A stretch of 64,000 bases of DNA from Zopfochytrium polystomum (Eukaryota > Chytridiomycota > Chytridiomycetes > Chytridiales > Chytridiaceae). The stretch's first letter is position 1. Every line of letters begins with the position of its first letter. The notes under the pieces were generated by a model that worked only from the letters and a program-made list of their open reading frames with translations, did not search any database and was not told the origin of the DNA. Location of the stretch: the NCBI GenBank assembly GCA_025765615.1, contig JAIVFJ010000012.1, forward strand, positions 1 through 64,000, given 5' to 3'. The position numbers were made by a program, and so were the translations under genes. Of the stretch, positions 1-64,000 are shown in pieces.

Positions 1-151
1 CCTCACCACGCACGCATCCCTAAGAGTGTTTGGAAAGCGATCATGTTGGTCGGTCATAGTCGGGCCAGTCCTCTAGACAAACAGAGCAGCACCGGCAGAC
101 TGCCCGACCAAAAAATCGCTCTCCTAACGCTCTTTGGGATGCGTGGTGAGG
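1..151. repeat. Imperfect inverted repeat (hairpin)
   Basis: Bases 1-57 read as an imperfect reverse complement of about 100-151. The outer arm starts CCTCACCACGCA on one side and ends TGCGTGGTGAGG on the other, with further matching blocks inward. The loop is about 40 nt. The left arm starts exactly at the window edge, so the repeat may extend further. It could be a small foldback element. Confidence 0.5.
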
Positions 152-698
152 TGCGAGGGCGGCAGGTTGAGGAGGGAGACGGCGGCGGAGGCGGCACGCA
201 GCTGGTGCCCCTCTCGTGTGGGTTGGATGTCTATTTATTTTATTGATTTTTGCTGCCCTCTGTCTATCGCTCTCCCTGTTTTTTTTCTCTTTGGCACAAA
301 TTAAATTATTTGCGTGGCCAGGGCAGCAAGTCAGCAACAGCACGCGCAAGCCGGCGGCGACAGCAAACCAACAACCAACCGGAGACGAACGAGCCTGCAC
401 GAAAGGATTCAGGGGCCAGCAGAGCCGGAGTACTCTTTTTTTACAAGCCCCCTCCCTCTTCCAAATGGTCTTTTGACGGCCCGAGGGCCGGATTGTTGTG
501 GTCTGGGGGGCAGGAAAGGGAACCGCGATTTTTTTTTCTCAGCGCGAGTTCAACAACGTCACTTCCCCCAAATCACGCCCTTCCCGTTCCTCCCTCCACC
601 CCCCGGCTACGCCTGGGCTACACCCCCCGCTTTGGTGAGCCCACACGAGCTGCGGGGATGTCGCTCCCTCAGCCTGATCGGTGTTGGTGTGTGGGCAT

Positions 699-702
699 CT
701 CG

Positions 703-736
<34 letters not shown>

Positions 737-777
737 TCTCTCTCTCTCACACACACTCTCTCTCTCTCACACACACA

Positions 778-810
<33 letters not shown>

Positions 811-811
811 C
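699..811. repeat. (TC)n/(AC)n microsatellite
   Basis: The segment is almost pure CT dinucleotide with short CACACA interruptions. Similar GA/CT tracts recur at 1199-1240, 5118-5190 and 23210-26000. Confidence 0.9.
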
Positions 812-1198
812 CCCTCCCTCTCCATCTCCCTCTCCATCTCCACCTCCCTTCTCTCATTACTCACTCTCCATTTGCACTCCCACACGCCACATTGTGGCCA
901 AAGGCGCATAAAAGGGCTTGATTTCTTGTTTTCTTCCTCTTTTTTTTTTTTCTTCCTTTTTCCGAACACTTGTTGCGCGCTTGATTGACCTGTTTGTTTT
1001 GTTTACCTCTCCGTCCCGCAGGAATAGCGCACAAGCCCAGTCTCTTCCGGTTCTAATTTTTTTTTTTTTTTTTTTTTTTGTTCTAAATCTCGTCGTATTT
1101 CCATTTGCGGCCTTGCAGCTGTTCGTTTTTCTTTTTTTTTTTTTTCTTTTGTTTATTTCGGGGGGCAAGAGGTTCCGGGAGTTGTTCAATGTGCAGAG

Positions 1199-1240
1199 AT
1201 GAGAGAGAGAGAGATAGAGAGAGAGACAGAGAGAGAAAGT
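1199..1240. repeat. (GA)n microsatellite
   Basis: GAGAGA/GATAGA/GACAGA tract directly following a poly-T-rich segment. Confidence 0.85.
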
Positions 1241-1498
1241 GAGAGCGAGACGGTGAATGAGTGCATGGGGAAAGACAGGTAAGTGTGGTGGCCCCCGAAG
1301 ACAGACCCGTGCCAAAAAAGCCAAAGAAGCCAGGGCCACCAGCCCCCAGCAAAAAGGATGTGAAGGTGGCAAGTGATGAGGTGTTCGCGGCCCGAATGGA
1401 GTGCCGAATTTTCTTTCACGGGCAGAGAGACGCCGCACGCAAGCAACCACAGCCACGTCAACACAAAGACACTCCCGCCCTTTTCACCAGAAGACTGG

Positions 1499-1531
1499 TG
1501 TGTGTGCGTGTGTGTGCGTGTGTGTGTGGTG
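1499..1531. repeat. (GT)n microsatellite
   Basis: Alternating GT with GC interruptions. Confidence 0.8.
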
Positions 1532-1883
1532 CGTGCATGCGTGCGGGGGTGGAAGGGGGGGTGGGCAAAAGCAATACGGCAGTGGATTAAGGGGTGAGGC
1601 AGCACTGCCGCATGTCTTTTAATGGCACTCTGGGGGGGTGTGTCTATCGAGTGAGTGGACAGAAAGGGAAGTAGAAAAATGTAGCAAAAATGGGACTACA
1701 CCAAGAAGGAAAAAAAAAAAAGGTAAAGTAAATGAAGAAGAAAACTACAGAGACACAAGCTACACAAGCGCTTAAGAACATGTAAGCTACTGAACAGACC
1801 GATTTCGAGGGGCGCACGGCCGTTCAGCGACTGAATAAGAAGCTGGAAGCACACCAAAATAGACAGAGAGAAATGGAAACAAA

Positions 1884-3542
1884 TTACAGCTGGTAGCGGA
1901 AGCGCTTGTCCTTGAAGCTGGTGATCATGTCGGTCCTGGAGCGGCCAACGTCGCTCACGTCCTCCGCGGTGAGCTTGCCGTGGATCTTGTCCTTGTTCGC
2001 GTTGATCATGGTGTACGCGATCCTCAGCGTGATGGCCAGCACCAGCACCATGACCCAGCCGCTGCCGACGACAATGTGGCCGAGCTGGTACTGCGGTGCG
2101 TCCGAGGTGCGGTAGATCTGGCCGGCGATGATGCCGCCAATGTTGCCGAACGCAATGACCATGGCCGACGCGGTGGCCTGGCGGGTGGCCGTGCCGATGC
2201 GGTTGTTGTTGGACGACCAGGCGAGAAGCGGGATGGCGGGGGAGAAGCTGCAAGTGGTGCCAGTGATGCAGAGGAAGTAGCGGAGGCCGTTGTTGGTGAC
2301 GGGACCGTAGGCGAGGCCAAAGAAGGACGCGCACGCGATAACCGAAGAGACGATGACGGCGCCGGAGCGCTCCTTGAGGCGGTCGGTCACGTAGCCCGAG
2401 ACGACGGTGAAGACGGCGCCGCAGAAGAAGGGCGGGACGACCATGGCCTGCGCGGCCGCGGCCGAGTACCCCATGCCGCGGATGATGGACGGCAAGAAGT
2501 AGCTGACGCTGTACGCGCTGGTGGCCATGCCGGCGTACATGAACATGAGCATCCACACCCCAGGGTCGATCAGCGTCTCGAGGAACTCGGAGAGCGAGAA
2601 GGACGTGTCGTTGGCGTCAATGTGGTCGAGCGCGAGGCGGTCGGTCGCAATCTTGCGCTCCTCCTCGGTGAGGAACGGGGCGTTGCCCGGGAAGTCGGGG
2701 AGGAAGAACCTGGATTTTACGTAATCAAATTTTTTTTTTTTTTTTTGTGGTGAGGGGTTGGAGTCAGGTGAGAAAAAAGGGAAGGGAGGGGCTTTTTTGT
2801 GGGGGTGTTGGAAGAAGGAGGCGAATGGAATGGGGGAGGTCGTTGTGTCTACGCACCACAGCGAAGCACCAAAGAGAATGGTCGGGATGCCCTCGAGGAT
2901 AAACACCCATCGCCAGGCTGGCCAGCCGCCGGCACCGTTCATGTTGTTGATGCCGTATGCGATGAGGCCAGCGCAGGCGCCGGAAGCGGACGCGCCGGCA
3001 AAGAACAGCGACTGACGCTGGGCGAGCTCGTGCCTCCGGTACCAGAACGACGAGTAGAAGATGAGACCGGGGAGCAGGCCGGCTTCCGCGATGCCGAGCA
3101 GGGTGCGGACGGCCATGAGCCCGCCCCAGTTCTGAACAAAGCCCATGGAGGTCGCGATGATGCCCCAGGTGAACATGATGCGCGCGAGCCAGCGCGACGG
3201 CTTCAGCTTCTTGAGGAGCAGGTTGGAGGGGACCTCGAAGATGATGTATCCGATGAAGAAGGTGGAGAGCGCCCAGTTGTACTGCGAGCCGGTCAGGTGG
3301 AGGTCGATCTCCATTGTGCCGACGCCCTGCGCGTTGGAGCCGAGGATACGCGCGTTGCCGATGTTGACGCGGTCCAGGAAGCTGAGGAGGTACATGACCA
3401 GCATCCACGGGATGATGCGGATGTCGATCTTGCGCAGGATGATGCGCTCTTGGGCCGGGTCGATGGGGCCGATGATGTCGGCCTCGATGTCGACCTTCTT
3501 CTCGATGGCGGTCTCGACTTCCTTCTTGTCGCTATCCGCCAT
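1884..3542 (-). CDS. MFS transporter, anion:cation symporter (Dal5/Tna1-like) family
   Basis: Plasma-membrane transporter of the major facilitator superfamily, probably importing a small organic anion (allantoate, nicotinate and pantothenate are substrates of this family; the substrate here is unknown). Model: complement(2857..3542, 1884..2709), 503 aa, the usual length for the family. After a cytosolic Glu/Lys-rich N-terminus, residues 55-65 read FLDRVNIGNAR, the family signature at the end of TM1. Hydrophobic segments suit about 12 TMs. The intron 2710-2856 (147 nt, donor GTGCGT, acceptor ..TCCAG) is a multiple of three and has no stop, so the frame reads through. Removing it joins LW to FFLPDFP, restoring the family's typical loop; the retained version inserts a Lys/Pro-rich stretch. 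The ATG at 3542 is the first in frame and precedes an Asp/Lys-rich start. No operon-like context. Confidence 0.9.
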   Translation of the reverse strand: MADSDKKEVETAIEKKVDIEADIIGPIDPAQERIILRKIDIRIIPWMLVMYLLSFLDRVNIGNARILGSNAQGVGTMEIDLHLTGSQYNWALSTFFIGYIIFEVPSNLLLKKLKPSRWLARIMFTWGIIATSMGFVQNWGGLMAVRTLLGIAEAGLLPGLIFYSSFWYRRHELAQRQSLFFAGASASGACAGLIAYGINNMNGAGGWPAWRWVFILEGIPTILFGASLWCVDTTTSPIPFASFFQHPHKKAPPFPFFSPDSNPSPQKKKKKFDYVKSRFFLPDFPGNAPFLTEEERKIATDRLALDHIDANDTSFSLSEFLETLIDPGVWMLMFMYAGMATSAYSVSYFLPSIIRGMGYSAAAAQAMVVPPFFCGAVFTVVSGYVTDRLKERSGAVIVSSVIACASFFGLAYGPVTNNGLRYFLCITGTTCSFSPAIPLLAWSSNNNRIGTATRQATASAMVIAFGNIGGIIAGQIYRTSDAPQYQLGHIVVGSGWVMVLVLAITLRIAYTMINANKDKIHGKLTAEDVSDVGRSRTDMITSFKDKRFRYQL

Positions 3543-5596
3543 GGTGATGGTGGTGGTTGTTGTTGGCTGCTGCTGTAGGAAGGGGAGGTGGCCGCAGTCA
3601 GTCGGTCAGTCAGTCAGTCAGCGATAGTAGGGGGCGCGCGAGTGGAAGGGAAGAGTGTCAAAAAAAGAAGATTGGAAGGGGGTCGTGTGCTGATGTCTAT
3701 TTATTGATCTCGCAACCAAATGATTTCTGTCTGTCGACCTGTCTGTCTCCGCTGTCTGTCTCTCCGTCTGTCTCACTCGCTAAAATTAAGGAGCCAGCTG
3801 TCTGTCTCTCTCGCTCCTGTCTGTCTGTCTTTCCCACTGGTTTTCTTCTTCTTTGTTTTCCGACGAAAAGACCCTCTTCTTTTGTTCGCCTCGGCGTCCA
3901 ATCCAGCCAGCATAAACTGGATGGATCGTGGGAGCGAGAACAGATTCGCTGACGAGAGAGAGAGCAGAGAATGGGAGGGCGGGCCTCCTCCCCACACTGT
4001 ACGTAAATGGTAAATAGGGGAGGGGGAAGGGAAGTCAGTCTCCGCGTCTGCAGCAAGAAGTCCGCTTCCGCTCTGCTCCCTCCCCACACAAAAAAATTGA
4101 CCCCCCAACAAAAAAAAAACAGATCAATTTTGTGCAAATATGATCGATCAACCTGCCTCACTTGCTTGACGGCCGGCCTTTTCTTGTTACAGATGCAATT
4201 TCTTGCAATTGAGGAGCCCAGAAGCGGTTTGCGCATTTAGTCATTGCCATTTCAAGCCAAAACAAAGAAAAAATGCTCGCAAAAGCCGAAAATGGGCGGA
4301 TTTGATCGATCCCATTGGAAAAAAATAAATTTCGCGGAAACAATTAATTCCCAAAACCGTCACATGCCTCCACCCTCCAGCATATCACGTGCCGATCTGC
4401 TCTTGGCCCTCCTTTTGTCTCACCCCTGACAGATTTCCCGTTTCCCTTTATTGGTTGTGAGCTCTCGACCGTTGGTCACACTTTCCACGGACATCCATCA
4501 TCGTCCAACTGACGAGTCCCGCGAACGTGCGGCTGTGAACAACGTCGGTAAATGAACTTACAACGGAGAACGGAGGGAGTGCTGACGGGGTTGATATGTA
4601 TCAACGTTCGACGGTGGCAACTGAGAGAACACACGACGCATTCCTTTCATCGAGTTTGGAAGGCACCTTCTTGCGTGCGCACACTTCAAGTGGCGCAGTC
4701 CGTTGGTTGGTGGCTCGTTGTTTTCTATTCTTTTTTGTTTTGTTTTTCATTCTTGTCTCCCTTTGACAGAGTGAAAATTTCTCTCGAGTGGCAAAATTTT
4801 TTTGCCTCTTGTCTCTCTCACTTTGTTTCCCGCCCAATCCGCGGTAACTCCACCCACCCACCATGCAACGCGCCAACCGCGAATTCATCCAAAGGGAAAA
4901 GCAACAAAACAAAAAAAAAAAAAAAAAAGCAAACGAAAACAAACGTCAAACCGTTGAAAATTTGACCGACTCTGTCAAGGTTTCCCATCGTCCCGGCTGC
5001 GCCCAGTAAATCCACCCTCTCCCTCTCGTGCCCCCCCCCCCCCCCTTTGTTTTTCAAAGTTTGAACGTCTTTTCTTTTTAGTTTGCAGTGTTGATAACCA
5101 AAAAGAGTTTGAGGGAGAAAGAGAGACAGAGAGAGAGAGCGATGGAGAGAGAGAGAGAGAGTGTGTGTGTGTGTGTGAGTGTGTGTGTGTGATGGTGTGA
5201 GGGTGTCTATGTGTGCGAGCAAGTGGGAGAAGACCGGTGACAAAAAAAAAAAAAAAAAATGGAATCGAAACCATACACATCCAGCGAGATGGAAAAAAGG
5301 AAGCGATCATCAAATTTGATGCCCAGCTCTGCTATAGTTACGTCGTTGTTGTCCACTAACGGTTTGTCAGGATGGCGCGTCACGAAACAACAAAAACTCA
5401 AGTAATACGCGCGATGAGTCAAGACGTGTCAGTCGTGGCCACAAAAACGGTGGTACAACGCCCATGCGGACAAACTCTTTTGCAACAACCCAACACAACA
5501 AGTACAAGCACGCACACGCCACAGCACACACAGCAAACGCAAAAAGGCCGCACACACCTCGCCCAAAGTCACTCACATCTTTCCCCAACCCCAACA
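3543..5596. other. Intergenic region between divergent genes
   Basis: This 2-kb gap separates the leftward transporter from the rightward stress-protein pair, so it should hold both promoters. It contains GTCA tandem repeats just upstream of the transporter ATG (about 3597-3621), CTGT-rich repeats (3725-3835), an A-run (4910-4928) and a C-run (about 5030-5045). Open frames here have low-complexity translations, and I could not support a gene. Confidence 0.5.
5118..5193. repeat. (GA)n-(GT)n compound microsatellite
   Basis: A GA tract passes directly into a GT tract; the same compound structure is seen at 24543-24591. Confidence 0.85.
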
Positions 5597-6405
5597 ATGC
5601 CCGCCACTCCACCACCACCACCTCCACTAATCGCACTGCAAGCAACCACCACCACTACCGCTTCCACCACCACCACCAGCGCCCCGGCCGAACGCACGAT
5701 CGTGATCGCCGTTGACGCGTCGACGCACAGCGCGTGCGCGTTCGACTGGGCGCTGCGGAACGTGGTGCGGGCCGCGACGGACGAGGTCGTGCTCGTGACG
5801 GTGCGGGACGACGACGCCGACGACGACGATGACGATGTCGACAGCGTCGCACGGCCGGATGCTGCGGCGGCGGCGGCGGCAGGCGACGCCAAGGCGCGGC
5901 GTGCCAGCCACGCGCTGCTGCGGGCGTTTGCGGAGCGGTTGCCGCAGGAGACGTAATGCGGTTTTTTTTTCCGTCGTCGTCCTGTGAAGCGTTCATTCGA
6001 GGCGGGAGAGAGCTGAATGGTTTCTTCTTTGCTTTTTTTTTTTTTTTTTTATTTCTGCACAGCTACAACGTCCGCGGGGTGGTTCTCCGCGGCGACCCGC
6101 GCGAGGCGATCGCGGACGAGGTGGCCGTGCTCGGCGCTGACATGCTGGTCGTCGGGTCGCGCGGGCTGGGGCCGGTCAAGCGGGCGCTTTTGGGTTGTGA
6201 GTGTGTTTTTGCTCCACAATCCCCCTTTTTTTAAATTTTTTTTTGTTTGTTTGTTTTTTGTTTTGTTTGCTGTTTTGGCTTGGCTCACCCTCTCATCCCC
6301 GTTCCAAACACAACGCTTTCCTACCCAGCCGTAAGCGACTACCTAGTGCGCCACGTTGAGGTGCCGGTTCTGGTCGCTCGATCCGAGAGCGTGTTTCTGT
6401 ATTGA
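5597..6405 (+). CDS. Universal stress protein (UspA-type), copy 1
   Basis: Small cytosolic nucleotide-binding stress protein. Model: join(5597..5952, 6063..6196, 6329..6405), 188 aa. Exon 1 holds a low-complexity Pro/Thr N-terminus and the first strand (TIVIAVDASTHSACAFDWAL). A poly-Asp/Ala loop then replaces the usual linker. Exons 2-3 give YNVRGVVLRGDP and the ATP-binding signature G-x2-G-x9-G-S at residues 150-164, followed by VSDYLVRHVEVPVLVAR. Introns have donors GTAATG and GTGAGT. An open frame extends upstream to 5372 without family similarity, so the ATG at 5597, just before the proline stretch, is preferred. The direct neighbour is a paralogue with the last intron at the same place. 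Confidence 0.9.
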
Positions 6406-6801
6406 TTGCATCCTTTGGGGAACTGGGACGGAGGGCTGGTCGATCGGTCCGGTCTTTGCGCTTGGCTTGGGATGCACGCGAGTCGTCACGAAAGAAATGG
6501 AACATAAATATAACATACACTCTTCTTCATAGTTCCCCACTCTTTTTTCTTAAATACAGTCACAAGAACGGCGATCAGAGCAGACAGGTTAGCGAAACCG
6601 CCTTCCTTATCGTCTCGGCTGCATTCCGTCAAGCCGTGTGCTCACAAAAAGGGACTTGTCACAGTCACAACGAGCCTTTTGGTTTTGTAATGCACGCCCT
6701 ATGGGAAATGACGTCGAGTGAGTCACGCCCTGTCGCTGCGTGGATGTCTCGTCGGACGCGCGGACGGACATCGACCGGACCCGAGCTTCCTCCAATCTTC
6801 C

Positions 6802-6809
6802 CATAAATA
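6802..6809 (+). promoter_or_regulatory. TATA-like element of USP copy 2
   Basis: CATAAATA lies about 75 nt upstream of the ATG at 6882. Placement fits a core promoter, but this is a single weak match. Confidence 0.3.
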
Positions 6810-6881
6810 CATCGTTACACGCCCCGCTTCGCCTCTCACGATCAACCCTTCACCTGCATCTCTCGCTCATCACAACCCACA

Positions 6882-7655
6882 ATGTCCACCGACGCCTCCA
6901 CCACTACCACCACCACCACCGCCGCCGCCGCCGCCCAGCAACGCGTGCGCGAAGACGTCCTCCTGCACCACCCGCCTTCGCACCAATCGTCGCGCACACT
7001 CCTCGTCGCCGTCGACCCGTCGTCGCACAGCGCCGCCGCCCTCGCCTGGGCCGTCGCAAACATTGTCCGCCCCGCCGACGACAAGATCGTCCTCGCCACC
7101 GTCAGGCCGTCCGTCGACTTGCGCGGCGCGTACGTCGGCTCGCTCGTAGTGCCTGGGTTCAAGGACGCCGATGAGGCGGTATGTGGGGCTGGGATGTGCG
7201 GATGGGTGTGGTGGGGGGGGTGTGAGTGTGTGCGTGTGTGTGGGTGAGTGCGTGCACACGTGCGACTGTGAGGGCGAACATTCGCGCGGTGGGTGTGATT
7301 CGTCTCATTCATTTCGTTTCGTTTCCAACACCAGCTGCGCAAGGAAAGCCACGACCTCCTCTTGAAGCTTGCCAAGACGCTCCCCGCCGAAAAGTACAAC
7401 GTCCACGGCGTCGCGCTCCGTGGCGACCCGCGCGAAGAGCTGCTCTTTGCCGCGACCGATCTGAACGCCGACATCCTGGTCGTCGGATCGCGCGGCCTCG
7501 GCCCGCTCCGACGGACGCTGCTCGGATGTGAGTCTTTCTGGAATTTTTTTTTTTTTCGACAGGCCTGACAGTTTGGTTTCTCAACTCTTTTAGCTGTCAG
7601 CGACTACCTGGTTCGGCACGCCGAGATTCCGGTTATTGTCGCTCGAGACGATTGA
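6882..7655 (+). CDS. Universal stress protein (UspA-type), copy 2
   Basis: Paralogue of the gene 480 bp upstream. Model: join(6882..7178, 7335..7527, 7594..7655), 183 aa. Exon 1 has a poly-Thr/Ala leader, then RTLLVAVDPSSHSAAALAWAV. Exon 2 has SHDLLLKLAK and YNVHGVALRGDPREEL. The ATP-binding motif G-x2-G-x9-G-S begins at residue 150, as in copy 1, and the C-terminal strand is EIPVIVAR. The second intron (phase 1, splitting the G-S of the motif) is at the same place in both copies, so they arose by tandem duplication. Copy 2 keeps the family's normal helix between strands, where copy 1 has the Asp/Ala insertion. Confidence 0.92.
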
Positions 7656-7836
7656 TGGGAACTCGCCCTGGCCCTGCCGTGCACTGTCACTTTTCTTGTT
7701 TCCGATGTTCCTTCTCTCATTGCAACCGGCCTATTCTCTCCTCTATCGCCCTATCTATTTCTTTTGTCAATTCCTTGAACCTTTCGGCGCCTCAGTCTGC
7801 AGCGGGCACAGTGACCGACTACTCTTTCTTGGCTTT

Positions 7837-7842
7837 AATAAA
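7837..7842 (+). terminator. Putative poly(A) signal of USP copy 2
   Basis: AATAAA, 182 nt after the stop codon on the same strand. Confidence 0.4.
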
Positions 7843-8929
7843 ATACCGTGCAGAAATCCTTTCGGTGTGTGTTCGTTGCGGTCGGGCAGCGAGTGGGAAG
7901 AGAGGAACGCAAGGCGACAAGAAACTTTTCAACAGCAACAAAAGCGGTTTTGAAACGAGCCCAACAACAGTGACAAGTACGAGAGAGTTCTCTTGTCGGA
8001 CTTGGAAATGCGAACGAAGCAACCCGACCAACCTGGAAGCACGCCCCGGTGTCGCCACCCAGAGCCGAAAAAAAGCTAGGGCGGCTGCCCATTCGGACAG
8101 TCGTCAGCCATGGAGTCGCCAAACTTTGCAGCGGACGCGTCTTCTTGTCCCTTCCGCTTGGCCGATCCCTGGTTCTACGATCCATAACAAGAAGAAAGGC
8201 GCCACCTACCTGTGCGGCGAGCAGATTGGGGAAGTTCGTGTGCTTCTTCCTTGATGCGTTCAACACTGACACGAGTATGGCAGGGTGGATTTTGCGCGAT
8301 GCTACGTGTTTTTTGACCCTCGTATTTCGGCGTCGCGGCGAAGGCGATACCCAAATCATCTCTAACCACCAACAAGAAAAAGGAAATGGTGAACTTGATT
8401 CCCGCTTTCACGTCTTGCAACCTTTGACTCCGACCGTAATCTGCGTTGCGTCCAAAACAGCTCGCTGCCGACATCAAAATCCACAAATCGCTATCCCAGC
8501 CTGGAATCGTTGCATTTCGGCAAGTTTTCGAGGACGAACGAAATTTCTACATTCCCCTTGAGCTCTGTTTTGCCGACGCAGACCAAGAGTTTCTGACAGG
8601 CACCATGCGCCTGTCTCCATCATAGACAGAATTCCCTTCATGGGTCCACGTGAGATGCACTGGGAACAGGACAGGCTGTGAGATCTTCAATTGAATCCTA
8701 GCGGAGGGGGAACTACAGCGTAGGTTCAACTATCGGACTCACACATTGTGACTACAACCCAACAGCATGATCAGTGTTATATCTCACACCCGTCGTCGCT
8801 TTGCGACGTTGACGTCCTTTCTTGCCTCCATCGGTGACAGAGTTCTGTCTTGCCTCCATTGTCAGTGCCTGACGTCAGAGCTCGATCTCGCTGCTGCATC
8901 ACGGTGCATCATGGAAAACCAGAGGTTCT
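7843..8929. other. Intergenic, nothing recognised
   Basis: Mixed-composition sequence with fragmentary open frames on both strands, none with a recognisable domain or convincing splice chain. Confidence 0.4.
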
Positions 8930-9205
8930 CCCTGAGCGTTTCTCACAGCAAGTACATGCCTGAGTGAATTCTTATCAAGCCTGCTATGGCTGATTGGAGA
9001 GGCCCACACAGGCTTCCTTCAAAAAGAGGGGAAAGAAAGATATGGAGTGGTGCAAATTGCAGCAGTACAAATCTAATTCTTTAGAAATGGCATTTATTGG
9101 TTGGGTTGGTTGTATAATTGGGATTAATGAGGCTGCTTGTCCAAGGGCAGCTATTTATATGGAGATTGGCATTAAGGAAAACGAAAAAGAAAGAGGGAAT
9201 AAAGG
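8930..9205 (-). repeat. LTR-like fragment, family R1 (copy 1)
   Basis: This segment matches the reverse complement of about 16933-17200 along its whole length. Shared blocks include a TTCTCACAG..AG motif, TTGGAGAGGCCCAC.CAG, CATTTATTGGTTGG and GGGCAGCTATTTATATGGAG. In the opposite orientation the last block is a TATA box (ATATAAATAG), as in the copia-type terminal repeat at 13911. It is therefore probably an LTR fragment. Confidence 0.6.
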
Positions 9206-9280
9206 AAGAAAAATGTTTGAAGGAAAATGAAGGGAAGGAAGAATGAAAAATTAGTGACAAGGAAGAAAGATAAGAGATTT

Positions 9281-9345
9281 TAGGCGGAACTGACTGGTTA
9301 GCAGCAAGAGGCACAAGACGGACCTGAATCTATTGTGACTGTCAG
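9281..9345. repeat. Dispersed repeat R2 (copy 1)
   Basis: Similar to 16037-16100 in the same orientation: GGAACTG.(C/T)TGGT.AGCAG..AGAGGCACAA.AC, then GTGACTGTCAGT. Confidence 0.5.
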
Positions 9346-11325
9346 TGATTGTTCTCACGATGCCCATGGGAGAGGGAGCCACTGCCAATGCAGACCTGGG
9401 TGCTGGCTTGCACTGATGACAAACACTCTGAGTATTAAGTGGAACGGAAACCCAGTGTCAACAGTTTTCCTCCTCTGCTCAAGCAGATAATATAGGAGAG
9501 GTTTTTACCCTGTGCTGGTCATGCTTGCCTAGCAACTATTACAGTGTGCATATCATCATTATGTATCAATTATTCATAACAGAGTTTTTCTCTTTCTCTC
9601 CAAGTTGGGGAGAAGGACCACCCACAAACACACATCTCCACTTCATTCACTCCTTCCACTCACTCACTCAGAGTAGACTGTTTACACATCAGTGTGCCAG
9701 CTATCTGGCTGCATCAACCACAGATTCTAGCTCCGAAAAACACTCTCTACCACCTCCAACAAACAGAATCAGCATAGCTCAACTTTAGAAACCATTTCGT
9801 TTGGGGGGCCTAAAATTTTCGATGCCCTCTCCTGGCTGACCCTGTCATCCATCTTATGTGCGCGAGATTGAGTGACTTCAGCAACTATTCATCCAAGGTC
9901 ATGGCCAGAACAGACTTGATGTGTTTGTACCCAAACTGCAGAGCAAACTGCACACAGACCTTGCACGCAGCTAAGCTCATAGTCGTTTTGGACCATTTCA
10001 AAGCAATGACGCCCGCTTCAACAATCTACAGAATATCATGGATGAGCTTACTGCTGTCTTAACTGCCCTTGAGGTGGATGAAGAGAAGACTGCAGGAACT
10101 GCTGCAACAACCGCAACTGGCGTCAAGTGGGCAACAACCACTCTGACAACCATGACGACTGTGAAGATAGATGCCACTGAAGTGACCATATCCAAGGAGG
10201 TTGCAATGACCTTGAGTGAGCAGAACGAAGCAATCACCAAGGAAGCAACTACAGGAACGATGACAACAGGGGTTGCAATATCCATGACAACCACAACTGC
10301 TCTCGCTCCCCTTGTCGTGGGGATAGGCCACAATGCATACGTTCACCACATGGAAAGGGACTGTCATGACTGCCGCAAGCCAGGAGTCACCATAGGCTGG
10401 AGCCAAAGGCTACGTCAATCCATCAACGTCTTGGAAGAGTTGAAGGCACTCGGTGCAAGTTCTGTGCAGAGATTCCAAGCTTAGCCACCAACACGCACAC
10501 GCACAAGTCTGAGCACTGCCTGCACATGCATTGAGCCAATGCCATCTCAGCCAGGCTCCAAGCGCAGCACTTCACACCAGCTCAACCAAAACATGCTTCA
10601 GCCTCAGCAACTGTGGCTGTACCACAAGCAACTCTTGTTCCTTTCTCTGGATTTCACCCTCAACCTGCTACAGGAGGGCCCTCTATTTCTTCTTCTTCTC
10701 AAATAAACAGTCCCTCTTGCTTCTACTTCTTTGTGAACACTGCAACAGTGAGCGCATCACACACAGGCATAGCCTCTCTTCCGTACATGATCGATTCTGG
10801 AGCTGTACCCACAATGATCTCACAACAGGAGCAATTCACTGAGTACCAACAATTTGAAACCGAAGCGTAGCAGATGACCATGAATGCCGCATCGAAGGAA
10901 TTGGATCTGTCACTCTCACTTTTCCTGGTTTTGATGTGGTGCTCAGCAATGTGCTTCATGTCCCATCACTCAAGGAACTGCTCCTCTGTGTCGCATGTCC
11001 TCCAAGACCCAACTGCTGGGATGCTATTCACTCAAGATTCTGTCTTTCCTCTTGATCTTGCTACACTCGCATCACAGCACAGCATCAAGATTGGCGAACG
11101 ACGTGACGGCCTTACTATCTCATCCCAGTCCAACACCCAGCTGCGCAGAGGAAAATTTCAGTTGAGCCCGTTGCCTACACATCACCAGCAACTGCACGCG
11201 ACCTATGGCACTGACATTTTGGCCACATCCACCAAGAGCAAGTATGTGACACTCTCAAGTCTGGTGATGTCGACGGTGCTCCTGCTCCACCACCAACAAC
11301 ACGCAAGGCTTGCCTCATTTGAGAT

Positions 11326-12387
11326 ATGTCAAAGATGTGCTGGCAACACCTCATGGCCAAACCTCGCTTTGATTTTGCTCTGCTGCAGATGCTGTGTACT
11401 GACCAAACTGGAAAGATCAGTGCACGTTCTCTTGACGGTTCCAACTACTTTGAAGTTATTGTCGACTATGCCACAGGCTATACTTGGGTCAACACTGTTG
11501 CTTGCACAGCAGGCGTCACTCAAAGGATAATTGATAGCATTGATTTTGAAGAGCAACTCTTCCCCACTCGTCAAACACTATTTGTACAGGCAGACAACCT
11601 CAGTCTTAACACTCAGCAAGTTGAGGCCTACTGTATCAACCACCAACCTCCCATTGTCTTTCAGCCTTCGGTCCCTTATGTAAAGGAGGGTGATGGTGTT
11701 GCAGAAAATGCCATCAAGGTCATCACCCACATTGCTTCCTGTCTCCTGATCGAAGCCCAGCTTCCATGGTTCTTCTGGTCCTACGCAATACATCATGCTT
11801 CATTCCTGTGCAATCGTGTGCAACACACTCGCACTGGTCGAATTCCATTTGAATATTACCAAGGCCGAAAACCCAACCTACACCACCTTGGAATTTTTGG
11901 CTGCCTCATTGTCACACTCAACAATGAGTATACAGAACCTGCAAACTCCCACAAGAACAAGTTCTCTCCTCGGGCCTCACTTGGACTCTTCTTGGGTTTC
12001 GACACAGACAGCGAGTCTATTGCCCTCAGCTACGACTTTACTGCACAAACCATTCTTCAGACACACCACTATAACTTGCATGAGCATGTCTTTCCTGGCC
12101 TTGTTTGCAGTGACGCTAAGCTTCAATCTCTTAATTCTGATTTCTTAACTTCTCTCTCTGACGATTTTACAGATTTTCCTGAAACTGACAACTCTCCTTC
12201 TTTCGAGCCTGTCGAGCCACCACTTGACTCTTATCGCCAATTATCCGACCCTCCTCCTGACAGTGCTCCCTCCACTTGTACTCGCCAGCAACTGCGCCAG
12301 GCTTCCAGGGGGGGACAGCCGCCATCATCATCAACAAAACACCTCAGATCAACCTCCAACTCTTCCTCAAGATATGGAAGACGATAA
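11326..12387 (+). pseudogene. Copia integrase fragment
   Basis: The open frame keeps the integrase core: DQTGKISARSLDGSNYF, then the three acidic positions in IVDYATGYTW (D), QADNLSLN (D) and GVAENAIKVI (E). The copia-specific block HHLGIFGCL and a GLFLGFD block follow. The HHCC zinc finger that should precede it is not intact. The frame ends in low-complexity Ser sequence before RT. Confidence 0.75.
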
Positions 12388-12729
12388 TGACAATGACGAC
12401 TTTGGTTGGAGCCCTGACCCATTCGCTGTCGTCCTGGACGAAGATGAAGACAAACCTGAAGATAGCCTAGCTCCAACTACAGCAGACCGCATAGCAGCAT
12501 CCATCGACCCCATCAACACTGAACTGGAACCTGTCATTCAATCCCCACTTCCACCATCTGTCATTGTCAACATCAAAGATGCACCAACTGGACTTCGCAA
12601 ACCACTTGCAAATCAAACAATCACTCACCATCTCTTGTGACTCTACCTTGCATCAGCCAAACCAGAACCACACTTCCCAAAGCATTTCCCTAAAGAACCA
12701 ATCCACCAATCACACAGACTATAACGAAG

Positions 12730-13560
12730 AATGGACTGCATCTGAGCTTGAGGAACTTCACTCTCTCATGGAGGAGCACAAGGTCTGGGAATGGGCAGTT
12801 CTTCCTCCAGGCGAACACGCAATGTTCTGCAAATGGGTTTATGCCTACAAGCTTGACCCTTTGGCTGGCTCAAGCAATGGAAAGCCCGTCTTGTAGCATG
12901 TGGAAACACCCAACACGAAGGCATCAACTACACAGACACCTTGTCTCCTGTTGTCTGGATCCAGGCCATCTGACTGCTCATTGCAATCAGCTTTGCTTTT
13001 GACCTCAAGTACCACAGCATGAATGTCAACAGCCTACCTGCACCCTTTCCTCAAAGAAGTCATCTACATGCATCCACCAAAAGGCAACGAGCGATTCACT
13101 CCAGATGGAAAGAAACTATTGTGCAAACTTCTCAAGAGCCTCTATGGACTCCATCAATCTGGATGAAACTGGTTCCTGACCCTTTGCAAGTTCATTGTCG
13201 AGAAACTCAGCTTCAATCAATCTCTTGCTGAGCCCTGCCTCTTCTTTCGAGTAGACCCTCAGCAGCAAACATTTGAAATCATCTTTGTCTTTGTCGACAA
13301 CATCAATGTCATGGCCAACACCCCGGCTCTGTTCACAAAAATTGAGGATGCATTTCGCCCTGAGTACAGCATGTCTCTCGAGGAAACCACTGTCAGCCAA
13401 GTGATTCGCATCCACCTCGAGCGCAATGCCGAAGGCATTTGGATGAGCCTAGACAAATACACCAGGACAATTCTCACTGAAGAGAAAATGTGGGACAACC
13501 TCAATATTGCATCAACTCCAGGTTCCTCGACCCTTCCACCTTCTTGCGATGCCGCCTCCA
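12730..13560 (+). pseudogene. Copia reverse transcriptase remnant
   Basis: The copia RT blocks are present but spread over three frames with stops: PPGEHAMFCKWVY, KARLVACGNTQHEG, YTDTLSPVV, KSLYGLHQSG and FVFVDN. The last corresponds to the catalytic YVDD box, with the second Asp replaced by Asn. At least three frame changes occur between 12840 and 13320. RNase H sequence is not recognisable before the terminal repeat. Confidence 0.75.
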
Positions 13561-13613
13561 CTCACAACGTTGCCTTCTACACTGCGACTTCAACACTTTC
13601 GACCAACACCTTA

Positions 13614-14038
13614 TGTGAGATACTTGAGAATCTCATAAGGCGCACTCCACCTGTCTGCCTCCTCTGTAGACAAACTGCCTCACCTCCGATAGGTGAAGAG
13701 ACAGATGCACTCTGTCTGTTGCCTGCAGTTGGGTATCCCCTTCATGGGGCCAGTGGCACAGCAGATGGGCAAGAGACAAGTGCACGCCTGTCCCCTGCAG
13801 TCATCTCCACCACACCAAGTCCGCTTTATGGGACCGCCCTGGTGACAGCTCTGTCGACACCTCAGTCACACACATGTCGCTCCTTTAGTGCAACATAAGA
13901 CAACTCAGCCAGATATAAATAGCCTGGCTCGATAGTTGGTTAGAAGCAATGCACTTGCTCTGCGCTACGTACCACTGTACACTCTGCAAAAGATTAAGTT
14001 ACTTGCTGCCCCTTGTCGCAATCCAAATCGAAGCAACA
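13614..14038 (+). repeat. Candidate 3' LTR of the copia element
   Basis: Begins TGTGAGATAC and ends GCAACA, giving TG...CA ends, with a TATA box (ATATAAATAG) at about 13911. Its last ~55 bp (AAGTTACT..., ending CCAAATCGAAGCAACA) match the end of the R1 LTR at 17231-17293. No 5-bp target duplication is visible. Confidence 0.45.
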
Positions 14039-14106
14039 AGACTTGTTTTTGCATGCCAGTTTTTGAGGGACAGAATGGATGAGCCACACACGGACCTTTG
14101 GTTGAC

Positions 14107-15820
14107 ATGTCTGCCAACTTTATGCAACACCGTCGCCCTGAACCTGTCCTTAACCACGCAGTGCCGTCAACGGCGACGACAGCAGCAACAGCAACAGCAG
14201 CAGCAGTTTCTCTATCGGAAGAACCAGCAGAAGAAGTAGAAGGCGCAGTAGACGTAGAAGCGGTCAACAATGGCCGTCTCCAAACCGCCGCCGCCGCCGC
14301 CGTCTCCCTCCTCGGCCTGCCCTCGCATCTGCGAGTCGCCATCTTTGGCTGGGTGCTCGCCGCTCGATCCTGCCCAATCGTCCTGCTAACCCACCCTTCA
14401 TCCTCCTCTTCCTCTCGGAAACCGTGGTTTCCGTGCCGCTGCCGCCCTCCTTCGTCCGCACTGCTTCGGGCCTGCCACACCATCCATGCCGAAGCCGTCC
14501 GTGTCTTGTACGGCCGAAACCCGTTCGTTGTGGACGCCTCGGCTCTGCCAGTGTTGCTCGCTGCCTCCCCGCTGGCTGCCTCTTCCCTCACCTCCGTCGT
14601 CGTCCTCTTCAGACGCTCGCCTCCCAGCCTGCCAGACTCGGTGGCGGTCCTGGCTCGCTTTTTGAAGGACCGCTGCTCCCTGCCGGCCCTGTCGTTGACC
14701 CTGGATTTCTGCTTTAGCCACGGCGGACCAAGCGCCTTTGCGGGGGAGGACGGCGCAACGCTTCTGTCGGCATTCTCCGACATAGTCGGCGTCGGCAGCG
14801 CGTTCGTCAAAGTGGCGGACGACCGGCGCGATCGCGCGCTCTCAAGCTTCGCGCGCGACCTTGGTTCGCGGCTGCTGATGGCGGATCCGTCGCGCGCCGT
14901 CGTACCGTTCAGGTTTTTCGACCTCCCCGAGCCAATCCGCCGTCGCATACTGAGGATGACGGACCTCGTCTTCAGCATGGACAGCAACTGGCTGGCGTTT
15001 CAGGATGGCATCGCCATCTGGGACGGCCGCTTGGCCGTGGGTGAGGGCCGCCCGTTCTGCTGCCGCGGCTGCTCCCCGCTGCGAGACTTTTCCGCCTGCC
15101 CCACCGCCAACATCACAACCCCCCGCGAGGCCGCCGCCGTCGGAACCCACCCCGCGCTACGTCTGCTTCTGCCCGCAGGTTGCCGCGGCGTTCTCGCCCA
15201 CCTGCCGCTGCTTCGCGCCCCCCGTGCAGCTTCTGCGCGTCGCGAAGCGCATGAGGGAAGAATCCGAGCGCATCCTCTTTTCCGAAAACAGGTTCATCCT
15301 GCAGGGCGACATGGCCGCCTCACTCCGGTTCCTCCGCGCGCTGCCGTCGTCGTCGCTCCGCCTCGTCCGCAGGCTGGACCTGCAGCTTGCCGGAGACCAG
15401 GCGTTTGAGCTGGCCCCGTCCGACCCGGAACACCCATCGCGGTTCCGCCAATGGGCCGCGCTGGTCGAGTGCGTCGTCGAACGGATGGACCTGCCCAATC
15501 TGGAGCTGGCCGTGGACGCAGGAGACAGCTACGAGTGGTTGCTGACTTCGGGAACGCAGGCCGACGACCTACAGCCCTTGCGCGACGCGTACACGGAGGT
15601 GGTCCGGCCTCTGGAGAATCTCGGATCAAAGGGGTTAAAGTCTTTTCACGCTTACTGGGTTGCCTTTTTCGACCAGGAGCGCGTGGCGGAGCGCCGTGTC
15701 ATGGGGGAGGATTTTGACAGCAAGCGCACCGGGAAAATCGGCTACAAGCGGCGCAATCCCCGTTTCCCGCACGGGGGCGTGCCGTGGGATATGGAGATGG
15801 AAGATTTGGGCGCTGCTTAG
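14107..15820 (+). CDS. F-box/2EXR-like protein, interrupted by a +1 frame change
   Basis: Fungal protein with two related domains. The first (from about 14300) reads LLGLPSHLRVAIFGWVL then ALLRACHTIHAEAVRVLYGRNPF, the usual F-box/2EXR-like pattern. The second starts FFDLPEPIRRRILRMT (about 14915) and continues with a Cys-rich segment, then LLRVAKRMREESERILFSENRF. Up to about 15118 the coding frame is that of 14107. From about 15150 (RYVCFCPQ, AAFSPTCRCF) it is one base further along. An extra C in the C6 run 15119-15124 would explain this. A 40-nt GT-AG intron (15139-15178) also restores the frame but would remove conserved Cys residues. ATG 14107 is chosen because the longer frame starts at TTG. 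Role unknown; F-box proteins usually recruit ubiquitin-ligase substrates. Confidence 0.7.
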
Positions 15821-16036
15821 TAGGAAGAAGAAGCTGTTCCGCTTTCACGGCAGATGCAATCCTAATGCTTCGAAAGAAGTGCTCAAAATGCTGCCGTCTT
15901 CGTTCTCTATCACTACTAAATATACTATTTGGTTTCTTTGACTTTTATGGCCAGGGATCCCAAACTAACCTGTTCAGCAACTTGTTCTGAACGGGCTGTA
16001 ATAAGTTCATAGAAGGCTGGGTTTCTTGTTATGAGG

Positions 16037-16100
16037 TGGAACTGTTTGGTCAGCAGTGAGAGGCACAAAACAGGCCTGATCTTATAGTGACTGTCAGTTA
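16037..16100. repeat. Dispersed repeat R2 (copy 2)
   Basis: Second copy of the element at 9281-9345, same orientation. Confidence 0.5.
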
Positions 16101-16635
16101 TGAGTTTGCAAAAGGCAAATAAAGGGGAAGAGTGAGCCATCACTGATGACTCAAACTCCGATTTGTCAAAAAAGTTACTGCACTCAAGAACGTCAAAACC
16201 GTTCATTCACTCATCACTTTGCTGCGTGCCATGCCAAAAATAAATAGTTACCCTCCACAAACGGGTCATTTTTGGGAACTGATTTGGAGAGGGAGTGTAC
16301 AAGCACAGGAGAGTATCACTTGTCTTTTTCTCGTGTGAGGAGTGCGAGTGCATATGGAGCAGAAGGGGGAGCGACTCCGTTAAAACTCCTTTAAAACCAA
16401 CTGGAACTTCTGAAAATGGACCCTGAGCAGCAGGCCACAATTGGGCCAGAATGGTGCCAAACAAGTGTTTTCTGTCCCCTGCTCTACGAATTGAAACTCA
16501 AAATTCGTGGGGACTGGGCCCTGATTGCAGGGCGTAGTCTAACAATCAACTTCTGTTTGGACCCTGAGTTCGTGAAGGGTATCCCATCAACTGTTGCAGA
16601 TGTATCAATCCCCTGCGTGCAATGTTTTTCACATT

Positions 16636-16927
16636 TGTTATGAATCACCCTCTGGAAACCTCTGGAACCTTCTAGAACATTCCTTCATGGAATCTTGTGG
16701 AACCTTCTGGAACCTTCTCTGCTTTCCTGACTTGTCTTGTTGTCATTGGTATCACTGGTATCATTGTATTACTAATTGCTCTTTCTGGAACTTTCTTTGA
16801 GTCTTGACAAGGAAGACTCTCAAAAGGTATAACAGGGGGATGGGGCACCTGTCCCATCCCTCAAGTGAATTATTGTTTCCAATACAATCATCACTCCTCT
16901 CAGTTCCGTCCTGCCCTGTTCCTGACA
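16636..16927 (+). mobile_element. Solo LTR (heat-shock-element LTR family), copy 1
   Basis: The 292-bp segment begins TGTTATGAATCACC and ends CCTGACA (TG...CA) and is flanked by the perfect 5-bp target duplication ACATT (16631-16635 and 16928-16932). It is strongly similar to 32994-33346. Positions 16652-16718 form an array of nGAAn/nTTCn units, with four perfect contiguous units at 16664-16683. The downstream TATA position (16828-16835) reads TATAACAG. No internal region is present, so it is a recombinational solo LTR. It sits beside the R1 LTR fragment. Confidence 0.92.
16652..16718. promoter_or_regulatory. Heat-shock-element array in LTR copy 1
   Basis: Alternating nGAAn and nTTCn pentamers, the binding pattern of trimeric heat shock factor. 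The perfect run is gGAAc cTTCt aGAAc aTTCc at 16664-16683; neighbouring units are partly degenerate. Confidence 0.7.
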
Positions 16928-16932
16928 ACATT

Positions 16933-17293
16933 TCATTACCTTTCTTCTTCCTTTCTTTTTCTCTTCTTCTAATGCCCTCTCCATATAAATAGCTGCCCTT
17001 GCAGAAGCAGCCTCATTAATCTCAACTAATCCAACCAATAAATGACATTTATGTATCACTACTATTAGCACCCCTCCAAACCTTTCTTTCCCTCTTTGTA
17101 AAGGAAGTCTGCGTGGGCCTCTCCAACCAGCTGTTGCAGGCATGATACATATTCACATGAGCTACGCTCACTGTGAGAAGGGTTAAAAGCTTCGCACTTC
17201 ACAACTCACTGCATACCCCCATACACTCCATACAAGACTAAGTTACTAACTTCCCTTTGTTGCATTCCAAATCGAAATCACAACATTTTCAAC
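16933..17293 (+). repeat. LTR-like fragment, family R1 (copy 2)
   Basis: Contains a TATA box (ATATAAATAG at about 16983), AATAAA (about 17037), and an end (17231-17293, ..CCAAATCGAAATCACAACA) shared with the copia 3' terminal repeat. It matches 8930-9205 in inverted orientation. Its 5' part is probably interrupted by the solo LTR next to it. Confidence 0.55.
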
Positions 17294-17581
17294 TCAGGAG
17301 GAATGTGAGGATGCTTATTTTTTCTCTTTCTTTCAGCTTTGCCTAAATCTTTTCCTTGTTAATTACAGAATTGCGGCGTGTCTGGCTGCTCTGTCGTCGA
17401 ACTGCTCCACATGGACACATACCAGACACTTCTGGTGGAGAGCAAGAATGCCAAAAAAAAAAAAAAATTTTTTTTCCCTCACCCCAGGAACGCGCTTTGT
17501 TTCGTAATAAATCTTAAGATTTATTTTCTTTGAAGGTTGCTCATGGTTCAGTCCTCCAATTTTTTCTTTTTTTTTTCTCTC

Positions 17582-17603
17582 GACTAGGGGATGCCTGTTG
17601 ACT
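17582..17603 (+). repeat. 22-bp direct repeat left of the Helitron
   Basis: The 22 bp starting GACTAGGGGATGCC and ending TGTTGACT recur exactly at 23903-23924 in the same orientation. The two copies bracket the Helitron. Confidence 0.8.
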
Positions 17604-17704
17604 TATAAACAGTCCTTGCAAAAAAAACAAAAAAAAGAAAGAGGGAAGAAAATTTATTAAGTAGCAAGGTCACATAGAGAGCTTGAGAAGCTGCATAGAA
17701 TGAA

Positions 17705-19145
17705 TTAAACCCTAAGATGATCCACTAACTCCTTGTAAACCACATTTCTAATGGTTGGTCCACCTTTTTCTTGATTGTGTTTTGCAGTTATTATAAGATC
17801 TGCTGGGGATGCCACTCTTGAAAAAGCAACATAGGACTGCCCATGCGCAAACACATCCTCCCACATATCCAGTCCAACCTTTTTCAAAGTCTGGCCTTGG
17901 GACTTGTTGATGGACATTGCAAATGCAGGTCAAACAGGAAATTGATTTCTGGTGAACTCAAAGGGAAATCCTGAATCACTGGGCTGCAGAGAGATTCTGG
18001 GAAGGAGAACTTTCTCTCCTTTCCTGCTGCCCACAACAACTTCACAGAGCAGCACGTTGGGGCAGACCTCACATAGGATGAGGAGTGTCCCATTGCAGAG
18101 TCCATCTGTCAGGTTGCGAAGGAGGATGAGAGGCATTCCCACTTTGACAGTTAGCCTGTGGGGAGGCAGGCTGGAAGGATTAAGGTTGTTGAGGAACTCA
18201 GGGCTAATGAGAAGGCCGTCCCCTTCGCTGTCTCCAACTGGGGAGTCAGCTGAAAGTAGCTCCTGGGTATCTCCTGGAAGCTGCTGCACAGCATACTCAT
18301 TGAACAGATGAACCACATCATTCCTTGCAGCCAAAATACACCTGTCTGCCAGGTAGGATGCAAATGCTTCCCCTGGCTGCTGAACTGCTGCACCAAAATC
18401 ATCATAGACTGCCTCAAACAGTTGCCTCACGCGAGGACTGCCATTGTCTGCAGGAAAGGTGAGGGTGCTGATGTAGTCTGGGACAATGACATGATTGGGT
18501 GCTCCATACGGAGTGTCAAACTGCTGCAGGCCACCCCTGCCAAGGCGACCCAAACCATCCTGCAAAGGCAACTGCATTCTGATAGGCTGTTCCCTGGGCA
18601 AGCCTCATGTTGGTTCTCAGCTCAAGCGTCCTGACATGCCTCCAAAGGTTTGAGAATTTGCAGGAAGCCTTCAGGATCATAGTCTTTGTGGCATTGGACA
18701 CAACAGGTGCGGTCTGCTGAAAGTCGCCCCCAAGAAGCACCACTTTTCCTCCAAAAGGGGTTTCAGCCATCTGAAGATCCAAAGGCCTGACAACATCGCG
18801 CAGGACCCTGTCAATGACATCCAGAGCTAAGGAGTTGAGCATGGATATCTCATCCAAGGCAATGAGATCAGCCAAGTACAGCTCCAGTGCGCGGTCAGTG
18901 GACATTTTGATGCCAGACTGAGAGTCAGCATCAAGCCCTATGGGGATTGCAAATCGAGAGTGGGCAGTTGTGCCACCAGCAAGCAGAAGTGCTGCTATTC
19001 CAGAAGAAGCCACAGCATGGGCGATGCGGCCCTGTCCAAAGCGGCCTTGGCTGCTGCGGACTTTTGCCAAGATGGACATCCTCCAACTCCCTGAAGGTAA
19101 AAGATTTGACCTTCTGGGGGAGGCACCACTCCAGGCTGTCCACAT
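17705..19145 (-). pseudogene. Helitron helicase domain (PIF1/RecD2-like), broken
   Basis: Recognisable blocks in order: LAKVRSSQG, AVASSGIAALLLAGG, TAHSRFAIPI, the Walker B block LIALDEISML (about 18840-18870), GKVVLLGGDFQQTAPVV, LRTNMRL, VKVGMPLILLRNL and the terminal MSINKSQGQTLKKVGLD. Upstream, FYLQGVGG runs into LAKVRS without the GKT/GKS residues, so the nucleotide-binding loop is deleted with a frame change at about 19080-19100. Between NQFPV and PAFAM the expected Arg codon is TGA, consistent with CGA to TGA transition. Confidence 0.85.
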
Positions 19146-22100
19146 TGCTCAACAGCATCCACCACAGCTCTGTAAGCAAAGGCCTGCTCGTGGTTGAAGC
19201 TCCTTTCACCATTTGCCACAACGGCCTCCAGCTGCTGCTGGTTGTAGTCCGAGTTTAGCCTTTGAAAAATCAGCTGGAGCCAGCCATCCAGCGCCAGCAC
19301 AGGCTCAGGCTGGAATTCTTCCAGCTGTGGCAGGGTGGGGAAGTTGCGCAGCGAGGTTGACAAACTCTGCAGGGATGCGTCCAGCAGCCTCAACGCAGTG
19401 CAGTACATGTGGTCTGTTGGGGCAAGATCCAGATTCTCATGCTCCAGCTGAGCCGCGCGAAGCTGGTCAGCCACCATCTCATTCTTGAAATCATTGTAGA
19501 GAGCCCTTGGATCTGCTGGAGCATTGAAAGCAAGGAGCAATGCAAACAGCCTGATAAACTCTCTTGAGCTTGTCATCACGCGCACACCCTGCTGCAAGCA
19601 CCGAACTGCCTCACGATCATCAGCAGTCAACCCATGTCGCACGCTGGCTTCCTGAAACGTTCCAAAGGTGGTTCCTTCCACAGTCCTGAGGTGCTCAAAA
19701 GAGGTTGGGCCTCGGACATTGGCCAGAAGAACGCGGAGGAAATACCTCTCAGCGTCCCGGGGGCTTGCTGCATACATCCTGCCAATTGTTGCCGCAGCCT
19801 GCTGCCTCTGACGCTTTGCCCACCTTGCCTGCCTCTGGTTCCATGTGTAGTGTTCAGGAACTTCAAAATACAACAGCCTCCTTGCATCTTCATCACGCTC
19901 GTTCAGTCTGAAGAAAGCAAGAAGCTTGGAGTCCCTCTGAAGGGCAGCAACTTCCTCAAGGTCAGCATCCTCATCAAAGTACACTGGTTGCTGGTCAGGG
20001 AGATGCACAGCCAATCTTGTGACTGAGGGGATCCAGCCTTGCATGTGGAACTGGAAGACCCTCCAGCAGGCCTCCTGAGCAGACACATAGCGGGCATCAA
20101 GGAACTCATTAATCTCATCCAAGCAGACAGCTACCTCGCCAGAGCCCACCGTCACCCTTGCCATGTCATGGCCCTTGTGCAAGTATTTCATGAGGTATTT
20201 GATGGCCCTCATGGTGGCACATATCTCCACGTTGATGTGCGCCTGGTACTTTCTGGACAGATATCAGTTGAATGCAACCACCCACCAGTTGTCCACTTCA
20301 ACGCCGTGTGGGAGGGTGAAATGTTGTCCATTATTTCTGCGCTGGTACTTGACACCACCTTCAGGAGACACCTCCGTCTGATTAACCCATGGCTTGGGAA
20401 ACCCCTTTGTGCACTTGGTGGCGCTGGCAGGTTTGTACCGGTCCGAGCAAGAGTGAATCATGGTCTCCTTGACAACCCTGTACAGCTCTGGATCCTCCTG
20501 AGGGTCAGGTAGCTCTGCGCTCACAAATTGATCGTAGTCGTCTGGGGTCTGGGGTGTGTTGTTGGGGTCCAGCCAGGAGGCGATGTGGGCATGAGGCAAG
20601 CCACGCTTTTGGAACTCGACCACCCAAACCACTGCAACCTGCTTGCCAAAGCACGTTTTCAAATCCTCCAGCAGACTCTTTAGCTTCAGGTTGAACACAC
20701 GTGACACCAAGTCAGGCCTATCAACAGCACTCTGCCCAGGAAGCAGGTTGCTTGTGATCTCTGTCCACTTTGGGTTGCAGGTGAAAGTGATGAAGAGAGT
20801 TGGCTTCCCATACTTTTGTGCAATGCTCATTGCATCCTGGTACTGCTGCTGCATGAAGCGTGGGGAGCCAGGGAAGGTGGAAGGAAGAACTACCTGCTTC
20901 CCCACATGAAGAGGGTTTGTCACGTCCGACCTGACAGCATCATGCAGTCCATGATAATCTGCAGCCCTCAGCTTCTTCTGGTTGTGGCGGATGAAGTGCA
21001 GGCGGTTTGACTCCATACAGACATAGAGGTCCACAATCAGCTGCTGAAAGAGTTTCCTGTACAGGTGTAAGTGAGAGCCCTGCCTGTACATGAGCCGGTA
21101 GCGGTAGTACTGGGACATTGTAACAGTTGTCTGCCTCCTCAACCTTCCCTCCCCACCATTGCTGCTGGCATTGTCACCATCAGAGCCATTACCACCATCT
21201 GTCCCCACATCAAAATCCTCCTCAAAATCTGCATCATCAGCTGCAGCACCGTAAGCATCGTCTGGAAGTTCATCTTCAGAATCGTCAATGTCCTCACTGC
21301 CAAGAGCATCACTCTGTCCACGCAGTTCATCCCCAAATTCAGCTGCATCCAAATCCTATCCTGTCCCGTCCAGATCCAGTCCTGTCCTGTCCTGATCCTG
21401 TCCAGTCCATGGTCCAATTTTTGCAATGCTGTGCCTCCAGCCTTGATCACCGCAGGGAAAGATCAAAGGGTAGGCCAGTGGCAGGTAGCAGGGATGCTCA
21501 GGAGGAATACGAACCAATTTGCCATCCCACCCCTGTACGACAATGCTTTGATAAGAACCTTCCTCCACTTCAGGGTCTGACGGCAGAATTGCAGCAATGA
21601 CATCACCAGTTGGAGCATTGTAGGTCGTCTGGGTAAGCACTCCAGTCTGAGCAGAGGGTGCATGGAATTGGATGCAAAAGCTGGCTGATGGAGTCTGACG
21701 CAGATACTCTCCAGCAGTCTGATAAAGCCTGGCGTATGGGTTGAACTTTGATGCAGAAATGGCAAAAGACAAAAAAAAGTGAGACAACGTCATCCCATTG
21801 CAGCCCACAAACTTAAGAGTACCTCCAACAATTCAGCCTGCAGCATTTGCACAATTCCTGGCATTGGGCGAAAGGAGCCAAATCCTCCAGCAGCAAACGT
21901 CATTCTGGCATCAAACTGCTGGGCAGAGTCGTAAATGTACATCTGCGAGAACTTGGGCTGATTTTGGGGGTCGTTGCAAAAGCTGGAGATGCTGTGGTGG
22001 AGCTGCCCGCTGATGGTGAACACTGGAGCACCTGGGCCATGGCTCTTGATGTTTGCACCAACAGAAGCAAATGCCATGAGGCTGTTGTAGATGCGCATTG
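18995..22100 (-). pseudogene. Helitron Rep endonuclease domain (HUH)
   Basis: Typical Helitron N-terminal text is visible: RIYNSLMAFASVG, FSQMYIYD, LAYPLIFPCGDQGW, SQYYRYRLMYR and TLFITFTCNPKWTEI. The HUH metal site is GLPHAHI at about 20582-20605, preceded by VEFQKR. The catalytic tyrosine helix IKYLMKYLHKGHD (about 20163-20215) has the Y-x3-Y spacing. Between the two lies the TGA at 20264-20266. The linker to the helicase (19200-20100) is open and includes EHYTWNQRQARW, usual for the family. Confidence 0.88.
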
Positions 22101-22429
22101 GTCAAAAACTCGTTGGACAGTTGGTTACTGCCCAGTAGAAGGTTGCTGATGCACGGAGTTGGGCCAGCCCAAGGGGGAAGGGAGACTTGCCCACGACTGC
22201 AGCAGAGTGAAAACGTTGGCTTATTTTTTGATGATCCAGCAGATCTCTCTTGGATGAACATGACTGCATCGCAGAGTGGACAGGCAGCCTGCATTGGCCC
22301 AAGGAAGTGGCAGCAACAGTCCTTGTCAATATCGTTGCCGTGAATCTGCAAGTCAAAAAAAAAATTGAAATTGGGATGAGTTGTCAGGAGGGTATTACCA
22401 ATAGAGCCGCACAGAAAAAAGGAGCCCAC

Positions 22430-23164
22430 CTGATCGACCTGAAATTCCCTAGCCACTGCTATTCCAAGCTGAACAATAGTAAACCGGCATCGACAATCAC
22501 GCCTGCCTTGATGAGTTCTCTTGCCACAGGCATGGCAGGGTATGTGGCCAGGACAGTCATCACTCCAGTAGTCAAGGTGATCCATGCTGCCACAGGTGTC
22601 ACAGGCTGGGCGATAGGGACAGTCAAGAGAATTCAGGGACTCGTGGGATTCCACAATGTCGGCAGGCTCATTGTTGTGCAGGCAAGTGAGGCAAGGTCGA
22701 GGGCAACGCTTGGAGTGCTCATTGAGGTGATTCCTAAGGCCGCATCGTGCACATGGTTGGCGGTTGGGGCACTGAAGAGAGTTTGGGCTAGAGTGACTGC
22801 GGAGTCGACAGGAGGTGCAGCCAGGAAGTTGGGGACAGAGACGGGATGCTGAATTGGCATGGCTGAGCTGTCCACACTCAGTGCAGCCAGGGAAGTGAGT
22901 GCAAAGAAGGGAATTTCTGCCAGAGTGATTGCGGAGTCCGCAAGAGGAGCAGCCAGGAAAGTGGGGACAGAGAAGTGACTCTGAACTGGCATGGCTGAGC
23001 TGTCCACACTCAGCACAGCCAGGAAACTGGGGACAGTCCAAAGACCGATTGTTTAGATGCAACTTGCTTCTGCAAGACTGGCAGCCTTGATTTGCACGAC
23101 ATTTCTTGCTGCTTTGTCGTTGATGGTCGGTGCCTCCACATGCTCCACATGGGCGTTTTGCCAT
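22430..23164 (-). pseudogene. Helitron N-terminal array of CCHC knuckles
   Basis: Ten consecutive C-x2-C-x4-H-x7-C-like units at about 24-residue spacing, with linkers of the form CP.FPGC; examples are CAECGQLSHASSESLLC and CSSCGLRNHSGRNSLLC. Unit 8 carries an insertion. The start (ATG 23164) lies just inside a (GA)n tract. After the intron 22346-22429 the frame continues into the ordinary Helitron finger (ACPLCDAVMF, PTFSLCC). The array probably binds nucleic acid; that is inference from the CCHC pattern. Confidence 0.8.
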
Positions 23165-23209
23165 TGGCGCCTTTGGTCAAAACAAATTCGTCAATACCAC
23201 CTGACTCTG

Positions 23210-23244
23210 GAGAGGGAGAGAGAGAGTCAGAGAGAGGGAGAGAA

Positions 23245-23326
<82 letters not shown>

Positions 23327-23352
23327 GAGAGAGAATGAGAGAGCGAGAGTGA
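23210..23352. repeat. (GA)n microsatellite, ~140 bp
   Basis: Nearly uninterrupted GA repeat immediately upstream of the Helitron reading frame. It is the longest simple repeat in the window. Confidence 0.95.
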
Positions 23353-23902
23353 GTGGGGGAGACAGACAGACAGATAGACCGCTGTAATTTTCTGCTCTTT
23401 CCTCGAATTTTTTTTTAATCAAGAGAGGAGAGAGAGAGAGAAAGCGAGAGAGAGTATGTGTGTTGGTGTGAGAGAGACAGACAGACAGACAGGGGAAATT
23501 TTTTCCAAATGAAAAGGACAACCATATCGGTCATCAAATGGCGAGTTTTGATTGGGACCGAAGACAAAAAGTTTGAGGGAGGGAGAGAGAGAGGGTGAGA
23601 GACAGAGAGACAGAGAGATAGGGAAAGAAAGAGAGAGAGACAGAGAGAGACCGTTAGAGCGAAGAGATGGAGAGAGAGATAAAGAGACAGACAGCCTATT
23701 GACCTGTGAGTCCCAGAAGAGAGAGACAGAGAGACAGACAGGTCAGTGACTGCCAGTCGGACAACGCATGGAGCTCCTTCCTTTTCCGATTTTTCTGCCG
23801 AGTTTTGATTGGGCACCAAAGACAAAAAATTAGCCCCCCCAAACTAATTGCAATTAGGAAAACAGTTTACCCACAAAGCCTTGTTTTCTTTAGTAGATTG
23901 AT

Positions 23903-23924
23903 GACTAGGGGATGCCTGTTGACT
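23903..23924 (+). repeat. 22-bp direct repeat right of the Helitron
   Basis: Exact partner of 17582-17603. Confidence 0.8.
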
Positions 23925-24034
23925 AAAAAGGAATTCTTCCCAAATAAAAGTAGGCAAAAAGAAGATACTGAAGAGTGTGGCAGTCCACAATGAATGCAGT
24001 GGCAGGCCATGTAGAGGGATAGGGGAATATTGTT

Positions 24035-24325
24035 TTCGAGTCAGGGGGTAGGAACCCCCTGAGCCCTTGTTGGGGGGCTGATGCCCCTCAACCCCCCCCC
24101 CCCCCCCCCCCCCCACTCAAAGAGAGAGGTCCCAGCTGATTTGATAACTTGTTCACCAACAGCCCAATAGCCAGAGTCAGAGACATAGAGGATGACAGAC
24201 AACCCGTTGACTGCCGGTGGACTGCCACTCCCAGACTCAGAAACAGGAAGGAAGGTAGACAGACAACCCGTTGACTTCCACTCAAATAGACAGGCAGCAC
24301 TTCCTTCCTTTTTGAATTTCACTGC
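24035..24325. repeat. Repeat unit Y, copy 1
   Basis: Begins with G/C-rich GGGGG..CCCCTGAGCCC, then a C-run. It contains two copies of GACAGACAACCCGTTGACT spaced by about 60 bp and ends in CTTCCTT..TTTG. Same layout in copies 2 and 3. Confidence 0.7.
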
Positions 24326-24558
24326 CACTTTCAGAGAGTGAGAGAGTTACAAATCATTGAATGATAGAAACCACAGCCCAGTTGATCTTGCAAACTCATA
24401 AGCAGAAATAGTATTTTAGTTGGGTTCAGCCACCCCATGCTTCTCTGTATGGGTTGGCGACAATATTCACACTGTGTTTGGGACACTGATGCCCACTATG
24501 GTCCACTTAAGTGGAACACAGCCGTTTTGTAATGCAAACAAAAGAGAGAGAGAGAGAG

Positions 24559-24592
<34 letters not shown>

Positions 24593-24764
24593 AACCTCCC
24601 CCTGGCAGTGAGACAGTCATAAACTGAAAGACCAACAGAGCAAAAGACAGACAGAGAGACAGAAAGACAGAGCAGACAGTGAATCAGACAGCCAAGAGCT
24701 GAAAGAAGAGAAGGGGGAGTCAGAGAAACAGAGAGGAGAGAGGGAGAACAAAACTTTTATTGAG

Positions 24765-25050
24765 TCAGTGGGCTCCTGCCCCCTGAGCCCCCCAGTGGGT
24801 GCTGCTTCCCCCCCTTCAACCCCCCAGCATGAAAGAGACAGAGATAGAGTGAGAGATTGCAGACAATTTTATTCCTTTTCCATCAACAGCCAACATACAG
24901 AGTCAGACAGAGAGCAAGACAGACAACCCGTTGACTGCCCTTTGACTGCCAGTCTCAGACTAAGAGACAGGGAGGGAGGAAGACAGACAACCCATTGACT
25001 TCCACTCAGATAAACAGACAGCCCGTTGACTTCCTTTTGAAGTTTGCCAC
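24765..25050. repeat. Repeat unit Y, copy 2
   Basis: Same order of blocks as copy 1, including the paired GACAGACAACCC(G/A)TTGACT boxes and a middle block TTCCTTTTCCATCAACAGCCAACAT shared with copy 3. Confidence 0.7.
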
Positions 25051-25235
25051 TCCGCAAAGCCTTGTTTTCTTTAGAGTGTTGATTTTGCCACTCTGTTCCG
25101 ATTGGGCAATAAAGAAAAAACATTAAACCCACACTGTCCCCCTACTCCACTATTGCAATTAGAAAACGGGTTTACATGGTGGACAGAGAGAGAGAGTGAG
25201 AGATAGAGAGAGAGGCTGGGTTGTTTTTTTTTTTT

Positions 25236-25505
25236 GAGTCAGGGGGCTCCCACCGGGCTGCCGCCCCCCTCAACCCCCCTGCTTGAAAAAGACAGAGAGA
25301 GTGAGAGATTGCAGACAATGTTTTTCCTTTTCCATCTACAGCCAACATTCAGAGCCAGAAACACAGAGCGAGACAGACAACCCGTTGATTGCCTGTTGAC
25401 TGCCACTCCCAGACTCAGAGACAGGGAGGTGGACAGACAACCCGTTGACTTCCACTCAGATAGACAGACAGCTGGTTGACTTCCTTTTGGAATTTTGCCA
25501 TTTCA
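25236..25505. repeat. Repeat unit Y, copy 3
   Basis: Closest to copy 2. Paired GACAGACAACCCGTTGA boxes lie at about 25372 and 25433. Confidence 0.7.
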
Positions 25506-25769
25506 ACTGGGCGCCAAAGAAAAAAAATAGTGTTCATAGAGAGGAAGAGATGGAAATGAATACCAAAGGACGTCTGCTGACTGCTGCTTTGCAGCAACAG
25601 AGGCCGTAAGGCTGTCCTTGGGCAAGCAAGTCCACCATTCGAAAATGTACACAGAAAGAAGGGAAAGAGATGGAGAAGCTGCTGCTGCTGCTCCTTGCAT
25701 GACGATGGCCAAAGGTTGTCGTCATCGCCCACCTTGTGGTCGCATTTGTGCAGAGCGCAACCAGGAGGG

Positions 25770-25770
25770 A

Positions 25771-25809
<39 letters not shown>

Positions 25810-25898
25810 AGAGAGAGAGTGAGAGAGAGAGAGATAGAGACAGAGTGACAGATAGAATGATAGGGAAGAGACAGATAGACAGAGGACAAAAAAAGCCT

Positions 25899-25940
<42 letters not shown>

Positions 25941-25945
25941 GGGAG
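25770..25945. repeat. (GA)n tracts
   Basis: Two GA-rich blocks (about 25776-25845 and 25898-25940) separated by GATAGA/GACAGA repeats. Confidence 0.85.
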
Positions 25946-26310
25946 AAAGAGAAAGGAGAGAGGCAGACTGAGAGATAGACAGATACACAGACAGACAGAC
26001 AGACAGGCAAAGAGAGGAGAAACAGAGTGAGAGAGAGACAGACAGACAGAGAGTGGCAAGCGACAGAGAGAGACAGAACGAAGAGACAGAGACAGACAGC
26101 CAAGAGACAATCTGGTAGACAGACAACGCATTGAGCTCCTTCCTTTTCGGAATTTTCCGCCGATTCGCCGATTTTCCGATTTTTCCGCCGAGTTTTGATT
26201 GGGCACCAAAGACAAAAAGTTATACCCCCCCACTTCACTAATTGCAATTAGGAAAACAGTTTACCCGCAAAGCCTTGTTTTCTTTAGTAGATTGATTGAT
26301 TGATGATTTG

Positions 26311-29117
26311 CATCGACCCTCACTAAATAAATGATAAATGCAGACCGTCTTTCCTCACTTTGTTACTGAAGATGATTGATCAACGTTTGTTCTTTCACCA
26401 TGGAGTTTACCAGCTGTAAATAAAAAGAAAAAAATACTCTCAAAAAAACAATTTTAACGAAAATGCCAAAGGAAAGGGGAAAAAAAAAACTCAACAAATT
26501 CTTTGTATTTTTGAAGCCCTACTCTCGTTAAAAAGATGGGAGAGGAAATGGATGGCTTTCAATACTATAAAAAAGATTTTGGGGAGAGGGTGCAGGTCCC
26601 AATATTTTCCATTGACGAAAATCCTTAAAACAATAGTAATATTGCTGTTCCCTTAAAACTTGTATTCCCTGCGATGAAAGAGCAACTGAATTGTTTTAGG
26701 AACAAACAGAGAAAAGGAGGTGGTATTGCCGTTGTGATAACTCCTGCATCTGGGACCATTTGAATCATTGTGGTGGGGAAAAGCTCTAATCATTGTGGGT
26801 GAAAAGGCTGTCCCCAACGATTTTATCCATTAATTGAAAGTTTAATTGAGATTCTGGAAGACAAAGAAGAAACTGAAAAAAGAAAAGAAAAGAGGTGTTT
26901 TCTTTTTCATTAATGGCTCAATAATCTTTTTTTCCTTCCATTCTCTATCTTTCAAAAAGGTCAGCTTTATATGGACAATGATAAAAACCGGGAATTCCAT
27001 CATTTCTTGCTTTCTATGGAGACATCCTGACAGTTGTTCTTTCGTCGCCAAGAATGCCAGTTTGGACAGGAAGAGTAATACCTGATTTATCATTTTATAT
27101 TGTGCCTGCCCCTTTGAAAAAAAAAATAAAAGAAGCCAAGCTTAAGGAGAACTTAACTACTTGCAAATAACCAAGAGGGTCCTTTTCTTTCTTTTCCTCT
27201 TCTTTGTCTTCCATTATCTCAGTAAAACAGGAAGGCCGATGTTTCAACATAACAGCAATAGCCCAAAAGCCTTTGCCATCCCAGCAAGAAACAAATTGGA
27301 ATTCGAAGTTTGTGGGCTGGGCAAGAAACAGACTAACAAAACAAACAGGATAGAAAAATGACAGTTTGGCTGAGGGGGGATTTGGCTGTTTGTCTCTGGC
27401 CCTGTCTTTTCAAACTTGTTTCCAATTTGTTTCTTCCTTGTAATGGCAAGGTTTTTTTTTTAGCTGTTGCTGTAATTAAAATGGTAAAAGATTTGAGGAT
27501 AGCTTTTTGACCACAATGATACAAACCTTACCCCCATCAAGCTGGTTGGAATGAAATTCGCATAATAAGTAGCATTTGCGGCAGACGAACCAACCGTTTC
27601 ATGCGGACTGACTGGTGGTTTGACCGCTCCCTGGCTTTCTGTGGGACAAATGTGTTATGTTTTGTCCAATTCTCATGGACGCCCAATACATCCTCCAAAC
27701 CAAAAAACCCTTTGGAACGGCTGGTGCAAGGGCCTTTATTAATGTAATCAAAACTCTATCCGTTCATGGTTGTCCCCGCGATTATTTTTGTTTTCGTAAT
27801 GTTTTGTTTTTTTTCCCCGTTTTGATTGCATTTGCTTCTTTACCAAATTTCCGTCTTCGTGACAAATAACCAAACGCGTTTGCGCGATCCCTTTCCGCAA
27901 CCACACTCTCCGGGGGCGTTAAGGGCTGTTGCTTTTCGCTTCTTATCAAGATTTGTCGTTTTATTCATTGTGAGTCACGTCGAGAGAGCCTAGCGACAGA
28001 GGGACGGCCGGCCGGCGGCTGTGCGAGGCGAGAAAGAAAAAGGATTGTCTCCAGCTCGACAGAAACAGGCGGGTGGGCAGGGCAACCCAAAAAACCGCCC
28101 AAAGTATAAATGCAGGGCGCAGCTCGATGATGAAGTGGCAGCGGGGGGAGGTTGAACTCGGGTAGGGGCGGGGGGGGGTGGCCCGGACCAAAACCCAGCT
28201 CACCATCCCTTCAGTCCATCTCCCCACCCCTCCCGCTCCTCCTTCGCTCCCAACCACCCGTCAGCCACCAACGTGGGCTGCCCTCGTCACCCAACTTGAC
28301 ACCATCCAAACTTTGAGAACTCGACTTCCACCAAGGCGTGCCCCACGACCCACCACCACCCAACAGCGTTCGAGAACCAAAGAGACCCAATCCCAGTCGC
28401 GTTTCAAGTCCGGCCACGCACCCGTCGACCAAGAACGAGGCCTACACCGACTCTGACTGGCCTGCACCTCCCCCGCCCTCCCCCCACAAGTACCGTCAGT
28501 CAAGTAGCTCTCAGAACGACTCCGGCCACGCTTAGAACCAAGAGGCGACAAGACCGAGGCTTCGGCAATGATAAAAAGCGCGTTTCGGTTGCCAGGATTT
28601 GCCGGAGCGCTCACTTTTGACCGACGCCGCCGTTCCGAGTTTTACAGAAACACCCTGTGGGCTGTTTCGCTGATGTCTCGAGCTCGTTGGAAGTTCAAGT
28701 CCGCTCAATCGAGGGATGCTCTCCAATCGGATTCCCCTTTGCGTCCGATTGTAAAGGCAGGCCCACTCTTTTGTCGCTAGAGCTTTGGATTGGGGTTTGT
28801 GTTAATAATTTAAGTACTAATGAATAAATAATAAGTTAAGTCGACGAACGTCAAGTTTACAGCCACAAAAGTGCAGCGGATATAGAATAGCAGCATCTGT
28901 CGCACTGTTCGTGCGTGCTCGGCTCTATCGAAAGCAAGTGGCTAACACTGGCTGTCCACGGACACTCCTTGCGCAACAATCTTGATCGTAGGGCACCACT
29001 TCGCTGGGAATCGCAGCAATTCATGTTGGCATGTGTATTGTTGGCGCGCCGCTGCCGCTGGCAAAATTTCTTTAATAAAGCTTGCTTGGCTGGTTCTGTC
29101 TCACGAGGGCACAGCCA
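26311..29117. other. Intergenic, AT-rich then GC-rich; no gene supported
   Basis: 26,311-27,960 is AT-rich with many A- and T-runs and no convincing open frame. 27,960-28,560 is GC-rich with a TATA-like TATAAAT at about 28105, but no ATG-initiated frame of useful length follows. 28,790-28,850 is very AT-rich (several TAATAA). It may hold short transcripts or an undetected multi-exon gene. Confidence 0.4.
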
Positions 29118-29903
29118 ATGGACGACGACAAAGCCCCACCCGACTACAACGAAGATGAGGGGACGCACAACCTTATCGCTTCCGATGCAAAAGGATCGTC
29201 GTCGTCCTCGTCGTCATCCTCGTCGTCTTCATCGGCACCACTCCCGCCGGCGTCTTCTACGCCTTCTACGTCTTTGTTCGCTATGATTCCCAGCGTCACC
29301 AGGGACAACCAACCCGCCTATCATAGGGCGAACAACGTATCGTAAGTGTGGGAACGCAGGAGCGCACCAACACTACCTTCGTCTTCATCATGCATCAAAT
29401 CGCCCGTTCTGATCTGCGCATGAACTCCAATCTTTTTTTTTTTTTTTTTTTTTTTTTTTGGTTCACTCTGATGCAGATGCATCAGGGAAGAGCCGGGCAA
29501 ACCTTGCTCCATCGTTGGCCGCACAGTCGCCCACTCTCTGGGCAGCCTGACGACGACGCCAAACCTAACGATCGAAGACATTCACGCCCAGTTCGTTCCC
29601 AGCTTTGTCGTGCTTCCGACGACGGTGTTCCTGAACGACAGCGGTTCGCGGAAAGACCTTCGCTCTGCCGTCATCTCAAAGCCCAACGACAGGAGCACGT
29701 GGCTGAGGGCTCTTGTGAATCCGGACGCGGTGCTGGGGATGGTCGCGGACGGTCCGTTGAGGACAACGCTGTATGTGGAGCATCACCGCGGCGAATACCA
29801 CCTTCACTCTCTGGGCATTCAAATGCCGCTGGAGGAGGTGCGGGCGGCGATTGATCAGGCTTTACGGCGGCAGTGGGCGGGCCTTTTGGTAAATCCGAGT
29901 TAA
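29118..29903 (+). CDS. Unrecognised protein, poly-Ser N-terminus, tandem copy 1
   Basis: Model: join(29118..29341, 29477..29903), 216 aa. I do not recognise the family. The N-terminus is acidic (MDDDKAPPDYNEDEG), then SDAKG with a long Ser run, then a conserved VTRDN..AYH.ANNVS segment. After the intron the globular part contains CSIVGRTVA, a QFVPSFVVLPTTVFL block, RKDLR.AVIS, LVNPDAVLGMVADGPLRT and a C-terminal LEEVRAAIDQALRR helix. Donor GTAAGT; the acceptor follows a T-run; phase 2. The next gene is a clear paralogue with an intron at the same position and phase. No signal peptide or membrane helix is evident, so it is probably intracellular. Confidence 0.75.
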
Positions 29904-30239
29904 TGATTGCTTTCTGGAAAGAGACAAGTTAGTTCAGTTTGTTTGCGCATTGTTTCGCCTCTACGCGCCCTTTGCTGTTTCCCTTTTGGCTATGGCAATC
30001 TGCAAGGCACGATCGGCGCTTGAATCGTCGGCCAAATCGTGAATGGAGACTGAGAATCTGTTGTTGTCACGGGCCGAGTCGTTTTTGAAGGCTAAGACCA
30101 TGAACAAATTAGTACGGGTTAGTGAGGGAATTCGAAGGAAGGGTCCTTTGAAGCGTGGTGGAGGTGGGCGTCTTCGGGGGTCACGTGCGGGAGTGTGTCT
30201 CACCCAAAGAACGACAGCGACAAACCTTGCGAAACAAAA

Positions 30240-30915
30240 ATGGACGACGACAAGCCGCCCGGCTACCACGACAACGAGAAGACGCAACGTCCGCTCGCTT
30301 CAGATGCAAAGGGGTCATCGTCCTCCTCGTCGTCTTCGTCGGGCTCATTGACTCCGCTCCCATCGCTCGCTTCGGCGCCTCGGTCCGCAATGGTCCCCGC
30401 CGTCACCAGAGACAACAAAACAGCCTACCACATGGCCAACAACGTGTCGTGAGTATCGGAACGCAACACCTTCAACGCCTTCGATTGCGCATCTCTTCCA
30501 ATATTTCGACTCACCCTGCTATAGATACATCAACGAAGAGGGAGGCAAATCTTGCTCGATTGTGCTTCGGACCGTCGCTACCCAACTGCAATCCGTGACG
30601 ACGCCGCATCTGCCGATCGAAGAGTTGCAAGCCAAGTTCGTTCCCCACTTTCTCATGCTTCCATCGACGGCCTTTCTCAGCGATGGCGGGTTTCGGAAAG
30701 ACCTTCGCTTTGCCGTCGTCTCGATCCCGAACAACAAGAGCAGGTGGCTGAGGGTGCTCGTAAATCCGGACGCGGTGATGGGGATGGTCGCCGACGGCCC
30801 GTTGAGGACGATACTGCTTCTGGAACATCACACTGGTGAAAGCCACAGCCAGTCTGTCGGCATTCAAATGCCGGTGGAGGAGCTGCGTGCCGTGGTTGCG
30901 CAGGCTCTGCGGTGA
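30240..30915 (+). CDS. Unrecognised protein, poly-Ser N-terminus, tandem copy 2
   Basis: Model: join(30240..30448, 30525..30915), 199 aa, a paralogue of the gene 340 bp upstream. Shared blocks are MDDDK.P..Y, ASDAKG plus a Ser run, VTRDN.TAYH.ANNVS, CSIV.RTVA, QAKFVPHFLMLPST, RKDLRFAVVS, LVNPDAVMGMVADGPLRT and a final helix. The intron (GTGAGT...TATAG, 76 nt, phase 2) matches copy 1 in place. Copy 2 lacks the last ~10 residues of copy 1. The strong retention of LVNPDAV.GMVADGPLRT implies a constrained core, but function is unknown. Confidence 0.75.
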
Positions 30916-32988
30916 GAGTTGGGTGGGCCTTTGGTAAATCTTGGTTTCGTTTGTCGCGTGTACAATCTGCAGGCGCTCAGTCTGGAGGGGGGTGATGGAC
31001 AGGTATTGCTGTTGCGGAAAATATTAATAATGTCGCCGTGCTCTGGATCGAATCATGTGTGGGATGGATGAAGTGAAAACACTGTTGCCCCCAAATAATT
31101 GAAAAGATTTTGGCTTTTCTTTTACACAACTGTAAAACCGAGCCCTCCAAATTCAAAGCCCGAAACGATCCGATCACCTTCCCCATAGACGACCCAACGC
31201 CCTTCACAATTCAACAGACTTCAAAAACCACTACACCCAACATGCAAAACCATCACCACAAGTCTCAATTACAGCCACTAGCATGGACGAGTTCTTTGAT
31301 CACATAATGCAAACTTTCAGCCACCGGTGTCGTTGGAATTCTAATATGAACTCCAAATGGAGAAGACCAGAGTGATGAGCGAGTAAAGCCGCGGGGAGGG
31401 CGCCTACGCCGCTCTCTGAGCTCTTGGTGGGCACGCGTGGCCGAACGCAGCGAGATCGCAGGCCGCGGGCGGGGTCGTGGAATGTGTTGGTTTTTGCACT
31501 GAGAATAGTCCTGTATTGCGTCCACTGTAAAACGAATAGAAATGATAAAAGAATGAACAACCATATACACGTAACTCGCACCCGCTTACAGAAGTACGCT
31601 GGCGAAAGCGTTTTCCCTACGACACCGCTCGGCCCACTCGCCACAGCTGATGACTCAGGCCCCCCAAACTACACTGCCACAGAAATCTCTCCTTGACTGA
31701 GGATATTCTTTGTCAATGGCAAGTTGCAGAATTACTATTCTCAAACATGGAATGTTGCACCAAAAGGCCGACTTTGAGGAGCTCATCCAGCAGATTGGCC
31801 CGCCCACCCGTTCAGGTTCTGCTGGATTGTGCAAGGGCTCCTGCTGCTTCAGTTCACAAGGAGATCATAGACAGTCTACAAGCGCAGCATGGAGAGACCT
31901 ACGCTGTACTGGATATTCACTAACAGCTTTGGGTTGCAGAGATTGCAGTTCAGCCTCATGCACCGTCACAAGCAATCCATCTGGCAACCACCTCTGCAGT
32001 CTGTCGCAATTTTCTTTCACGTTGCTCCAGTGTGAGGACAACAGGCTGTCAAGCCTGTGACCTCAAAAAAATTAAGTGTATACCCACTTTTTAACCGGTA
32101 ATTGTGAGGATTACCACCCTGTCTTGTGTGCCCCCTCCTTGGATTGAGTTGGAACTTCTCCTTGGAGTGAGAGTGAGACAAGTTGTGTCTGGTCCTGTTA
32201 AGTGGAAAACAGTTCTGATTTAATTCAACAGACACCTCTTCACACTAACTGTTCCTTGTGTTTACCCTCTGTGTCCACCCCCTTCAACTTAGGACTTGTC
32301 TTTGACAGAGAGGGAGCCTTGCTCCATGGTGGTGGCTCCAACAGACCAGGGTCTGGCCACTTTCCTCCCCACTCCCTTGTCTTCTTCAGTTGGATTGGAG
32401 TGCTGCACTTAGTGCCGCTCCCTGGAGCTTGCTGCATCTTACGCCTCCAGCATTGTTACTGGATTTCCCGGTCCCCTTTGGCTTTGGCTTTTGCCTCCCA
32501 TTGGGCCTACTCTGTGTCATGGACCAGAGAACCCTGCACATTCTTTGCTAGTGTGCCACCTTTTCACAGTTGCGTTTGGTCTGAGTGTGAGAGTCTTCTC
32601 TTTGTGTGTAGTAAGAGAGTTTCTTTGTGTTTCTTGGGCTTCTTAAGACTCCAAATACATTGTCCTGTCTAGTGACCCCTAGACATCTCCTTTTTGCCCT
32701 TTTTCACTTTTCAGGATTGGTATTTAGGTCATTGCTCTATTTGCCACCCATAGCCCAGGGTGAGGATTTAGAGAGCACAGTCTCACACCAGGTGAAGTTG
32801 AAAAGAAGCTTGTGGAAATTCAACACATGTATGGGGCGGCCCATTGGATGCTTGCGTCTCACAGGCGCTACATTCAAATGCTAATGGTGTCAACTGCAGA
32901 TCATAGATGATTGCCAGCCAGATTGACATCAATAATATTCAACACCCAACGTGTGATGGAGGTACTGAACTTGAGTGTGTGACAATAC
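30916..32988. other. Intergenic, no gene supported
   Basis: Short frames only. A minus-strand frame at 31300-31644 contains one hydrophobic stretch but no homology I recognise. From 32040 to 32990 the sequence is pyrimidine-rich on the plus strand and resembles transposon-derived spacer. Confidence 0.4.
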
Positions 32989-33010
32989 ACTGATGTTATG
33001 AATCACCCTC

Positions 33011-33120
33011 TGGAAACCTCTGGAACCTTCTAGAACATTCCTTCATGGAACCTTCTGGAACCTTCTGGAACCTTCTAGAACATTCCTTCATGGAACCTTG
33101 AAGAACCTTCTGGAACCTTC
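33011..33120. promoter_or_regulatory. Expanded heat-shock-element array in LTR copy 2
   Basis: Alternating nGAAn/nTTCn pentamers; 33047-33086 is an unbroken run of eight perfect units, with further units on both sides. It lies about 110 bp upstream of the TATA box. Three or more such units define a heat shock factor site in yeast and animals. Confidence 0.78.
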
Positions 33121-33230
33121 TTTGCTTTCCTGACTTGTCTTGTTGTCATTGGTATCATTGGTATCATTGTATTACTAATTGCTCTTTCTGGAACTTTCTT
33201 GGAGTCTTGACAAGGAACACTCTCAAAAGG

Positions 33231-33238
33231 TATAAAAG
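33231..33238 (+). promoter_or_regulatory. TATA box of LTR copy 2
   Basis: TATAAAAG downstream of the heat-shock-element array; the older-looking copy 1 reads TATAACAG at the same place. Confidence 0.7.
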
Positions 33239-33351
33239 GGGGATGGGGGACCTGTCCCATCCCTCAAGTGAATTATTGTTTCCAATACAATCATCACTCC
33301 TCTCAGTTCCTTGTCTGCCTTGTCCTGTCCTGCCCTGTTCCTGACAACTGA

Positions 33352-34989
33352 GGTCTCAGTGATAAAGTCAAGGGATTTTGTTCGCAAAAACAAGCGTACC
33401 TGTCATAAAACTGCAAGGATCGGGAGCCCTATTATTATTCCTGGTTCTTTCGTTCCAAGGCGTTATCAAAGTGTATTTGCGGCTAACCCATATTTATTAT
33501 TGGGCCTGCTTTTACTACTTTCGTCTTAACAGTTCTGTTGCACCAGGGTTTTCTCAACGTATTTTCTTTTTCAGTGACTAACGGAGACTGCCTGGCTGCC
33601 TAGGGATGGGGTGCCTGACAGGCTGTACCCCAAGCCTGTCTAATTTATTATTTACTTTTGGCACTTTTACATACATGCATAGGGTTGGGAGGGACTTAGA
33701 GCATTTGTGGTGGATGCTCCAAGTCAGGGGGGTTGACTTGTCAATTTTCTTCTCTCTCTCTGTTTTAGAGCCATTTCTCTTTTTCCTTTTTGCTTCAATC
33801 TGATTTCTATCCTTTGGCACCAATACAGAGTCCCTTCAAATCCATCTGGCTCACAACAGTGAGGGTAGTGAGAGATGGTACACACCCAGGTGAGTACATG
33901 GTCCCTTCGGGGGCTCCTCTTAAGGGGCCGCGGGTGGGGAAAGCTGCTGGCCCCACCACTGACTGTGTGACACTGCTGGCTCTGTGTTGGAGGGAGGATC
34001 CCCAGCACTCGCCCACTGTAACAACAGTGGTGGCGGTGGCAATGATGACAGTGTAGTTGTCCCCAAACTTTCTGTCCCTGCGAGGGTGTTGGTGGCCACG
34101 CTCTGTGTGGCCCCCGACACCTGAGAGTTTGATCTACAAGCGCCTGCCTCATTCCTATTGCTGTGAGAGTGAGATGTGTGAGTACAAGTGCGATGCAAAA
34201 AAGCCTGTTGGTCAAGTGATCATGCCAACGCAGCCCAGCAGGGTGCATGTACGATTGCAGGTGTTTCTGCGTGCAAGTTCCCTGCTGGCAACCTTCCAAC
34301 CCCTACATAGTCGACTCCCTTCTCTCTCTTCCCCCCGTCGCTGGCAACGACGAGGGCTCCCGCAGCACCGTCTGCGACAAGGGGCACTAGGTCGCGCCCT
34401 GTCTGTCCCGTCGCTATTAACCGCTCCTGTTGTATTTGAGATTAGGTTCCTGAGATAAAAACCCCTGTTTCCCTCTTCTCTCTCTTTATTCTGCAGTTGT
34501 GTTGCGCCCTCAGGAGTGACCTTCCATTTCCCCTCGCATCAGCCTGTGGCCATGCAAGTAATCGGTGACCCGGCACTGATCCTTCAGAGGATTGTCCCTC
34601 TGCATGTTCATTCTTTGTGTTTGAGACCCCTGTTAGACAGATCAGTAGGGATACTTCGTGGACTAGGCAAGTAGTAGGGTTGAAACACCCCCTAGACAAC
34701 AGCCCAATAAAGTTAGTTTTAGCCTATTATTTGCTTTCCCTCACTCTGGGGCCTAGATCCCAGGGTGAAAGGAGTGAGTATAGTCTCACAAGTGCCCCTG
34801 CTTGGACTGAGTTCTGGAAATACTTGCCGGCTCTATGGGCCTCACTGAAGTTCAAGAAACAGCTGTGTCACGCAAAATTTTGGGGGAGCTCCCAGATCAA
34901 GATGATGTTGATCTTGCAGACTCTTGAGTGATTCATGTTTGAGTCTCAAGTTCAACCTCATATCTTTTATTTTGCCTCTCAACGGACCC
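33352..34989. other. Intergenic, no gene supported
   Basis: Mixed sequence with short frames on both strands. A GC-rich part (33,890-34,130) and pyrimidine tracts are present. I see no domain, RNA gene or clear repeat boundary. Confidence 0.4.
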
Positions 34990-35525
34990 AGCAGACGGGT
35001 CAAAGATCCCGTTTTCGCCATAACCACAATGGCGAAAACATCCTCCATGTCGAAATTCTCAAACTGTTTCATAATCCAATGAAGTGGGGGTAAGGTATGT
35101 GGTGATAGCTCCCCCTCCAGGTACTCGTGTGGCTCTTCACTACACCAAAAAGGATTTTGATAGAATTGAAAAAAGGGCAGTAAGCAGGTAAAAACACCGT
35201 AATAATTCCAATTGAGCAAAGGTAATTGTAGGCGTTTGGATGCCAATGGATTTTCGTGCCATCCATAACCCAAACTGAGTTGTAGCTTGGATAGCAGCAG
35301 ACCTTCCCTTCCAAGTGCATGAGAAAAAAACACGAGGGAACATGAACGTACCTGACTTTTGCGCAAATGTCCGGAATGAAATCCACTAATGACCCCCCTC
35401 AAAACGCTCCGCTTTCTCATTTCACATTCGCACCATGTCATGATAAGTTCTTTCACGGCGTTTCCTGGCACTCGTCGAACAAATGGACGGTGCAGACTTC
35501 GATCGTCGCCGGCGTTGACTGACAG
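34990..35525 (-). pseudogene. DDE-superfamily transposase remnant
   Basis: Reading leftward over two frames, it contains FVRRVPGNAVKELIMTWCECEM, RGVISGFHSGHLRKSQ, the catalytic-core text VWVMDGTKIHWHP, then IITVFLPAYCPFFNSIKILFGVVKSH. The core resembles DDE endonucleases of the Tc1/mariner/IS630 sort, where D lies in the VWVMD block and the FLP.Y.P..N.IE block supplies the last acidic residue. Here that residue is Lys (NSIK). A C-terminal HWIMKQFENFDMEDVFA segment follows. No intact frame or terminal repeats were found. Confidence 0.65.
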
Positions 35526-35727
35526 GAAATAATTGGAGAGGGGGGCTTCATTCGGCTGCTTACGAGAACGTCAACTATTTTTTTTACTACCAATGCACTG
35601 TATATTATATATTTGTTCGGTTGCAATAGCGTTCACGAGGCGATTAGCAAAACAGTCGCAATCCACTTTCGTTGTTTTCCATCCAACCTCTTGCACATAT
35701 AGAAAAACCCCGCAGGCGGGATCGACA

Positions 35728-36797
35728 TCATTGCCGCTTTTTCGCTAAAGTAAGCCTTGCAGGCTCCCCGACGATCTCCACATCCAGATCCGGCCCTGAC
35801 TTGAAAGCAAACCTGAAGATGGCAATCAGCGCGTCGCGCCTCGCGCCAAACTCCTCCGCGTTAATCGCCTTCTCAATCATCTGCGAGGTGGCCGTGTGCG
35901 CGGCCTTGTTTCCTTCCTGGCGAACATTTTGGAGGAGTTCGACCGCCTTTGCCGGCAAGCCGGGCGGCGCCTGGCCCCGCCCTAGCTCTTCCTTGCCCCT
36001 GTCCAGCAGCGCCCGCAGCCAAATGGGGTATAAGCAGCGCTGCAGCTCCGCGGCCTCGGCGCGGCTCTCTTTCAGCTCCTTCTCGACGCGGGCCGTCCGC
36101 TGCAGCGTGGCGGCGTCCAGCCTGTCAAAGACGATCTTCAGCTGGTCGTTCAGCGAGCCCAGCTGCACGCCGAGCCGCGCTCCGTTCTCCTTGAGCAGGT
36201 TGGAGTGGCCCTGCACCACCTCGATGAGCTTGTCCCGCTCCGAGATCTGCCGCCGCAGGTCGGCGACCTCTCCGCGCAGCGTCGCCACCGCCCGGTGCTT
36301 TGCGTCCGCTCGTCCCACGCGCGCGTCCCCTGCGTGCCGCGCGGCTGCGGCGGCGGCCGGATCGCTGCCGTCTAGCTTCAGCTTCGCCTTCGCCACTGCC
36401 ACGGCCACTCTCGCGCCGCTGCCGCTGCCGCTGCTGCCGACATCCGCACGGACGACGGCGCCGACGGTGTTGCCGGCGACGGGAGGAGGAGGCCACCGCG
36501 CCCGGAGCTCCGCGAGCTGCGCGCGCAGCGCTTGCACCTCGGCCAGCAGCGCGGCGTTCGCAAGGTCCTTCTCCGCGCACCGACGTCGCAGCTCGGCGAG
36601 CTCTCGGTGGTGCGGGTCGGCCGTCGCACGGAATGTTGAGGCGGTGGCGGTGGCGGTGGCGGCGGTGTGCTTGAAATCGGGCGGAGAGAGGTGCAGGAAA
36701 AGGACGGTGCGGAGACGCCGCTGGGGTTCAAGCTTTCCGCAGTTTTGTGGCCGATCGAATCGTCGGGTGTCGTAGTCATGGGGACTGCCGTGAGCAT
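35728..36797 (-). CDS. Coiled-coil protein, unrecognised
   Basis: Best model: complement(36717..36797, 35728..36669), 340 aa. It starts at the ATG within ACAACAATGC and uses a 47-nt intron 36670-36716 (donor GTCTCC, weak). A continuous frame also runs upstream to an ATG at 37044, but that start begins with a poly-Lys stretch. The body is Ala/Arg/Glu-rich with heptads: RELAELRRRCAEKD, AEVQALRAQLAELRARW, then VATLRGEVADLRRQISERDKLIEVVQGHSNLLKENG, QLGSLNDQLKIVFDRLDAATL and VEKELKESRAEAAEL. A less helical tail holds YPIWLRALLDRGKEEL and AINAEEFGARRDALIAIFRFAF. Probably a structural or scaffolding protein. GC-rich third positions differ from the giant gene to the right. Confidence 0.6.
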
Positions 36798-37202
36798 TGT
36801 TGTTGTTGGGACGGGCGGGGAGTGGAATTTTCACACACGGCGTGAACGATCCCGCCGATCCGGCCGTCGAGCGACGGAGACGCCCGACGACGGGGGGCGG
36901 TGGCGGTGGCGGGTTGGGTGGTGGTTGACAAGGCGAGAGTTCCCAAGGGCAGCTCCAACGGAAAAAGAAGCGACAAGAGAGAGCTCTTTTCTTTTTTTTT
37001 TTTTTTTTTATGTTGTTGTTGCATTTTTTTGGGATTTTCTGCATTTTTTTGCATTTTTTTGGAGGACCAAGACGAATTCACCGCAGCGAACGAGGCGGCG
37101 GCACACACTACTCGCGCGCGCACAATAACAGACGCTTCACTGCAGGGAAGCGCGAGGAATGCCGCCAGCATTCTATTTACATTACCGATGACCCACACCC
37201 TT

Positions 37203-37255
37203 CCATCCATCCCTCCATCCATCCCATCCATCCGCATCCATCCCATCCAACCCAA
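37203..37255. repeat. (ATCC)n minisatellite
   Basis: Repeated CATCC units between the two coiled-coil genes. Confidence 0.8.
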
Positions 37256-37552
37256 CCAAAAAATACTACACCAGAGAGAGAGAGGAACAAGCAAACACCA
37301 CAAACAAACAACCAAACAAAACAAGAAGGCGGGCTACAGGGCTTTCACAGTTTTCACAGTGGGAACTTCAGCAACCAAAAAACAACAAAGCACAACCGCG
37401 CTCTCCCAAGCCAAAAAAATATCCCGACGAAGGATGCGGTTCTATCGCTCAGTGTCCTCCTCCGGACGCTCCCATCCTTCCCTTCCACGCACAACAACTC
37501 TTTCATCACCCACCAATCCAACTCACCACCGCCCACAACCGCCGCACATCAT

Positions 37553-39064
37553 TCACGTCGCAACCTTTGTCGGAGACGCCTCGGGTTGCAGCCGGCCCAC
37601 CTGGTTGCCGTGGACGCGCCACCAGTCCGCGTACTTCAACGCGCGCTGCAGTCGCGCCTCGGACCGCGCCGCGCGCGCCACCGCGTCGTCCCGCTCCTGC
37701 GCTAACCGCTTCATCTCGCCCTCCGCGACCTCGAGCTGCTCCTCGGCCCGGCACGCACGGTCCACCGCTGACGCGCTCAGCAGCTGCGCGTCGCGCAGCG
37801 CACGCAGCGCGTCTTCGCGCTCGACGGCGAGGCCGGCGAGAACCGTCGCTGCCGACGATGATAACAACGAAGGTGAAAACGACGATGATGATGATGATGA
37901 CGACGACGCCGACGACACCGATGTCGTCGCGGCTGCAACCGCCGTCGGCGACTCGCCGGTGGTCAGCACGAGCCGCCACTCAGCGGGAGCGACCCCGTCG
38001 GCGTCGGCGTCGGCGTCGTCGGCGTCGGTGGCGCCGGGGGCGGCGACGACGACAGAGGCGCCGTTGGCGCTGTGGTCGCCTTCGGCGATGGGAAGCGGCT
38101 GTCCGTTGGGTGCCGCCTGGGAAAGAAGAGGCTGCGAGTCGGCCTCCTTCTGCGGACCGGCGGGCACGGCGGTGGAGCCGTTGCTGAGCGCGGCTGAACG
38201 ATGAAGAGCGTGAAGAAGCGGAGCGTCGCCGCCGCTCGAAACCTCCCGCTCTCCAGCCCCGACCACACCGTTCACTGCGTGGTTCTGCGCGGGCGCACCC
38301 TGCCCGTCCAGCACGCCCTTGAGCTCCGCGATCGTATCCTCCAGCTCGCCGATCCTGCGCAACAACTCGACTTCCTTCTTCTTGTGCTCGGCCGCGAGCT
38401 TCGCGTACTCCTTCTCAAACGCCTCCTCCGCCGACCGCAGGTCCTCCTCGCACGCCGTCGTCAGCAGCCGCACGTCCGCCTCGTACCGGTCCTCCAGCTG
38501 CTGCCGCTCGCGCTTGTAGCGCTTGTCGCGCTCCTGCAGGATGCGCGCCAGCGACATGCCCGTGGCGAAGCGGTGCGGCGTCGGGTCGAGCGAGTTCGTC
38601 TGCAGGAACCTGGGGTGCGACGAGTCGACAGAGCTCCCGATGTGGTGTCGTTTTGCGGGCGGCGCTTCGTCGTCCTATTGGGGATTTCAATTTTAGTTGG
38701 ACGGGACGGGGGGCGGGTTGGGTGGATCGCGCTCCTCTTCACACGGAACCTCACCTCGTCGAGGTAGTCCAGACTGCTATCAATCGCGCTGCGCCTTCTC
38801 TTCCGGTTGGCTTTGCGGGCGTCTGCCTCTGGCGGCAGACAAGCGGCCTTCACTTGCTTGTCGATCTGAGCGGTCAGGGAATAATAGAGAAAAGAAAAAA
38901 AAGTGTCAGTTGGGCAGCTCGAACAGGCCATCTATTGTTCCTACCGGTGCTTTCACAACCAGTTCCTTTCGTGAGACGCGCTTCGCAACCGTTGCGCCGG
39001 CAGCGGGCCGCGACAGAGCTTCAGAGGATGGGATGTGATCGTCTCCGGCGATGCTGGCCATCAT
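37553..39064 (-). CDS. Nuclear-type coiled-coil protein, unrecognised
   Basis: Model: complement(38945..39064, 38755..38865, 37553..38674), 450 aa; all three exons join in phase 0 with GT-AG sites (donors GTAGGA and GTGAGG). Joining gives RKELVVKAP-IDKQVKAACLPP and SSLDYLDE-DDEAPPAKRHH. Residues about 59-65 form a basic cluster (NRKRRR) that could be a nuclear signal. A long coiled coil follows (ARILQERDKRYKRERQQLEDRY, EEAFEKEYAKLAAEHKKKEVELLRRIGELEDTI), then an Ala/Asp/Ser low-complexity centre and a second coil ending ALKYADWWRVHGNQ. Start is the first of two adjacent ATGs (39064/39061). It lies on the same strand as, and 540 bp beyond the stop of, the giant gene. Confidence 0.75.
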
Positions 39065-39605
39065 CCCAACCGTCCTTGTCACGACGTGCAACCCGCCCAA
39101 CCGTCTCGGACAAACTTTTCCGATGAGTGTTTCCGGTTTGCACCAGGCAACGCTGCTCGTCCATACAGTTTATTTTGGTTCTCTTGCCAGTCATCTCTCT
39201 CGGCTATAAACAACAAAAAGGCCCGAGACTTTTCGGGTCAAAGATGAGGCAGATACGGTGGAGTGGGCGCTGGGCAAAGAGAAAGGCGAGCTGGCGGGTC
39301 CACGGCAGAACAGGAAAGAAGAAAGATTTCGGAGAACGCGGCACGTCTAGGACATTTTGTAGGGCACAACTGAAAGATAACGCGGGTGGTCTGGGTTGAC
39401 TCATGTCAAACATGGACAGATTGAAGAAGGAAGAGCGTGATGCACCTCGGTTTGAACCGAGGTGTGTTGAGATAAGATTCACGAGAAGGAAAAGGAAAAG
39501 AGAAAGAAAGTAGCAGGTCCGGCAAAAAGCAAATAAAACAAGGGGAACGAAAAAAACTGTCACTTAATCGAGAGGAGGTGCGCTATGAAGGGACCGCTGT
39601 GTTGG

Positions 39606-40330
39606 TCAAGACGACGTTGAGGCAAGCCTTGCTTTGCGTGCGATGTCCTTATTGCGAGTTATAGCACGGTCGACCGAGTTGCGGGAGGCAACGTCCCTAA
39701 TCAGGAGGCCAAGTTTCACCAAGCTGAATGAAGAAAATCGTAGTGAGTACTTTTCTTTCCTTGAAGTTGAAAGAGAAAGCAAATCTCTTACGTGTTGTTT
39801 TTCTGCATTGCACGAGCGAACGCTTGTTCCGCGTCAGTGCCAGCGGGTGACTTCTGGTTGGATAATTTCAGCTCAAGAAGGCGTGAATTAGATTCAAGCG
39901 ACTCTGCAAGAGCTTTGATCTGAAATTGAAACAGTAAGTCAGGTGTGATTCTTCCTACCATTTCCGAATCCTTACCCCAGCTGGTGCAATCGCGTTCGAC
40001 TCCAAGTTCAGTGTCTCCAGCGTGTTGTTTGTCCTCAAGGCCTACAAGTGCGGAGCATAAGCGCTCCACCGAAGCAAAATCAAATCGAATCAAAAGAAAG
40101 TTTACCGTAGCAATCTCAATTGCTGAGGAAGTTTGAAGCTTGGTGTTTGCCAAGTTCAAATCCTTGAGGTGAGTGTTGGTTGCAAGACCAGCGGCCAAGG
40201 CCCCGCATAGATTGGGCGTTAGGACCTTGCAGTCTTTAATGTCCAAACTTGTGAGTGAAGGGTCGTCTGAGTTGAGCAACTGTATTGCGTGAAGGAGTTC
40301 GTCCAGGATCGGGTTTGTTGCCCGGACAAC
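39606..40330 (-). other. Tropomodulin/leiomodin-like leucine-rich domain (within giant gene)
   Basis: Spliced text: DELLHAIQLLNSDDPSLTSLDI, AAGLATNTHLKDLNLANTKL, ALRTNNTLETLNLESNAIAP, IKALAESLESNSRLLELKLS, ARAMQKNNTLVKLGL, then VDRAITRNKDIARKAR to the stop. The order NTHLK / NNTLETLN.ESN / I.AL.E.L..N..L.EL...NQ / NTTL.K and a terminal N.D..RK.R is the tropomodulin family LRR pattern. One repeat is a separate 22-codon exon (39976-40041). Confidence 0.8.
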
Positions 40331-43300
40331 GCCTGTGACAGCTGAAATTGGGACGACAGGCCCATCCGCTGCAGAACGCACGACAGGAGCTGGTACGGGT
40401 GAGTGCGATGGAGATGTCGTTATTCGACTGCCCGTAGATGAAGAACGAACTCCCTCATAGACCCTACCACGGAATGTTCCAGTCTGGGACATCGAGGGAG
40501 CCGCCATTGCGGTTGGGCTTTCTCGCGGCGGTGAGGACTTGAAGTCGAATGAGTCCCTGCTGGAAGTTGTTCGGATCGCTGAACGCTCAATGGCTGATCC
40601 CAATCTTGTTGCGGTGGTGTACGAAGTCGCTGTGGGTTGAGCTCGTCCAGCATTGGCAATCGCCTCTGCAACCAATCGCGCCTCCTCAGCTGCAGCCTTC
40701 TTTTCTGCGTCATCTTCGCTGACAGCAGGCTCTGCGCTTCCCGAGGCGGCTTTGGCAATAGCCTCTGCCACGATGCGCGCCTCTTCCTGTCGAGTGCTCT
40801 CCGCAATGTTTCGTTTCTCCTCTTCAGCGGCTTGAGCTTTCGCAATCGCCGCTGCAACCAGTTCAGCCTCCGTTTGCTTTGCAGCAGCCTCTTCAGCGGC
40901 TTGAGCAGAAGCCTGTTGTGCCTTCTCCGCCTCGTCAGCAGCTTTCTGTTCGGCAGCAGCGATAGCCTCCCGAACAAGCCGAGCCTCCTCATCCTTCAGG
41001 CGCGCTTCGTCTGCTGCCTTCTTCCCTGCGGCAATCTTTTCCGCTTCAGCCTTGGCAGCTTCCTCATCTGCAGCCTTCTTTTGGGCAGCTGCAATTGCTT
41101 CCGCGACAATACGCGCTTCCTCGTCGGCAGCACTTCGTTCCGCAGTGACGGCAACATCCACCTAGTCACGTTTTTTTTTCGGTCAGTGGTTGTGAAGGGC
41201 AAGCAGTGCTGTCAAGTTCTCACCTGAGTTTGTGTTTCTTCATGCGTCTCCTCTTGGGATACAACTTCAATTGTTACATTTGCAAACTCTTTCCCAAATT
41301 GAGAGTCAGCCTCGAGCTCCACTGATTCCGTTCTTGAGGAGAGGTAGTTTGCCTCCCTTGTCGCAACAACAGCTACTCTCTGCGTTTTAGCATAACTGAG
41401 CGTACTTTTTCAATTGGACTCACATTTTTCATCAACGCTTGTTGTGGGGACATCTCGGGAAACGTTTTCCGAGCTTGCGACTGGAAACAGTCCTGTAACT
41501 GCACTGGTCACTGTTTCTGTCACCTCTTTCACGATTGATGGTTGTGTCTTCGGGGATTCCACGGCTCTCGGCTTGGGCTCCTCTGTCTTGCGTCCTGGAA
41601 CGACACTTGCAGCACCTTTCTTCACTGCCTGAGTCATGCGCGAGAACCATCCAGGCTTCTTGCCAGACTCCTGAGCTGAAGAAGGGGCCTCGATGATAGC
41701 TTCAGTGGTAGTGACGACTTCGACAGACTTCGTAGCGGGGGTTTCAACATCGGCTGTTGGTTTATCTTCTTGTAAGATGGTATCTGTGGTCTGCACACGT
41801 TCAGTGACAATAGTCTCCACGACAGTAACTTCAACCAATTCGGGGGTCACAACTGGAGCAGCAGTTGCTGTCTCCACTTCGGATGTTTCTGCAAGCGCGG
41901 TGCTCGTCACTGCCCTTTCATCATCTGTAGCAGAGACGTGACTGGCTGAAGGTTCGGGTGTGCGGGATGTGTGCAACAACTTGGACGTGGTTTCGGAGAT
42001 CACCTCGCCAGCGTCTGCGGCAGTGGAAACAACTGCTGTTCCAGCGGCTTCCAAACCGTCAGCCACAACATCGCCTGCAGACTCCAGAGCATGGAGTGCG
42101 GCGGTTCCTGCTGTTTTTGCAGTCTGGATTCCAGCGGCACCGAGGCTTTCGCCAACATGAACGGCCGTAGTGACACCAGTCTTAACAGTTCGGACGACTT
42201 TGGAGAACCAGCTTGATTTCTCTGATTTAGCAGTCGAGGTGGTTGAAGATTCCGTAGCATCCTTCGGTCCTGCATTGGTGTCATCTCCTGACTCTGCATC
42301 GAACACACGGAGGACTTGGTCAATGACGAGTTCAACTCCAACAAGCTTGACCGCCTTTTTCAAAACTGCGAAGAGTTGCAAGAAGTTGTCTGGCTTTCCT
42401 TTCGTCACATGTGTCTTCAATGCTGTCCATTCATCTGAAGATGTCTGAATTCCATTGGATTCAAGGATTGCAGCAATGGTGGCATCATCGCAGTCTGGGG
42501 CTTCTTCAACAGCCTTCAAAAACGTACTGACATCAAAGCTGGGATTCCGCAAAGTAATCCAGCCCACAAGGCGGCTCCACCAGCAGTTGACCGCAAAGTC
42601 CGGAACTTCGATGTCAACCTCAGACTTCAGTAAATAAGAAGCAAATTAGCGCAAGCGAAATGGACCACAGTGAATATTTTTGCTTACCAATTCTTTGATC
42701 TCTCCAGAATCAGGATCCACCACTCTTCGTGTGACAGTAATGACGTAGAAGACAGCTTCTGTCGTTACAACCTCACCCTCAACCACAGATTTTTCTGCAC
42801 TGACAGGCACTTGCTCCGCACCGTCGGAAGATGAACGATGGCCAAACAATACGTCAATGACCTTGTCTCCGGTGTCGACTACTGCTCCACCAACAGCTTT
42901 AGCAGTTGAGCCAATAGATTCTCCGACATTGGAAACAGCAGTCCCAGCAGAAAGAGCGCCATGGACTGCAGCAGAACCGACATATTCTGCACCATGGATG
43001 ACACTGCCGCTTACAGCAGTAGCTCCACTCGATATAGCGCTTCCAGCTGCTCCGACGCCCTTGACCACAATTCCTCCAGCAGTTTCTGATGCGTGTACAA
43101 CGGTTGAACCAGCGGCTACTGCGCCTGCTTTCACAACGCGGACAAGACCGGTGAGCCAGCCCTCCTTCGGCTTTGCAGTAACCACCGAGTCTGTGGCAGT
43201 GACCGAGGTTTCCTTGCTTGCGTCAGCGGTTGTGTCGGCAGTTGCAACAAGAGAGCCCCCACTTGAAGCTAACAGAGGCAGAACTTGGGTTTCCACAAGT

Positions 43301-46300
43301 TCGACACCCACAACCTTGACAGTCTTTCGAATGAAAACTAGGTAGCGGACAAGAACACCTGGCTCCGATACTCCCGCCTCAGCTTTGATGTCTTCCAGTT
43401 GTTCGTGAGAGCAGCTCGCGCCAGACTCTTCAATTGCCGTACGAAGAGACTCGTCGGTGATGTTCTCAGAGTTGCCAATCGAGGTGATGAACTTTGATGC
43501 ATTGAAAGCACTAAAGCGAGAAGAAATAGCCGTAATGAGACGTTGCCACCATGGTGAGAGGGCATAGTCTGGGATTTCGACATTGTACTCTTTGGAATCT
43601 GTCACTTCGTTCGAGACTGGGTCGATAATCTGCTTTCTCAAGGTCACAACCGCACTTGTCGATTCCGTTTCCACTATTCCTGTCACTGTTTCAGCTGATG
43701 GGGGAGCCTCAACTTCTGTGGATACAAAAAATTAGGGAAAAGAAAAGGCAGATTAAAACTTACCGTCAGAAACGATGGCAGTTGATTTTGAAACCACCTC
43801 CACCGATTCTGCAGGAATGACAGTTTCTTCCACAGCTTCTTCCAATTTTCCCACCGCCGGAGGTGCTACGACTGAAGTGTTTTGGACAATAGAGGTCGAC
43901 TCATTCACAATAACTGGAATTGACTCCTCAATGGTGACTGTTGTCACCGTCTCTGTTGCTGAAGAAGCTTCGGTACTGTAGGAGTCCTTTGAAGCAGCTG
44001 GAATCACTTCCTCGGTGACGACAGTTGTCACTGCCTGTGTGGGCACCGCCTCAACAACTGATTCGACGGTGGTTGATTCCTCTCCAGACGCCAAAAGTGG
44101 GAGAACCTGAGTTGCAACAAGGTCCACTCCAACAAGCTTGATGGTCGTGCAAACAAACATCATCAGCCGTACAAAAAGGCCTGGTTCAGAAAGGCCAGCC
44201 TCGCTCTTGATTGACTCGAGCTCCTCCGCAGTGCAGGAGCCATCATACTTGCTGATGGCCTCGCTCAAGGACGCGTCTGTCACTTCATCCAACTCGCCAA
44301 TAAGCGTCAAGAACCGAGTGATGTTGAATGCTGAGAATCGAGAAACAAGGACTGCGCACAGACGATCCCACCAACTTGTGAGAGCAAAACCTGGAATCTC
44401 AATGCTGTAGTCTGTCGACTCCAACACCTCATTTGTGTCTGGGTTGATGGTCTGCTTGGTCACTGTGACAACGGCCCCAGTCACAACCTCAACAGTCTCC
44501 TCCACAGTCTCAGTTGTCGTGGTGGTGGTGAGAGTTGAACTTTCTGGAATTACAATGTCTTCTGTGACCATAACAGTCTCAGTCTTCTCTGTGATGATTG
44601 GAGCTGATTCTGCAAACAAAGGTCAGGCATGGGAATGATTGAGCTCAAAAACAAAATACAAATTGCTTACCACTCTCAACAACAACAGTCTCTTGGATGG
44701 TCGAGACAGCCTCAGATGGCACGGCAACTTCAGTGGCAACTTCTTCCACAACAGTCTTTGTGACGATTTCTGGGGCAGGCTCTTCCTTGGTCGTTGTGTA
44801 CTCCACAGCAGCTGGAGCAGCAACTTGCTCAACAACGGTGACAGTCTCGGAGGACTCAACAACCACCGGAGCAGACACAGTGTCAACAGTAGTGGTCGAA
44901 ACGGTGGTTATTGTCTCGACTGTCTCAACAGACTCGGCTGGCACAGTAGATTCACCAACAACCACTTGCTTGGATTCAATTGCTGGTGTCTCACTCAGAA
45001 CAACCTCCACTGATTCTTGCACAGCAATGTCCTCTGCTGCAGCAGGAACAGTGTTTTCGTCAACGGTGGTGGTTGTGGTGGTGGTGGTGGTTGTTGTTTC
45101 AGTGAATTCCACAGGAACTGCTTCGAAAACTGTCACTTCCTTTGTCTCCACAACAGGAGCGTCAGCAATAGCAGTGGTCAAGACTTCTTGGACCGCAGGA
45201 ACAGTGACTGTCTCTTCAACTGTGGTGATGACTGGCTCAACCGATGGTGTCACCTCCACTGTGTCAACAATATGCTCGACTGGACCAAAACTTGTCTCCA
45301 CAACAGTGGTTGTTGTTGTGGTGGTGGTTTCCAACGTTTCAACAGTCTGTTGCGGGACACTCGACTCTTCCACAACAACAATCTCCTTGGGCTCTGGAAC
45401 GAGCAAGACTTCTTCAACCACATCAACTGCAGGGGCCTCGGACTCCACCGTCGTGATAGTCTCAACGGTTTCAATGACAGTTGTGCTTTCCACTGCTGGA
45501 ACTGACGCTGCTGATTCTTCAACAATGACAGAATCCTTGACCTCAGAGACTGGTGCTGTCTCCTCAGCAACAGCCACTTTGACTTCTTCAACTGCAGGCA
45601 CAGCTGCTCGGGCCTCTGATTCAGTTGTCTTGATCATCTCAATTGTCTCAACCACAGTGGTTGTGCTCTCCACAGCGGGAACTGACACTGCTTCCTCCAG
45701 AACAATCACCTCCTTGGTCTCAGGCACAGTCTCTTCAACGACAGTTGTGGTGATTGTTGACTCTGTGGCAATCGGCACCGTTTGAGTCGGTGTGGCAGAT
45801 GGCCCTGACGTTTCTGTCACCGTAACAGTGGATGATGATGTTTCCACGACTGTGGTTGGTGCAATTGACTCCTCAACAACCGCAACCTCCTTCGTCTCAA
45901 CAGTCGGCAGCGACTCCTCAACCACCACAACAGTTGCGGTTTCATTCTGAGCTGGTACAACCTCAGCACTTTCAATAACAGTGGTGGTGGTGGTGGTGGT
46001 GGTGACAGTCTCCTCAGTCTTGAATGAGTCCACAGCTGCTGGGGCCTCTTCCAGGACAACCTCTTTGGTTTCGACCACAGCAACAGCCTCCTCAGGGACA
46101 GATGCGGTGTACACAGTCTCTGTGACAGCAGGAGCCACAACCACCTGTTCTGAAGTGGTGACAGTGGTGACTGTCTCTGCTGGTGCAGCGACCTCCACAG
46201 ACTCCTCGCCAGAGGCAAGTAGGGGAAGCACTTGGGTCTCTGTGAGTTCCACACCAACCAACTTGACAGTTGTGTGGATGAAGGAGAAAAGCCGCACAAG

Positions 46301-49300
46301 AAGTCCAGACTCAGCCACTCCAGCCTCGCTCTTGATCGACTCCAGCTCGTCAGCAGTGCAGGAGGCACCACTCTCGCTCAGAGCAGCATGCAGAGAAGCG
46401 TCCGTGACCTCGTCAGACTCGCCAATCAGAGTCAAGAAGCGTGTCACATTGAACTTGGTGAATCGAGAGGTGATGATTGTGATCAGTCGGTTCCACCAGC
46501 GTGTCAGGGCGTATCCTGGGATCTCAACATTCACTTCTGTCGACTCCAGCACCTCGTTTGTCTCAGGGTTGATGGTCTGCTTGGTCAAAGTAACGACTGC
46601 TCCAGTGACCTCCTCGACAGTTGCAACTGTCTCTGTCGTGGTCGTTGTGGTGGTGGTGGTTGTTGCAGGAATCTCCTGGCTGTCAACAACAGTCTCGCTT
46701 GAAACAACAGACTGTTCAATGGCTGTGTCAATCAAAGAGGTTTGGTAAGTCAACTTGGAGCTGCAACTGAAAGAAGTACACATACCAGTTGTTGGGACAC
46801 ATTCTCCAAGTTCAAGTGCTGCGGATTCTTGCTCGACAATCACAACCTCCTTTGCTTCTTCGGATGGCGGAACTGCAGCATATGTAGTTTCAGGCTGATA
46901 TTCAGGTGCAGATGTGATAGTCTCAGTGATCGTGGTCGTCGTTGTACTTGTCTGAATGGATTCAACTGCTGCTGGGGTTTCCTCCACAATCGTCACACTT
47001 TCCTGCACCGGAGCTTCGGACTCCACAATAGTCACAATCTTCTCCTCCGACACAATTGCCTCCACCACTGGGACTGTGCTGGTGACAGCAGCTGATATTT
47101 CTTCAAGGACTGTCACTTCCTTTGAGTCAGACACCAGAGGCTCTGCAATATCTGCAGTCGGCGCTGGAACAACTGACTCCCCAACCACAACATCTTTTGT
47201 CTCTGAAACCTCCGCAATGACAGCGGCTGGTGTTTCAACTTGAACAGCATCTTGCTTGATAGTCTCCACTATCTCGACCACAGTTGACGTGCTCTCCAGC
47301 GCTGGAACTGATCCGCTGGATTCCTCCACTATGGTTGTTTCCCTGTCATTCAGAATCGGCAGGGTCTCTGCAGTCGTGGTGATGATTTCTGTCTCGACCA
47401 CCTGTGTTTCCTCTGGAGCCTCAACCCTCTCAGTCACGGTTGTGACTTCCGTTACAGTTGTGTCAACAACTGGAGTTGCTGATTCCACGAAGGTTGCAGC
47501 CTCTTTCAACTCTATGATGTCCTCCGGGATTGTTGATGTGGCAGAGACCTCCTCAGTTACAACTGCAGTAGTTGCTGCAGCCTCTTCCACAACAGGTGCA
47601 GTTGATGAAACTTCGACACTCTCCATCACAGTGGTCACAGTGGTGGTTGTTGCCTCTGCGCTCTCGACAACTGTAGCTGGAATTTCCTCGACATCGATGG
47701 TTTTGGTCTGGGAACCTGGCAAAGTCTCCTCAACAACAGCTGTGCTGTAACTAATCTCCTCTACCGCGGGAACAGCTCCAATTTCCTCAGATGCGGTGAT
47801 TGTGGTGGTTTCCTCCACCACAGTAGTTGACATTGTCGTGACATCCTCCCGAGCAGGCACAACAGGAGCAACTTGGGCGTCAATAACTTGACCGGAGACT
47901 AGTTCCTCAATCGCAGAAATCTCCTTCGCATCGACCACAGGAGGAACATTTGCCGCATCTGACGTCATGTACGACGTCTCTTCGACCACAGGAACAGCTG
48001 AGACCACCTCTGCTGTTGTGGTGGTGACCGTTTCAACCGGAGCCGACTTCAGAACCTCAACTGATTCTTCACCCGAAGCAAGAAGAGGGACGACTTGCGT
48101 CTCCACAAGCTCGACACCAACCAGCTTGATTGCAGTGCGGATGAATGAGAACAGCCGTACCAGAAGTCCAGACTCAGCCACTCCAGCCTCACTCTTGATC
48201 AACTCCAGCTCCTCAGAAGAGCACGACACACCACACTCAGTCAGTGCAGCATGCAGAGACGTCTCCGTGACCTCCTCAGACTCGCCAATCAAAGTCAAGA
48301 AGCGAGTGATGTTGAAGCTTGGGTACCGCACCGCGATAATGGTGATCAACTTTGTCCACCACCGAGTGAGAGCATAGCCTGGAATCTCCAAGTTCACTTC
48401 AGTCGACTCAAGCACCTCATTTGTCTCCGGGTTGATTGTCTGCTTCGTCAAAGTAATGACTGCGCCAGTGACTTCTTCAACCGTCTCTGTGGTCTCAGTT
48501 GTTGTGGTTGTCGTCTTGGTCTCTGTGTAAGAAGTGGCAGGCACCTCCTCGCTGACTGGAACAGTCCCGCTCACAGTGACCGCTGGGTTGACGTAAGGAT
48601 GAGTGAGAAATAATGCAGACCCCAATCACTGGTTCGTTTACGAACCTGTTTCAACAGCTAAAGTCTCAGATACCAAAGGCACAATCTCAACGGACTCCTT
48701 CAAGTTTGTCTCGGAAACTGTTTCTGCGACAGTGATAGGAGCAATTGTGTCAATAGAATCAGTTGTGGTGGTAACCACAGAAGTTGTTGTCTCAGAGCGG
48801 ACTTCCTCAGCTTTCTGAGATTCCTCGACGACCGGTGGGGGAGCTTCAACAGTTGTAGATGTCTTGGCCGCTTCTGGAGCAACTGGAGCCGTGTCAGCAA
48901 ATACCACAGAAGCAGATTTCTCCTCATGAACAACAGGGGCAGGCTCTTCTTCCGCAATCACAGTTGTTGTTGCAATAGTCTCCTCAGAAACTGTCACAAG
49001 TTCAGATGGCCGGCTGGTTGGGGTGGATTGTTCGCTGGTGCTTGCGCTTGATGTTCGCCTTGATAGCGGGAAGGCCCCAGAGACAATTGTCTGGCCGGCT
49101 TCGAACATTTTTGAGAAGAAGCTCTTTCGCTTGGTAGATGTTTGCTCTGCCTGCGCAGGTGGCAGATACGTTTGCTCTGTGCAAATGACAGAATTAATTG
49201 CTGGAAGTTGAGCCGAAAGAAGACTTGAAACAAACCTTTTGTCTGCACAACCTCCACGACTGGAACAGTCTTCTCCTCAAGAACCTGGATTGAAGTCGTC

Positions 49301-52300
49301 GCAGAAGAAGCTGGAATTTCTGCCACTTCGATTGTCCCGACATGTGTCGTTGTCGTAACAGTGGTTGTCGATTCCACAATTGCTGGGGTGTCCTCTAACA
49401 CAGTCTCAACTGTCTCCCCCTTCTCCAACACAGCTGTTGAGGTTTCATTGGTGTCAACGGTGGGAGCAAGAGGGGGTGTCTCCTCTTGGATAATTGTCTC
49501 CCTTGCCTCTGAAACTGGAAGAGTCTCCTCAATGACTGTGGCGACAATTGAAGCCTCTTCCGTAGAAACAACAGTTGTCTTGATGGGTGCTGAAACAGTC
49601 TCCACTGTTTCCATGACTGTTGTCGTCATCATCGATTCCACAGTCTCGGTGACAGGAACCACCTCTGTACTTTCCTCCACCACAATGAGCTCTTTAGCCT
49701 CTGCGGTCGGTCCTGCCTCTTCCACTGTTGTGCTGACGCCAACCTCATCCTGAGAAACGGGTCCGACAGCAACTCCATCCGTCTCAACAGTGGTGTAGGT
49801 GATGGTCTCCTGAATTACTGGAACCTCCTCAGTCACGGTGGTGGTAGTGCTCTCCTCAATCTGGACAACATCAACGGGGGCAGGAATGTCCTCAACGACT
49901 ACAACTTCCTTGGCCACCAATGCAGCAGGAGTTTCTCCAACAACGGAGATATCAAACGTGGTATTTTCCTGAGTGGGCTCCGGAGCGACTTCCACCGACT
50001 CCTCACCGGACGCAAGCAGCGGAAGGACTTGCGTTTCCACAAGCTCGACGCCAACAAGTTTGATGGCGGTGCGAATAAACGTGAATAAGCTGGCAAGTAG
50101 TCCTGGTTCAGAGACTCCGGCCTCAACCTTGATCAACTGAAGCTCTTCATCTGTGCACGACGCTCCACACTCCTTCAGGGCTGCATTGAGGGATTCATCT
50201 GTCACCTCCTCTGACTCTCCAATCAAATTCAAGAAACGTGTAACATTGAAGTTGTGGTATCGACTGGTAATAATGGAGATCAAACGCTTCCACCAGCTAG
50301 TAAGGGCATATCCTGGAATTTCGACGTTGACCTCAGTTGATTCAAGCACCTCATTTGTGTCTGGGTTGATTGTCTGCTTCGTCAACGTGATTATTGCGCC
50401 AGTGACTTCCTCCACAGTCTCATGAATAGTCTCTGTGGTGGTGGTTGTTGTCGAAGTTGACTCTACAACAGCTGCGGCAGCTGCAGAAGGGATTAGCAAA
50501 TGCTGGGAAAAGAAAGGCGCATTTACCTGTTTCAGCAACAGAAGTCTCAGAGTGTTCGGCGAAGGTTTCTTTCACGACGGCTTCAAGTGTCGTGGACGGA
50601 GCTGGCAAGTCAACAGCTTCAGACCGAGTTTCAACAACAGTGGTGTGTTGCGTTGTAACTTCTTCCACAACTGGCACGTCAACTGCTTCTACCTCAATGA
50701 CCTTTTTCTCTGCCACTACTGCATCAGTGGACGGCACATTCTCTTCAGTTGTCACTATCGTAGTGGTTGTTGTGGTTGAAGATTCAGTAACTACCACTGG
50801 GGCAACTTGAGATTCGGTGAGACAGTTGGAAAGGAATGGTTCACATGAACACCTACCGGACTCGGTAAGAACAGTCTCTGTCGAATTTTTCTCCTCAATT
50901 ACAATAGTTTCGACTTCTGCTGGCGCTGAGCTTGTTACCTCCGTAACAGTTTCAATAGGCGCAGCTGCAACGTCCTTGACATAGTCTGCAACGAGTTGAA
51001 TTGGTTCGACAGGAGCTGACGATGCCTCAATAGTTGGTTGCATTTCTTCTGTTGAACTCTCAACAACTTCGGTGGTTTCCTGAATGATGGAGATTTCCTT
51101 CACGACTTCCGGCAAGATAATACCACTCTCCGTAACATACTTGGAGGTGTGTTCGACTGCTGTGGGCACGGTTTCCACCACAAATGTTCCTCGTTCTTCC
51201 TCTACTGAAACCGTGGCCAAGGACTCGGCTGCTGGAGGAATTTCTTTTGTCTCCACAATGGTGGCAACTGGAATAGCTGACTCCTCCACAACGAGAACCT
51301 CCCCGCTGGGCACTTCCTGTTCCTGAACAGTTGAACTGCTATCAACAACGGTTTCAGTTGATTGGTTGATGGTGGTTTCAACGACGTGTGTGGCAACATT
51401 GGTTGCCTGGTCCACTACAGCTGCTTCTTGAACTTCATCCTTGGTGGGGGAAATGGACACAGTTTCTTCCACCTTGGTCTCAACGACAACTGTTTCAATT
51501 GTTCCCACAGTTTCAAACATAGGAGTCGTAACTTCCTTTGTCTCAACAGTTGTAACATCTTGAACGACAATTGATGGGATTGAAACCTGTTCTGTTGCGA
51601 TGGTTTTCACAACTTCGACAGGCTCCACAACTGCTGTTTCTTCGGAGGCAAGCAGTGGGAGGACTTGGGTCTCGACGAGCTCAACTCCAACAAGCTTAAT
51701 GGTGGTGCGAATGAAAGTGAAAAGTCGCACTAGAAGACCGCTTTCGGACAGTCGTGCTTCAGCCTTGATGCTGTCCAGCTCTTCCGCACCGCAGACACCT
51801 CCACTCTCACTGATAGCAGCCGCAAGCACTTCGTCCGATACCTCCGGCGATTCACCAATGAGTGCCAAAAATCTGGTGGTGTTGAAGGTAGTGTACCGAG
51901 TGGACAGTACCTTGATCAGTTCACGCCACCAGCTTGTCAAAGCGTAGCCTGGAATCTCGACGGAGTAGTCCACAGACTCAAGAACTTCGTTTGTTTCAGG
52001 AACAATAGTCTGCTTTGTGAGAGTGATGACCGCGCCACTGACGACCTCAGTGGTTTCCTCCGTCGTCTCAACAGTTATAGCCGCCGGAGCCACTTCTTCG
52101 TTCACCACCAGAGTCTCCGCAGCAATTGTGTCACTCACTGTGGAGTCAACTGTGTGAATAACAGCAGGAGTTTCTTCACTGACAACAGTACTTTCACTCC
52201 TTTCAATCAAAACAGGCGCTGGCTCAGCAGCTGGATAAGGTTGAACATTAGTCTGAATCAATGGGGAAAAATGTCTTCTCTCCTACCCTGTTCCCTTGTC

Positions 52301-55300
52301 TCAACAACTGTTGTGGTTACGGTGGTAGTAGTCTCTTGGTACTCAGCCCTGGTAGGTTCCTCAGTATTTTCTGTGAATACCTGCTTGTACTCAATAACAG
52401 GAATCTCCGTGAGAGCGACCTCGGCAGGCTCTTGCACAACTATCTCCTGAGAAGCTGGAACAACATCACTGATGACAGTCACAGTCTCTGAAGATTCCAA
52501 AATGGCGGGGACAGCCACTGATTCAACAACAGTTGTCGTAGTTGTTGATTGCACTGTCTCTACAGTCTCAGATGGGATAGGAGACTCCTCAAGAACAATC
52601 TGCTTCGGCTCGGCCACAGGCGTCTCATTCACAGATTCTGCCACAACCACTTGCTTTGATTCAATTGCTGGTGTCTCATTCGGAACAACCTCCACCAATT
52701 CTTGCACAGCAATGTCCTCAGCCGCAGCAGGAACAGCATTCTCCTCAACGATGGTGGTGGAGGTGGTGCTGGTGGTTGTCGCTTCAGTGAATTCCACAGG
52801 AACTGATTCGATAACTGTCACTTCCTTCGTCTCCCCAACAGGAACATCAGCAATAGCAGTGGTCGAGACTTCTTGGACCGCAGAAACAGTGACTGTCTCT
52901 TCAATTGTGGTGATGACTGGCTCAACTGATGGTGTCACCTCCACTGTGTCAACAATATTCTCGACTGGACCAGAACTTGTCTCCACGACAGTGGTTGTTG
53001 TGGTGGAGGTGGTTTCCAACGTTTCAACAGTCTGTTGCAGGACACTCGACTCTTCGACAACCACAATCTCCTTGGTCTCTGGAACAAGCAAGACTTCTTC
53101 AACCACTTCAACCGCAGGGGCCTCGGACTCCACTGTTGTGATAGTCTCAACAGTTTCAATGACAGTTGTTGTGCTTTCAACTGGTGGAACTGAATCTGCT
53201 GATTCTTCGACAACGGCTGTCTCCTTGACCTTGACCTCAGTGACAGGCACTGTCTCCTCAGCAATAGCCACAGTGACTTCATCGACCACAGGCACAGTGG
53301 CTGGGGCCTCTGAATCGGTTGTCTTGATGGTCTCAACAGTTTTGACCACAGTGGTGGTGCTCTCCACAGCGGGAACTGACACTGCTTCCTCCACAACAAT
53401 CACCTCCTTGACCTCAGGCACAGTCTCTTCAACAACAGAGGTGGTGATTGTGGTCTCCGTGGCAATCGGGTGCATTTCAGTCAGTGTGGCAGCAGGCTCT
53501 GATGTCTCGATCACAGTAACTGTGGTGGATGATTCAACAACGGTGGCTGGTGCATTCGACTCCTCCACAACCACGACCTCCTTTGCCTCAGCGGTTGGCA
53601 GTGACTCTTCAACCACCGTGACAGTTGTGCTTTCATTCTGAGCTGGCACAACCTCAGAACTTTCAATAACAGTGGTGGTGGTGGTGGTGGTAACAGTCTC
53701 CTCAGTCTTCATGGAGTCCACAGCAACAGGGCTCTCTTCCACAACAACCACGTTGCTCTCAACCACAGCAACAGCCTCCTCAGGAACAGATGTGGTGTAC
53801 AAAGTCTCTGTGACAGCAGGGGCCACAACCACTTGCTCCGAAGTGACTGTTGTCGTGACTGACTCTGCGGGAGGAACAACCTCCACCGACTCCTCGCCAG
53901 AGGCAAGGAGCGGAAGCACCTGCGTCTCTGTGAGTTCCACACCGACCAACTTGACAGTTGTGCGGATGAAGGAGAAAAGCCGCACAAGAAGTCCAGACTC
54001 GGCCACTCCAGCCTCGCTCTTGATCGACTCCAGCTTGTCAGCAGTGCAGGAGACACCACTCTCGCTCAGAGCAGCATGCAGAGAAGCGTCTGTGACCTCG
54101 TCAGACTCGCCAATCAGAGTCAAGAAGCGTGTCACATTGAAGTTGGTGAATTGAGAGGTGATAATCGTGATAAGTCGGCTCCACCAGTGAGTCAAGGCGT
54201 ATTCTGGGATCTCAACATTCACTTCTGTCGACTCCAGGACCTCGTTTGTCTCAGGGTTGATTGTCTGCTTGGTCAAAGTAATGACTGCGCCAGTGACTTC
54301 TTCAACTGTCTCTTTGGTCTCAGTTGTTGTAGTTGTCGTCTTGGTCTCTGTGTAAGACGTGGCAGGCACTTCTTCACTGACAGCCACAGTCTCACTCATA
54401 ATCACTGCTGGTTCGACTAAAGGCAATGAAAAGGATGGTGAGAAAAAGTTTAAGGGATCAGTCATTGGCAACGAACCTGATTCGACTACAATAGTCTCCG
54501 CAACAGAATTCTTTGACGTTATCTCCTCCACAACTGTTTCTGCGACAGAGATAGGAGCAACTGTGTCAACAGTTTCAGTCGTTGTGGTGACTGTGGTACT
54601 GGTCGTCTCAAAAGGGATTTGCTCCGTTGTCTCGACAAACTCGATGGTTGGTGGTGGGATTTCAACCACTTCAGCGACCGCTGCTGGGGAAGCATTTTCG
54701 TTGTCGACTTCGGTCGTGATAGTCGTGACTGTAGTGACAGTCGTGGATGTTTCTGCCAGTTTGGAAGCCAGAGGTGCTTCGACTTCCTCAGCTTTCTCGA
54801 CCACCTCAAGGACTGGCAGAACTTCAACAGCTTCGACAGTTGTTGCTGGGGCAGACTCACTGCGAGTATCTGTCACGACTGTTGTGGATGATGTCTCGGC
54901 AGCAACTGTGGCGATGGGAGCTGCTTCGACAACGACCTGGAAGACAGATTCCTCTTTGTGAACAACAGGAACAGGCTCTTCGTGCCCACTGGTTATGGTT
55001 GTAACAGTCTCCTCTGAAACGGTCACAAGCTCAGATGGGCCGCTGGCAGGAGTTGACTGCTGGCTTCCGCTGCCACTTGACGTTCGCCTCGACAATGGGA
55101 AAGCGCCTGAGACAATAGTCTGGCCAGCCTCAAACATTTTCGAGAAGAAGCTCTTCCTCTTGTTTGAAACCTCTTCAGTCTGTGCTGGTGGAGTGTACAG
55201 TTTTTCTAAAACCAGGTTAGACTCTCATTGAAATGAAATGCTGATGATTACCTTTGGTGCTGTCGATGGTGGTCTCTGGCACTGTTGTGACTGAGGTTGA

Positions 55301-58300
55301 CTCTTCCGTTGTGATCACAGAGGTTTCTGCAGTAACTGGGGCAATGGTCTCAGGCTGGACAATGCTGGTGGTGGTTATCACATCCACAACAATCTTCTCT
55401 TGGGCGACTTCTGGAGCTTTCACAACCTCCACCACCTTTTCAGTCACCTCCGTGATCATTGGAGTGTCCAAAATAGTTTCTGTTGTCGAAATAGTGGTTG
55501 TCGTTGATTCAAGCACTTCAACAGGAGCAGCAGTCTCGACGACATACTCCTTTGTCTCAACAACAGTCGCAACGGATGGCAACACTTCTAAAACTTCAGC
55601 CTTTGAAACTTCCACAGCTGGCTGAGCACTGGCGATCTCTTCAGTTACTGCTGTGGTGGTAGTGATTGTCTCAACAGACTCAATTGCAGCAGGAGAAATC
55701 TCGACGACAGAGGCCTCTGGGACATGAACATAAGATGACTCTTTGGCGACTGGTGCTTCCAAAGACACAATCTCTGCAGCCGTTTCGGATGTTGTAGTCA
55801 CAGTCTCCACAGTCTGACTGGTCTCAATAGGAATAACTTCATTCACAGCCTCCACACTGTTCTCACTGGTTTCAAGGAGTGGCAGGATCTGAGTTTCAAC
55901 AAGTGAAACACCAACGAGTTGAATAGTGGTGTGGATGAACCCAAACAGTCTTGTGAGCAACCCAGCCTCGGCAAGTCCAGCTTCAGCCTTGAAACTTTCA
56001 ACGTCTTCAGCAGTGCACGAATCGCCACATTCTGCTGTAATGGCCTCTGTCAAGGAAGCGTCGTTGATGTCTTCAGCATTGCCGATGCGAGTTAAGAATT
56101 GTGTGGTGTTGAAAGTGGAGTACCGCGTAGTCAAGATAGTGAGCAACTTCTTCCACCATGAAGTGAGTGCAAAGCCTGGGATTTCCACATTGACCTCCGT
56201 CGACTCAAGAACCTCGTTCGTGTCTGGGTTGAAAGTTTGCTTCGTCAGAGTAACAACTGCACCAGTGACGGTTTCGACAGTTTGCTCCACAGTTTCAGTT
56301 GTCGAGCTCGAGATTGTGCCACTGGGAATTTCTTCTGAAAAAACGATGGTCTCCACTGACTCAGCTGCTGCGATAGCATCTGAATGGATGATATCAATTT
56401 GATATGCTGGGGTTGAAGCGTGAAAGGATTAGTTCTTACCAGTTTCCTTAGACCGTTCAAAAACTTCCTCGGCATTGACAGGTTCCGACAAATTCACAGC
56501 AGTTTCAACGACCTCCGTGGAAGTTGTGATAGTGGTGGTGGCTGTCTCAACAGTTTCTGTGGAGTCAATAACAGCGCGTTCCTCTGTTGAATCAGCAATC
56601 TCGACAACGTCAGCAATAGGCTCAGTTGCAGTAACAGTATCAACAACTATAGATTCCTCAACCACCGTTTTCTCAACAATAGGTTCAACTGCAGACCCCT
56701 TGACCTCTGTGATAACAGTTACTGATGACTCAATAGCCTCAGGAACAGTTTCCACGACTGTATCCTTCTCGGCAATGTCCTCAATCTCCGGCACAGTAGA
56801 CACAGCACCAGTTTCGGGGATCACAACAACTTGATCTTCCGTTACAGTTGTCTCAGCCGTGGCAGTTTCAATCAGTTGGACAGGAACTAAGGAGCATTTG
56901 AGTAATGACTGTCAAGAAGCAAATTGAAATATTGTTCAAACCTTCAACAGCTGATCGAACTTCTTCCACTATAGTGACAGTCTCAACAGTTTGCTCTGTT
57001 TCAGCGACTGGTTCAGCAACAATAACAGCTGTTTCAACGACTGCTTCAACTTCAACAGCAGTTTTCTCGACAACTGCGTCAGTCGTTGTTGTCACTGTGG
57101 TCTCCTGTACAATCACTTCAGTTGGCTCAACTGAAGTGCGACCAGATGGAGTGACACGACCAGAAGATGTCCGTCTCGCAATGGGGAAAGCGCCAGACAC
57201 AATGCTTTGTCCAGTTTCAAACATTTTTGTAAAGAAACTCTTGCGCTTTGGAGCCTCTTGCTGAACAGGGGGCTGGTAGACTGGTTCTGCAACTAAAAAC
57301 AAAAATGTTTAGAACAAAATGGAAAAAGAAGCTCCTTACCTTTTGCGACAGAAGTAGGGTTAGCAGTGATGACTTCAATCGATTGAGTAGATTCCACGAC
57401 TGCAACAGTCTCTGGAGGCTTGTCCGCAATGACCTCAGACGTCTCTGTCACAACAACAGTCTCTTCCTTGGCAAGGGACACATCAGAGGACACAGCAGCC
57501 TCCACAGTCTCGTCTCCTGAGGCAAGCAACGGAAGAACCTGAGTTTCAACAAGCTCGACGCCAACCAACTTAATGGTTTTTTGGATGAACGAGAACAGCC
57601 GACTAAGAAGGCCAGGTTCAGATAAGCCAGCCTCAGACTTAATGACTGCAAGCTCTTCCGCAGAGCACGACACCCCCGACTCGACAAGAGCAGCGTTCAA
57701 AGACGCATCAGAGACATCCTCTGATTCCCCGATCAGTGTCAAAAACTTCGTGGTGTTGAATGTGCTGTAGCGGCTTGTGATGATTGCAAGCAGCTTCTTG
57801 TACCAGCTGTTCAAGGCAAACTCCGGGATTTCGACATTGTACTCAGTTGAATCAAGAACTTCATCAGTATCCGGATTAATGACCTGCTTTGTCAAGGTAA
57901 TAACTGCGCCAGTGACAACCTCGCCGGATTGGTTGGAGGACTCGATGACTGAGACTGTAGTGCTTGGCAGTGTGTCCTCACTGACTGACGCGTCCTTCGT
58001 CAATGGCATATCCTCTGTGGTTGCGATGGCAGTTTCGGTAACAGTAGTCTCCACAGTCTGTTGTCCTGGAGCGACAACTTCTGTAATAACTAGAATTTGT
58101 AAGAAATTGACAAACAATTTCAACACTCACCCTCTATGGCAGGAGCATTATCTACCACAGTGACAATCTCCTTTGCTTCGATGACAGGAACTTCCAGAAT
58201 CTCCTCAGTAAGTGTTGTCTTCTCAACAATCTCCTTTGTTTCGATAGTGGGAGCCTCAGTCACTTGAGAAACAGTTGTGGTGGTTGTGGCAGTAAGTGAT

Positions 58301-61300
58301 TCCTCCTCTACCGCAGGAGCAGCCGTTTCCTCACCCACAAGAACCTCAGACTTTTCCACAACTGTCACAACGACAGTTGAAGATTCCACAACAGAGGTTG
58401 TCTCCTCCACAACAGCCGGAGGCACCTCCTCTGTCATTGCAACAATCGACATCGTCTCAGTCGGCACAGTCTCAACAACATGAGATTTGTCCACGATGAC
58501 TTCTGACGTTTTCACAACTGGTGCTGCTTCCACTGAAGAAGCTTCGGTACTGTAGGAGTCCTTTGAAACAGCTGGAATCACTTCCTCGGTGACGACAGTT
58601 GTCACTGCCTGTGTGGGCACCGCCTCAACAACTGATTCGACGGTGGTTGATTCCTCTCCAGACGCCAAAAGTGGGAGAACCTGAGTTGCAACAAGGTCCA
58701 CTCCAACAAGCTTGATGGTCGTGCAAACAAACATCATCAGCCGTACAAAAAGGCCTGGTTCAGAAAGGCCAGCCTCGCTCTTGATTGACTCGAGCTCCTC
58801 CGCAGTGCAGGAGCCATCATACTTGCTGATGGCCTCGCTCAAGGACGCGTCTGTCACTTCATCCAACTCGCCAATAAGCGTCAAGAACCGAGTGATGTTG
58901 AATGCTGAGAATCGAGAAACAAGGACTGCGCACAGACGATCCCACCAACTTGTGAGAGCAAAACCTGGAATCTCAATGCTGTAGTCTGTCGACTCCAACA
59001 CCTCATTTGTGTCTGGGTTGATGGTCTGCTTGGTCACTGTGACAACGGCCCCAGTCACAACCTCAACAGTCTCCTCCACAGTCTCAGTTGTCGTGGTGGT
59101 GGTGAGAGTTGAACTTTCTGGAATTACAATGTCTTCTGTGACCATAACAGTCTCAGTCTTCTCTGTGATGATTGGAGCTGATTCTGCAAACAAAGGTCAG
59201 GCATGGGAATGATTGAGCTCAAAAACAAAATACAAATTGCTTACCACTCTCAACAACAACAGTCTCTTGGATGGTCGAGACAGCCTCAGATGGCACGGCA
59301 ACTTCAGTGGCAACTTCTTCCACAACAGTCTTTGTGACGATTTCTGGGGCAGGCTCTTCCTTGGTCGTTGTGTACTCCACAGCAGCTGGAGCAGCAACTT
59401 GCTCAACAACGGTGACAGTCTCGGAGGACTCAACAACCACCGGAGCAGACACAGTGTCAACAGTAGTGGTCGAAACGGTGGTTATTGTCTCGACTGTCTC
59501 AACAGACTCGGCTGGCACAGTAGATTCACCAACAACCACTTGCTTGGATTCAATTGCTGGTGTCTCACTCAGAACAACCTCCACTGATTCTTGCACAGCA
59601 ATGTCCTCTGCTGCAGCAGGAACAGTGTTTTCGTCAACGGTGGTGGTTGTGGTGGTGGTGGTGGTTGTTGTTTCAGTGAATTCCACAGGAACTGCTTCGA
59701 AAACTGTCACTTCCTTTGTCTCCACAACAGGAGCGTCAGCAATAGCAGTGGTCAAGACTTCTTGGACCGCAGGAACAGTGACTGTCTCTTCAACTGTGGT
59801 GATGACTGGCTCAACCGATGGTGTCACCTCCACTGTGTCAACAATATGCTCGACTGGACCAAAACTTGTCTCCACAACAGTGGTTGTTGTTGTGGTGGTG
59901 GTTTCCAACGTTTCAACAGTCTGTTGCGGGACACTCGACTCTTCCACAACAACAATCTCCTTGGGCTCTGGAACGAGCAAGACTTCTTCAACCACATCAA
60001 CTGCAGGGGCCTCGGACTCCACCGTCGTGATAGTCTCAACGGTTTCAATGACAGTTGTGCTTTCCACTGCTGGAACTGACGCTGCTGATTCTTCAACAAT
60101 GACAGAATCCTTGACCTCAGAGACTGGTGCTGTCTCCTCAGCAACAGCCACTTTGACTTCTTCAACTGCAGGCACAGCTGCTCGGGCCTCTGATTCAGTT
60201 GTCTTGATCATCTCAATTGTCTCAACCACAGTGGTTGTGCTCTCCACAGCGGGAACTGACACTGCTTCCTCCAGAACAATCACCTCCTTGGTCTCAGGCA
60301 CAGTCTCTTCAACGACAGTTGTGGTGATTGTTGACTCTGTGGCAATCGGCACCGTTTGAGTCGGTGTGGCAGATGGCCCTGACGTTTCTGTCACCGTAAC
60401 AGTGGATGATGATGTTTCCACGACTGTGGTTGGTGCAATTGACTCCTCAACAACCGCAACCTCCTTCGTCTCAACAGTCGGCAGCGACTCCTCAACCACC
60501 ACAACAGTTGCGGTTTCATTCTGAGCTGGTACAACCTCAGCACTTTCAATAACAGTGGTGGTGGTGGTGGTGGTGGTGACAGTCTCCTCAGTCTTGAATG
60601 AGTCCACAGCTGCTGGGGCCTCTTCCAGGACAACCTCTTTGGTTTCGACCACAGCAACAGCCTCCTCAGGGACAGATGCGGTGTACACAGTCTCTGTGAC
60701 AGCAGGAGCCACAACCACCTGTTCTGAAGTGGTGACAGTGGTGACTGTCTCTGCTGGTGCAGCGACCTCCACAGACTCCTCGCCAGAGGCAAGTAGGGGA
60801 AGCACTTGGGTCTCTGTGAGTTCCACACCAACCAACTTGACAGTTGTGTGGATGAAGGAGAAAAGCCGCACAAGAAGTCCAGACTCAGCCACTCCAGCCT
60901 CGCTCTTGATCGACTCCAGCTCGTCAGCAGTGCAGGAGGCACCACTCTCGCTCAGAGCAGCATGCAGAGAAGCGTCCGTGACCTCGTCAGACTCGCCAAT
61001 CAGAGTCAAGAAGCGTGTCACATTGAACTTGGTGAATCGAGAGGTGATGATTGTGATCAGTCGGTTCCACCAGCGTGTCAGGGCGTATCCTGGGATCTCA
61101 ACATTCACTTCTGTCGACTCCAGCACCTCGTTTGTCTCAGGGTTGATGGTCTGCTTGGTCAAAGTAACGACTGCTCCAGTGACCTCCTCGACAGTTGCAA
61201 CTGTCTCTGTCGTGGTCGTTGTGGTGGTGGTGGTTGTTGCAGGAATCTCCTGGCTGTCAACAACAGTCTCGCTTGAAACAACAGACTGTTCAATGGCTGT

Positions 61301-64000
61301 GTCAATCAAAGAGGTTTGGTAAGTCAACTTGGAGCTGCAACTGAAAGAAGTACACATACCAGTTGTTGGGACACATTCTCCAAGTTCAAGTGCTGCGGAT
61401 TCTTGCTCGACAATCACAACCTCCTTTGCTTCTTCGGATGGCGGAACTGCAGCATATGTAGTTTCAGGCTGATATTCAGGTGCAGATGTGATAGTCTCAG
61501 TGATCGTGGTCGTCGTTGTACTTGTCTGAATGGATTCAACTGCTGCTGGGGTTTCCTCCACAATCGTCACACTTTCCTGCACTTGAGGCTGTGTTTCTGA
61601 GTCGGCAACAACCACAACCTTCTCTTCAGCAAACTTGACTTCTGCTGGAACAGATTCAGAAATGAATTCAGATTTCACAGATTCTTGTGCAGCTTCTGTG
61701 AATTTCTCCGCAATTGGCTCAGTTTCCACTTCTGTTGCTTCATATGATACAGTCGACTCTGAAGCAACAGCTGGGAGGTACTTCGCAGCTTCGAGCAGAA
61801 CCGTATCAACTGGAGCCAGAGCCGTTTCCACCCTTACTTCACTTGTTGAAATGATGAGCTCAGCAGACTTGACAGCAGTGGGAGCATCAACAATTTCGAT
61901 GACCTCCTTGGTCTCCGAAGCTGACTCTGGAAGATTTGCGTGAGAGGTGGGATGTGATGCCAATGTCTCGTCAACTGAAGTTGTGGTGATTGTTGTGACA
62001 GTTTCGACAACGTGACTCGAAGCAGGAATCTCTTGAGCGGCCACATCCTCGGTCTCAGTTGTAACCACCGCTTGGATTGATGTTGTCGCGGTAGATTCAA
62101 CAGGAGCAGAGACTTCAACAGTTTCAACTGATTGTTCACCAGTCTCCAAGAGCGGAAGCACCTGGGTTTCGACGAGTTCTACACCGACGAGCTTGATCGT
62201 GGAGCGAATGAAAGAAAATAGACGTACAAGGAGCCCTATCTCAGTCACGCCTGCCTCCTTCTTGATTGATTCAAGCTCGTCAATTGAGCACACAGCTCCA
62301 CTGTCGGCTAGTGCGGCAATGATGGAAGCATCGGTCACTTCTTCCGACTCTCCGATGAGAGTGAGGAACCGAGAAACATTGAACGTGGTGTACCGAGTGG
62401 TCAAGACAGTGAGGAAACGTCTCCACCAACGTGTTAATGCGAACCCAGGGATTTCGACATTGAAATCGAAGGACTCCAGGACCTCGTTTGTGTCTGGGTT
62501 TATGACTTGCTTCGTCAACGTGATAATCGCACCAGTCACAACTTCAACGGTTTCCCGAACTGTTTCCGTGGTTGTTGTTGTTGTTGATGAAGTGGTTGCC
62601 ACAGGAAGCTCCTCAGTGATTGTGACAGTCTTTGTTGCTGCGTCATCGAAAGGGATTGGAGTGGCGCCTTTGACAACTTCGGTACTTTCTGTAACAATTG
62701 TCGTTTCCTGAACAGCAAATGGGACGTCAACTGCTCCACCTTTCTCCAACGTTGTCGCTTGAGTCGTCTCTGGCATTGTTCCGCTAACGGCAACTGACGT
62801 TGTGATAGCCTCAACTGGTGCAACTTCGGCCTGCTCTTCACCTGACGCAAGCAACGGAAGGACCTGCGTCTCAACAAGCTCAACACCAACAAGTCTGATG
62901 GTCGAGTGGATGAAGACAAACAATCGGACCAGAAGGCCAGGTTCCGTGATGCCAGCCTCCCGTTTGATATCCTCCAGCTCAGCTGCACTGCAAGGAGCTC
63001 CACTTGCAGCCAGAGCAGATTCCAAAGACGCATCAGTCACCTCATCTGACTCTCCAATCAGAGTAAGGAAGCGAGTGATGTTGAATGCAGTGAAGCGTGT
63101 GGTCAAAATGCGGGTGAGAGTTAGCCACCACTTTGTCAGAGCGTAGCCTGGAATCTCCACCGAGTATTCAGTGGAGTTGATGACCTCCCTGGTGTCCGGG
63201 TTGAGCTCCTGCTTGGTGAGAGTAACTATGGCGCCAGTCACAACTTCCACGGTTTGGTGGGTTTCCGTCGTCATGGTGGTTGTTGCTGCAGGAGCCGTAA
63301 CGACTGTCTCAGAAGAAATAAGCCCAAGCTCCTTCGTAGAGTCTACTGCGGGAATCACCACTGTTTCAGAGGTTGTCCTTGTTTCAGTTTCTTCAACAGT
63401 CTTGGCTGTGTCAGCATCAGCGGTTCCTGAAGCCTGCTCTTCTGCTGAGGCAAGGAGCGGTAGAACCTGACTTTCCACCAATTCCACACCAACGAGCCGC
63501 ACAGTTCTCCGCACAAAAGTGAAAAGGCGGACGAGTAGCCCAGGTTCTGCGAGGCCGACTTCTTGGGATATCAACTTGAGCTCAGAGTCAGTACATCCAG
63601 CGCCAGCCTTGTCGAGTGCGTGTAGAATGTCAGCGTCTGTCACGTCATTGTCAGAGTCGCCAAGAGCCGTCAAGAAAGCAGTAACGCTGAATGAAGTATA
63701 GCGTGCCAAGATGGTGGAGCTGAAAAGAAGCCACCACTTTGTGAGGGCGTAACCAGGAATTTCAACGGAATAATCAGTTGATTCAAGGACACTGCCGGTT
63801 GCGGGATCGACAGTTTGCTTTGTGAGGGTGATGATGGCACCAGTAACAATTTCAATGGTTTGCTCAGTTGTAGTGGTTGTTGTTGTGGTTGAAGTGGCTG
63901 CTGTGGCCTCCGGAACGATGACTTCCTTCGACATTTCTTGAGCAATGACAGCCTCCGAGCCAACAACAACAATGCTGTCTGAGCTTCCGCCTTCTGAAAC
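39606..64000 (-). CDS. Giant modular protein with tropomodulin-like C-terminus (5' end beyond window)
   Basis: Model: complement of 23 exons: 39606..39723, 39792..39919, 39976..40041, 40106..41161, 41224..41375, 41424..42624, 42688..43715, 43764..44609, 44671..46722, 46786..48582, 48646..49176, 49236..50480, 50527..50805, 50857..52230, 52287..54416, 54477..55205, 55252..56379, 56440..56886, 56942..57292, 57340..58089, 58131..59183, 59245..61296, 61360..>64000. All junctions are GT-AG with introns of 41-68 nt, and the frame holds throughout: 7,717 codons plus stop, roughly 0.8 MDa. From the N-terminal side there are 15 copies of a ~145-residue module separated by Thr/Val/Glu/Pro-rich linkers, then amphipathic Ala/Val/Gly helices (41,600-43,170), an Ala/Glu-rich helix (40,640-41,161) and a tropomodulin/leiomodin-like leucine-rich domain (39,606-40,330). 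No membrane segment is seen. I infer a cytoskeletal scaffold; the modules are unrecognised. Base composition is more balanced than in the GC-rich genes to the left. Confidence 0.85.
40640..41161 (-). repeat. Ala/Glu-rich helical repeats (within giant gene)
   Basis: The unit EEARIVAEAIAAA recurs five times with variants (EEARLVREAIAAA, EAELVAAAIAKA, EEARIVAEAIAKA, EEARLVAEAIANA), separated by Lys/Glu/Ala sequence. This predicts a long charged helix before the LRR domain. Confidence 0.75.
41610..43175 (-). repeat. Amphipathic 11-mer-like helices (within giant gene)
   Basis: Three segments start with a basic/aromatic box (KEGWLTGLVRVVKAG, KSSWFSKVVRTVKTG, KKPGWFSRMTQAVKKG). The first two continue as long Ala/Gly/Val/Thr stretches with regular Gly-Ala spacing and sparse charges (42,850-43,165 and 41,960-42,220). 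The pattern resembles membrane-surface or lipid-droplet-binding helices such as perilipin or synuclein 11-mers; that role is inference. Confidence 0.55.
42285..42770 (-). repeat. Giant-gene module 15 (split by an intron)
   Basis: VITVTRRVVDPDSGEIKEL, intron 42625-42687 (phase 0), then SEVDIEVPDFAVNCWW ... VKLVGVELVIDQVLRVF. The otherwise invariant Cys is lost (GIQTSSDEW). It is the last and most diverged module. Confidence 0.8.
43250..43690 (-). repeat. Giant-gene module 14
   Basis: Diverged start (ESTSAVVTLRKQIIDP), then PWW ... GASCSHEQL ... LPLLASSGG. Confidence 0.82.
44074..44511 (-). repeat. Giant-gene module 13 (twin of module 5)
   Basis: Translation identical to module 5; offset 14,574 bp. 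Confidence 0.9.
46200..46631 (-). repeat. Giant-gene module 12 (twin of module 4)
   Basis: Translation identical to module 4; offset 14,574 bp. Confidence 0.9.
48062..48493 (-). repeat. Giant-gene module 11
   Basis: ETVEEVTGAVITLTKQ ... RWW ... GVSCSSEEL ... VPLLASGEE. Confidence 0.88.
49999..50428 (-). repeat. Giant-gene module 10
   Basis: ETVEEVTGAIITLTKQ ... SWW ... GASCTDEEL ... LPLLASGEE. Confidence 0.88.
51632..52065 (-). repeat. Giant-gene module 9
   Basis: ETTEVVSGAVITLTKQ ... SWW ... GGVCGAEEL ... LPLLASEE. Confidence 0.88.
53888..54316 (-). repeat. Giant-gene module 8
   Basis: ETVEEVTGAVITLTKQ ... HWW ... GVSCTADKL ... LPLLASGEE. Confidence 0.88.
55858..56290 (-). repeat. Giant-gene module 7
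   Basis: QTVETVTGAVVTLTKQ ... SWW ... GDSCTAEDV ... LPLLETSEN; has one extra residue before the Cys and an additional Cys (AECGDSC). Confidence 0.87.
57509..57935 (-). repeat. Giant-gene module 6
   Basis: GEVVTGAVITLTKQ ... SWY (second Trp replaced by Tyr) ... GVSCSAEEL ... LPLLASGDE. Confidence 0.88.
58648..59085 (-). repeat. Giant-gene module 5 (twin of module 13)
   Basis: ETVEVVTGAVVTVTKQ ... SWW ... DGSCTAEEL ... LPLLASGEE. Lies in the duplicated block. Confidence 0.9.
60774..61205 (-). repeat. Giant-gene module 4 (twin of module 12)
   Basis: ATVEEVTGAVVTLTKQ ... RWW ... GASCTADEL ... LPLLASGEE. Lies in the 3,045-bp duplicated block. Confidence 0.9.
62131..62560 (-). repeat. Giant-gene module 3
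   Basis: ETVEVVTGAIITLTKQ ... RWW ... GAVCSIDEL ... LPLLETGEQ. Confidence 0.88.
62836..63261 (-). repeat. Giant-gene module 2
   Basis: QTVEVVTGAIVTLTKQ ... KWW ... GAPCSAAEL ... LPLLASGEE. Confidence 0.88.
63437..63868 (-). repeat. Giant-gene module 1
   Basis: Starts EQTIEIVTGAIITLTKQ, contains KWW and GAGCTDSEL, ends LPLLASAEE. The most diverged of the modules upstream of module 14. Confidence 0.85.

What the first reader, a model, noticed from the sequence alone, without database searches (positions are those of the whole stretch)
39606..64000. A giant (>7,700-residue) modular gene, apparently undescribed
Every minus-strand open frame from 64,000 to 39,606 joins the next through a short GT-AG intron with matching phase. 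The sum (23,154 nt) is an exact multiple of three, ending in a single stop. The product has 15 modules, long low-complexity linkers, amphipathic helices, a charged helix and an actin-cap-like LRR domain. I know no fungal protein of this architecture. By analogy it could be a titin-like ruler or tether for the cortex, flagellar base or organelles.
Basis: partly seen in the sequence, partly recalled or inferred. Interest (0 to 1): 0.93.

Follow-up and report, generated by a model that had tools for sequence, protein, structure and literature searches.

The report
Giant chytrid actin-tether gene
A fungal genome, most likely a chytrid's, holds a gene model for a protein of about 8,200 amino acids that ends in a tropomodulin-type domain; the protein is predicted to tie the ends of actin filaments to the cell membrane, which would be a fungal counterpart of the animal membrane skeleton.

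Summary
On contig C12 the model runs from ATG 66065 to stop 39606 (minus strand): 27 exons, 26 GT-AG introns, 8,215 aa, 17 modules, 15 of them in the window. A public gene model of the same contig (P0012, 4,845 aa) equals residues 1-4814 at 99.94%, then leaves one intron unspliced and stops. Modules are under purifying selection: pN<pS in 103 of 103 pairs. The tail is a tropomodulin/leiomodin LRR (E 3.1e-26) whose nearest named relatives are chytrid proteins; a short tropomodulin-type gene without modules lies elsewhere. Five further loci carry modules, and the Kelch search found those same five loci only; a membrane-span segment was seen in the four read. The giant thus looks like a receptor relative without Kelch and membrane span, fused to a tropomodulin tail. 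Likely role (inferred): an elastic tether from actin pointed ends to membranes. The module has no confident Pfam or PDB match. Copy number of a 14.57-kb unit and single-transcript status are unproven.

The parts
39606..64000 (-). Giant gene, window part (exons 5-27); exons 1-4 and the start ATG (66065) lie beyond the window on contig C12 (L006)
   Evidence: public model P0012 agrees for residues 1-4814
63473..63850 (-). module m3
62867..63244 (-). module m4
62165..62542 (-). module m5
60809..61186 (-). module m6 (identical to m14)
58684..59061 (-). module m7 (identical to m15)
57542..57919 (-). module m8
55895..56272 (-). module m9
53923..54300 (-). module m10
51668..52045 (-). module m11
50032..50409 (-). 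module m12 (first module after the public model's end)
48098..48475 (-). module m13
46235..46612 (-). module m14
44110..44487 (-). module m15
43288..43665 (-). module m16
42319..42759 (-). module m17, the only window module with the internal phase-0 intron
57186..57248 (-). basic amphipathic helix, KRKSFF form, copy 1
55099..55161 (-). basic amphipathic helix, KRKSFF form, copy 2
49070..49132 (-). basic amphipathic helix, KRKSFF form, copy 3
42820..43164 (-). long Ala/Gly-rich amphipathic segment, 11/3-helix periodicity (residues 7152-7266)
   Evidence: moment peak at 98.5 degrees, 0 of 300 shuffles
41959..42213 (-). second 11/3-helix segment (residues 7448-7532)
   Evidence: peak at 98.5 degrees, 0 of 300 shuffles
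41596..41652 (-). basic amphipathic helix, GWFSR form
40640..41161 (-). charged Ala/Glu/Lys-rich helix (approximate bounds, by eye)
39606..40327 (-). tropomodulin/leiomodin-type LRR tail (residues 8039-8215) over 4 exons
43959..47008 (.). direct repeat copy A, 99.97% identical to copy B
58533..61582 (.). direct repeat copy B, 14,574 bp from copy A

Best explanation
The locus holds a gene model for an 8,215-residue protein, most likely one continuous chain, with 17 modules on long Thr/Val/Glu-rich linkers, predicted amphipathic helix segments and a tropomodulin-type LRR tail; it is predicted to work as a flexible tether that would hold actin filaments, likely at their pointed ends, by the tail and would attach to membrane or membrane receptors by its modules and helices. 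Shown by sequence: the open frame, the modules, the tail homology, and the sharing of modules with five Kelch-domain loci (membrane-span segment in four of four read). Inferred: (1) the gene and the receptors descend from one module gene, probably a receptor that lost its ectodomain and membrane span; (2) the tail came from a tropomodulin-type gene like the one on C35; (3) modules bind each other or a shared partner, bringing the giant to the receptors; (4) the 11/3 helices lie on membrane; (5) the linkers act as springs.
For: Single frame with phase-matched introns and an independent public model for residues 1-4814; purifying selection on modules on both sides of that model's end. Tail = tropomodulin/leiomodin LRR plus terminal helix, E 3.1e-26 to 1io0. 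Module loci and Kelch loci coincide: the Kelch query lists 7 places on 5 loci and 2 apparent duplicate contigs, each also in the module list. Membrane-span segments after Kelch in C41, C51, C265 and C37. The tree groups m1 and m2 with the receptor modules C51_2 and C41_2 (97/93). 11/3 periodicity at 98.5 degrees, 0 of 300 shuffles for either segment. A tropomyosin-family match shows that a usual partner of tropomodulin may be present.
Against: No transcript; the public model stops at residue 4,845. No direct evidence of actin, membrane or module-module binding. The capping elements that PMC4571291 places N-terminal to the LRR were not found in the 278 residues before the tail, though such short helices are easily missed. 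The giant itself has no Kelch and no clear membrane span; its most hydrophobic stretch (KD 1.97) lies in a helix of module m2 and is not far below the C41 span (2.09). m1/m2 grouping rests on 7 paralog modules out of many, and the tree's root is a midpoint.
Confidence: 0.45

Rival explanations
1. Two adjacent genes: a 4,845-aa module protein ending near 50,420 (the public model) and a second module-plus-tropomodulin protein of about 3,400 aa.
For: P0012 ends there.
Against: Splicing the 46-nt intron 50526..50481 restores the frame in phase 1, as at 17 of 26 introns; the public model itself splices an intron at the similar place before m10. No room for an intergenic region: m12 begins at 50409. 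Modules on both sides are alike and selected.
Confidence: 0.15
2. The tail nucleates or binds the side of filaments, leiomodin-like, rather than capping pointed ends; the giant is then a membrane-bound actin organiser.
For: Leiomodin-1 ABS2 also matches, E 1e-20; the N-terminal capping sites described for tropomodulin (PMC4571291, passages) were not found.
Against: Tropomodulin scores highest. The model ends right after the LRR helix, without the C-terminal extension with WH2 domain that the passages describe for leiomodins.
Confidence: 0.25
3. The exact 3-kb repeat is an assembly product, so the real gene has fewer or more modules (for instance 9 or 25 instead of 17).
For: 3,050 bp at 99.97%; C688 is about one unit long and its ends are neighbours in C12 coordinates.
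Against: A unit in a related locus, C51, is also near-identically repeated three times, so recent exchange is plausible in this family. It changes the length, not the kind of protein.
Confidence: 0.25

Closest known systems
Tropomodulin / leiomodin family (PDB 1io0, 8iah, 4z79, 4rwt)
   Same: LRR domain and terminal helix of the tail, aligned over about 160 residues.
   Different: Carried at the end of an 8,000-residue modular chain; N-terminal tropomyosin- and actin-binding helices not found.
Short tropomodulin-type gene on C35 of the same genome
   Same: 73% identical over tail residues 1-144, and the last exon 85%.
   Different: No modules in the 10 kb read around it.
Kelch/membrane-span module loci of the same genome (C41, C51, C265, C37, C59)
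   Same: Same module, same kind of internal intron in early modules, and in C41, C51 and C265 the same Ala/Gly-rich helix segments.
   Different: They have a Kelch part and (four of four read) a membrane span; no LRR tail was seen on them. The giant is the reverse.
Spectrin membrane skeleton, titin, nebulin (recalled)
   Same: Works like: long modular chain tied to actin ends or membrane.
   Different: No spectrin, Ig or FnIII domain found in the pieces scanned.
EF-hand proteins such as EFCAB6
   Same: Module positions 69-113 resemble an EF-hand pair by profile.
   Different: Aligned loop lacks the acidic calcium ligands; fold search with the better model does not list an EF-hand.

Membership tests
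Tropomodulin/leiomodin | C-terminal LRR actin-binding domain (ABS2) with terminal helix | tested here: met
   E 3.1e-26 to 1io0, residues 13-172 of 177
Tropomodulin/leiomodin | N-terminal tropomyosin- and actin-binding helices (TMBS1, ABS1, TMBS2) | tested here: inconclusive
   no PDB match at E<=1 for the 278 residues before the tail; the helices are short and could be missed
Tropomodulin/leiomodin | Pointed-end capping or nucleation | not testable with these tools
   needs actin assays
Kelch/membrane-span module family of this genome | Shared module | tested here: met
   alignment
Kelch/membrane-span module family of this genome | Kelch ectodomain | tested here: not met
   no tblastn match below E 0.1 in C12:1-104000; one search lists none on C12
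Kelch/membrane-span module family of this genome | Membrane span | tested here: inconclusive
   top KD19 1.97, inside a helix of module m2; no separate hydrophobic segment
EF-hand superfamily | Helix-loop-helix pair sequence | tested here: inconclusive
   score 28.7, probability 59%, 0 of 100 column shuffles; 23 of 24 weak PDB matches are EF-hand proteins, best E 0.012
EF-hand superfamily | EF-hand fold | tested here: inconclusive
EF-hand superfamily | Acidic calcium-ligand positions in the loop | tested here: not met
   alignment: the query has no Asp, Asn or Glu where the template loop has its Asp ligands 1, 3 and 5
Titin/obscurin/nebulin | Ig or FnIII domains, or nebulin repeats | tested here: not met
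   none in 7 exon pieces and 19 modules (E<=1); the other exons were not scanned
Spectrin | Spectrin repeats | tested here: not met
   none in 7 exon pieces and 19 modules (E<=1); the other exons were not scanned

The most novel reading that the evidence does not exclude
Chytrid fungi built their own membrane skeleton: a giant tropomodulin-tipped spring that docks, through a new kind of module, onto the module-bearing cytoplasmic tails of Kelch-domain surface receptors, linking substrate contact directly to actin pointed ends, and whose length evolves by unequal exchange of module units.
Probability: 0.25. Interest if true: 0.9.

Novelty: new variant of a known kind. Interest (0 to 1): 0.72.

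Why it matters
In the library searched no paper holds both 'chytrid' and 'tropomodulin' or 'tropomodulin' and 'Capsaspora'. A tropomodulin-type domain in chytrids, once in a short gene and once at the end of an 8,215-residue chain, would bring pointed-end control and a membrane skeleton into fungi and give a testable answer to how wall-less chytrid zoospores hold their cortex. The module, without a confident Pfam or PDB match here, is shared with receptors, so one binding experiment could open the whole system.

Tried and rejected
Wider relatives of the module: an alignment search, limited by the tool to proteins of about 90-285 aa, gave none at E<=0.01 among 3,303 candidates; a search with one module, admitting about 1,760-5,600 aa, found only the public model of this gene among 353 candidates. 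This does not show absence elsewhere: the genome's own C265, C51 and C41 paralogs were not returned either, so there was no working positive control. In the prokaryote and viral collections 93 and 13 pattern matches gave no confirmed relative.

EF-hand identity of the module: suggested, supported by profile, not by fold search with the better model. Left open. The PF19300 label is below its cut-off in my scans, covers about 40 residues of a bacterial permease profile, and was set aside as chance.

Kelch or membrane span upstream of the giant: not found.

C688 as a second allele for a selection test: rejected. Of 25 indels 18 are of 1 nt, 11 of them at 59047-60930, and changed codons are 68 nonsynonymous to 32 synonymous, as sequencing error would give. 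Four indels of 3 or 6 nt suggest some real difference.

Tree of tail relatives: unresolved, 0 of 7 inner branches starred; P0005 was left out, and P0009 and P0010 were not fetched. My first two automatic gene models had false introns and were replaced by curation.

Papers: listings only; passages of PMC12050087, PMC4571291 and PMC11853071; a term search without hits in PMC8887899. PMC8812817 is not held.
Full report
WHAT IS THERE. The window is the first 64,000 bases of contig C12 (576,191 bp) of an 80.2-Mb, 761-contig genome. I fetched the next 40 kb. A curated minus-strand model runs from an ATG at 66065 to the stop at 39606: 27 exons, 26 GT-AG introns (46-68 nt except two of 149 and 281), CDS 24,648 nt, 8,215 residues, one stop. 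Inside the window it has 23,142 coding nt, against 23,154 reported. Seventeen modules are present, fifteen of them in the window. Seventeen of the 26 introns are in phase 1, eight in phase 0, one in phase 2. Modules m1, m2 and m17 have an intron inside the module; the fourteen modules between have none there.

INDEPENDENT SUPPORT. A protein search returned P0012, 4,845 aa, from a contig of 576,191 bp, the length of C12. It equals my model over residues 1-4814 at 99.94%, including introns with weak donors (GTTTGA, GTTCGT). It then leaves the 46-nt intron 50526..50481 unspliced and meets a stop near 50,420. The public model splices an intron at the similar place before m10, so I read its end as a prediction error, not a gene end; RNA is needed. 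Modules evolve under purifying selection on both sides of that point: pN<pS in 103 of 103 pairs (two identical pairs dropped from 105); dN/dS is 0.11-0.18 in the nine unsaturated pairs printed; one linker pair gives 0.41.

REPEATS. Two stretches of 3,050 bp, 14,574 bp apart, are 99.97% identical. Contig C688 (14,636 bp) covers one such unit at about 99%, and its two ends are neighbours in C12 coordinates. Its differences look mostly like read error. So the number of modules on the real chromosome could differ from 17, and may vary.

THE TAIL. Residues 8039-8215 match tropomodulin (1io0, E 3.1e-26; Tmod1 8iah, E 1.7e-22) and leiomodin-1 (E 1e-20) across the LRR and terminal helix; other LRR proteins such as ribonuclease inhibitor follow at E 3.5e-18 and above, apart from one ribonuclease-inhibitor-like chain at 1e-19. 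The closest named proteins in the 5.8-billion set are from Blyttiomyces sp. JEL0837 (80%), Cladochytrium tenue (79%), Chytridium lagenaria (61%) and Cladochytrium replicatum (60%), among 11 proteins at E<=1e-10. With strong chitin-synthase matches (the family also rings in 4 of 14 control genomes) and an IFT57 match over its cut-off (0 of 14 controls over it), the host is most likely a chytrid; the rRNA search never ran. A short tropomodulin-type gene without modules lies on C35 (73%).

THE RELATIVES. The module occurs at five further loci: C41, C51 (also C519), C265, C37 (also C216) and C59 (C519 and C216 taken as duplicate contigs from their parallel matches). A Kelch query from C265 lists these loci and no others (7 places, all 8 candidates scored). 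A membrane-span segment follows the Kelch part in C41, C51, C265 and C37; C59 was not read. No LRR tail was seen on C41, C51 or C265. In a tree of 22 modules (7 of them from paralogs), m1 and m2 of the giant group with receptor modules C51_2 and C41_2 (97/93), and twelve central modules group together (92/97, not starred); 6 of 19 inner branches are starred and the root is a midpoint. The simplest history (inferred) is a receptor that lost ectodomain and membrane span, multiplied its middle modules and gained a tropomodulin tail.

OTHER ELEMENTS. Two Ala/Gly-rich segments (residues 7152-7266 and 7448-7532) have a hydrophobic moment peaking at 98.5 degrees, close to the 98.2 of an 11-residue, three-turn helix; 0 of 300 shuffles reach it for either. 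Such helices lie on lipid surfaces in synuclein and perilipins (recalled). Basic amphipathic helices occur three times as KRKSFF and three times in a GW/SW form, two of these at the head of the 11/3 segments. Linkers are 55% Thr, Val and Glu over the 4,929 residues counted.

HOW IT MOST LIKELY WORKS. The tail would hold actin filaments, probably at pointed ends; the helices would lie on membrane; the modules would bind each other or a shared partner, so that the giant docks onto receptor tails; the linkers would give stretch. Only the homologies and the architecture are shown; each binding step is inferred. Capping is less sure than actin binding, because the N-terminal capping elements described for tropomodulin (PMC4571291, passages) were not found in the 278 residues before the tail.

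WHAT IS KNOWN. No held paper pairs chytrids with tropomodulin; a review of actin evolution does not contain the word tropomodulin (PMC12050087, term search). The tail is tropomodulin-type; the whole protein fits no described family in the searches made here.

Noticed in passing
33005-33348 and 16647-16929: Element with an array of ACCTTCTGGA units (heat-shock-element-like TTCnnGAA by eye); 42 places listed in the genome, 40 of them over the full length at 99-100% identity, 1,196 first-look candidates of which 40 were scored: a recently spread high-copy repeat. The two window copies are 90.6% alike.
   Followed up: partly
20267-21355 (-) and 11323-12384 (+): Helitron_like_N match (E 3e-61) and a retroviral-polymerase SH3 match (E 3.7e-9): mobile elements.
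   Followed up: no
1887-3605 (-): Major facilitator transporter ORF (E 1.8e-35).
   Followed up: no
27896-29912 and 33369-34800: Repeated, inverted, at 84944-86985 (95%) and 72755-74175 (89%) of the same contig.
   Followed up: no
L042 (C51:15001-25000): Three near-identical tandem units of about 1,866 bp, each with one module and an Ala/Gly-rich helix segment or its start, in a receptor paralog: the family renews itself by unit duplication.
   Followed up: partly
L049 (C37:231001-239500): A much diverged module locus, with Kelch and membrane span upstream, carries many short helical repeats; the wider superfamily may be larger than the module query shows.
   Followed up: no
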